Assembly: GCA_945893075.1 (NCBI GenBank)
Contig: CAMDDX010000025.1
Span: 1 to 37,812, forward strand
From: Planctomyces sp. SH-PL62
Lineage (GTDB): Bacteria; Planctomycetota; Planctomycetia; Planctomycetales; Planctomycetaceae
Length of the DNA stretch: 37,812 nucleotides
Reading direction: 5' to 3'
Below are positions 1-37,812 of this stretch, piece after piece. The first letter of the stretch is position 1; the number at the start of each line of letters is the position of its first letter. Position numbers and translations under genes: made by a program. The notes under the pieces were generated by a model that ran no database searches, was not told the origin of the DNA, and worked only from the letters and a program-made list of their open reading frames with translations.

Positions 1-48
1 AGCCACGAACGAGGCAACCACCATCGCGAAGAAATGCAATCGATTCAT
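1..48 (-). CDS. N-terminal signal peptide of an exported protein, cut by window edge
   Basis: Reading the minus strand from base 48, an ATG is followed by MNRLHFFAMVVASFVA, which runs off the window. The pattern of a basic residue followed by a hydrophobic stretch is typical of a Sec signal peptide. A purine-rich GAGGA lies nine bases upstream of the ATG, a reasonable ribosome binding site. The gene follows the aspartic-protease gene in the same direction, 45 bases after its stop, so it may be the third gene of that operon. Only sixteen residues are visible, so no function can be given. Confidence 0.5.
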   Translation of the reverse strand, partial: MNRLHFFAMVVASFVA

Positions 49-93
49 AACGACTCATCCTCTGTCGGAAGTTTGCTTCCACATCGCCGAATG

Positions 94-456
94 TCACTCC
101 ACCGTGACTTCCAACGTTCGATAATCCACTTGCAACACATGGCCGAGCAACAGCCCGACTCCCAAAAGAACTGTCTGACCCGCACTAGCCACGACTTCCA
201 CTTCTCGAATCTCGCCGAACCAAGGAATCCATGCCGTAAAGGCGTCCAATGGCCGAACCAAGCCGTCGGCCAATCCAGCTCCAATCTCCGCCGACTTGGC
301 CAGTCCCAGCCTCTCAATCAGGTCTCGCGGCAACACCAACTCACCCGTGAATGCCGTGTCGATCCAAGCCGAAACCGTGCATCCTCCGCCTGTTGCGGAC
401 CCGCGAACGTCCACTTCGATCAATGCCTGTCCCTGATCGTTGACAGCCCCTTTCAT
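94..456 (-). CDS. Clan AA (retropepsin-like) aspartic protease, small single-domain
   Basis: This 120-residue protein has the layout of the small bacterial clan AA aspartic proteases. An N-terminal beta region is followed by a catalytic-type motif at D33 (IDTAFTGELVLP) and a C-terminal hydrophobic half with G-x-x-L-L-x-G (GVGLLLGHVLQVDY). Retropepsin-like enzymes use one such Asp per subunit and work as dimers. The usual motif is DTG or DSG; here the third residue is Ala, so activity is not assured. There is no signal peptide, so it is probably cytoplasmic. Its ATG overlaps the stop of the upstream 84-residue gene (ATGA), indicating translational coupling. The substrate is unknown. Confidence 0.72.
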   Translation of the reverse strand: MKGAVNDQGQALIEVDVRGSATGGGCTVSAWIDTAFTGELVLPRDLIERLGLAKSAEIGAGLADGLVRPLDAFTAWIPWFGEIREVEVVASAGQTVLLGVGLLLGHVLQVDYRTLEVTVE

Positions 457-707
457 GATTCCAGATGTCCAATTTCCACAGCCGCTCGATGTCCAACTCG
501 CATCGCGTACGACAGCTTTCCCGGCTGAGCACGCTTCGCCGCCTGAATTGCTTCGCTCAGTGTCTGTCCGAAAAAGTACGACCGGGACAATGGCTCAATC
601 GCGACGAACTCATTGGCATGAGTCGCCTCCAACGACTGGCGAAGTTCCGTTTCATAGAACTCAGTCGCAGTTCGTGCGAGTTCCGAGGATTCCAGTTGAG
701 CGACCAT
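453..707 (-). CDS. Small conserved-type protein coupled to the aspartic protease
   Basis: This protein of about 84 residues has no recognised domain. It has a charged helical N-terminus (ELARTATEFYETELRQSLE), a strand-like FVAIEPLSRSYFFG and a helix TLSEAIQAAKRAQPG. That resembles the short partner proteins often found upstream of small clan AA proteases, and the size and coupling also resemble antitoxins. A very strong SD (AAGGAGG) precedes two consecutive ATGs. The second, at base 707, has the better spacing and was chosen; the first is at 710. The stop overlaps the protease start by four bases. A role as partner, substrate or antitoxin is inference only. Confidence 0.6.
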   Translation of the reverse strand: MVAQLESSELARTATEFYETELRQSLEATHANEFVAIEPLSRSYFFGQTLSEAIQAAKRAQPGKLSYAMRVGHRAAVEIGHLES

Positions 708-726
708 CATCGTCCTCCTTCGTGAA

Positions 727-3144
727 TCAATTGCCCTTCGGAGCGGCAGTTCGTTCCGCCTTGTTCAGCGCTTCCGAAATCTTCTTCGCGTCACCCGCGA
801 GCGGGCTTTCCGGGTAGTCGCCGATGAGTTGATCAAAGCGTTTGCGAGCTTCCGCTTTGCGATCCATGCGGTATAGGCAACGGCCGTAATTAAACAGGAT
901 CACGTCCAGGAACTTCGCGTCGGGATGGTTTTCGAGCACTGTCTCGAAGATATCCACGGCGCGAGCATAATCCTTCTGGCGGTAGTAGTAGTTGGCCATC
1001 TGAGCGACCGCCTCACCGACTCGGCCGCTTTCCGGGAAGTTGTCGAAGACTTTTTTGTATTCCTGAAACGCGCGGTCGAAGAGTTGCGCCTTTGCCGCTT
1101 CGTTGGGCTGTTGATCGGCCATCTTGTCGTAGCACTGAGCGATGCCGAATTGAGCCTCGCCACGGAGTTGACTGGTCGGCATGTTGACTAGCCGTTGATA
1201 AACGCCAATCGCCCGGTTGAAGTTGCTCTGTTTGAGAGCGACGTCGGCAAGTTGCAGCAGCGCGTCATCCACGAAGCCGCTGTTGGGAAAATCGCGTTGC
1301 AATCGCTCGGCCATCGCGGCGGCAAGTTCCAGCTTGTCCATCTCGTAGTAGATCTTCCAAAGTTGCACGTAGGTCTCTTCGAGCAACTTGCCGCCCAGCT
1401 TCGTGGCTTCGGCCATGATCTCATCGCACAGGTCGAGCGCCTGTTCGTACTTGGCGTCGGCGTTCTTCTTCAGCCCGAATTCTTTGTAGCGGTTGCCAAT
1501 GTTGGTCAAAGCGTGAGCTGTCTTGAGCTGCGTCTGCACGCGCAATTCGCGGTCGGAAATCAATGCCTTGGTGACTCGCACGCCGCCAAGGTTTCCTTCG
1601 ATCGCCTTCGCGTCGAACGTGACAGTGCGGGCGTCCGGCGTCGTGTTCTTTGCGTCGGCATAGATCAGCCTGACGAAATCTCCCGGCAACGCCTGCAAGA
1701 CATCGTCGGTCGAAACGACTTCCTCCGCCTTCACCAATGCGACCGTCACTCGAAAGACGCCGGAATGGATCGAATTGTCCTCGACTGGCTTCGCTGCGGG
1801 TTGAGTCGCCGAGTCGGCTGGCTTCGCTTCGCCCTTCGTCGGCGGAGCACCGTCCGTTGTGTTTGGTTGACCGGCCGTGTTCGCCGCCGTCGTCTTGGGA
1901 GCTTCCGTCACGTCGTCAGCAGCCGGCTTCTTCTCGAATTGATTCTCAACCTTGACCTCCGTCAGCGTGATTTCAACTCGATCCACTTTCTTAAACTTCT
2001 CGATCTTCGGCTCCCCATCGTCGTCGGTCGCGACCGCCTTGCCGGACTTCTTGAGTTCGAGCAATTCGTTCTCAATCTCCTCATCAGTCTTCGGCCGAAT
2101 GACCTCAACGGACGCCTTGATCGTGTCCGCGGCATCGGTCAGATCGCGATCCGCGTCGATGATTTGCAGGTTGATCGTCTTGCCGAGCACCACACCGCGC
2201 AGCGTTTCCTTAAACGCTCCGTCGGTGATTGATAGCAGCCCGTTGCCGACGACCGTGACCTTGTGCAGCAGCTTGCGGTTGAATTGCTTGTCGGCCGTTT
2301 GCTCGTCGATGTACGAGACCTCGACGGTGTCGTCCCCTTTCAATTCCAGCGTTCCATTTCCCGGCTGTGGCTTGCCGAGCTTCGTCAGCAGGCTCCCCAA
2401 AGCGATCCGCACATTGCGGCCGACCGAGAAGCATTCAACGATTTCCTTATCGCCGCTGGTCGCAACGCACTCAACCTTGATGGATTGACCCGGTTCGAGC
2501 GCCGACAGGTCCGCGTCTTCGATTTTCACGAAGAGCCGCTTGCCCGCTTCCAACTTCTCAACTTTGCCCTCTTCGCTGGCCAGCGTCGTGCCGACTTTTT
2601 CCAGCGCCGAGATCGCTCGGCTGTAGTGGCCGAGTTGGAAGTGGCCGAGTCCAATGTAGTAGTACGCTTCGTTGACCTGTTTGCTGACAGGGAACTTCTC
2701 GATCACTTCACGCATGACCTGAAAGCACTTGCCGAAGTTGCGTGCCTCATAAAAACAGATGCCCGCTTTGAGCGTCGCCTCAGCCCGCATTTCTTCGTCT
2801 TTGTTTTCTTCCGCAGCGACCGCTTCAAACTGTGCGCGGGCTTTGTCGTATTGCCGGTCTCGCTGGAGGAAGAACTTTCCCAGCCGCATGTAGGCTTCGT
2901 ACCGCACCTTGCTCTTGGGATACCGCTCAATCACCGACTGCCAAATCTCGACGGCCTTCGAGACCTCATCGGCCTCGTAACGAGCGTCCCCCGCTTCGAC
3001 CAACTTCTTGGCCGCGCGGTCTTCGACGATCGACCCCTTTAGCGACGGGGTATCGGTGGGTTTCGCAGGCGCTTGCGCAAAAGCCGCACCGCTCAAATAG
3101 AAAGACCCACAAATGACTGCCACAGCAATGCGTGATGCTCGCAT
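727..3144 (-). CDS. Exported TPR-repeat protein with low-complexity linker
   Basis: The protein has about 805 residues. The chosen start (MRASRIAVAVICGSFYLSGA) gives a clean Sec signal peptide ending near AFAQA; the frame is open further upstream, but that part does not look coding. TPR-like helical pairs follow (for example WQSVIERYPKSKVRYEAYMR). The middle part is beta-rich, with an acidic, Ala/Pro/Lys-rich linker (about residues 400-460), and a second TPR block fills the C-terminus (VFDNFPESGRVGEAVAQMAN). The repeats resemble the YbgF/BamD type of tetratricopeptide protein that binds cell-envelope partners. It lies downstream of DUF1501 and DUF1549 in the same direction and may be the scaffold partner of that system. 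The SD is weak. Confidence 0.85.
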   Translation of the reverse strand: MRASRIAVAVICGSFYLSGAAFAQAPAKPTDTPSLKGSIVEDRAAKKLVEAGDARYEADEVSKAVEIWQSVIERYPKSKVRYEAYMRLGKFFLQRDRQYDKARAQFEAVAAEENKDEEMRAEATLKAGICFYEARNFGKCFQVMREVIEKFPVSKQVNEAYYYIGLGHFQLGHYSRAISALEKVGTTLASEEGKVEKLEAGKRLFVKIEDADLSALEPGQSIKVECVATSGDKEIVECFSVGRNVRIALGSLLTKLGKPQPGNGTLELKGDDTVEVSYIDEQTADKQFNRKLLHKVTVVGNGLLSITDGAFKETLRGVVLGKTINLQIIDADRDLTDAADTIKASVEVIRPKTDEEIENELLELKKSGKAVATDDDGEPKIEKFKKVDRVEITLTEVKVENQFEKKPAADDVTEAPKTTAANTAGQPNTTDGAPPTKGEAKPADSATQPAAKPVEDNSIHSGVFRVTVALVKAEEVVSTDDVLQALPGDFVRLIYADAKNTTPDARTVTFDAKAIEGNLGGVRVTKALISDRELRVQTQLKTAHALTNIGNRYKEFGLKKNADAKYEQALDLCDEIMAEATKLGGKLLEETYVQLWKIYYEMDKLELAAAMAERLQRDFPNSGFVDDALLQLADVALKQSNFNRAIGVYQRLVNMPTSQLRGEAQFGIAQCYDKMADQQPNEAAKAQLFDRAFQEYKKVFDNFPESGRVGEAVAQMANYYYRQKDYARAVDIFETVLENHPDAKFLDVILFNYGRCLYRMDRKAEARKRFDQLIGDYPESPLAGDAKKISEALNKAERTAAPKGN

Positions 3145-3464
3145 GACGCGCTCAATCCAGTTGAAGATGGAAGGGACCGTTCCAAGACGATCGGGCACGT
3201 CCGTGTGCAGTTGAAGGAGGCCGCATCCGCAGCCTGAAAACAGGTTGGCAAAAGTCGGTTGAAGAAACCAGTCCAAGATGGCCGGCTTCGATCCAACAGA
3301 CGGGCGAGGTGCTTGCAAACGCGATGTCGTCGATTGCAAAGCGGGCTCTTGTCGTATCGGTTTGTCGCCGTTTGGCCACGCTTGGCAGAAACGGCGCGAG
3401 GCAGGCTTGCACCTGCCTCACGCAAAATCCATTAAGTCACGTCCGTTGGTGGGTGTTGTCCCGC
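3145..3464. other. 320-bp spacer between DUF1501 and TPR genes
   Basis: No convincing gene. It contains one short hairpin repeat near the DUF1501 side. On the minus strand the TPR frame stays open for 65 codons upstream of its likely start, but that stretch has no signal-peptide sense, so I treat it as the 5' leader. A promoter for the TPR gene could lie here, but I see no clear -35/-10 pair. Confidence 0.5.
3398..3419. repeat. Solo hairpin repeat, GGCAGG-CCTGCC family
   Basis: Perfect 8-bp stem GAGGCAGG/CCTGCCTC with a six-base loop. It shares its core (GGCAGGCTT..CACCTGC) with each arm of the double element at 4747-4810, so it looks like a single-arm copy of that family. There is no T-run after the stem, so it is not a canonical terminator. 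Confidence 0.65.
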
Positions 3465-4718
3465 CTACGCGAATAGTTCCTTGATTGGCGTGCCGTCCTC
3501 GACGAGTTTGAACGGGCGTTGGAGCGGCGTCATGACTTTCTTATCCGGATCGATACCCAAGGCGTGACAGAAAGTGGCGTGCAGATTCGAAACCTTCACC
3601 GGGTTGTCCTTCGGTTCGTAGCCGTCTTCGTCGGACGAGCCGATGACCGTGCCACCCTTGATGCCGCCACCGGCCATGAAGCAGGTGAAGACGTTGGCCC
3701 AGTGATCGCGGCCAGCATCTTTGTTGATCTTCGGCGTGCGGCCGAATTCGCTGAGCATGACGATCAGGGTCTTCTTGAGCATGCCCGATTCGGCCAGGTC
3801 GGCGATCAGCGACGCGATCGCCGGGTCCATGATCTCGCCGTGAGCTTCCATCGCGGGGAAGTTGTTCATGTGCGTATCGAAGCCACCGCGGTTGACTTGC
3901 ACGAACCGTACGCCGGTCTCGACCAGTTGCTTCGCCGTGAGACAGCCACGGCCGAACGGCGTGTCGCCGTAGCGGTTCAACTGAGACGTCGGAACCTTGT
4001 CGAGTTCAAACGCCGCCAAGGCGGGGCTCCGCATCAGCGTCAGTGCTTCGTCGATTGAAGTCTGAGTCGACTTCAACTCTTTGTTGCTGCTCTTCTCGGC
4101 GAAGCGGCCGTTGAACTTTTCGAGCACTTCCAGGCGTTGGTTGCCACGTGCCGAGGCGATCCCTTCCGGGAACGACAGGTACGGGTCTTTCTCGCCGGGA
4201 GCACCGATGAAGTACGCCTCGCACTTCTGGCCGAGATAACTGGCCTTGGGTGCTCGGCCACTGATCGTGACGTAAGAGGGCAAGTCACCAACTTGCTTCT
4301 TCTCGTGAGTCACCACTGAGCCGAAGCCGGGATGAATCAAGTTGGCTGACGCCTGATAGCTAGTCTGCAACTGATAGGTGCCGCGGCCGTGATCGCCGTT
4401 GACTCCGGCGATCGAGCGGACCAACGCGCAGTGGTGCATGACCTTGGCGATCTCTGGGAAGATCTGCGAAATCTTCACACCTTCGACGGAGGTGTCGATC
4501 GGATCAAACTCACCGCCGGTGGGACGACCTGGTTTTGGATCCCAGGTGTCGATATGCGACATTCCTCCGCCATTCCAGAAGAAAATGACGTGCTCGGCCG
4601 TTGGCACATGATCGGTTCCACCAAACGCGATCAAGTCGCGCATCGAGAATCCGAGGATCGAAGCCAGCGACGCCTGCAACACAGCTCGGCGATTCGTTCG
4701 GTAATCCAGGCAGCCCAT
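3465..4718 (-). CDS. DUF1501 domain protein (sulfatase/phosphatase-like fold), Tat-type leader
   Basis: The protein has 417 residues, close to the usual DUF1501 length. The N-terminus carries a twin-arginine leader-like segment (TNRRAVLQASLASILG). Family motifs are clear: FFWNGGGMSHIDTWDPKPG near residue 47, the LSEFGRTPKIN segment, GRDHW, and MAGGGIKGG near the C-terminus. DUF1501 proteins belong to the alkaline-phosphatase/sulfatase-like superfamily and are greatly expanded in planctomycetes, almost always next to DUF1549/DUF1553 genes, as here. No substrate is established. The upstream partner gene lies 95 bases away across an inverted repeat. Family assignment is firm; catalytic role is inferred. 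Confidence 0.93.
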   Translation of the reverse strand: MGCLDYRTNRRAVLQASLASILGFSMRDLIAFGGTDHVPTAEHVIFFWNGGGMSHIDTWDPKPGRPTGGEFDPIDTSVEGVKISQIFPEIAKVMHHCALVRSIAGVNGDHGRGTYQLQTSYQASANLIHPGFGSVVTHEKKQVGDLPSYVTISGRAPKASYLGQKCEAYFIGAPGEKDPYLSFPEGIASARGNQRLEVLEKFNGRFAEKSSNKELKSTQTSIDEALTLMRSPALAAFELDKVPTSQLNRYGDTPFGRGCLTAKQLVETGVRFVQVNRGGFDTHMNNFPAMEAHGEIMDPAIASLIADLAESGMLKKTLIVMLSEFGRTPKINKDAGRDHWANVFTCFMAGGGIKGGTVIGSSDEDGYEPKDNPVKVSNLHATFCHALGIDPDKKVMTPLQRPFKLVEDGTPIKELFA

Positions 4719-4746
4719 GTCGAGTTCCTTTCTGAAACGGGTTAAT

Positions 4747-4810
4747 CGTGGGGCAGGCTTTCAACCTGCATCAACAGAGGGAGACGGGCAGGTTGAAAAC
4801 CTGCCCCACG
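4747..4810. repeat. Inverted repeat, GGGGCAGG/CCTGCCCC family
   Basis: Two 23-base arms (4747-4769 and 4788-4810) are complementary with one mismatch around an 18-base loop. Each arm is itself a small hairpin (GCAGG..CCTGC). It fills the junction between the DUF1549/DUF1553 and DUF1501 genes and ends three bases from the stop of the former. No T-run follows. Confidence 0.85.
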
Positions 4811-4813
4811 AGG

Positions 4814-7060
4814 TTACGGCAGAAAACGAAATTCATTGCAGTTCAGCAGAATCCAACGGAAGTCGGCCATGCCATCAAGTACGTCTTTGTGTGTCGCAAT
4901 GATCGACTTGGCTTCTTTGATTTCGTCGGCACTCGGCTCACGAGTGAGGATTTCACGGTAGGCGAGCTTGACTGCTCCATCGAGATTCTTCTGTTCGACG
5001 AGCAGAGCATACATCGGCTCGAACTCACCGACACGGGCCGCTTCATGGGTCAACGACCCATTAAGCATCATCAGGGCTTGCCGCATGTTAGGAGCGTGGT
5101 CGCGAGTCTCGCCGAGCACTTCGCGGTCGGTTTGGCCGAAGACGCGAAGGAAGTGTTCCGGTGCGGCGGGCGAAGACATGCGGAGCGACGAACCAAATTT
5201 CGGGTTATCGTCGAATGTGGCCTTCACATAACGATCGATGTAATCGACGCCGCGGCGTTGCGTTTGCATTTGGGCACGCATCCGTTCGGCTTCGATTTCT
5301 TCTTTCGACATGACACGCATCTCTTCGACTTCGACTTTCTGGCCGTCTGCTTTGGCTTTCGCCAGGACTTTTCCAAAGTCGATTTCGATGCCCTTTTCCA
5401 GATCGACGCCAGGGGCGGCTTCTTCATCGTCGTCTTTCGCCGCCATCGCGGCGTTCATTTCCAGCTTCTGCTGGAACTTCATGGCCGTGAGCGCCAAACC
5501 TTGACGGCCGGAATTCGGCTTCGCGACTTGCGAGAGCTTCCAGGTCGTCTTCATGTTCTTACCGGGCGTGTGCTTTACGTCGAAGATGTGCCCGGCAGTG
5601 ATGATGCTGTCGTAGAGGGTCTCGCTGAGCATTCGTCGCATTGGCGTCGCGAGGAACGATTTCTCCATCTCGGTGACTTGTTGTTCCTCGGCTCCGTATA
5701 TGTGGCCGCGTTGATAGACCTGGCTGTTGACGATCAACCGCACCAGCGAACGCAGGTCATAGCCGTTTGCGACGAACTCGTCGGCGAGGTAATCGAGCAT
5801 CTTTGGATGGCTGGCCGGGTTGTTATCGCTGAAGTCGTCGATCGGATCGACAATGCCGCGGCCGACCAGATCGGCCCAGACGCGGTTGACCATGTTCTTC
5901 GCGAACCAACGGTTGCGAGGACTCGTCACAAGATTGGCCAACTCATTCCGCCAGTCGCTGGTCGTGTACAGCCCGGCCTTGATGTTGAGGTTCTTGGCGT
6001 CGGTCTTGGCACCGCGAGTGACGTCGTCGTCTTGCTTCTTGCCCTTCGCTTTGGCTTCGTTCTCTTCCGCTCCAGTGAGCAGAGCATCGACGTCCGCGTC
6101 CTTCGAGTTCGCCTTGGCAAGCAGAGCGTCTTTTTCTGCCTTTTGCTTGGCTCGTAGCGTAGTCAGTCGGACGAGGTATTCCGGTTTCTCATCGGCCGAA
6201 GTCATGTCGAACGGGAAGGTTGGTTTGGCCGGCTTGCGTTCGCTGGGTTTCGCCTTGCCTTCAGGCGGCCAGAGGACCGTCGAGGCTTCGTTTTCCTTGG
6301 CGTAGATCGTCCGAGTGAATTGGTTTTCAATTCGTTGGGTTTTGCCAAAGTACGCCGCGAAGCCGTAGAAGTTTTCCTGAGTCCAAACGTCAAACGGATG
6401 GTCGTGGCACTGAGCGCATTGAATCCGCACACCCATGAAGACCTGCGAGGTCACGCCGGCGAGGATCATCGGATCGGCATTGTCGCCGAGCACGAACGCC
6501 ACTTCAGGAGCGGCTCCCGCCTTGCCGTTGGTTGTGATGAGCCGCCGACAAATCTCGTCGTGAGGCATCGCGTCCGTGATCGCCTCATGCATCCAAGCAA
6601 TCGCGGCCCGGCCACCGTCGGCCTGAGCACGCAGGCGGAACATGTCGGAATAGAACACGGTCCAGCGGTCGATGAAGCGCTCATCGGCAATCAGCCGATC
6701 CACCAAATCGGCCCGCTTGGCGGGATTCTTGTCCGCCTCAAATGCAGCGATCTCGTCGGTCGAGGGAATTCGACTGACGAGATCACAAAAGATACGTCGG
6801 AGGAAGGTCAGATCGTCGATGACCGGCATTGGGTCGAGTTTGACGCCACGCTCCTTATTTTCGAGGGCGAGCACTTTGTCGAGGTCGGTGCCACTCGCCA
6901 ATTTCTTGGCAGCCTCCCGGAAAGCGGCTTCGGCTTTCGGGTCGACCGGGGCCTTCTCGACCTTCTTTTGAGCCACCGGCGGTTTCGCGTCCGAAACGCT
7001 CAACCCCAAGACTCCCAACGACAAACAGGTAGCAACGACGATGAATGGCCAACGCTTCAC
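4814..7060 (-). CDS. DUF1549 and DUF1553 domain protein (planctomycete cytochrome-type)
   Basis: This protein of about 748 residues has a Sec signal peptide (KRWPFIVVATCLSLGVLGL), then DUF1549 with the motifs FLRRIFCDLVSRIPSTDEI and a CxxCH haem-type motif in QCAQCHDHPFDVWTQENFYG. A Lys/Glu-rich linker follows, and then DUF1553 with FAKNMVNRVWADLVGRGIVDP, DDFSDNNPASHPKMLDYLA and a C-terminal FLRVFGQTDRE. The GTG start at 7060 was chosen because AGAGGAG (7068-7074) sits seven bases upstream and the signal peptide begins right after it; an ATG at 7108 is further out and less likely. It pairs with the downstream DUF1501 gene. These proteins are presumed to be periplasmic or surface degradative enzymes, but their biochemistry is unproven. 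Confidence 0.93.
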   Translation of the reverse strand: MKRWPFIVVATCLSLGVLGLSVSDAKPPVAQKKVEKAPVDPKAEAAFREAAKKLASGTDLDKVLALENKERGVKLDPMPVIDDLTFLRRIFCDLVSRIPSTDEIAAFEADKNPAKRADLVDRLIADERFIDRWTVFYSDMFRLRAQADGGRAAIAWMHEAITDAMPHDEICRRLITTNGKAGAAPEVAFVLGDNADPMILAGVTSQVFMGVRIQCAQCHDHPFDVWTQENFYGFAAYFGKTQRIENQFTRTIYAKENEASTVLWPPEGKAKPSERKPAKPTFPFDMTSADEKPEYLVRLTTLRAKQKAEKDALLAKANSKDADVDALLTGAEENEAKAKGKKQDDDVTRGAKTDAKNLNIKAGLYTTSDWRNELANLVTSPRNRWFAKNMVNRVWADLVGRGIVDPIDDFSDNNPASHPKMLDYLADEFVANGYDLRSLVRLIVNSQVYQRGHIYGAEEQQVTEMEKSFLATPMRRMLSETLYDSIITAGHIFDVKHTPGKNMKTTWKLSQVAKPNSGRQGLALTAMKFQQKLEMNAAMAAKDDDEEAAPGVDLEKGIEIDFGKVLAKAKADGQKVEVEEMRVMSKEEIEAERMRAQMQTQRRGVDYIDRYVKATFDDNPKFGSSLRMSSPAAPEHFLRVFGQTDREVLGETRDHAPNMRQALMMLNGSLTHEAARVGEFEPMYALLVEQKNLDGAVKLAYREILTREPSADEIKEAKSIIATHKDVLDGMADFRWILLNCNEFRFLP

Positions 7061-7067
7061 GGGCAGA

Positions 7068-7074
7068 CTCCTCT
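7068..7074 (-). promoter_or_regulatory. Shine-Dalgarno AGAGGAG deciding a GTG start
   Basis: Read on the minus strand, AGAGGAG ends seven bases before the GTG at 7060. No comparable site precedes the ATG at 7108. This supports the shorter, signal-peptide-first form of the DUF1549/DUF1553 protein. Confidence 0.65.
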
Positions 7075-7210
7075 GGTGAAACGAAATGAAATCCCGTCCG
7101 AAACCCAACGCAATCTATAAAGGTTCGCTGAAATCACAAGACGAATAGGGAAAGTTTTATTGTTCGCTGTCTTTTCATCGACAGGTGCAGCCTGAAGTCG
7201 AGACGACGAA

Positions 7211-8881
7211 TTACTTCGGCGGAATCAATCCTTCCGGCTGGTCGAGCCACAAGTAATGCCCGTGATCGGCGGTGACGATCACCACTGTCTCTTGCCAGTT
7301 GCTGTGTTTCTCGACCCAAGCGGTGATGACGCGGAAGGCTCGATCGCCGGAGTTCACCGCTCCGATAGAGTTGTCGAGGTTGTTATCGTGATTGGCCCAA
7401 TCGACATCGCCGGCCTCGACCATCAGCCAGAAACCCTTCGGATTCTTGCCGAGCACAGTCAGGGCGGCGGTGGTCATGTCGGCGAGCGTTGGGTTTTCGG
7501 CGAGATCGGCGGCGGTGTACGACTCAGTCTTGTTGGTGCGACCGATGGTGGGATTGAAATCTCCATCAGCGGTGGCGAAGGGCAGATGCCCCTTCAATTT
7601 GCCGATTCCGAAGAATCCGAGCAGCCGTTGTTTAGAAGAGACCGCTTTGTCGGCGGCGGCTAATAAGACATCGCGTCCAATGGCTCCGGCCGTGCGTTCG
7701 GCGACGACGTACTTGCCGCCCCTGGCCACATCAATTGTTTCGCGGTCGGCATCAGTCAGCCAAATGTTGCCGGGGACGAAGTTTTTCCCCTGTCCCTGCG
7801 ATTTCTTTTCAGGATCTCCGGTTGTCTTCGCGGAGTCTCCGAAGCCGCCGCCGATCAACACGTCGAGTCCCTTCAGCGGCTTTCGAGGATGCGAGATCGA
7901 CGGCAGGCCGAGCATATCTCGGGTCAGATCTTGATAGTCGTCGCGATCCACGTTTTGGGCGTACGCACACGCCGGAGTCGCATGACTGATCGGCACGCTG
8001 GTGACGGCTCCGACCGCGAACCCGGCGGTTTGAACTTCGTGAGCGATTGGACTCACCTGCTGACCGGCGTAATCGACGTTGATCGAGTTGTTATAGCTCT
8101 TCACACCGGAGGTCATGGCCTGTGCGGTATTGGCTGAGTCGGGATAAGGATGCTCGCCCTTGCTCTTACCGTCGGGTGCTCGGCCGGTGAGGTAATTGAT
8201 GTCTGCACTGGGTGGCGACCAGGGGAACGGCCCTCCCTTGGCGACGTTGTATCCGCCGGGATATTTCCCACCGGGGTTAGCGATGGTCTGAGTATCCACG
8301 TCGCTGTCGGTGCCGTCGTTGTGTGGTGCCACGCACATGCAGCCGAACTGCGTCGTGCCGTTGGCCGTGTAATTCTGGAAGTGCGTGCCGGTGCCGCGAC
8401 CTTCGGAGTAGCTGACTCGCCGTTCGTTGTAGATCGCGGCATTGCGAGTCGTCTGCCAATCCATGCCGTCGAAGATCAGCAGGATGACGTGCTTCTTGCC
8501 GGCCTTGAATGCCGCTCGCTGCAATGCCGCGAGGTCGGTTTGGTCGCAGTATTCGGCGTTGGGATTCAGCGTATTCGTGGGGACTCGGCCGTAGATTCCC
8601 TTCAGTTTCGCTTCGCTGCGGTAGGGACTGTTTTTCCCCGTGTAGCTGTCGAGATCGACTCCGGCACTCGTTCCACGAGTTCCAAAGGTGTAGACCGGAA
8701 TCAGTCGATTGCTGTGTGACCCCCATTCCTTGTAGTTCTGGGGATCAACGCCCCAGTGAGCAACCGGGGACTGACCGTTATTGATCGCGGTGGTTTGCAG
8801 TTCGCGCAGGTGATCAGCGGCGACGGACGCCGTGACCATCGAGACCAGCAGTCCGCATTCCAGGCACAACTTCCGCATCAT
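7211..8881 (-). CDS. Alkaline phosphatase (PhoA-like), secreted
   Basis: The protein has about 556 residues with a Sec signal peptide (RKLCLECGLLVSMVTASVAA). Alkaline phosphatase motifs are in order: the metal-binding HVILLIFDGMDW, the nucleophile region DSANTAQAMTSGVKSYNN matching the E. coli DSA (Ser102) context, a HATPACAYAQNVDRDDYQD segment, EAGDVDWANHDNN, and the metal ligands of VIVTADHGHYL. It should hydrolyse phosphate monoesters outside the cytoplasm. A segment of about 60 residues between the first motif and the nucleophile (rich in Gly and Asn, with CMC) looks like a lineage insertion. Three nearby ATGs exist; GGAAAGG suits those at 8881 or 8878 better than 8890. It is divergent from the cytochrome gene. 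No Pho box was recognised. Confidence 0.92.
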   Translation of the reverse strand: MMRKLCLECGLLVSMVTASVAADHLRELQTTAINNGQSPVAHWGVDPQNYKEWGSHSNRLIPVYTFGTRGTSAGVDLDSYTGKNSPYRSEAKLKGIYGRVPTNTLNPNAEYCDQTDLAALQRAAFKAGKKHVILLIFDGMDWQTTRNAAIYNERRVSYSEGRGTGTHFQNYTANGTTQFGCMCVAPHNDGTDSDVDTQTIANPGGKYPGGYNVAKGGPFPWSPPSADINYLTGRAPDGKSKGEHPYPDSANTAQAMTSGVKSYNNSINVDYAGQQVSPIAHEVQTAGFAVGAVTSVPISHATPACAYAQNVDRDDYQDLTRDMLGLPSISHPRKPLKGLDVLIGGGFGDSAKTTGDPEKKSQGQGKNFVPGNIWLTDADRETIDVARGGKYVVAERTAGAIGRDVLLAAADKAVSSKQRLLGFFGIGKLKGHLPFATADGDFNPTIGRTNKTESYTAADLAENPTLADMTTAALTVLGKNPKGFWLMVEAGDVDWANHDNNLDNSIGAVNSGDRAFRVITAWVEKHSNWQETVVIVTADHGHYLWLDQPEGLIPPK

Positions 8882-9113
8882 CGGCAGCATCCTTTCCCGT
8901 GTTTTAGAACAACGCTCGCAAGATCGCGCGGCACACTTTCTAGCCGTCGTCGGACCAACTTCGTAGGCACCGTTCGTGAAATCCTGATGCGGATCGCTGC
9001 GCTGCTCTCCGATCGCAGGACGAATCCGAGACCACGATGGTCACGATAAGCGGCACGATCCGAGGGAATCTCGTCTTTGCCCAGCACTCGACGATCTTGG
9101 TTTGGCGAGTAAC

Positions 9114-11393
9114 ATGAAAACCGCAGCCGCTCGGGTTGGCACTTCGAACGGACAGTGCTTCCTGAAGTGGCGATCCGCGTCTCCTGGATTCTCCGTGGTC
9201 AAGCCCATGAGCACTCCTCTTTCGGATGGATCACGTGGCAGTCGCTCTCGGCGATGGCGGAAATTCGGTTTGTGGGGAGTTGTCGTGGCGTGTGCCGTGG
9301 CGACCGGGTTCTGGTGGGAGACTCGCGAAACGCCCGTTGACGGGGTGTCGCTGCGCGAGGAAGTTCCCCGCGAGGAAATCGGATTCGACAATCCAACGAC
9401 CAGTTCGCCGGGCTATCTCGGTCCGCAAGCCTGTTCCGAGTGCCATGCCAAGCGGGTCGCCGAATTCCAAGCCACGCGGCATTTCCAGGCCTGCGTATTG
9501 CCTCAGCCCGAGGCCATGTCCTCCGAGTTCAATTCGGGAACGAGTGCCTATGCCACCCGCGATCCGAATTTGCGTTTCGAGATGCACCGCCAAGGCGATG
9601 AATTCCTCATGACCTCGATTCAACAGTCGAGCGCGGGAGCAAAACGGACCACCTCACCGATCGGACTGGTGTATGGCGCGGGAGCGAACGCGGACGAAGT
9701 GTATTTTACCTGGCATGGTGACCGGCTCCAGGAATTGCCGATTGTTTGGCTGAACCCGTTTCGCGAATGGGGAGCCATGTTGTTCGATCCGCACGGATCG
9801 GGAGACTTCGCCCGCAATGTGACGCCGCGCTGTCTGGAGTGTCACAACACGTGGTTCGAGCATGTGCCCGGCACCGTCAACCAGTATCGGCGCGAGAACA
9901 TGGTGCTCGGCGTGACATGCGAAGTTTGCCACGGGCCGGGCCGCGAGCACGTCGCGTTTCATCAAGGGCATCCCGACGCGAGCGCCGCGGCGGCCATCGT
10001 GCATCCCGGTCGTCTCAGCCGTGAGCGGCAAACGGACCTGTGTGCCGTGTGCCACAGCAACGCGATGTTGAATCGGGGGCCGGCATTTCGATATCGGCCC
10101 GGCGAGCCGTTGGATGCTCATTTCAAGACGCTGCAAATCGAACATCCCGAAGAGGACCACCTCGCGAATCAGACGAAATACCTGGTCCAGAGTCGCTGTT
10201 ACCAGAACAGTGACACCCTGACTTGCATCACCTGTCACAATCCGCATCGGCCGCGCAGCGCCACCAATGCCGGCGCGGAGTCATGTCGCAAATGCCACCA
10301 GGCCGCCGACTGCGGCGAACAGGACCGGCTTCCGGTCGAACTCCGAGGCCGTTGCGTCGATTGTCACATGCCGCAGATCCATAAGATTCAAGTCGCTTTC
10401 CGCACGGAGCGGGACGCCTACTTGCCTCCGGCCAAACGTTGGGAGCATCGGATCGGCGTTTATCCGGTCGCTCGGGACGAAGTGTTGTTGGCGTGGCATC
10501 AATCGCAGACCGAAGCTCAGCACCGTGAAGAAGCTGCCCGACTTTCGCGGATGCTCGCCGAGCATTGGCTGGCCGAAGCCGAAAGTCAGCGTCGTGAGTA
10601 CCGGTTTCTGGCGGCCATCAACTCGTATCGCCAAGCCGAGCGGTTCGATCCTCAGTCCGGCGCGCGGGAGAAGCTCGCCGAAGTCATCGCGATTCAAACT
10701 CAGCTCGACGACAATTGGAGTTTGGCGCTCCATCAACTCTCCGAACAACGTTTCACCGACACGACGGCCACCCTGCTCGACATCCTGAAACTCAAGCCCA
10801 CTCACGCCGGGGCTCACGGGCGGTTGGGGATGCTGCACGCGATCAATCAACAGACGGACCTTGCCACCGAACACTTGCAAGCGGTCGAGCGGCACGACCC
10901 GAATGACCAATACGGCGAGTCGATGCTCGGTTGGCTGGCGTATCTCGGCGGTCGTTGGGAGGAATCCCGGCAGCACTACCAACACGCGGACGAGATCACG
11001 CCGTTCAACGCCAAGATCAACTATCAACTGGCGATGACGCTGACCAAGCTCAACCGGCTGCCCGAAGCCGTTCAACAGTTTCAGCAGACGCTGACGATTG
11101 ATCCCCAGCATGTCGAAGCGTGTCGCGGCCTGAGTTTCGTGCTCCGCCAGCAAGGACAAGCGAAAGAGGCGATCGCATTTGCGAAGCGTGCCGTGCAACT
11201 GACTCAATCCAACAACGTCGAAGCGTTGGCGGAGCTTGCCGAAACCTATTTTGAGGCCGGCCAAATGAGCGCCGCGAGCGACACAGCCGCGAAGGGGCTC
11301 GCGTTGGCGAAGACAAGCAAGCCGCCGGTGAATCCGCAAATCCGCAGGCGACTCGAACGCCTTTCGAGCAACGTTCGCAAGTCCGCCAAGTGA
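9114..11393 (+). CDS. Membrane-anchored seven-haem cytochrome c with C-terminal TPRs
   Basis: Seven CxxCH motifs begin at bases 9432, 9831, 9918, 10041, 10224, 10284 and 10353. This spacing and the H-rich surroundings suit a cytochrome c554/NrfA-like multihaem domain. A single membrane anchor precedes it (FGLWGVVVACAVATGFWW), and the C-terminal third is built of TPR helices (AGAHGRLGMLHAINQQTDLA). It is probably an electron-transfer scaffold on the outer face of the cytoplasmic membrane. The start is uncertain: ATG at 9114, ATG at 9207 (just before the basic and hydrophobic anchor), or TTG at 9102; none has a good SD. A haem-lyase system would be needed elsewhere in the genome. Confidence 0.9.
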   Translation: MKTAAARVGTSNGQCFLKWRSASPGFSVVKPMSTPLSDGSRGSRSRRWRKFGLWGVVVACAVATGFWWETRETPVDGVSLREEVPREEIGFDNPTTSSPGYLGPQACSECHAKRVAEFQATRHFQACVLPQPEAMSSEFNSGTSAYATRDPNLRFEMHRQGDEFLMTSIQQSSAGAKRTTSPIGLVYGAGANADEVYFTWHGDRLQELPIVWLNPFREWGAMLFDPHGSGDFARNVTPRCLECHNTWFEHVPGTVNQYRRENMVLGVTCEVCHGPGREHVAFHQGHPDASAAAAIVHPGRLSRERQTDLCAVCHSNAMLNRGPAFRYRPGEPLDAHFKTLQIEHPEEDHLANQTKYLVQSRCYQNSDTLTCITCHNPHRPRSATNAGAESCRKCHQAADCGEQDRLPVELRGRCVDCHMPQIHKIQVAFRTERDAYLPPAKRWEHRIGVYPVARDEVLLAWHQSQTEAQHREEAARLSRMLAEHWLAEAESQRREYRFLAAINSYRQAERFDPQSGAREKLAEVIAIQTQLDDNWSLALHQLSEQRFTDTTATLLDILKLKPTHAGAHGRLGMLHAINQQTDLATEHLQAVERHDPNDQYGESMLGWLAYLGGRWEESRQHYQHADEITPFNAKINYQLAMTLTKLNRLPEAVQQFQQTLTIDPQHVEACRGLSFVLRQQGQAKEAIAFAKRAVQLTQSNNVEALAELAETYFEAGQMSAASDTAAKGLALAKTSKPPVNPQIRRRLERLSSNVRKSAK

Positions 11394-11457
11394 TCCTGAC
11401 TCGCGTCGATGGCCTCTTATCCGCCAGGACGTCACTGATTGTCACAAAAACAAACAA

Positions 11458-11613
11458 AATAGAAGCAAGTTGTGCGAAAATAGAAGCTGTTCGCGCGAAA
11501 ATAGAAGCTGTTTGCGTGAAAATAGAAGCTTATGACGTGAAAATATAGGCTGTTTGCACGATCTCAGAAGCAAATCTCGCGAAATAAGATGCTTTGATCG
11601 TCGAAAAAGACGC
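11458..11613. repeat. Eight-unit tandem repeat with an exact 21-bp period
   Basis: The core AATAGAAGC starts at 11458, 11479, 11500 and 11521 unchanged. It then decays at 11542 (AATATAGGC), 11563 (CTCAGAAGC), 11584 (ATAAGATGC) and 11605 (AAAAGACGC), always 21 bases apart. After that the register is lost. Most units carry a short A-run before the core. The minus strand reads as a seven-residue repeat of the LLFSREQ type, and the plus strand as AKIEAVR for the first four units. Confidence 0.85.
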
Positions 11614-11662
11614 TGAGATTGCTCCAGGAGGCTCTGATTTTGGTGCATAACAGCATTTGTCC

Positions 11663-11760
11663 GGGGTCAGGCACCGCAAAATTCAAAATTGGCGGAGTAT
11701 CGCTGAGTGTGTCCACAGGACTTCACTCCGCCAATTTTGAATTTTGCGGTGCCTGACCCC
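11663..11760. repeat. Perfect 36-bp inverted repeat, GGGGTCAGGCACCGC family
   Basis: Arms at 11663-11698 and 11725-11760 are perfectly complementary around a 26-base loop. The outer ends are GGGGTCAGGCACCGC and its complement; the inner part is AT-rich (AAAATTCAAAATTGGCGG). No transposase or ORF is inside. It looks like a non-autonomous palindromic element. It lies between two convergent genes, unlike most other repeats here. Confidence 0.92.
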
Positions 11761-11896
11761 TGCCGGTGGAATTGCTGATTTTGCACCCGCTCTGATTTGG
11801 CAATTCAAGCGAGTAGTTTGGCTCGGCATCTGACATTTCTAAGGCGATCAAGCACGGGTTCGACATTTTTGGAGAGGATCAAACAGGTGTTGTGTG

Positions 11897-13159
11897 TCAG
11901 CGTTGGATGTGAAAGTACAACGTCGCGAAGAATGCGACATTGGCCAACACGATCACGGAGCCGGTGACTCCGTCCAACTGGCTGGCGACCGTCTGCACCG
12001 GCACTTTGGGGCGTGGCCCCTCGGCGGACAGAAATCCGGGCGACCATTCCGTCCCGTCCGGGCGCAGCCAGCGGGTGCGAGTTCGTAGCAGTGCCCACCC
12101 GATCGCCGCGACGGCGAACGTCGCCGCGAGCAGTAGCAGCGGAGCCGTATGCACGATCGTTCCCGCTCCGGTCCCTTGGGCCGCCTCCACCAACAGGTCG
12201 TATCGCGGTGCAGGGTCTCCATCCACGCCAGGTTCCACCGGCGAGTTCCACGTGAATCCGGGAATGGGAACCAAGTCGCCGTATCTCATTGCCAGAAACG
12301 CCACCGCATTGTTCGCCGTGTGCAGCAGGATCGCGCCCCACAACGAGCGTGTCGTCAAGAACACGAATTGCAAAGCGATCCCCAGCGCGAATGCGCCGCA
12401 CGCTTGAATCGGATGCAGATGGATCGCTCCGAAGTAAAACGCCGTGATCAGCGTGCCCAGCCAGACTCCGTGATGAGCCACCAAGCCACGGCTCAGGAAA
12501 CCACGGAAGAACAATTCCTCGCCGAGTCCCGGAAACAAACAGGCGGCCACGAACACCAGCCACCAAGACTCCTTGGCGAAATCGCCAAACAAATCCATCG
12601 AGATATTTGGCAGGACTTCTGATGCGCAGTTCGTGAACTCGCTGGCCAGCAGCGCGCACGGCAGCACGCTGAGCAACACCAGCGCCACCTGAGTCAGCGA
12701 CATGCCGCGCAGCCCCATGCAACGTGCGGTCTCTTTGCGAAACGTCAGGAGCACGACTCCCAACGAAACTCCCAGCGTCAGGAGCGTTGCCAACGGCACC
12801 AGAAACCGATTGAACAATCGCTCTTGCTCGGCAATTTTCGACGGCAGATCCTGTGGCACCTGGGGCTCACCGCCAGCCATTAGTGTTGCAGCCAACACGA
12901 CAACGACGAGGACAGCAAAAACCAACTGCGATCCGATCAGCAACAAGATCCACAGCAACGCGCGCCCGGCATTCGGCAGGCGGTACTTACCGACCGTGGG
13001 AGTGCCGATCGACGAGTCGGCGGCGGAGTCCTCCGGCGCGGAGTCGATCTCCAAGACTTCGAGAACTTCCGTTTCGGGGACAGGAGGTGGCCCGGAAGCG
13101 AGCGGCGGTTCGCTTGTCGCGAAGGTGTCCGGCGGAGGACGATCAGCTTGGGGGTCCAT
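11897..13159 (-). CDS. CPBP family intramembrane metalloprotease
   Basis: This protein of about 420 residues has a Pro/Glu-rich cytoplasmic N-terminus and multiple hydrophobic segments. The CPBP (CAAX protease and bacteriocin-processing, Abi) motifs are present: GLGEELFFRGFLSRGL with the EE..R pair, FGAIHLHPIQA with the His, and SLWGAILLHTANNAVAF. These residues form the glutamyl/His zinc site of the family. ATG 13159 (MDPQADRPPP) was preferred to GTG 13183 upstream. The target substrate cannot be told from the sequence. Minus strand, convergent with the cytochrome gene and divergent from the molybdoenzyme gene. Confidence 0.9.
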   Translation of the reverse strand: MDPQADRPPPDTFATSEPPLASGPPPVPETEVLEVLEIDSAPEDSAADSSIGTPTVGKYRLPNAGRALLWILLLIGSQLVFAVLVVVVLAATLMAGGEPQVPQDLPSKIAEQERLFNRFLVPLATLLTLGVSLGVVLLTFRKETARCMGLRGMSLTQVALVLLSVLPCALLASEFTNCASEVLPNISMDLFGDFAKESWWLVFVAACLFPGLGEELFFRGFLSRGLVAHHGVWLGTLITAFYFGAIHLHPIQACGAFALGIALQFVFLTTRSLWGAILLHTANNAVAFLAMRYGDLVPIPGFTWNSPVEPGVDGDPAPRYDLLVEAAQGTGAGTIVHTAPLLLLAATFAVAAIGWALLRTRTRWLRPDGTEWSPGFLSAEGPRPKVPVQTVASQLDGVTGSVIVLANVAFFATLYFHIQR

Positions 13160-13353
13160 GACAACGTCATTCCAAGAAAGCACAACGGGGCAATTGACGT
13201 GAGACGCGGCGAGAGTCTATCGGATTGGAGGACGATGGCACGTCTCCGAGTTCATTGGCTCGCAGGACGCCGCCACAAGACAGCATTGGATGCGGCCAGT
13301 ACGATTTCCGTTCGTTGGCGACTTCGTTCATTTGGATCAGGAGACGTGCCGTC

Positions 13354-14538
13354 GTGAATCATGCCTCAGTGACCTCGCTCATCAATCGCCGAACCTTGCT
13401 GCGGCAGTGGTCGGCCGGAGCCCTTGGTTTGATGTTCGTCAGCGGCAAGTTGCCGTCCGCGTTCGCCGCAGACGAGAGCCGTTTGCTCGTCCACTCGAAG
13501 GCTCCGATGAACGCCGAGCCGTCACTGCCCGACCTCGTGCGGTGGTGGGTGACTCCGGTCGAGTCGTTCTTTATTCGCAGTCACGGCAACACGCCGGAGA
13601 TCAATGCCGACTCATTCCGTCTGTCCGTCGAGGGCTTGGTCGAATCGCCGCTGATGCTGTCGCTGGCGGAACTCGGCCGCTTGGAACAACACGCGGTCAC
13701 AGCGACACTGACCTGCGCCGGCAATCGCCGCTCCGAGCACAGCCGCATCAAGCCGGTCAAAGGGGTCCAATGGCGTGAGGGTGCGATCGGCAATGCGAAA
13801 TGGCGCGGTGCTCGGCTTTCTGACTTGCTCAAAAAAGCGGGCGTGCGCGAATCCGCCAAGCATGTGTGGTTTGAAGGACTCGATGCGGTCGACGATGGCG
13901 GCAAGACGTTTGCGTTTGGCGGTTCGATTCCGCTGGAGAAAGCACTGCTCGATCGCGAATCGTCACCGGGTGCTCTGCTCGCCACGACGATGAACGACAA
14001 GCCGCTGACGGCCGATCATGGTTTCCCACTGCGGATGGTTGTGCCCGGTTACATCGGTGCTCGCAGCGTGAAATGGCTGAGCAAGATCGTCGTCAGCGAC
14101 CGTCCTTCGCCGAATCATTTCGTGGCCGATGTCTACAAGCTGGTCGATGAGGGAACGCTGTTGGAAGTCGCCGAAAGCGGACCGATCTATCGGATGCCGC
14201 TCAACTCCGCGATCTGCACGCCGACGGCCGGAGCCGCTTTGAAACCGGGCCGAGTCGAAGTCACCGGCTACGCTCTGCCTCCTGGCGTGCCGGGAGTTTC
14301 GATCCGCAAGGTCGAAGTCTCCGCCGACAGCGGCCGCTCGTGGACCGAGGCCAAGCTGACCTCCATGACATCGGAGTTCTGCTGGCAACTCTGGTCTGCC
14401 GAGATCTCTGTGAACTCAACGACGAAAGAATTGATCGTCCGCGCGATCGACTCACGCGGTGAGGCTCAGCCGGAAGTTGTGCGCTGGAATGCCAAAGGCT
14501 ACCTCTTCAACGCTTGGCATCACGTCCCTGTGAATTGA
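13354..14538 (+). CDS. Sulfite oxidase family molybdopterin-dependent enzyme, Tat-exported
   Basis: This protein of about 394 residues has a Tat leader (NRRTLLRQWSAGALGLMFVSG). The GTG start at 13354 has AGGAG ten bases upstream. The catalytic-type motif TATLTCAGNRRSEHS contains the molybdenum-ligand Cys near residue 121, and a further signature GVQWREGAIGNAKWRGARL follows. The C-terminal part has the immunoglobulin-like dimerisation domain seen in sulfite oxidases (TGYALPPGVPGVSIRKVEVS). It should carry a molybdenum cofactor and oxidise sulfite or a related substrate in the periplasm. It has no haem motif of its own, so the electron acceptor must be a separate protein. The next gene, dsbB-like, follows across an inverted repeat. 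Confidence 0.9.
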   Translation: MNHASVTSLINRRTLLRQWSAGALGLMFVSGKLPSAFAADESRLLVHSKAPMNAEPSLPDLVRWWVTPVESFFIRSHGNTPEINADSFRLSVEGLVESPLMLSLAELGRLEQHAVTATLTCAGNRRSEHSRIKPVKGVQWREGAIGNAKWRGARLSDLLKKAGVRESAKHVWFEGLDAVDDGGKTFAFGGSIPLEKALLDRESSPGALLATTMNDKPLTADHGFPLRMVVPGYIGARSVKWLSKIVVSDRPSPNHFVADVYKLVDEGTLLEVAESGPIYRMPLNSAICTPTAGAALKPGRVEVTGYALPPGVPGVSIRKVEVSADSGRSWTEAKLTSMTSEFCWQLWSAEISVNSTTKELIVRAIDSRGEAQPEVVRWNAKGYLFNAWHHVPVN

Positions 14539-14539
14539 A

Positions 14540-14594
14540 CGTAGCCGCACTCGCCAGAGTGCGGGCCGCACGCGTTCTGGCGAACGCGACTACG
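14540..14594. repeat. Inverted repeat, CGTAGCC-CTCGCCAGAG family (diverged copy)
   Basis: The left arm CGTAGCCGCACTCGCCAGAG and the right arm ending CGCGACTACG are complementary with several mismatches. Each arm is its own hairpin around GCC/GGC. It is a diverged relative of the element at 30653-30743, which shares CGTAGCC..CTCGCCAGAG. It starts immediately after the stop of the molybdoenzyme gene. Confidence 0.8.
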
Positions 14595-14634
14595 GTTAGA
14601 AAAGCCTTGTCGGTCGTCTAAGGAGAGACACGAA

Positions 14635-15240
14635 ATGACGGACTCATCTTTGTCGGAACACAGCTCCGGTACCTCGTCCACGAAATGCGCGGCGAAATGT
14701 CTGGTCGCCGCGATTGTGGTGGCTGTCGTCGGCACTGTCGGCAGCGTGTATTTGAGCATGGGGCTTGGTCTCAAAGCCTGCCCGCTCTGTTTCTATCAAC
14801 GGTCGTTTGTCATGGGCGTGCTGGCCGTGCTGGCACTCGGCCGATTTCTGGAACGATCACGACCCGGGTTGATCTGTTTGCTGAGCGTTCCGCTGGCGTG
14901 GGCCGGATTGGGAGTTGCCGGGTTTCACGAGTACCTCGTGCTGACCGGCGTCCTCGAATGTCCGACAGCGTTGTTCGGAATCGGCACCGCTCCGGCACAA
15001 AGTCTCGCCGTCTTCATCGCACTGGCCGCCGCAGTCACTGGAGGAGCTTGGTGCGGCCGCCACGAATCGCCGCGGCAACGAGCGTGTACGCTCTTCGTCG
15101 CCGTGATGCTGGGGGCCGTCATGGAGGGGGCGTGCGTGAAGAGTGCTCCGCCGCTGCCGAAGGTGCCAGACGCCGCCTACGATCCGGTCAAAGATCCGCT
15201 CGATATGTGTCGCCGGCCTTTCAGTGCTCCGAAGAATTGA
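14635..15240 (+). CDS. dsbB: DsbB-family disulfide bond formation protein
   Basis: This 201-residue membrane protein has four hydrophobic helices and the DsbB hallmark CPLCFYQR (Cys49, Cys52) near the start of the second helix. A later periplasmic Cys (Cys109 in GVLECP) and several C-terminal Cys residues are also present. DsbB reoxidises DsbA by passing electrons to quinone; the C-terminal tail with extra Cys is longer than in E. coli. A good SD (AAGGAGAGACACGAA) precedes the ATG. It is followed four bases later by the sterol desaturase family gene, so the two are likely co-transcribed. No dsbA homologue is seen in the window. Confidence 0.88.
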   Translation: MTDSSLSEHSSGTSSTKCAAKCLVAAIVVAVVGTVGSVYLSMGLGLKACPLCFYQRSFVMGVLAVLALGRFLERSRPGLICLLSVPLAWAGLGVAGFHEYLVLTGVLECPTALFGIGTAPAQSLAVFIALAAAVTGGAWCGRHESPRQRACTLFVAVMLGAVMEGACVKSAPPLPKVPDAAYDPVKDPLDMCRRPFSAPKN

Positions 15241-15243
15241 CTC

Positions 15244-16083
15244 ATGCACATGCCGACTCAAGAAGCCGTGATTCGCAGCGGGTGTTTCTTCGGAACACTT
15301 CTCGTGATGGCGATGTGGGAAAGTCTCGCACCGCGGCGACCGCTGACGCAGAACAAGACGCTGCGCTGGTATTGCAACTTGGGTCTGGCACTGTTGAACA
15401 ACTTCGTGTGGCGACTGCTGATGCCGGCCGGTGCGGTGGGGCTGGCGATCAGCGTGCAAGCTCGTGGCTGGGGATTGTTCAACTCTGTCGAGTTGCCGGC
15501 GTGGATTGAGGTCGCGGCCTCGGTCGTGTTGCTCGACCTCGCGATTTACGGGCAGCACTGGGTCTTTCACCGAGTTCCGTGGCTGTGGCGACTGCATCTG
15601 GTGCATCACGTCGATCTCGACATCGACGCGACCACCGGCGTTCGCTTTCACACGGTCGAGACGTTGTTGTCTTTTGGCTGGAAGGCCGCCGTCATCGCGT
15701 TGCTTGGTGCGCCCGCGTTGGCCGTGATGATCTTTGAGATTCTGTTGAACGCGACGGCTTTGTTCAATCACAGCAATGCTCGGCTGCCGCTGTGGCTCGA
15801 CCGAGTGCTGCGGCTCGCTCTGGTCACTCCCGACATGCACCGCGTGCATCATTCGATTCAGAACCACGAGACCAACAGCAACTTCGGCTTCTGCCTGTCG
15901 TGGTGGGATTTTCTGTTTCGCACTTACCACGCCCAACCCGATGCCGGTCACGAGGGCATGATCATCGGTCGTCCGGAATTTCGAGACGCCCAAGTCGAGC
16001 GGCTCTCGTTCATGCTGCTTCTACTTCTGCCGTTCCGACGGGAGTTGCCACCGACTCCGTGTCAGCGAACTCACGATGCGTGA
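15244..16083 (+). CDS. Sterol desaturase / fatty acid hydroxylase family membrane protein
   Basis: This 279-residue protein has several membrane segments and the di-iron histidine clusters of the family: HWVFHRVPWLWRLHLVHHVD, FHTVE, LFNHSNARLP and DMHRVHHS. Members hydroxylate or desaturate lipid-like substrates using a di-iron centre and oxygen. The substrate cannot be inferred; in planctomycetes it might act on hopanoids, sterols or fatty-acyl chains. It overlaps nothing and sits three bases after dsbB, which points to one transcript. The end of the gene is 48 bases before the RND permease start. Confidence 0.88.
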   Translation: MHMPTQEAVIRSGCFFGTLLVMAMWESLAPRRPLTQNKTLRWYCNLGLALLNNFVWRLLMPAGAVGLAISVQARGWGLFNSVELPAWIEVAASVVLLDLAIYGQHWVFHRVPWLWRLHLVHHVDLDIDATTGVRFHTVETLLSFGWKAAVIALLGAPALAVMIFEILLNATALFNHSNARLPLWLDRVLRLALVTPDMHRVHHSIQNHETNSNFGFCLSWWDFLFRTYHAQPDAGHEGMIIGRPEFRDAQVERLSFMLLLLLPFRRELPPTPCQRTHDA

Positions 16084-16131
16084 TCGAATTCCGGCTTGCT
16101 GTTGGCCGCGGGATTCATTCCGATACCCCGC

Positions 16132-19100
16132 ATGAATCCCATCATCTTCGCTCTGCGTCGTCCGATCACCGTCATGGTTGGGATCATCGCGGTAGTGCTG
16201 ACCGCGTTCGTCGCCGTGCGGCCGAAGGCGTTTGATGCCGTGCTGGCGAAAGTCGGTATCGAACTGCCGCTCAAGCGGATGCCGATCGACATCTTTCCCG
16301 CGCTGAACCTACCGGTGATCTACGTCTGCCAGCCGTATGGCGGCATGGACCCGGCTCAGATGGAAGGGCTGCTGACCAATTACTACGAGTACCATTTTCT
16401 TTACATCAACGGCATTCATCACGTCGAGAGCCGCAACGTCCAAGGGACGGCGTTGATGAAGCTCATGTTCCATCCGGGCACGAACATGGCCCAGGCGATG
16501 GCCGAGACCATCAATTACGTCAACCGCTCGCGAGCCATGATGCCTCCCGGCACCGTCCCGCCATTCGTGATGCGGTTCGATACCGGCAGCGTGCCGGTCG
16601 GCTACCTCGTCTTCTCCTCCGAGACGCGCACGATCGCCGAGATTTCCGACATGGCGCTGATGAAAGTGCGGCCGATGTTCTCCGCGTTGCCGGGTGTGAG
16701 TGCTCCGCCGCCGTTCGGCGGAAGCGCACGCAGCATCGTCGTGCGAGCCGATCCGGATCGCCTGCGAGCTTACGGCATCGCCCCCGACGACGTCGTCAAC
16801 GCGCTGGTGGCCGGCAACACCGTCAGCCCGTCCGGCAATCTGCGAGTCGGTGACAGCTATCCGATGGTCCCGACCAACGCGATGGTCAAAGACATTCGCG
16901 AACTCGGCAACATCCCAATCAAGGTCGGCGGCAGTCTCGGTCGGGAGACCGGACTGAGCGCTGGCGGAGCCGCCGCGATCGGCAGTGCGAGCACTGTCTA
17001 CCTGCGCGACATCGGCGTCATCGAAGACGCGGCCGACATCACGACCGGCTACTCGCTCGTCAACGGCCGCCGAGCCGTTTACATCCTCGCCACCAAACGG
17101 GCCGACGCTTCCACCATGAGCGTCATCGACGAAATCAAAGCCGCGATGCCCAGGTTCCGTGCCGAGGTTCCGCCCGACATCAACGTCTCGTTCGAGTTCG
17201 ATCAATCGCCGTATGTGACACGCGCCATCAACAGCCTCGCCACCGAAGGAGCGTTGGGAGCGATCCTCACCGGCCTGATGGTGCTCGTCTTCCTGCGCGA
17301 CTGGAGAAGCGCACTCGTCGTCGTGCTCAACATCCCGCTGGCGATTGCCGCCTCGATCGTCGGCCTGTGGCTCTGCGGCCAGACAATCAACCTGATGACC
17401 CTCGGTGGCCTCGCGCTGGCAGTCGGCATCCTGGTCGATGAGGCGACCGTCGAGATCGAAAACATCCATACGCAGATGCGGCACACAAACTCGATCGCCT
17501 GGGCCGTGCGGCTGGGCAACGCTCAAACCGCGATTCCGCGCTTGCTGGCGATGCTCTGCATCCTGGCCGTCTTCGTGCCGAGCTTCTTCATGCAAGGAGC
17601 CGCCCGCGAACTGTTCGTCCCGCTTTCGCTGGCGGTCGGCTTCTCGATGATCGCGTCCTACATCCTGTCGAGCACCTTCGTGCCAGTGGTCTCGACGTGG
17701 CTGTTGCGGACTTTGGAGTGCGGGGTGTCAGCCCCGCTTTTGCACGCATCGAAAGAATCCAAAGCGGGGCTGACACCCCGCACTCCAAAGTATGAACGCC
17801 TCGTCTCCCTTTTCGTCCGCCTGCGTTGGCTTGTCGTCCCCGCGTATCTGGCTGGCTGCGGAGTGACGCTCTTCTGGGCCAGTGGTCGGCTGGGCGTCGA
17901 GATCTTTCCAACCGTCGATGCCGGCGAATTTCGTTTGAGATTTCGCGCTTCCGACGGCACGCACATCGACAAGACCGAACAGATCGCGCTCGACATTCTC
18001 GACACTGTGAAGCAAAAGGTCGGCGAGAAGAACGTCGCGTTGACGCTCGGCTACATCGGCACCGTGCCGGCGAGTTTTCCGATCAATTCCGTCTATCACT
18101 TCTCGCGTGGGCCGGAAGAAGGGTTGTTGCGGATCGCCCTCAAACCGAACTCCGGCATCAGCACCGAGGCGATGAAAGAAGAACTTCGCAGTGAGTTTCG
18201 CAGCCGCTTCCCCAACGTGCGATTCTCGTTCGAGCCAGCCGACATCATCAGCGAAGTGATGAGCTTCGGCTCGGCAACGCCGATTGAGATCGCCGCACGC
18301 GGCGGCAATCTCGCCGAGAACCGCGAGTACATCGGCAAGGTTCAAGCCGCGCTCAGCAAGCTGCCGGCGATCCGAGACATGCAAGTTGCGCAGTCGCTCG
18401 ACTACCCGACCGTCGAGATCAAAGTCGATCGCGAGAAAGCCGGGATGAGCGGCACGACGATGTCGCAAGTCACTCGTTCGGTAGTCACCGCCACGTCGTC
18501 GAGCCGTTTTGTCGTGCCGAATTACTGGCCCGATCCGAAGACCGGCATTGGCTATCAAGTGCAGGTCGAAATCCCGCAACCGCAACTCGACAGTGTCGAA
18601 GACCTCGGAGCTGTCCCGATTCAACGTGGCAGCGGAAGCCACGCCGGCCAATCACTGTTGCTGCGCGATGTCGCCTCGCTCACGAACGCCACGACCCCCG
18701 GCGAATACGACCGCTACAACATGAAACGGGAGATCAGCCTCACCGCCAACATCGTCGGCGATGATCTCGGTGCCGTCTCGCAACAGATCACACACGCGCT
18801 TCACGCCGTCGCTCTGCAAGACGCCGAAGAGAAAGCGCTGACTCACAAAGAAGCCCAAGAAAAAGCCAAAGCTGCTGGTCTCACCGCGCCTGTTCCGAAG
18901 CCTGCGGTGATCCATCACGAACTCCGCGGCCAAATCCCGCCGCTGCGAGCGATCATGAACGGACTCGGCATTGGCCTGCTGCTGGCGGTGCTCGTGATCT
19001 TCCTGATTCTGTCCGCCAACTTTCAGAGCTGGCGATTGGCATTCGTGACGGTCTCAACCGCACCCGCCGTGATCACCGGCGTCGCGCTGTCGCTGCTACT

Positions 19101-19518
19101 GACCGGCAGCACGCTCAACATCCAAAGCTTCATTGGCGCGATCATGAGCCTCGGCGTCGCGATGGCCAACGCGATCCTGCTGGTGACGTTTGCGGAACAA
19201 CGCCGCCGCGAGTCGGTCAATTCACGCGATGCCGCCGTTTACGGCGCGGCCTCGCGTCTGCGAGCGATCGCGATGACCAGCGCCGCCATGCTGGCCGGCA
19301 TGTTGCCGCTGGCTCTCGGCCTCGGCGAATCCGGGCAGCAAACCGCACCGCTCGGACGAGCCGTCATGGGCGGACTGCTTGCCGCGACGTTCGCAACGCT
19401 GCTGATCCTGCCTGCCATCTTTGCGATTGTGCAATCGCGTGCCGGCATCAAGTCAGCGTCGCTCGACCCCGAAGACCCAGAGAGTGCTCACTTCGGAGTG
19501 GTCTCGATTTCCGATTAA
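16132..19518 (+). CDS. RND efflux transporter permease (HAE1/AcrB-like)
   Basis: This protein of about 1128 residues begins naturally at MNPIIFALRRPITVMVG; a TTG at 16096 is less likely. It has the duplicated RND plan: a first helix, a large periplasmic region (PYGGMDPAQMEG, PPPFGGSARSIVVRADPDRLRAYG), then helices 2-6 with GQTINLMTLGGLALAVG followed by VDEATVEIENIH near residues 416-446, where the Asp is the proton-relay position, and a second copy ending with AMANAILLVTFAEQRRR. It should pump substrates by proton antiport together with the adaptor and TolC genes downstream. A perfect 30-bp inverted repeat is embedded in frame between the two halves (17711-17790), adding about 27 residues in the cytoplasmic linker. 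A PIN-toxin pair separates it from the adaptor gene. Confidence 0.95.
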   Translation: MNPIIFALRRPITVMVGIIAVVLTAFVAVRPKAFDAVLAKVGIELPLKRMPIDIFPALNLPVIYVCQPYGGMDPAQMEGLLTNYYEYHFLYINGIHHVESRNVQGTALMKLMFHPGTNMAQAMAETINYVNRSRAMMPPGTVPPFVMRFDTGSVPVGYLVFSSETRTIAEISDMALMKVRPMFSALPGVSAPPPFGGSARSIVVRADPDRLRAYGIAPDDVVNALVAGNTVSPSGNLRVGDSYPMVPTNAMVKDIRELGNIPIKVGGSLGRETGLSAGGAAAIGSASTVYLRDIGVIEDAADITTGYSLVNGRRAVYILATKRADASTMSVIDEIKAAMPRFRAEVPPDINVSFEFDQSPYVTRAINSLATEGALGAILTGLMVLVFLRDWRSALVVVLNIPLAIAASIVGLWLCGQTINLMTLGGLALAVGILVDEATVEIENIHTQMRHTNSIAWAVRLGNAQTAIPRLLAMLCILAVFVPSFFMQGAARELFVPLSLAVGFSMIASYILSSTFVPVVSTWLLRTLECGVSAPLLHASKESKAGLTPRTPKYERLVSLFVRLRWLVVPAYLAGCGVTLFWASGRLGVEIFPTVDAGEFRLRFRASDGTHIDKTEQIALDILDTVKQKVGEKNVALTLGYIGTVPASFPINSVYHFSRGPEEGLLRIALKPNSGISTEAMKEELRSEFRSRFPNVRFSFEPADIISEVMSFGSATPIEIAARGGNLAENREYIGKVQAALSKLPAIRDMQVAQSLDYPTVEIKVDREKAGMSGTTMSQVTRSVVTATSSSRFVVPNYWPDPKTGIGYQVQVEIPQPQLDSVEDLGAVPIQRGSGSHAGQSLLLRDVASLTNATTPGEYDRYNMKREISLTANIVGDDLGAVSQQITHALHAVALQDAEEKALTHKEAQEKAKAAGLTAPVPKPAVIHHELRGQIPPLRAIMNGLGIGLLLAVLVIFLILSANFQSWRLAFVTVSTAPAVITGVALSLLLTGSTLNIQSFIGAIMSLGVAMANAILLVTFAEQRRRESVNSRDAAVYGAASRLRAIAMTSAAMLAGMLPLALGLGESGQQTAPLGRAVMGGLLAATFATLLILPAIFAIVQSRAGIKSASLDPEDPESAHFGVVSISD
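17711..17790. repeat. Perfect 30-bp inverted repeat inside the RND permease reading frame
   Basis: Arms 17711-17740 and 17761-17790 are perfectly complementary around a 20-base loop. The gene reads through it as RTLECGVSAPLLHASKESK followed by AGLTPRTPKYERL, with no stop or frameshift. The position is the cytoplasmic stretch linking helix 6 to helix 7 of the pump, a loop that tolerates insertions. Confidence 0.93.
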
Positions 19519-19572
19519 ACATTCTTAGAATTCGCGCTTGGCGGCGACACAATGCACTCTTGAGACAAAATC

Positions 19573-19833
19573 ATGCGTAAGCCAACCATTGAACAACGAC
19601 TGGAAGCGTTGGAGGCACAGGTCGCCAAGCTGACCAACTCTCAAGGAACGGAGCCTGCGCCACGAGCCAAAGACTGGCGACGAACGATCGGCATCTTTAC
19701 CGGTACCGGTATGAAGGAAGTCTTCGACGAGGCGCTGAAAATTCGTCAGGCGGATCGCGAAAAGTTCTACCGTGCGGAAGAGCGACGTAAGCAACGTCAG
19801 AAGGCTCGGAAGACATCGCGAGCCAAGTCATGA
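19573..19833 (+). CDS. Putative antitoxin of the PIN-toxin pair
   Basis: This 86-residue, strongly charged protein has a coiled-coil start (TIEQRLEALEAQVAKLTN) and a basic Lys/Arg-rich end (RRKQRQKARKTSRAKS). It shows no AbrB, RHH or Phd motif that I can recognise. It precedes a PIN-domain gene with a four-base ATGA overlap, the classical order of VapB before VapC, so antitoxin is the most likely role. Its lack of a standard DNA-binding fold is the weak point. No clear SD was seen. Confidence 0.6.
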   Translation: MRKPTIEQRLEALEAQVAKLTNSQGTEPAPRAKDWRRTIGIFTGTGMKEVFDEALKIRQADREKFYRAEERRKQRQKARKTSRAKS

Positions 19834-20252
19834 TCTTGTTGGACACCGATCACCTGTCGGTCGTCACGGATCGGCGTGATAAGGGGCATGCGGAATTGCT
19901 GGTACGCCTGAGCCGCGATCTCGACGAACCTTTCCTGCCGGTGGTGGCGGTCGAAGAACAACTGCAAGGATGGCTGTCGAAGATTCGCCGCCAACGCGAT
20001 GTCGAACAGCAGCTTGACGCCTACGATCGGCTGGTGGCATTGATCGAGATGCTCGTGGATTGGCCGATCGTTCGTTGGACGAAGCCTGCTGCTGAGAAAT
20101 TCAAAGAACTACGTCGTGCCGGAGTGCGGATTGGGCCCAACGATTTGAAGATTGCGTCACTTGCGATCACGAACGACGCTCTGCTGTTGACTCGCAACGC
20201 CCGCGACTTTTCGCGGGTTCCGGGATTGCGATTTGAAAACTGGTTGGAATAA
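19830..20252 (+). CDS. vapC: PIN domain ribonuclease toxin (VapC-type)
   Basis: This 140-residue protein has the PIN acidic residues in the family order: D5 and D7 (LLDTDHLSVV), E42/E43 (VAVEEQLQGW), D105 (IGPNDLKIASLAI) and D126 (LLLTRNARDFSRVPG), ending with the usual hydrophobic strand FENWLE. VapC toxins are Mg-dependent RNases that cut tRNA or other RNAs unless held by VapB. Its start overlaps the stop of the upstream small gene. It ends 11 bases before the efflux adaptor gene, so it may be co-transcribed with the pump. Confidence 0.88.
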   Translation: MILLDTDHLSVVTDRRDKGHAELLVRLSRDLDEPFLPVVAVEEQLQGWLSKIRRQRDVEQQLDAYDRLVALIEMLVDWPIVRWTKPAAEKFKELRRAGVRIGPNDLKIASLAITNDALLLTRNARDFSRVPGLRFENWLE

Positions 20253-20263
20253 GGATCATCGAC

Positions 20264-21628
20264 ATGCGCGGCCTTGTGTGGTGTCTCAGTTTGTGTGCGA
20301 TCGCCGCAATCTGCGGCTGCAATCAACCGGCAGCGACATCAACGCCATCGGCCACCGAGCCGGCTCATGGTGTCATGCGAGTCACGCCGATCAAGCCGGC
20401 TCGCAAGACGCTCGTCCGGGTCACCGAGCAACCGGGGCAGATCGAGGCGTTTGAGGAGACGGCGATTCATGCCAAGCTCGCCGGGTTCGTCAAAAAAGTG
20501 CATGTCGATATCGGCGATCAAGTCACGGGGCCGTCGCGAGTCAGCACCGATCAACGCGTGCAGCCCGGACAAATCCTTGCCGAGTTGGAGATGCCGGAAC
20601 TCGATGCCGAGTTGACGCAGAAGCAAGCCCTCGTCGCGCAGGCGGCGGCCGAGGTCACGCAGTCGCAAGCGGCCATCAAGGTCGCGATGTCCGCGAAGAC
20701 GTCGGCCGAGGCACTGGTCGCGGAAGCTCGCGCATCCATCGAGCGGGCCGACGCCATGTACGAGCGCTGGAAGTCTGAGTTCGAGCGTGTTCGCGAACTC
20801 GTCGCGAAGCAGGCAGTCGCGCAGAAAGTCGCCGACGAAACCGAGCAGCAATTCAAAGCGGCCGATGCCGCGCGGCGCGAGATCGCTGCCAAGATCAAAT
20901 CGGTCCAAGCCAAGCTCAGCGAATCTGCCGCCAACATTGAGAAGGCGGATGCGGACCTCGTCGCCGCGCAATCGAAGCACAAGGTCGCCGAAGCCGACGA
21001 ACAAAAAACGCGCGCGTTACTCAGCTACGCAACGCTGCGAGCGCCATTCGACGGAGTCATCACCGAGCGGCATCTCGACACCGGTCATCTCGTGCAACCC
21101 AGTGGTGCGACTGGCAAGCCGTTGTTCGTCGTTGTGCGCGCCGACACGGTGCGTATCTTCCTGGACGTCCCAGAAGCCGACGCCGCGTTCATCGCAACGG
21201 ACAGTCCCGCGAAGATCAAAGTCCCGTCTCTTTCGGCCGCGTCATTCGATGGAAAAGTGGCGCGGACTTCGTGGACGTTGCAATCCACATCGCGCACGAT
21301 GCGAACCGAGATCGACGTTCCCAATCCCAACGGCCGCCTGCGCCCCGGCATGTACGCCACCGCTGAGATCGAAGTCGCTCGCCGACCTGACGCACTGTCG
21401 CTGCCGAAGTCGGCGATCCTTAAGCAGGGAGCCGAGTCGTTCTGCTTGAGCATCTCGGCCGAGAACAAGATCGTGAGACTCCCGATCAAGACCGGCATCG
21501 TGGCTGTCACGCCCACCGGCACCGACATCGAAATCCTCTCCGGCCTGGCCGGTGACGAATCGCTGATCGGCGCGAATCTCGCTGCTTACAAGGATGGCCA
21601 AGCGGTCGAAGTCATCGTTGCCAAATAG
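20264..21628 (+). CDS. RND efflux periplasmic adaptor (membrane fusion protein), lipoprotein
   Basis: The protein has 454 residues. The N-terminus is a lipoprotein signal (VWCLSLCAIAAICGCNQP) with a lipobox ending at Cys. The lipoyl/barrel half-motif ETAIHAKLAGFVKKVHVDIG and its counterpart LLSYATLRAPFDGVITERHL flank a long coiled-coil hairpin (about residues 105-245) of Ala/Glu/Lys-rich helices. The beta-barrel and membrane-proximal domains follow. It should link the RND permease to the outer membrane channel; both partners are in this run. It follows the PIN toxin by 11 bases. Function is firm at family level. Confidence 0.93.
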   Translation: MRGLVWCLSLCAIAAICGCNQPAATSTPSATEPAHGVMRVTPIKPARKTLVRVTEQPGQIEAFEETAIHAKLAGFVKKVHVDIGDQVTGPSRVSTDQRVQPGQILAELEMPELDAELTQKQALVAQAAAEVTQSQAAIKVAMSAKTSAEALVAEARASIERADAMYERWKSEFERVRELVAKQAVAQKVADETEQQFKAADAARREIAAKIKSVQAKLSESAANIEKADADLVAAQSKHKVAEADEQKTRALLSYATLRAPFDGVITERHLDTGHLVQPSGATGKPLFVVVRADTVRIFLDVPEADAAFIATDSPAKIKVPSLSAASFDGKVARTSWTLQSTSRTMRTEIDVPNPNGRLRPGMYATAEIEVARRPDALSLPKSAILKQGAESFCLSISAENKIVRLPIKTGIVAVTPTGTDIEILSGLAGDESLIGANLAAYKDGQAVEVIVAK

Positions 21629-21933
21629 CCGTGGATGATTCGGCGCGAACCATTCCTCTGGCCCCATTCCTCTGCCGCAGTCTTTTCGGCAGAGGAATGG
21701 GGCCAGAGGAATTGGCTTCGGACCGCAAACTCAGCGGAAGCTGACAAGTCTGCCCGGCTTTCGTGACTGACACGACTGTTGTGAAAGGCAACTTCGGGAC
21801 TGGCGGAATCCTGCACACGGTCCACGCAGCTTGCCGATCCCGAACTCGCGGCCTTGTGCCTTGTCGCCTGCGGAACGGATTCCGCGCTCGGTATCGGCAA
21901 AAGCTGCCGCCGCGTTAGGGAGGACGCTGATTC
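21629..21933. other. 305-bp spacer between adaptor and TolC genes
   Basis: No convincing gene. It contains a long hairpin near its left end (21652-21712); the rest is ordinary GC-rich sequence with no motif I recognise. A GGGAGG sequence at its right end is the likely ribosome binding site of the TolC gene. Confidence 0.5.
21652..21712. repeat. Perfect 26-bp inverted repeat, ATTCCTCTGGCCCC family
   Basis: Arms 21652-21677 and 21687-21712 are perfectly complementary around a nine-base loop, and each contains ATTCCTCTG twice. It begins 24 bases after the adaptor stop. There is no T-run after the right arm, so it is not a standard terminator, though it could stabilise mRNA ends. Confidence 0.9.
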
Positions 21934-23526
21934 GTGATCGCCACGCTGCGACAACTGGGCTTTATGAGTGGCTGTGGTCTGCTGGCCATCGTTGTTGGCT
22001 GTGCGACGACGCCCACGGCCGAGGTTCGTCAGATCCGCCCGCATCCGGTTGCCACCAAACCGAGTGCCGATTCCAAAATTGCTCCGCGGCCGAATGGCAT
22101 GGTTCACGTCGCTCGTGGCGAATACTCAGAAGTGGTCAACGTGATTCAGCCAGCCACGTTCGTGATCGACGTGGATGTGCCTTCCAAGCCGGCAACGAAC
22201 GACGCAACTTTGGCGACAAGTACGCCAACTGCTCCAACGGGTTTTGCCCTCGACCTTGCGTCAGCGATGCAGCTTGCCGCCGGTCAGAATCCCAACGTCG
22301 CGTTTGCTCGCGAACGGATCAATGAAGCCTACGCTCAGCACGCGCGGGCCGAAGCGTTGTGGTTGCCGTCGATCCGAGCCGGTGCCAACTGGAACAAGCA
22401 CGAAGGCCGGATTCAGAATGTGGAAGGGGACATCTTCAGCACGAGTCGCAACGCGGGCTTCGCGGGCCTCGGAGCCAACGCGGTGGGAGCCGGCTCGCCG
22501 ACGGTGCCGGGAATCATGGCCTCGTTTCATCTGGCCGACGCGATTCATCAACCGAACATCACCGAGCACGCCGCCGCCTCACGCCAGTATTCCGCAACCG
22601 TTGCCGAGCAAGACGCGATGCTCGCCGCCGCGATCGGATACCTGGAACTCTTGCGAGCCAATCAGGAACTGGCGATCGCTCGTGACATCGAACATCACGC
22701 GAACAAGTTGGTCGAAGTGACCAAAGCGTATGCCGACATCGGCCAGGGGTTAGCCGCCGATCACGACCGTGCCCGCGCGGAACTCGCCGTGCGACGCAAC
22801 GACGCGGTTCGAGCGGAAGAGGCGGTGCAAGTCGCCTCCGCTCGACTCGCCCAATTGCTGCACATCGACCCGACGGTGGAATTGCTGCCGACCGAAACGA
22901 CCGTCGTCCCGATGTCGCTTCAAAGTCCGGGAGGTTCGATTCAGGAACTGGTCGCAGAAGGTTTATCGCACCGTGCGGAGATCTGCGAGCAACAACAACT
23001 CGTCGCCGAAGCGTGCGCACGGTTGAAGCGCGAGCAACACGCACCGCTGTTGCCGAGCGTGTTGCTGGGTGTCAGCTACGGTGGATTTGGAGGAGGACTC
23101 GGCGACAACTTCCGACGTTTCGATCAGCGTCTGGATGCCGATGCCATCGCCTATTGGGAAGTCCGCAATCTCGGCCTGGGTGAGAAGGCCGCGCGAGCGG
23201 AAGCAACCTCGCGTGTGAATCAAGCTCGCTGGCGCGAGATCGCGACGCTCGACCGCATCGCCCGCGAAGTGGTCGAGGCTCACGTTCAAATCACGGCGCG
23301 ACAGAGACAAGTCAGCGTCGCCGAAGAGGGCATCCATGCGGCCGCCAGTTCGTTCGAGCGAAACTCGGAACGCATCCGCAACGCTCAGGGCTTGCCGCTG
23401 GAGACGCTGCAATCGTTGCAAGCGCTCGCTCAAGCCCGCCGCGAATATCTGCGAGCGGTCAACGACTACAACGTCGCTCAGTTTCAGTTGCAACGAGCGA
23501 TCGGCTGGTCGCAAGTCACTCCGTAA
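21934..23526 (+). CDS. TolC-family outer membrane efflux protein
   Basis: This 530-residue protein begins with a GTG; a GGGAGG ten bases upstream supports it. The leader (LRQLGFMSGCGLLAIVVGC) ends in a lipobox-type Cys. The TolC/OEP fold is seen as two long helical repeats: LDLASAMQLAAGQNPNVAFARE and EQDAMLAAAIGYLELLRANQ in the first half, VNQARWREIATLDRIAREVV and NDYNVAQFQLQRAIG in the second. It should form the outer-membrane channel of the tripartite pump with the permease and adaptor upstream. It is the last gene of the run; its 3' end overlaps the convergent MOSC gene by 11 bases. Confidence 0.92.
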   Translation: MIATLRQLGFMSGCGLLAIVVGCATTPTAEVRQIRPHPVATKPSADSKIAPRPNGMVHVARGEYSEVVNVIQPATFVIDVDVPSKPATNDATLATSTPTAPTGFALDLASAMQLAAGQNPNVAFARERINEAYAQHARAEALWLPSIRAGANWNKHEGRIQNVEGDIFSTSRNAGFAGLGANAVGAGSPTVPGIMASFHLADAIHQPNITEHAAASRQYSATVAEQDAMLAAAIGYLELLRANQELAIARDIEHHANKLVEVTKAYADIGQGLAADHDRARAELAVRRNDAVRAEEAVQVASARLAQLLHIDPTVELLPTETTVVPMSLQSPGGSIQELVAEGLSHRAEICEQQQLVAEACARLKREQHAPLLPSVLLGVSYGGFGGGLGDNFRRFDQRLDADAIAYWEVRNLGLGEKAARAEATSRVNQARWREIATLDRIAREVVEAHVQITARQRQVSVAEEGIHAAASSFERNSERIRNAQGLPLETLQSLQALAQARREYLRAVNDYNVAQFQLQRAIGWSQVTP

Positions 23527-23986
23527 CCGTAACGAGATCACCTCGGCGGATGCGTCCTGGTTCGATCACGATCGCCGTCAATCCACCGAGTCTCGACATG
23601 GCAAGTCGGCCCCCCGCGCCGAGGTTCTCGTCCATGCGCGAACAGGGCGTGCAGGGGCCAGTCCCTTCGAGCAGCGCTTCGCCGATGCGGAAGCGGCGGC
23701 CGATCAGCGGAGCCAGTTCGATGCCGCTCACGACGATGTTGCGGCGGAATAACTCCGGGCTGACGGAGTCTCGGCCGGCGTTGGCCGCGATCACGGCGAA
23801 GTGCTCCGCCTGAATCAGCGAGACTTGTCGCTCGCCCCCTGGCTTTCTCTTCGAGTGATAGTCGCCGTCAACGCCCGTGCCGGCGGCGACCGTGACTTCG
23901 TCTCGCGGTTCAATCGGCTGGCGATTGCCGGGACTGATTCCGATCCATTCGACGCGGGCGGCGGAAATGCTTTGGTGATTGGTCAT
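23516..23986 (-). CDS. MOSC domain protein
   Basis: This 156-residue protein has the MOSC (molybdenum cofactor sulfurase C-terminal) features: a GVDGDYHSKRKPGGERQVSL segment with its basic residues, the GIELAPLIGRRFRIGEALLEG strand and the conserved Cys of GPCTPCSRM. MOSC proteins bind or transfer sulfur, often with molybdenum cofactor. Its ATG lies inside a copy of a repeat (see 23972-24155). It overlaps the 3' end of the TolC gene. The cytoplasmic location is inferred from the lack of a signal peptide. Confidence 0.9.
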   Translation of the reverse strand: MTNHQSISAARVEWIGISPGNRQPIEPRDEVTVAAGTGVDGDYHSKRKPGGERQVSLIQAEHFAVIAANAGRDSVSPELFRRNIVVSGIELAPLIGRRFRIGEALLEGTGPCTPCSRMDENLGAGGRLAMSRLGGLTAIVIEPGRIRRGDLVTVTE

Positions 23987-24155
23987 TGGCTATTGGCTAT
24001 TGATCGTGGAATGTAGAACTCCCCAGGAGTCGTCTGTGCGGCAGAGTTCTCGGAGGGCGTTTCCTTGTGGAGCGATGATTGACAGCGGACTTTGAGATCT
24101 CAAATCTCAAATTTCAAATCACCAACAGCCAATAAACAATCACCAATGACCAATC
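23972..24155. repeat. Inverted pair of CCAAT-rich repeats carrying two divergent start codons
   Basis: The minus strand at 24004-23972 and the plus strand at 24123-24155 share an AGCCAAT..CCAATGACCAATC pattern. In both, the ATG of ATGACCAATC is the start codon, of the MOSC gene on one side and the DUF1445 gene on the other. A second motif, TGAGATCTCAAATCTCAAAT, lies at 24094-24120. The intervening region holds no gene. Confidence 0.7.
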
Positions 24156-24940
24156 CGAAACAACTCACGACTGGAACCGCCGTTCGTTCCGCCTGCCGAA
24201 ACGGTTCCTGGACGGCACCGACCTGCGGGTTGGCCGACGGATTCGCACAAGCGAATTTCGTCGTGCTTCCCAAAGCACTGGCGTTCGACTTCTTGCTGTT
24301 CTGTCAGCGGAATCCAAAGCCTTGCCCGCTCCTCGATGTCACCGAGCCAGGCGATCCGAGACCGCATCATGTCGCACCGGATGCCGACTTGCGGACCGAT
24401 CTGCCGCGCTACCGAGTCTGGCGGAACGGCGAACTGGTCGATGAGCCAAAAGATATTGCTCGGTATTGGCAAGACGACTTCGTGAGCTTCGTCATCGGCT
24501 GTTCGTTCACGTTCGAGTCCGCGATGCTGCGAGCGGGCTTACCGGTCAGACACATTGAACTCGGCGTCAACGTGCCGATGTTTCGGACAAACATCGCGTG
24601 CCGTGCGGCCGGAGTGTTTCATGGACCGCTGGTGGTCTCGATGCGCCCGCTGACTCCGAGTGATGCAGTCCGAGCCGTGCAGATCACGTCGCGATACCCA
24701 TCGGTGCATGGTGCTCCGGTCCACATCGGCGATCCGTCGGCGATCGGCATCGCGGACATTTCACATCCCGACTTCGGCGATGCGGTGCCGATTCACGCCG
24801 GCGAGGTTCCCGTCTTCTGGGCCTGCGGAGTGACGCCTCAAGCAGCGATCATGGCCGCGAAGCCGGCGCTGGTCATCACACACAGCCCCGGCTGCATGTT
24901 CGTGACCGACATCCGCGACGAAGAGTTGGCCGTCGGATAG
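24146..24940 (+). CDS. DUF1445 putative hydro-lyase
   Basis: This 264-residue protein has the DUF1445/PF07286 layout: a short N-terminal segment, [20 protein letters not shown] with conserved Gly/Ala residues, [39 protein letters not shown] with the family Cys, and a C-terminal [17 protein letters not shown] containing another Cys. The domain is used in D-glutamate cyclase, and bacterial members are annotated as putative hydro-lyases; which reaction this one performs is not known. ATG 24146 (MTNPKQL) is favoured over 24092 because the upstream residues come from a repeat. It is divergent from the MOSC gene. Confidence 0.85.
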
Positions 24941-24975
24941 TTTCCTTGTCCGGCCGACCGCCGAGAGCCGTTATC

Positions 24976-25278
24976 TCACTTTTGTGTTCGCCGATTGGCA
25001 GAGTTCAAAACATCGAGTGCGTCACGCTCCAAATCCTCCCAAGCGGTGGTTGGATGCACTGAGCGAATCTGAAAGTCGTCCCAGACCAGAGCGAAGACCG
25101 AGCACGGATCTCCGTCGCTGATGACCGGTTGGCTTTCCCAGTAACCATGACACGAACCGCGCGGAGGATCGTGCCGTAAGCGTGCGTGACACTCGCGGCA
25201 GATCAATCCCAGCGGGCTGGGTTGGTCTTCCGGCAATTGGTGAACGAGGCACTGAGTTTGAATGGCGACGTTTTTCAT
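24976..25278 (-). CDS. Small protein with a CxxCH motif, unknown
   Basis: This 100-residue protein, beginning MKNVAIQTQCLVHQL, contains a single ICRECHARL motif, the classical CxxCH pattern, but has no signal peptide, so haem attachment is doubtful and a zinc-binding role is possible. It also has two other Cys (SCHG, PCSV) and a Trp-rich segment (VWDDFQIRSVHPTTAWEDL). No family was recognised. A longer start at 25428 is open but less likely. It lies downstream of hslU in the same direction. Confidence 0.5.
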   Translation of the reverse strand: MKNVAIQTQCLVHQLPEDQPSPLGLICRECHARLRHDPPRGSCHGYWESQPVISDGDPCSVFALVWDDFQIRSVHPTTAWEDLERDALDVLNSANRRTQK

Positions 25279-25442
25279 CACGACGGTTCCGAGGTCATTG
25301 GTTCGGGACCAGCGTAACGTTGCTCGGAAGTGCGAAGAATTGGCGAAACACGCTGTGAGATGACATCGTTGAGATCGGGGATTGGGTACCGATTCAATCC
25401 GCAGTGTCGGAAAAGTCGTGTGAGGCATTGGTGTTGGAATAA

Positions 25443-25476
25443 CGGCTTTCGGCTGACGGCTATCAGCTTTCGGCCG
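25443..25476. repeat. Single repeat copy, GGCTGACGGCTATCAGC family
   Basis: CGGCTTTCGGCTGACGGCTA and the following TCAGCTTTCGGCC resemble one arm of the element at 32043-32145 (GGCTGATGGCTGTCGGC). It sits between the hslU stop and the next minus-strand gene. It can form a weak internal hairpin only. Confidence 0.55.
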
Positions 25477-25493
25477 GACAGAGCGTGCGGAAT

Positions 25494-26924
25494 TCAGAGG
25501 ATGAATTTGCTCAAGTCTTCGTTCTGCATAATGTCTTGCAGCTTCTTGCGGACGTAGTCGCCGTCGATGGCCAGCGATTTCTTCTTGATGTCGGGAGCGT
25601 CGAAGCTGATGTCTTCCAGCAGGCGTTCGAGGATCGTGTGCAGGCGGCGGGCTCCGATGTTTTGCGTCGTTTGATTGACTTGATGAGCGATGTCGGCGAG
25701 AGCCTCAATGCCGTCCTTTGTAAACTTGAGTTTGACGTTGTCGGCTCCGAGCAGGTCTTGATACTGCCGAGTCAGCGAGGTCTTCGGTTCGGTGAGGATG
25801 CGAATAAAATCGTCGCGTGTCAGCGGCAGCAGTTCGACACGGATCGGGAAGCGGCCTTGGAGTTCGGGCATCAGGTCGGAGGGTCGCGAGCGGTGAAACG
25901 CTCCGGCGGCGATGAACAGGACTTGGTCGGTCTTCACGTAGCCGTACTTGGTTTGCACCGTCGTCCCTTCGATGATCGGCAGCAGGTCGCGTTGGACCCC
26001 CTGACGGCTGACGTCCGGGCCGTGTGATTCTTCTCCACCGCAGATTTTGTCGAGCTCGTCGATGAAGATCACGCCGTGCGTTTCCGCCAGTCGCACCGCT
26101 TCTTCGTTGATCGCGTCCTTGTCCATCAGCGCCTCGAGTTCCTGCTCCAGCAAGATCTCGCGAGCCTTTTTCACCGGCGCGGAGCGGCTGGAGGTTTGCT
26201 TGGGGCCGATCTTCTCGAACAAGTTTTGCAGGTCCATTTCCATCTGTTCCATGCCGCCGATGTTCGACATGACGTGGACCGGCATCAGCCGCGATTCGAT
26301 CCGCAGTTCGACTTCCTTCTCTTCGAGTTCTCCGGCACGGAGCTTCTCACGAAATTTTTCGCGTGTGCGGCTGCTGCGGTCGGCGGCCCGTTCTTGTTCG
26401 GCCTCGGTCGGTTCATCGATCTCGTCGTCGTCCGATTCGCCCGAGGCGGCTTTGATGAGGAAGTCGAATGGCTGCGGCGCGCTACGCGACTTTTTCTTCT
26501 TCGACGGCGGCGCGGGGATCAGCAGATCCAGCAGCCGGTCTTCGACGCGGCGTTGGGCTTCCTCCTGGATCGAGATTTTCTTCTTGTCGCGAACCATCGC
26601 GATGGCGGCTTCGACGAGATCGCGGACCATGCTTTCGACATCGCGGCCGTAGTAGCCGACTTCGGTGTATTTGGTCGCTTCGATCTTGATGAAGGGCGCG
26701 TCGGTCAGCTTGGCCAGTCGCCGCGAAATCTCGGTTTTGCCGACGCCGGTCGGGCCGATCATGATGATGTTCTTAGGCGTGATGTCGCGGCGCACCTCTT
26801 CGGAAAGCTGCTGCCAGCGCCAGCGGTTCCGCAACGCAATGGCGACGGCACGTTTCGCCGCGTCTTGGCCGATGATGTACTTATCCAGTTCCGCGACAAT
26901 CGCGCGCGGTGTGAGTGCTCGCAC
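25494..26924 (-). CDS. hslU: HslU, ATPase subunit of the HslUV protease
   Basis: This 476-residue AAA+ protein starts at a GTG (MRALTPRAIVAELDKYIIGQ). Walker A is at residues 57-64 (GPTGVGKT), Walker B near 284-290 (GVIFIDE), with the sensor region LPIIEGTTVQTKYGYVKTD. The last residues EDLSKFIL match the HslU tail that activates HslV. The I-domain is enlarged by a charged insertion (about residues 140-190, Lys/Ser then Asp/Glu). HslU unfolds proteins and feeds them to HslV, encoded immediately upstream. The two genes are separated by a 31-bp inverted repeat rather than being closely coupled. Confidence 0.97.
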   Translation of the reverse strand: MRALTPRAIVAELDKYIIGQDAAKRAVAIALRNRWRWQQLSEEVRRDITPKNIIMIGPTGVGKTEISRRLAKLTDAPFIKIEATKYTEVGYYGRDVESMVRDLVEAAIAMVRDKKKISIQEEAQRRVEDRLLDLLIPAPPSKKKKSRSAPQPFDFLIKAASGESDDDEIDEPTEAEQERAADRSSRTREKFREKLRAGELEEKEVELRIESRLMPVHVMSNIGGMEQMEMDLQNLFEKIGPKQTSSRSAPVKKAREILLEQELEALMDKDAINEEAVRLAETHGVIFIDELDKICGGEESHGPDVSRQGVQRDLLPIIEGTTVQTKYGYVKTDQVLFIAAGAFHRSRPSDLMPELQGRFPIRVELLPLTRDDFIRILTEPKTSLTRQYQDLLGADNVKLKFTKDGIEALADIAHQVNQTTQNIGARRLHTILERLLEDISFDAPDIKKKSLAIDGDYVRKKLQDIMQNEDLSKFIL

Positions 26925-26949
26925 GGGGGTGACTCCAGGTTGAAGGATT

Positions 26950-27064
26950 GTTGTTGTGGCCGGTCTCCTGACCGAGCCACCGCGTTTGACCGAAGGTCTC
27001 CCGCCGCTTGGGGAGACCTGCGGTCGGTCGAACGTGGCTCGGTCAGGAGACCGGCCACAACAAC
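26950..27064. repeat. Perfect 31-bp inverted repeat, GGCCGGTCTCCTGACCGAGCC family
   Basis: Arms 26950-26980 and 27034-27064 are perfectly complementary, with a second, imperfect nested stem inside (GACCG..GGTCTCCC and GGGAGACC..CGGTC). The whole structure occupies nearly the entire gap between hslV (stop at 27069) and hslU (start at 26924). It should form one long hairpin in the hslVU mRNA. Confidence 0.93.
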
Positions 27065-27068
27065 GGCA

Positions 27069-27623
27069 TCAACGTTTGCAGGGGAATTCTTCGACGGTCA
27101 GATTGTCGTTCGTGTAGATGTCGAGTTCGGCGGCGATCCGCATGGATTCCTTGACGATCTCGCCCGCCGACAGCTTTGAGTTGCGAGCCAACGCTCGCGC
27201 CGCCGCGATCGCGTACGGCGAGCCGCTGCCGATGCCGAGCACTCCGTCGGTCGGCTGAATGACATCGCCGACTCCAGTGATCAGCAGCGAATGCTCGTCG
27301 TTGGCGACGATCAGCATCGCCTCCAGCCGCCGTAGCATTCGATCGGTGCGCCAATCGCGAGCCAACTCCGTCGCCGCACGCGGCACGTTGTTTGGATAGT
27401 CCTTGAGCTTGGCCTCGAACCGCTCCATCAGAGCGAACGCATCGGCCGTCGAGCCGGCAAACCCGACGAGCACTTTCTTCTCCAGGAGCCAGCGAATCTT
27501 CTTCGTGTCGGCTTTGAGGATTGTCGTGCCGTGCGTCACCTGCCCGTCGCCACCCATCGCGCACTGGCCGTTGTGCCGCACGCACAAGATCGTTGTGGAA
27601 TGCCATTCCGCCCGTTTGCTCAT
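27069..27623 (-). CDS. hslV: HslV, peptidase subunit of the HslUV protease
   Basis: This 184-residue protein of the proteasome-beta type starts [20 protein letters not shown]. The catalytic Thr of the TTIL context is preceded by a nine-residue extension, so maturation would need removal of a propeptide, as in the Bacillus type rather than the E. coli form that begins with Thr after Met. Other family motifs are [31 protein letters not shown] and [16 protein letters not shown]. HslV forms a double ring capped by HslU. It lies directly upstream of hslU, the normal order. Confidence 0.97.
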
Positions 27624-27705
27624 CGAAGGTTCCTTTTTGATTGCCGCCTGCCTTCAGCAAGTTAGGGCGAGTCGTTCGCTTTCGCAAACGCGGCTTCCGA
27701 AAAAC

Positions 27706-27738
27706 AAAAGCCCGGCTTCTTTGAGAAGCCGGGCTTTT
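27706..27738. terminator. Bidirectional intrinsic terminator
   Basis: Perfect 15-bp stem, AAAAGCCCGGCTTCT with its complement, around a three-base loop, with A and T runs on both sides, so it can end transcripts from either strand. On the minus strand it follows the DUF3500 gene and precedes hslV, so hslVU likely has its own promoter downstream of it. Confidence 0.93.
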
Positions 27739-27763
27739 CATTGCCATACCCCAGCCGATCTCG

Positions 27764-28747
27764 TCAGCTCTTGGCCATGCCGATGTTGATGTAGGCATGA
27801 ACGTGCGGAGCGCCGCGGAAGTGCCACACGAACGAGGGGCCTTCGACACGCCAGATGTCCCAGACTTTGTCGTTCCCTAAATCTTCTTGCTGGTAGAAGG
27901 CCATGTGCAGCTTGTCGAGACCGCCGGAGGCTTTCACGATCTCCATGACCTCATCCACGTCTTCTTGGCGATACGGGGCCAGCAGCATTTGAATCGTCTT
28001 CGTGACGAGTTGCTTCTGATCCGCACTGAGTTGTCCGACACCGATGCCGGGAAACGCCCCTTTGTCACCTTGCAGTGTGACAGCCGCTTCGCTGGGAGCC
28101 TTCGCGATCAGAGCCAACTTGGCCTGATTGGCGTCGAGAGCTTTGAAGACCTCATTCACTTGCTTCGTCTGGTAGTGGTAGATGTTGTCCTTCGGGGTCT
28201 CTTCGCCGTGCCCGTAGATGATTGGGCCACCGAACGCGGCCTTGTCCACGCTGTTGCCGTCGGCTCGCAGCGTGAGGTGCCGGCCGGTGAGTTCCCATTC
28301 GAACTTGCCGCCCGGTTCGCCGAACATCGCCACGCTGAATTCGTCGAGACCGCCAGCGTCTTCGTCCATCTGCTTCTTGAGCCGTTCGTAGCCCTCTTCC
28401 GAAGTCACGCCGCGAAGAATCTCGCTGATGACCGCTTGTTGGTCCTTGTTGAAGAAGTCGCTGCCGACTTTCGGCTTGGTGATGTGCCAGTTCGCGTTGA
28501 TCTTCCGACGCAGTTCATGCTCGAACGGGAAGCAGATCGCTTTCTTTTGCTCGGCCGACAATGCGGCGAAGAAGCGACCGACGGCAGTCTCGGCAGAACT
28601 CTTGGCCGTGGGAGCCGCGAACAGTCCCGCGTTTCCCACGAGCATCGGCATGGCAACTCCCGCCAGAGTCGCCACTCCAGCGGTCTTCAAAAACGAACGA
28701 CGATCAAACGATTCGCAATCCGGGCACGATTGAGGCGAGCGTTGCAT
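27764..28747 (-). CDS. DUF3500 family protein, Tat-exported
   Basis: The protein has about 327 residues. The ATG at 28747 has GGAG seven bases upstream. The leader is of Tat type (FDRRSFLKTAGVATLAGVAM). Family features include FFAALSAEQKKAICFPFEHELR and a C-terminal GPSFVWHFRGAPHVHAYINI. DUF3500 proteins are widespread in planctomycetes and have no established function; the His residues near the C-terminus could bind a metal. It is divergent from the DUF1549 gene at 29005, with a shared 257-base upstream region. A strong terminator follows its stop. Confidence 0.85.
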   Translation of the reverse strand: MQRSPQSCPDCESFDRRSFLKTAGVATLAGVAMPMLVGNAGLFAAPTAKSSAETAVGRFFAALSAEQKKAICFPFEHELRRKINANWHITKPKVGSDFFNKDQQAVISEILRGVTSEEGYERLKKQMDEDAGGLDEFSVAMFGEPGGKFEWELTGRHLTLRADGNSVDKAAFGGPIIYGHGEETPKDNIYHYQTKQVNEVFKALDANQAKLALIAKAPSEAAVTLQGDKGAFPGIGVGQLSADQKQLVTKTIQMLLAPYRQEDVDEVMEIVKASGGLDKLHMAFYQQEDLGNDKVWDIWRVEGPSFVWHFRGAPHVHAYINIGMAKS

Positions 28748-29004
28748 GGGAAGTCTCCAGTGAGAATTAAGGGAGGATCGGGGCAGGGCTGACACAGCTC
28801 TCGGCGACACGGCTTACGTTCCGCGCGGCCGGAAGTCAAACCTTGCGAGCAATGCGTTTTCAAAGAGCCTGGTCGATTACCGAGAAACTGCTTGATGGCT
28901 CCAGAGTGTTACGGTAGCTTGCTCCGCCACGATGCTTCGGCCGGAAGGGATCGACTCCTTCGGTCAACTCCCGCCTCAACCCGCCCTCCTGACGAGACCC
29001 GCCG

Positions 29005-30654
29005 ATGCGATGGATTCTGCGCATCCACTTGGCCGCGCTGTGCCTGCTGTCCACAGTCGTTTCCATGAGCGGGTCAGAGTTGCCCTCGGCGGATTTGCCG
29101 ATCGAGCAAGTCATCGACCAATTCACTCAGCAACGATTGGATGCGGAGAAAGTCACAGCCGCTCCGCAGGCGGGAGACGCCAATCTGTTGCGGCGGCTGA
29201 TGCTCGACGTGGCGGGACGCATTCCGACTCCCGCAGAGGCCACGGCGTATGTCGCGAACAGTTCGGCGGCGAAGCGTGTGGAACTGGTGGATCGTTTGCT
29301 GGCGAGTCCTGATTTCGTCTGGCATCAGAGGAACGAACTCGACCGGATGCTGCTGCCGAACAAGCCGAACGACGGAGACTTTCGCAAGTACCTGCTGTGG
29401 GCGGTCAAAGAGAATCGGTCGTGGGAGACAATGTTCCGCGACATGCTGATTGGCGATGAAGCGGACGAGAATCGGAAACCCGCGACGACGTTCATCAAGT
29501 CGCGGGCACGCGATCTCGACGACATGTTGAACGACACGGCCATCCTCTTCTTCGGAGTCAACGTGACCTGCGCGAAGTGTCACGATCACCCGCTGACCCC
29601 CGAATGGAAGCAGCATCATTACTTCGGCATGGCGTCATTCTTCAGCCGGACCTATGTGACGAAGAAGAACTTGCTGGCCGAGCGGCCGTTCGGCGAGGTG
29701 AAGTTCAAATCGAAGCGGAAGGACGACACGAAGGGGGAGCAGACCGCGAAGTTCGAGTTCCTCACCGGCGCGGTGATCGACGAACCGGTCGTCGAACGTT
29801 CGGCCGATGACATCAAGAAGATCGAAGAGACAATCAAGGCGGCGATGCAGAAAGACGATGCTCCGCCGCCGGAAAAGCCGTCATTCAGCCCGCGTGAAAG
29901 ATTGGTCGAAGTCGCTTTGCGATCCGAAGACAACCGCTTCTTCGCTCGGAACATCGTCAATCGAGTTTGGGACCGGTTCTTTGGACGCGGACTCGTGCAT
30001 CCGGTCGATCAATTGCACGCGGCCAACGCGCCGTCGCATCCGGCGTTGCTCGATTGGCTAACGCGAGACATGGTTGCGCATGGCTACGACCTCAAGCGAT
30101 TGATTCGCGGCATCGTGCTCAGCCGCGCGTATTCGAGGACGAGCGAATGGACTGCCGGTTCTCTGCCACCGGAACCGGCTCTTTTCGCGGTCGCGAAGGT
30201 CAAGCCGCTGACGCCGCGGCAGTATGCGGTGTCATTGCTGATCGCGAGGCAAAGTCCGGACCAGTGGCTGGCGCTCGACAAGCCGGAGGAGTGGATCGCT
30301 CGCCGCGAGCAACTGGAAAATGGATCGAACGGATACGCGGCCTTCTTCGAGATGCCCGGCGAGAATTTTCAGGTGGCCGTCGATGAGGCGTTACTGTTCT
30401 CCAACAGTAAGCGGATTGAAGACGAACTGCTCCGAGATTCGAAGACCGAGATCGTTGGATACCTCAAATCACTTCCCGACAATCCCGCGGTGATCGAAGC
30501 GGCGTTTCAAACGATTTGTTCGCGGCCACCTCGCGACGACGAGCGAGCGGCGATTGATAGTTACTTGCAAAGCCATTCAGCCGACCGAGTGGCGGCGATC
30601 CGGCAAGTCGTGTGGGCGTTGCTCACCGGTCCAGAGATGCGGTTCAGTTTTTGA
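29005..30654 (+). CDS. DUF1549 and DUF1553 domain protein, shorter second copy
   Basis: This 549-residue protein has a signal peptide (RWILRIHLAALCLLSTVVSM), DUF1549 with LLRRLMLDVAGRIPTPAEA and a haem-type motif TCAKCHDHPLTPEWKQHHYFG, then DUF1553 with FFARNIVNRVWDRFFGRGLV and HPVDQLHAANAPSHPALLDWL. It is some 200 residues shorter than the copy at 4814-7060, mostly because the linker and C-terminal part are smaller. It precedes a DUF1501 gene, as in the first locus. Function is presumed extracellular and degradative, but unproven. Confidence 0.93.
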   Translation: MRWILRIHLAALCLLSTVVSMSGSELPSADLPIEQVIDQFTQQRLDAEKVTAAPQAGDANLLRRLMLDVAGRIPTPAEATAYVANSSAAKRVELVDRLLASPDFVWHQRNELDRMLLPNKPNDGDFRKYLLWAVKENRSWETMFRDMLIGDEADENRKPATTFIKSRARDLDDMLNDTAILFFGVNVTCAKCHDHPLTPEWKQHHYFGMASFFSRTYVTKKNLLAERPFGEVKFKSKRKDDTKGEQTAKFEFLTGAVIDEPVVERSADDIKKIEETIKAAMQKDDAPPPEKPSFSPRERLVEVALRSEDNRFFARNIVNRVWDRFFGRGLVHPVDQLHAANAPSHPALLDWLTRDMVAHGYDLKRLIRGIVLSRAYSRTSEWTAGSLPPEPALFAVAKVKPLTPRQYAVSLLIARQSPDQWLALDKPEEWIARREQLENGSNGYAAFFEMPGENFQVAVDEALLFSNSKRIEDELLRDSKTEIVGYLKSLPDNPAVIEAAFQTICSRPPRDDERAAIDSYLQSHSADRVAAIRQVVWALLTGPEMRFSF

Positions 30655-30743
30655 TCGTAGCCACGCTCGCCAGAGCGTGGGGAGACACCGATCAGCCTAG
30701 TCGAAGTTCAATCGCCCACGCTCTGGCGAGCGTGGCTACGATC
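30653..30743. repeat. Perfect 29-bp inverted repeat, CGTAGCCACGCTCGCCAGAG family
   Basis: Arms 30653-30681 and 30715-30743 are perfectly complementary around a 33-base loop. Each arm is itself a hairpin (CCACGCTC GCCA GAGCGTGG), giving a two-hairpin, BIME-like shape. The left arm includes the last two bases of the DUF1549 stop codon. It fills the junction with the DUF1501 gene. Confidence 0.93.
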
Positions 30744-30760
30744 GCATTGGAGACCTTCGC

Positions 30761-32032
30761 ATGACGCTTTCTCGACGCGGTTTTTTGAACGCAGCAGCCG
30801 TCGGCACGGCGGGAACATTCGCGGCGGACATGACACGGTTCGACCTGCTGCGGCAGTCGGCCTGGGCTGACGATGCCAAGAAGCAGGGCAAGCGCGTCAT
30901 TCTCCTCTGGCTGGCCGGAGGCGCTAGTCAATTGGAGACGTTTGATCCAAAACCGGGGCGTCCCACCGGCGGGCCTTATCGAGCGATCCCAACCTCGGCG
31001 ACCGGAGTTCATATCAGCGAATTGTTGCCGAAGATGGCCGCGCGAATTCAACAGACGACGGCGATTGTCCGATCGCTCAACACGAAGAACGCGGATCACG
31101 GCGGCGGTGCCACGATCATGGAGACTGGACGCATCAAAGATCCCGGCATCGAGTATCCCGATCTGGGTGCGGTCTGTGCGAAGGAACTTGGCCGGCTCGA
31201 CAGTGCGGTGCCCGATTACGTGTCGATGTACACGTCCACGGAAGGCCGTCGCAAAGGGGGCAGCGGGTTTCTCGGTTCGCGATACGCTCCGATGTTTTTG
31301 TCCGAGTCCATGCAGCCGGAAAACATCCGCCGGCTGGAGTCGATCAGCGACCTCGATCATCAAGATCGGCTGGCACTGCGAGATTTACTCGCGAAGAAGT
31401 TTACTCAGAACCGGAACAGCGATTCGCTCGGCAGCCACACGCAGGCGTATCAACGGGTGCGCGGGTTGATGGCCAGCGAGAAGCTGTTCGACATCGAACA
31501 AGAGCCGGCCGAGATGCGCGCGAAGTACGGGCCGACGCAGTTCGGACAGCAATGCTTGATTGCTCGGCGGTTGGTCGAGGCGGGCGTGCCGTTTGTAAAA
31601 GTGGCCCGCGCCTGGTGGGACAGTCACGGCGAGAATTTTGAAACGCATCGCGAGTTGTGTGCGGACCTCGATCACTCGATGTCGGCGCTGCTCGACGATC
31701 TGAAAGAGCGCGGGTTGCTGGAGCACACGCTGGTGCTGACCTTCGGTGAGTTCGGCCGCACTCCGCAGATCAATTCGAGCCTCGGCCGCGATCACTTCGC
31801 CGCCGCCTGGAGTGCCACGCTCTCCGGTTGCGGCGTGCGCGGCGGAGCGTGCTTTGGCAAGACCGACGAAGACGGCCACAAAGTCGCTGACGGCGAAGTC
31901 GGAGCGGGTGACTTGTTCGCGACGATTCTGACTGCGCTCGGCATCGATCCGTTGAAGGAATATCACGTCGGTGCTCGGCCGATCCCGTTGTCCGATTTCG
32001 GTTCGAAGCCGATCAAAGATGTCTTAATCTAA
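30761..32032 (+). CDS. DUF1501 domain protein, second copy, Tat-exported
   Basis: This 423-residue protein has a Tat leader (LSRRGFLNAAAVGTAGTFAA) and DUF1501 motifs: LLWLAGGASQLETFDPKPGR, ADHGGG, LTFGEFGRTPQINSSLGRDH and GVRGGACFGKTDEDGHKV. GGAG lies eight bases before the ATG. It resembles the copy at 3465-4718 in plan but differs in sequence detail. It follows its DUF1549 partner across an inverted repeat and precedes a WD40 gene across another. Confidence 0.93.
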   Translation: MTLSRRGFLNAAAVGTAGTFAADMTRFDLLRQSAWADDAKKQGKRVILLWLAGGASQLETFDPKPGRPTGGPYRAIPTSATGVHISELLPKMAARIQQTTAIVRSLNTKNADHGGGATIMETGRIKDPGIEYPDLGAVCAKELGRLDSAVPDYVSMYTSTEGRRKGGSGFLGSRYAPMFLSESMQPENIRRLESISDLDHQDRLALRDLLAKKFTQNRNSDSLGSHTQAYQRVRGLMASEKLFDIEQEPAEMRAKYGPTQFGQQCLIARRLVEAGVPFVKVARAWWDSHGENFETHRELCADLDHSMSALLDDLKERGLLEHTLVLTFGEFGRTPQINSSLGRDHFAAAWSATLSGCGVRGGACFGKTDEDGHKVADGEVGAGDLFATILTALGIDPLKEYHVGARPIPLSDFGSKPIKDVLI

Positions 32033-32042
32033 CTCTTGGTTT

Positions 32043-32145
32043 CGGCTGATGGCTGTCGGCTGAAAGCTGATGGCTGTTATCTCAAACTGACCGTCTACGA
32101 ATTTGAATTGACGGCCATCAGCTTTCAGCCGACAGCCATCAGCCG
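32043..32145. repeat. Perfect 32-bp inverted repeat, GGCTGATGGCTGTCGGC family
   Basis: Arms 32043-32074 and 32114-32145 are perfectly complementary around a 39-base loop; each arm is built of direct GGCTGAtggCTG-type subrepeats. It lies 11 bases after the DUF1501 stop and 26 bases before the WD40 ATG. One diverged single copy is at 25443-25476. Confidence 0.92.
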
Positions 32146-32170
32146 GGCAAATTGATTCAGAAAGTTCATC

Positions 32171-33208
32171 ATGGCCTCTGATCCGACCAAGCTGCATAAG
32201 ACCAAAGATATCGGAATTCCGAGCATCGCGATGTGCGTCGCGCGTGTGCCGAATTCCGGGCGGCTGATCTTCGGCAGTTCGGACTTTAAGCTGCACGAGA
32301 TTGACGTCTTCGCCGAGAAGCCGCAGCCGACCGCGTTCGGCGGTGAAGGGCATCAGAGCTACGTCACCGGCGTCGTGTTGCCCACGCCGAACGTGGCCGT
32401 CTCCGGCAGTTACGATGGCCAACTCATTTGGTGGGATGTCGAGAAGCGCGAGCCGACTCGCAAGGTGAAAGCTCACGAGTTGTGGATTCGGCGGCTCGTT
32501 ATCAGTCCCGACGGCAAGACGATTGCCAGCGTGGCCGATGACATGCAGTGCAAGCTGTGGAATGCCGAGACGGGTGAGTTGCTGCGGCAGTTCAGCGATC
32601 ACAAGCCGATGACGCCGCACGATTTTCCGAGCATGTTGCACGCGGTCGCGTTCTCGTCCGACAGCAAATTCATCGCGACCGGCGACAAGGTTGGGCATGT
32701 CGCCATTTGGGAAGCGACGAGTGGCTCGAAGGTCGGGACGGTCGAGGCTCCGGGACTTTACACTTGGGATCCCAAGCAGCGGCGGCATTCGATCGGCGGT
32801 ATCCGAGCGCTCGCGTTCTCGCCGGACAACAAACTGCTGGCGGTCGGTGGCATTGGCCAGATTGGGAACATCGACCACCTCGACGCGCCGGCGAGGACCG
32901 AAGTTTTCGATTGGCAAAAAGGTGAGCGGAAGCACGAACTCAACAATGACAAGTTCAAGGCGTTGGTCGAAGACTTTGCGTTCGATCCGGCCGGTCAATG
33001 GCTGCTGAGTTCGGGCGGAGCCGGTGACGGCTTCGTCACGTTTGTCAGTCCAGAGACGGGCAAGGTGATCCATCAAGACAAGCTGCCGATGCACGTCCAC
33101 CAGTTGGCGTTGAACGAGGCGAGCGATACGTTGTTCGCCGTCGGCCACCACAAGGTCGTCGTCTGCGAGTTCAAGGCCGATCCGCCACCAGCCGCAGATA
33201 AGCCATGA
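32171..33208 (+). CDS. WD40 repeat beta-propeller protein
   Basis: This 345-residue protein has about six WD-type blades, for example GSYDGQLIWWDVEKREPTRK, KLWNAETGELLRQFSDHKPM, VGHVAIWEATSGSKV and FAFDPAGQWLLSSGG. It has no obvious signal peptide. Beta-propellers bind other proteins or ligands, and WD40 genes next to DUF1501/DUF1549 genes are common in planctomycetes. The end overlaps the hicA start by four bases (ATGA), so hicAB is translationally coupled to it. Confidence 0.9.
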   Translation: MASDPTKLHKTKDIGIPSIAMCVARVPNSGRLIFGSSDFKLHEIDVFAEKPQPTAFGGEGHQSYVTGVVLPTPNVAVSGSYDGQLIWWDVEKREPTRKVKAHELWIRRLVISPDGKTIASVADDMQCKLWNAETGELLRQFSDHKPMTPHDFPSMLHAVAFSSDSKFIATGDKVGHVAIWEATSGSKVGTVEAPGLYTWDPKQRRHSIGGIRALAFSPDNKLLAVGGIGQIGNIDHLDAPARTEVFDWQKGERKHELNNDKFKALVEDFAFDPAGQWLLSSGGAGDGFVTFVSPETGKVIHQDKLPMHVHQLALNEASDTLFAVGHHKVVVCEFKADPPPAADKP

Positions 33209-33399
33209 AAGTCCGAGAAGCCCTGCGGCTGATTGAGTCGGACGGCTGGTTCCTGATTCGAACGACGGGAAGTCATCGTCAATTCCATCATCCGACTAAA
33301 CCGGGAACCGTGACAGTGGCGGGGCAACCGAATAAGACTGTGCCGCCCGGAACGCTCAACAGCATTCTCAAGCAAGCCGGACTTAAGGGAGACGATTGA
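33205..33399 (+). CDS. hicA: HicA-family mRNA interferase toxin
   Basis: This 64-residue protein has the HicA (dsRBD-like) fold with the catalytic His of GSHRQFHHP at about residue 24, and the basic helices MKVREALRLIESDGWFLIRT and LNSILKQAGL. HicA cleaves mRNA and is held by HicB, whose gene follows. Overlaps the end of the WD40 gene by four bases and hicB by one base. Confidence 0.93.
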   Translation: MKVREALRLIESDGWFLIRTTGSHRQFHHPTKPGTVTVAGQPNKTVPPGTLNSILKQAGLKGDD

Positions 33400-33614
33400 T
33401 GCGTTATCTCGTGATCTATGAGCCGAGCGATGATGGCTTCGGAGCCTACGTTCCCGATTTGCCAGGCTGCATCGCCGTGGGAGATACGCGAGCGGAGGTC
33501 GAGCAACTGATCCGCGAGGCGATCGCTCTGCATGTGGCCGACATGCGTGCGTCCGGCCAATCGATTCCGGCACCGACGACTCAAAGCGAACTCGTAGAAC
33601 TTCAAGAGGTCTGA
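33399..33614 (+). CDS. hicB: HicB-family antitoxin
   Basis: This 71-residue protein with the HicB fold starts MRYLVIYEPSDDGFGAYVPD and continues LPGCIAVGDTRAEVEQLIREA. HicB neutralises HicA and often represses its own operon. The start at 33399 (ATG overlapping the hicA stop) is preceded by AAGGGAG at suitable spacing. The usual C-terminal DNA-binding domain is missing, so this looks like the short HicB form, which may need a partner for DNA binding. Confidence 0.9.
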   Translation: MRYLVIYEPSDDGFGAYVPDLPGCIAVGDTRAEVEQLIREAIALHVADMRASGQSIPAPTTQSELVELQEV

Positions 33615-33664
33615 GTATTCGGCGAGATGCCGTCGAGCAACCCACTTTCCACAGGAGCTGTCTC

Positions 33665-35008
33665 ATGTCCCAATCCACTCGTCGTGATTTTCTGAAGCAC
33701 AGCGTTGTTGCCGGAGCGTCATCCGCATTTACCGCTGCCAGTTGGAGCCGCGTGTACGGCGCGAACGGGAAGCTCAACATCGCATCGGTTGGGCCGGGAG
33801 GCAAAGGCTGGTCGGACCTGACCGAGACGGCGAAAAGCCCGCATGTGAATGTTGTCGCGCTGTGCGATATTGATGAGACAACGAATCATCTGGGCCGAGC
33901 GGCCGAGAAGTATCCGGCGGCGAAGAAGTTCTTTGACTATCGCAAGCTGCTGGAAGACGCGAACGCGAAGACGTTCGATGCGATTATCGTTTCGACGCCG
34001 GATCACATGCACGCTCCGATTGCGTTGCCAGCGATGCAGCTTGGCAAGCACGTCCATTGTCAGAAGCCGCTGACGCACACGGTGCATGAGGCTCGGCAGA
34101 TGCGGCTGGCGGCGAAGACGTACAACGTCGTCACGCAGATGGGGAATCAAATTCAGTCGCACGAGTTCTATCGCACGGCGGTCAAGCTGGTGCATGACGG
34201 AGCGATCGGCAAAGTCAAAGAAGTCTACTCGTGGCAAAGCGGTGCGATGGGCTGGATGTTCTCCGATGACCGCCCGGCCGGCGAAGACCCGGTGCCGGCG
34301 GCGGTGCATTGGGACGAATGGCTGGGGGTTGCTCCGCCGCGACCGTTCAAGAACAAAATCTATCACTCGTTCAACTGGCGGGCGTGGCAGGATTACTCGA
34401 ATGGACAGCTTGGCGACTTCGGTTGTCACATCCTCGATCCGGTGTTCATGGCATTGAAGCTGACGTCACCGACCAGCGTGTTTGGTGACGCTCCGAAGAT
34501 CAACAAGGAAGTTTGGACGAGATGGTCAACGGTCATCTACGAGTTTCCCGGCACGGAGTTGACCGGCGGCAAGCCCATCACCGTGACGTGGTTTGATGGT
34601 GAGGGCCACAAGCCGGCGAACGATCTCGTCGGCGTGCCGGCGGGGTTCCAACTGCCCGGTTCGGGATCGGTACTCGTGGGCGAGAAAGGCTCGCTGCTGA
34701 TTCCGCACGTTTTGGCTCCGAAACTCTTCCCGGAAGAAAAATTCGCGGACTTCAAGTACGAGAAGGTTCCCGCTCGCGATCATTACGTCACGTGGGCGGA
34801 CGCTTGCCGAGGCGAAGGACACACGACTTCCCTGTTTGACTATTCCGCCCCGCTGACCGAGACGGTGCTGCTGGGCACGATTGCGATTCGTTTGCCTGCT
34901 CAAACGCTGCGCTGGAACGCGGCCGAGGCGACATTCGCAGGCAATGCGAAGGCAAACGGCCTGCTGACGAAGCCGTATCGCAAGGGCTTCGAGCCGAAGT
35001 GGCTGTAG
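33665..35008 (+). CDS. Gfo/Idh/MocA family oxidoreductase, Tat-exported
   Basis: This 447-residue protein has a Tat leader (STRRDFLKHSVVAGASSAFT). The NAD(P)-binding segment LNIASVGPGGKGWSDL has a changed glycine pattern. The family EKP motif appears as QKPLTHTV near residue 137, with Lys kept but Glu replaced by Gln. Further features are GDFGCHILDPVFMALKL and the C-terminal FDYSAPLTETVLLG. Exported members of this family are typical of planctomycetes and are presumed to act on sugars. The substrate cannot be told. Confidence 0.92.
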   Translation: MSQSTRRDFLKHSVVAGASSAFTAASWSRVYGANGKLNIASVGPGGKGWSDLTETAKSPHVNVVALCDIDETTNHLGRAAEKYPAAKKFFDYRKLLEDANAKTFDAIIVSTPDHMHAPIALPAMQLGKHVHCQKPLTHTVHEARQMRLAAKTYNVVTQMGNQIQSHEFYRTAVKLVHDGAIGKVKEVYSWQSGAMGWMFSDDRPAGEDPVPAAVHWDEWLGVAPPRPFKNKIYHSFNWRAWQDYSNGQLGDFGCHILDPVFMALKLTSPTSVFGDAPKINKEVWTRWSTVIYEFPGTELTGGKPITVTWFDGEGHKPANDLVGVPAGFQLPGSGSVLVGEKGSLLIPHVLAPKLFPEEKFADFKYEKVPARDHYVTWADACRGEGHTTSLFDYSAPLTETVLLGTIAIRLPAQTLRWNAAEATFAGNAKANGLLTKPYRKGFEPKWL

Positions 35009-35128
35009 TTTGTGATGACTGGTCTCGCCACGTTTGTTGGAATTTGGCTAACGTCCCGCCCCTTGTGTCGGGGGGATTGTGCGCCTCGACCAGTCGATTG
35101 ATCTCACTCTCACAGCGAGCGGCCACGG

Positions 35129-35968
35129 ATGGCCTCGGTTCCGGCATTGAAGCCGACAAATACGCTGGTGCATCAGCTTGGCCAGACGGTCGTGGAGATG
35201 ACCGTTGCTGTCGGCGATCTCGCGTTGTTTGGCGCACAGGTCGTGCGACTCATTCTGACCGGGCTGCCTCGGCGCGGTGTGATGACGCAGACGTTTTACG
35301 AAATTGGAGTGCGGTCGATACCAGTCGTGGGAGTGACGGGGTTATTCATCGGGATGGTCTTGGCCATTCAGGCGTATGACCAGTTTCACTTCCTGCACAT
35401 GGAGACGAAGCTCGGCGCGGCGATCAACGCTTCGCTGGTGCGTGAGCTGGGGCCGACACTCGCGGCGGTGATGCTGGCGGGGCGAGTCGGCTCGGCGATG
35501 GCGGCGGAACTTGGCACGATGCGTGTCACCGAACAGATCGACGCGCTCAAAGCGCTCGGAGCGAATCCGATTCAATACTTGGTCGTGCCCCGTTTCCTGG
35601 CGTGCTTCCTGTTGATCCCGCTGCTGACGGCGATTGCCGATGCGATCGGGATTCTCGGCGGCTGGATGATCGGTTCGCAGGTGTTGGGGATCGACAGCTT
35701 TTATTGGTGGCTGCACTCGAAGGAGTTCATCGCGATCTACGACGTGCAGTGCGGCCTGACGAAGAGTTTTTTCTTTGGCGGAGCGATCGCGTTGGTCTCG
35801 TGCTACCAGGGATTTCATTGCGGAGCCGGAGCCGAAGGGGTTGGTCAAGCCTCGACACGCTCGTTCGTGTGGTCGTTCATTGCGATTCTGGTGCTGGACT
35901 TTTTCCTGGGCGTGTTTCAAAGCGGGCTGTACTACGTCTTATGGCCGGACCCGGTTTCGTTGTTTTGA
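35129..35968 (+). CDS. mlaE: MlaE-family lipid transport permease
   Basis: This 279-residue membrane protein has the MlaE (DUF140) plan: an N-terminal segment, [39 protein letters not shown] and [20 protein letters not shown], then [20 protein letters not shown] and a final helix. It should form the membrane part of an ABC transporter that moves phospholipids between membranes. The ATPase (35991) and an MCE protein (36875) follow in the same direction. Confidence 0.93.
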
Positions 35969-35990
35969 ACGGTACGGATTCACTCAATTC

Positions 35991-36827
35991 ATGAGCATTG
36001 ATTTCTCACATTTCGATTTGTCGGCAGCCGCATTCGGCGAGCCTGTGATCGAACTGCGCGGCGTGTCGCGGGTGTTTGGGACACAGACTGTGTTGCGAGA
36101 CATCTCGTTGACGGTGCAGCGTGGCGAGACCTTGGCGGTCATTGGTGAATCGGGCTGCGGCAAAAGCGTGATGCTGAAGATCATGATGAAGATGCTCGAA
36201 CCATCGCACGGCGACGTGGATTGGTTTGGCAAGGCGCTGCGGCAGCGGAGCGAGCGTGATATTCATCGAGACCGGTTGAAGTTCGGGTATTTGTTTCAGA
36301 GCGCCGCCTTGTTCGACAGCATGACCGTGTTTGAAAACGTCGCGTTCGGCCTGCGGCACAACACCGGCATGAGTGACTCGCAGATCACCCAGATCGTCCA
36401 TGAGCGGCTACGGGATGTTGGGCTACCGCAATCGGCGTCCGACAAAAAACCAGCGGAGTTATCGGGAGGGATGAAGAAACGAGTGGGACTGGCTCGCGCA
36501 CTGGCTTTGAATCCGGAGATCGTTTTGTACGACGAACCGACCACCGGGCTCGATCCGATCATGACCGACATCATCAACGAGCTGATCTTGCGGACCTGTG
36601 AGCGTCAGCCTGTCACCAGCATTGTCGTCACGCACGAGATGTCCACGGTTCGCAAAGTGGCCGATCGTGTCGTGATGTTGTACCCGTTGAGCCGGCTGCA
36701 GCCGGACGAACCTCAGATCGTCTTCGTCGGCACGGCCGCCGAAGCATTTTCCTCTTCCGATCCGCGCGTCTCGCAGTTCGTTCACGGGCAAGCCCGCGAA
36801 CGATTGCAGGAACTCGCGGCGGCGTAG
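35991..36827 (+). CDS. mlaF: MlaF-family ABC transporter ATPase
   Basis: This 278-residue ATPase has Walker A at residues 52-59 (GESGCGKS), the Q-loop Gln near residue 103, the signature LSGGMKKRV near 157-165, Walker B IVLYDE near 177-182 and an H-switch His in VVTHEMS near residue 215. It drives the MlaE-type permease encoded just upstream. The frame is open further upstream, inside mlaE, but that part is not coding-like; ATG 35991 was chosen. Confidence 0.95.
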
Positions 36828-36856
36828 CTTGGCTCTCCAGAGCCGAGCGTGGCTAC
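36824..36856. repeat. Short hairpin of the GTAGC..GCTAC family
   Basis: GTAGC and GCTAC flank a palindromic GGCTCTCCAGAGCC, giving one hairpin. It resembles a single unit of the 30653-30743 family. It begins inside the last codons of the MlaF gene and covers its stop codon. Confidence 0.65.
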
Positions 36857-36874
36857 AAAGCAGTGATCCCAACT

Positions 36875-37812
36875 ATGACAGACCGCCAACTGCAATTCCG
36901 AGTGGGACTCTTCGTCATGGCCGCCTTTGCCTTGATCGGGGCGATGGTGTTTCAATTTGGAGAGCTATCTTCGTTGTGGCAGAAGTCGTATCAACTGGCA
37001 GTGCATTTTGAATCGGTGCCCGGCGTGCATGCGGGATCGCCGGTGCGGATGAGCGGTTTGACGATCGGTGAGGTTCGCGAATTGGCACTCGACGAGACTC
37101 GCGGCGGCGTGGGCGTGATCATCGACATCCAGGAACGCTATCCACTGCGAGCTGACGCGAAGGCGATGTTGGCCACCTCGCTGCTGGGGGATTCGGTGAT
37201 CGAGTTCACTCCGGGAACCAAGAAGGAGCGACTCGAACCGGGAACGTTGCTCGAAGGGCAGATGCCGCTCGATCCTCTGACGATCGTGAACCGATTGGAC
37301 TCGAAGCTCACGCTGACGGTGGCGTCGTTCGAGCAGACCAGTGCTGAATGGCGGAAGGTCGGCGAGAACATCAACGGGCTGATGGACACGAATCGCGGCA
37401 ACTTGAACGTGGTCATCGAACGGGCGGCGGTCGCGCTGGACGAATTCACGATCACGATGCAAGAGGCCAAGCGGACCGTGCAGTCGACCAACAAAGTGTT
37501 TGCCGATCCGAAGACACAGGAGAGTTTGCGACAGACGCTGGCCGCGCTGCCGGAGTTGGCCAACGAAACTCGGCAGACCATCACACTAGCTCGGCGAACG
37601 CTCGAATCGGCGGAGAAGAATTTCGACAACCTGCAAGACGTGACCGATCCGCTCTCGAAGTCGGCCGGGCCGATCATGGCCAAGTTGGATCGCACGCTGA
37701 CGAACCTCGACACACTGTCTTCCGAGTTAGCTGTGCTTTCGAAGTTGGCGGCGAAGGAAGACGGTTCGCTGCGAAAGCTCGCCTCCGATCCGGAGCTGTA
37801 TCGCAATCTCAA
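36875..37812 (+). CDS. mlaD: MlaD-family MCE protein, 3' end missing
   Basis: At least 312 residues are visible, running off the window. The protein has an N-terminal membrane anchor (RVGLFVMAAFALIGAMVFQF), then the MCE domain (LAVHFESVPGVHAGSPVRMS, then GLTIGEVRELALDE), then a long helical region (about residues 130-312) with periodic Leu/Ala, as in the pore-forming MCE proteins. It should bind lipid and form a bridge to the outer membrane, working with the two genes upstream. A GTG at 36863 is an alternative start. Confidence 0.9.
   Translation, partial: MTDRQLQFRVGLFVMAAFALIGAMVFQFGELSSLWQKSYQLAVHFESVPGVHAGSPVRMSGLTIGEVRELALDETRGGVGVIIDIQERYPLRADAKAMLATSLLGDSVIEFTPGTKKERLEPGTLLEGQMPLDPLTIVNRLDSKLTLTVASFEQTSAEWRKVGENINGLMDTNRGNLNVVIERAAVALDEFTITMQEAKRTVQSTNKVFADPKTQESLRQTLAALPELANETRQTITLARRTLESAEKNFDNLQDVTDPLSKSAGPIMAKLDRTLTNLDTLSSELAVLSKLAAKEDGSLRKLASDPELYRNL

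Follow-up and report, generated by a model that had tools for sequence, protein, structure and literature searches.

Dispersed hairpin repeats of many families at gene ends and, in frame, within genes of a Planctomyces genome

The window analyzed here, a 37,812-nt stretch of DNA from Planctomyces sp. SH-PL62, carries hairpin repeats of dissimilar sequence at gene junctions, which raises the question of whether they serve as RNA signals between genes or are mobile DNA that has settled there. Hairpins were confirmed at all eleven places where an earlier note had reported them. Seven of these are long near-perfect inverted repeats, and the other four are shorter hairpins, with raw fold energies, taken without a shuffled control, of −22.0 (3398-3419), −33.8 (14540-14594), −17.8 (25443-25476), and −21.2 kcal/mol (36824-36856). 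A terminator-like hairpin at 27706-27738 is absent from the earlier list. Within the window, Rfam at the gathering threshold gave no match and a tRNA search retrieved none. The features are as follows, with strand assigned to the gene and not to the hairpins:

3398..3419, short hairpin GAGGCAGG/CCTGCCTC, between 727-3339(-) and 3465-4718(-), co-directional
4746..4811, inverted repeat of family C (CGTGGGGCAGG...CCTGCCCCACG) with 24-nt arms, co-directional junction
11663..11760, inverted repeat of family A (GGGGTCAGGCACCGC...) with perfect 36-nt arms, convergent junction
14540..14594, an inverted pair of diverged GTAG-type REPs immediately 3' of the stop of 13225-14538(+), co-directional
16096..19518, + strand, RND (ACR_tran) efflux pump gene (Pfam) with an in-frame hairpin
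17710..17791, inverted repeat of family E (TTTGGAGTGCGGGGTGTCAGCCCCGCTTT), in frame within the RND pump gene
21652..21712, inverted repeat of family F (GGCAGAGGAATGGGGCCAGAGGAAT), co-directional junction
25443..25476, short hairpin of GGCTGA-word type, between 24230-24940(+) and 25494-26924(-), convergent
26950..27064, inverted repeat of family D (TTGTGGCCGGTCTCCTGACCGAGCCAC), co-directional, past the stop of 27069-27623(-) and ahead of the start of 25494-26924(-)
30653..30743, inverted repeat of family B (GTAGCCACGCTCGCCAGAGCGTGG), co-directional, its first bases finishing the stop codon of 29005-30654(+)
32043..32145, inverted repeat of family G (CGGCTGATGGCTGTCGGCTGAAAGCTGATGGC), co-directional junction
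36824..36856, GTAG-type hairpin, its TAG being the stop codon of 36045-36827(+), co-directional

Copies outside the window are numerous. A sample of 837,812 bases of the same genome contains 268 long inverted repeats, 7 of them in the window, against 1 under an order-3 Markov null, and family A alone matches the genome at 56 forward and 54 reverse places (reversed-pattern control, 0 and 0). Single-linkage clustering of this 838-kb sample gave 52 clusters, 29 with at least two members, including further members of family C. The number is rough, as single linkage chains some unrelated families, and because clustering on common 10-mers joined family B to family G, the largest clusters were not used; the claim that several unrelated families are present nevertheless holds. 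By reading, families B (GTAG), C and D (GTGG) carry a GT[AG]G head beside a palindrome, which was not found in families A, E, F, and G; the head pattern itself occurs in 86 of the 268 repeats, partly by chance. Inverted doublets and many dispersed copies, the traits of REPs and REPINs, are both present. Families B, C, and D thus have REP anatomy in inverted doublets, i.e., are REPINs, family E is a REP-like palindrome with a different head, and family A is of the TIR type, its GGGGTCAG fitting the TIR motif GGGGWSAS; families F and G were placed on form alone.

With our own gene calls, eight of the eleven places are co-directional, two are convergent (11663 and 25443), and one lies in a gene (17710). 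The earlier count was nine, one, and one; the in-gene place agrees, and the difference arises because a 150-amino-acid open reading frame, 24976-25428(-), which our caller dropped, had been taken as a gene. As had been stated, the window's three divergent gaps are free of all eleven, but this is a small sample: 32 of the 205 intergenic elements of the 838-kb sample are in divergent junctions. Elements number 32 in 80 divergent (0.40 per junction), 136 in 439 co-directional (0.31), and 37 in 76 convergent junctions (0.49), or 1.22, 1.99, and 3.69 per kb of free spacer, respectively. Avoidance of divergent gaps is therefore rejected per junction and kept in a weak form per base. At co-directional junctions, 65 of 136 elements (47.8%, against 25% expected) overlap the upstream stop codon or lie at most 10 nt away, and the start region of the downstream gene is avoided; at convergent junctions there is no crowding to the nearest stop above uniform placement. 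Placement is thus nonrandom relative to gene direction and gene ends, although it is less strict than had been claimed. A T-rich tract follows 2 of the 136 co-directional elements (random positions, 29/4,000), and the elements do not resemble intrinsic terminators. Furthermore, 52 of the 268 elements lie within genes, and the copies that sit there in frame show that a function at junctions is not the common property of the class.

Much of this is familiar from the REPs and REPINs of RAYTs, which the relevant parts of PMC3733652 and PMC3116915 describe as short multicopy palindromes headed by GTAG or GTGG, arranged as inverted doublets and belonging to several families per genome. They are placed mostly between unidirectional or convergent genes, with some in genes, the element may supply a TAG stop, and Planctomycetes are already named among the hosts. 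The likeness extends to head, palindrome, doublets, copy number, placement, TAG stop, and in-gene copies. For the families of the window, in contrast to REPINs, a convincing cognate transposase was found for none of B, C, D, F, and G among the Y1 matches that were looked at (35 of 91 in the genus). The eight Y1 transposase matches of the draft genome itself, searched with the families of the window at 75% ungapped identity, gave only C-like and G-like matches; a repeat related to family C lies ∼1.3 kb from the Y1 gene of locus L010.

Part of the repeats is nevertheless tied to Y1 genes. Same-family repeats lie within 400 nt on both sides of 5 of 29 Y1 genes (L013, L014, L015, L156, and L161) against 3 of 294 control genes; the remaining 6 of the 35 loci were left out of this count, as the script found no Y1 frame in them. 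Mere closeness is not informative, as a repeat occurs within 400 nt of 17/29 Y1 genes and 163/294 control genes. The repeats of L015 have the head of family E, and those of L156 are GTAG repeats. At L014 the repeats share GGGGTCAGG with family A and also contain GGGGTCAG, and the repeat of L013 has GGGGTCGG, one base off GGGGWSAS. Family A itself was seen at a single Y1 locus, L173, with an arm within the Y1 frame at a contig end. Six of the seven Y1 proteins scanned match the NCBIfam REP-associated tyrosine transposase best, one of them above the cutoff. The protein of L013, which has repeats on both sides, combines Y1_Tnp with a C-terminal DnaA-type helix-turn-helix (HTH) (Bac_DnaA_C), and at L014 the HTH match is subthreshold. 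This resembles the TIRYTs (TnpA_Y1 subclass 2.1), for which parts of PMC6006769 and PMC3733652 describe TIR repeats with a GGGGWSAS head and a Y1 protein with a C-terminal HTH: the head in family A, the inverted pairs, and the HTH C terminus in L013 are alike, whereas copies here also lie in frame within the Y1 open frame itself (L013 and L173). Orthologous RAYT genes flanked by different REP classes are described in a part of PMC3686654. Y1 gene number and repeat density are not significantly correlated (rho 0.51, p = 0.11) across 11 of the 12 genomes (without G008; G001, G005, G007, and G011 sampled on <80 kb), and Y1 number is confounded with genome size, the better predictor (rho 0.63, p = 0.04). 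G011 has no Y1 match, yet it carries 0.154 repeats per kb.

The comparison with same-genus relatives covered 4 of 41 pieces of the genome (the window, L017, L022, and L048), chosen partly for element richness, and, of the 40 in-gene elements with good support in the sample, 10. The element at 17710 is an insert in a loop of the RND pump, whose orthologues at eight same-genus loci are 84 to 89% identical. Among 69 pairs of in-gene site and relative, a k-mer rule assigned the hairpins to a different family in 27 and to the same family in 10. This rule (common words of 8 or 9) errs in both directions: G003 at L017:11244 was scored as different on its arms alone despite a common loop, probably reflecting one insertion with altered arms, and G010 at 17710 was probably scored as the same through chance words. 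The different-family totals of 27, 30, and 28 given here vary because the family rules differ. Thirteen pairs are empty by a length rule, eight of them at the clean site L017:18792 (no insert in 8/8 relatives); at L048:19179, two relatives called empty (G002 and G009) still hold an insert, that of G002 with an inverted repeat. No empty state occurs at 17710, L017:11244, or L017:13161 (eight relatives each, 24 pairs). Length differences keep the reading frame in 65 of the 69 pairs. Of 28 different-family hairpins, 20 have at least two copies in a 1,493-kb pool (random 27-mers, 6/60), and some swapped sites hold word-like repeats (GAGTGGGGAGTG and similar) with few or no other copies. In 30 different-family pairs, a script flagged six cases of an old and a new hairpin together, of which three were accepted: G005 at 17710 (outer plus inner hairpin), G009 at L017:10664, and G010 at L022:7832.

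Presence and absence of elements also differ between related species at intergenic junctions, where 42 of 61 junctions had an alignable relative. In 49 of 87 pairs occupied at a co-directional junction of this genome, the relative has no detected inverted repeat, a definition of empty under which some hairpins are missed by the finder; in 19 of the 49, the spacer of the relative falls short by 80% of the element length or more. At 30653, G004 and G010 have no insert, and G005 has a hairpin by eye that the finder missed. At 26950, relatives hold other families in the same place, with G003 and G010 carrying by eye GTAG-type elements that the word rule scored as the same. The family F element of 21652 is also at the orthologous site in G010, and the 14540-14594 element is near-identical in G004 and G006 and diverged in G007. 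Several swapped junctions still hold a hairpin. With spacer length controlled, intergenic co-occupancy is not significant (p = 0.068), and it is reversed in the few convergent (1/6 versus 4/10) and divergent (5/16 versus 6/10) pairs.

Taken together, the hairpins are probably nonautonomous mobile elements of many REP/REPIN-like and TIR families that are recurrently inserted and lost at tolerated sites. HUH/Y1 transposases (IS200-like, RAYT, and TIRYT) would most likely move them as single-stranded hairpins, as published work on these families suggests. The elements would insert widely and be retained where harmless, namely, at or just past a gene end but before the start region of the next gene, within convergent gaps, and, in frame, in protein stretches that tolerate them. 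Tolerance, rather than targeting guided by a hairpin, would decide the sites. A high supply of insertions and few tolerated sites would lead to the same in-gene site being gained, lost, and regained by different families in sister species. The suggestion of a mobile element preferring 3' ends of genes thus agrees with the dispersal, the partial tie to Y1 genes, the presence/absence differences, and the stop-proximal bias at co-directional junctions, but there are many elements and not one, and convergent junctions show no crowding.

It is unlikely that selection instead retains an RNA hairpin at operon junctions for stabilizing, processing, or uncoupling, with its sequence free and mobile families as raw material. 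The elements adjoin stop codons without encroaching on the start region downstream, several swapped junctions retain a hairpin, and many REPs are held, in a part of PMC3733652, to be transcribed and to act as RNA. Such retention sits poorly with the 49 of 87 co-directional pairs lacking a detected repeat in the relative, the loss of significant co-occupancy once length is controlled, the 52 in-gene and 32 divergent elements, and the T-rich tail in only 2 of 136. A single old insertion per site, diverged to different-looking sequences, is what PMC3767692, in the part concerned, concludes for RPE-4/6/7 of Rickettsia; the same sites, the similar lengths, and the common loop of L017:11244 in this genome and G003 would fit. 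Divergence in place, however, would not converge on repeated families such as those of the 20 multicopy hairpins, and this reading is very improbable, although it may apply to the other 8. Still more improbable is misjoining of repeats in fragmented metagenome assemblies. The compared genomes (G002 to G007 and G009 to G011) are drafts of 210 to 640 contigs and assemblers err at repeats, but in 65 of 69 in-gene pairs the length differs by a multiple of three, and both flanks stay aligned across several separate assemblies.

The sites without an empty state argue against simple gain and loss, which predicts empty sites. They would suit a replacement guided by the resident hairpin, in which the loop or arm of that hairpin takes in a new element, the old hairpin erodes, and the position persists; the three accepted co-occurrences among 30 pairs point the same way, and several IS families are known to target REPs, whose palindromes are insertion hot spots (in a part of PMC1525189). 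In that system the target is a REP, whereas here it is a second hairpin element that arrives, and there is no clear enrichment of nesting: 525 repeats include 20 nested pairs of different sequence, several of which seem to belong to a single composite element, and with 25.7 kb of the 1.33 Mb lying in loops, this is by our arithmetic no excess once intergenic placement is allowed for. Nesting as a general preference is thus not supported, and guided replacement is unlikely. Somewhat less doubtful, though still speculative, is that in this genus hairpins occupy fixed positions, in-frame parts of core enzymes among them, that outlast any one family, a newcomer landing on the resident hairpin and displacing it. 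If so, position and form would be inherited while sequence is exchanged, and proteins would gain species-specific linkers from unrelated mobile DNA.

The kinds of element are already known; what appears to go beyond the earlier note is the unrelated family at the same in-gene site in sister species. No description of such a swap was recognized in the searches made, the part of PMC2635572 consulted has nothing on it, and the passages on REPINs consulted do not report different families at orthologous in-gene sites. The nearest parallel is the Rickettsia RPE, palindromic and in frame in solvent-exposed parts of unrelated proteins, with different groups in orthologues explained as one diverged insertion (PMC3767692, in part). 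The in-frame coding location is alike, but most swapped hairpins here come from repeated families, and one family shared across orthologues, an RPE trait, is not the rule.

REPs have long been read as selfish DNA or as RNA signals, and the replacement of one family by an unrelated one at the same sites helps to separate the two readings, since in-gene sites are reoccupied without a junction function. The genus offers a natural series in which insertion, loss, and tolerance can be measured, and it adds to Rickettsia a second case of mobile palindromes building protein linkers.

Hairpins were recovered at all eleven places listed in the earlier note. At seven of them, a repeat finder run on the window located inverted repeats whose arms measure 24 to 44 nt and pair at 91 to 100%; the remaining four are short hairpins identified by folding. 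A short perfect hairpin absent from that list (27706-27738, between two minus-strand genes, with flanking A and T runs) looks like an ordinary intrinsic terminator, judged by its sequence. The genome is a 7.57-Mb draft in 484 contigs, the window being contig C25. A sample composed of the window and 40 stretches of 20 kb from this genome (837,812 bases, all on the 43 largest contigs) contains 268 inverted repeats, versus 1 found by the same finder in an order-3 Markov simulation of these stretches; plain scaling gives approximately 2,400 for the genome.

The inverted repeats are dispersed repeats of many families. Clustering of the sample gave, as a rough number, 52 groups, of which 29 have more than one member, in agreement with the earlier proposal of several families rather than a single element. 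The heads are of the GTAG/GTGG pattern in 86 repeats (part of which will be chance matches), GGGGTC in 28, the GGAGTGC type in 25 and none of these in 129. The genome-wide search also found copies beyond the window: when up to three mismatches are allowed, the 21-base head of family A, the repeat at 11663, matches this genome at 56 forward and 54 reverse sites, versus none for the reversed control pattern in the same search, and most of the matches listed form inverted pairs with a spacing of 77 nt. Adjoining the family A element, at 11460-11600, are loose tandem-like copies of AAAATAGAAGC.

Genes in the sample were called with a home-made hexamer model (636 genes, 84% coding). The elements lie in co-directional (136), convergent (37) and divergent (32) spacers, in genes (52) and at ends or unclear places (11). 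Placement relative to gene direction is not random: the three intergenic classes depart from available space (chi-square P = 1.2e-5; 1.99, 3.69 and 1.22 elements per kb of element-free spacer, respectively) and more weakly from junction number (P = 0.035). The earlier note had placed the hairpins mostly at co-directional junctions and none in divergent gaps; a placement bias holds in the form of stop proximity, whereas avoidance of divergent gaps does not hold per junction in the sample (0.40 elements versus 0.31 for co-directional ones). In co-directional spacers, 47.8% of elements lie over the upstream stop or no more than 10 nt from it, and 13% no more than 10 nt from the downstream start, versus 25% each under uniform placement; for the 98 elements that leave 40 nt or more of the spacer free, these values are 34% and 1%, versus 10% each expected. 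Convergent junctions in the sample show no excess near stop codons over uniform placement. The stop codon is overlapped by 23 of the 136 co-directional elements, and 12 of these 23 stops are TAG, compared with 161 of 611 called genes.

Comparison with relatives, which are draft genomes of the same genus, covered four of the 41 pieces of this genome. At 30653, direct reading of the alignment shows that two relatives (G004 and G010) lack the element; their upstream frame is four codons longer and its TGA lies three bases before the next start, while in the window the upstream stop is completed by the element's first bases. This indicates that a tight junction was opened where the upstream gene ends, by the element itself or by the event through which it arrived, and that the next gene's start region was left downstream of the element. 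At 26950, by eye, G007 carries the same family as the window (family D), G004, G005 and G009 a GTGGGGCAGG element, G003 and G010 GTAG-type elements, G002 a decayed-looking stretch and G006 none. This family D element lies between a proteasome-like peptidase gene and the Clp/AAA ATPase gene that follows it (25494-27623), an arrangement resembling an HslV-HslU pair. In the four pieces, 42 junctions could be paired with orthologous ones, giving 193 pairs in all.

Occupancy of orthologous junction pairs (both; own only; relative only; neither)
Co-directional: 38; 49; 13; 51
Convergent: 1; 5; 4; 6
Divergent: 5; 11; 6; 4

Among the 38 co-occupied co-directional pairs, 22 carry different families and 16 the same one (23 and 15 by an alternative rule), and at least two families occur at 12 of the 20 own-occupied co-directional junctions. 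Co-occupancy itself is not significant when junctions are permuted within spacer-length bins (38 versus 30.8 expected, P = 0.068), so turnover is claimed for the intergenic sites and a hot spot is not.

The case for family swap is stronger inside genes, where hosts include an RND pump, a squalene-hopene cyclase, a polyprenyl synthetase and a DabA transporter. Ten elements, each compared with up to nine relatives, gave 69 pairs: a different-family repeat in 27, the same family in 10, a decayed same-family copy in 6, an insert without repeat in 13 and a site called empty by a length rule in 13, of which 8 come from one clean site (L017:18792) and both at L048:19179 still hold an insert. Family assignment by shared words errs both ways. 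In 65 of the 69 pairs the length difference is divisible by three (P = 2e-26 versus one third). Called genes at the same relative loci carry 0.143 repeats per kb, which by our own arithmetic puts a chance repeat at a given site at a few per cent. At least two copies in a 1,493-kb pool were found for 20 of 28 different-family repeats, versus 6 of 60 random 27-mers, and most are thus separate insertions of dispersed families, not one diverged insert. The squalene-hopene cyclase gene (L017 9368-11557) contains three in-frame hairpins, each with a different family in at least one relative by the k-mer rule. At L017:9772, L017:11244 and L048:19179, relatives present inverted repeats of short words such as GAGTGGGGAGTG, which have few or no copies elsewhere and are perhaps a different element kind.

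The family E element at 17710 falls near residue 538 of the RND protein. In solved relatives this position corresponds to the region following a membrane segment, presumably the cytoplasmic loop that links segments six and seven. The protein is 84 to 89% identical in eight relatives, and the linker differs in nearly all, those of G003 and G007 resembling each other. It measures 75 to 115 nt in 75 of 81 sequences (own plus 80 named relatives, the close ones being planctomycete metagenome genomes), and an inverted repeat was detected in eight: own, L214, L216 and L217 (proteins 87 to 89% identical), and the more distant L238, L257, L271 (titled Spartobacteria) and L285, which suggest that other lineages were struck independently. 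A second variable stretch, with extra residues in some of six aligned orthologues, lies at residues ~1037-1047 (19204-19236).

The Y1 transposase model PF01797 has eight matches in this genome, seven above the cut-off, and at least one in 11 of 12 genus genomes searched (range, 1 to 16; total, 91). Among these 12, the 91% complete G011 had no match; hairpins are nonetheless present in it. Inspection of 35 of the 91 loci revealed the following.

Repeats at inspected Y1 loci
L013: GGGGTCGGG on both flanks and inside
L014: GGGGTCAGG
L015: TTGGAGTGCGG, head as in family E
L156: GTAG repeats
L173: family A arm inside the Y1 open frame, at a contig end

Of the seven Y1 proteins scanned, six match the NCBIfam REP-associated tyrosine transposase model best (L156 alone above cut-off), and one, L009, matches that of IS200/IS605. 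The L013 protein carries a DnaA-type helix-turn-helix. These observations match the RAYT and TIRYT descriptions in PMC3733652 and PMC6006769. No convincing cognate transposase for families B, C, D, F and G was found among the 35 loci. Same-family repeats lie on both sides of 5 of 29 Y1 genes (L013, L014, L015, L156 and L161), versus 3 of 294 non-Y1 control genes of similar length from the own sample; mere proximity does not set Y1 genes apart, 17 of 29 having a repeat within 400 nt, versus 163 of 294 controls.

Replacement of one hairpin by another may proceed by entry into the resident hairpin, as suggested by the sequences of three cases. Among 30 different-family pairs, a script picked out six, and in these three it was accepted that remnants of an older element lie next to a newer one or enclose it; nesting of repeats is not evidently enriched overall. 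REPIN excision has been observed in Pseudomonas, according to PMC3116915, so an emptied site could be used again. Re-use of tolerated sites is favoured, and hairpin-guided replacement is kept as the bolder reading. Confidence in the overall explanation was lowered slightly by the control for closeness to Y1 genes; the inverted repeats are probably best explained as non-autonomous mobile elements, kept where they are tolerated.
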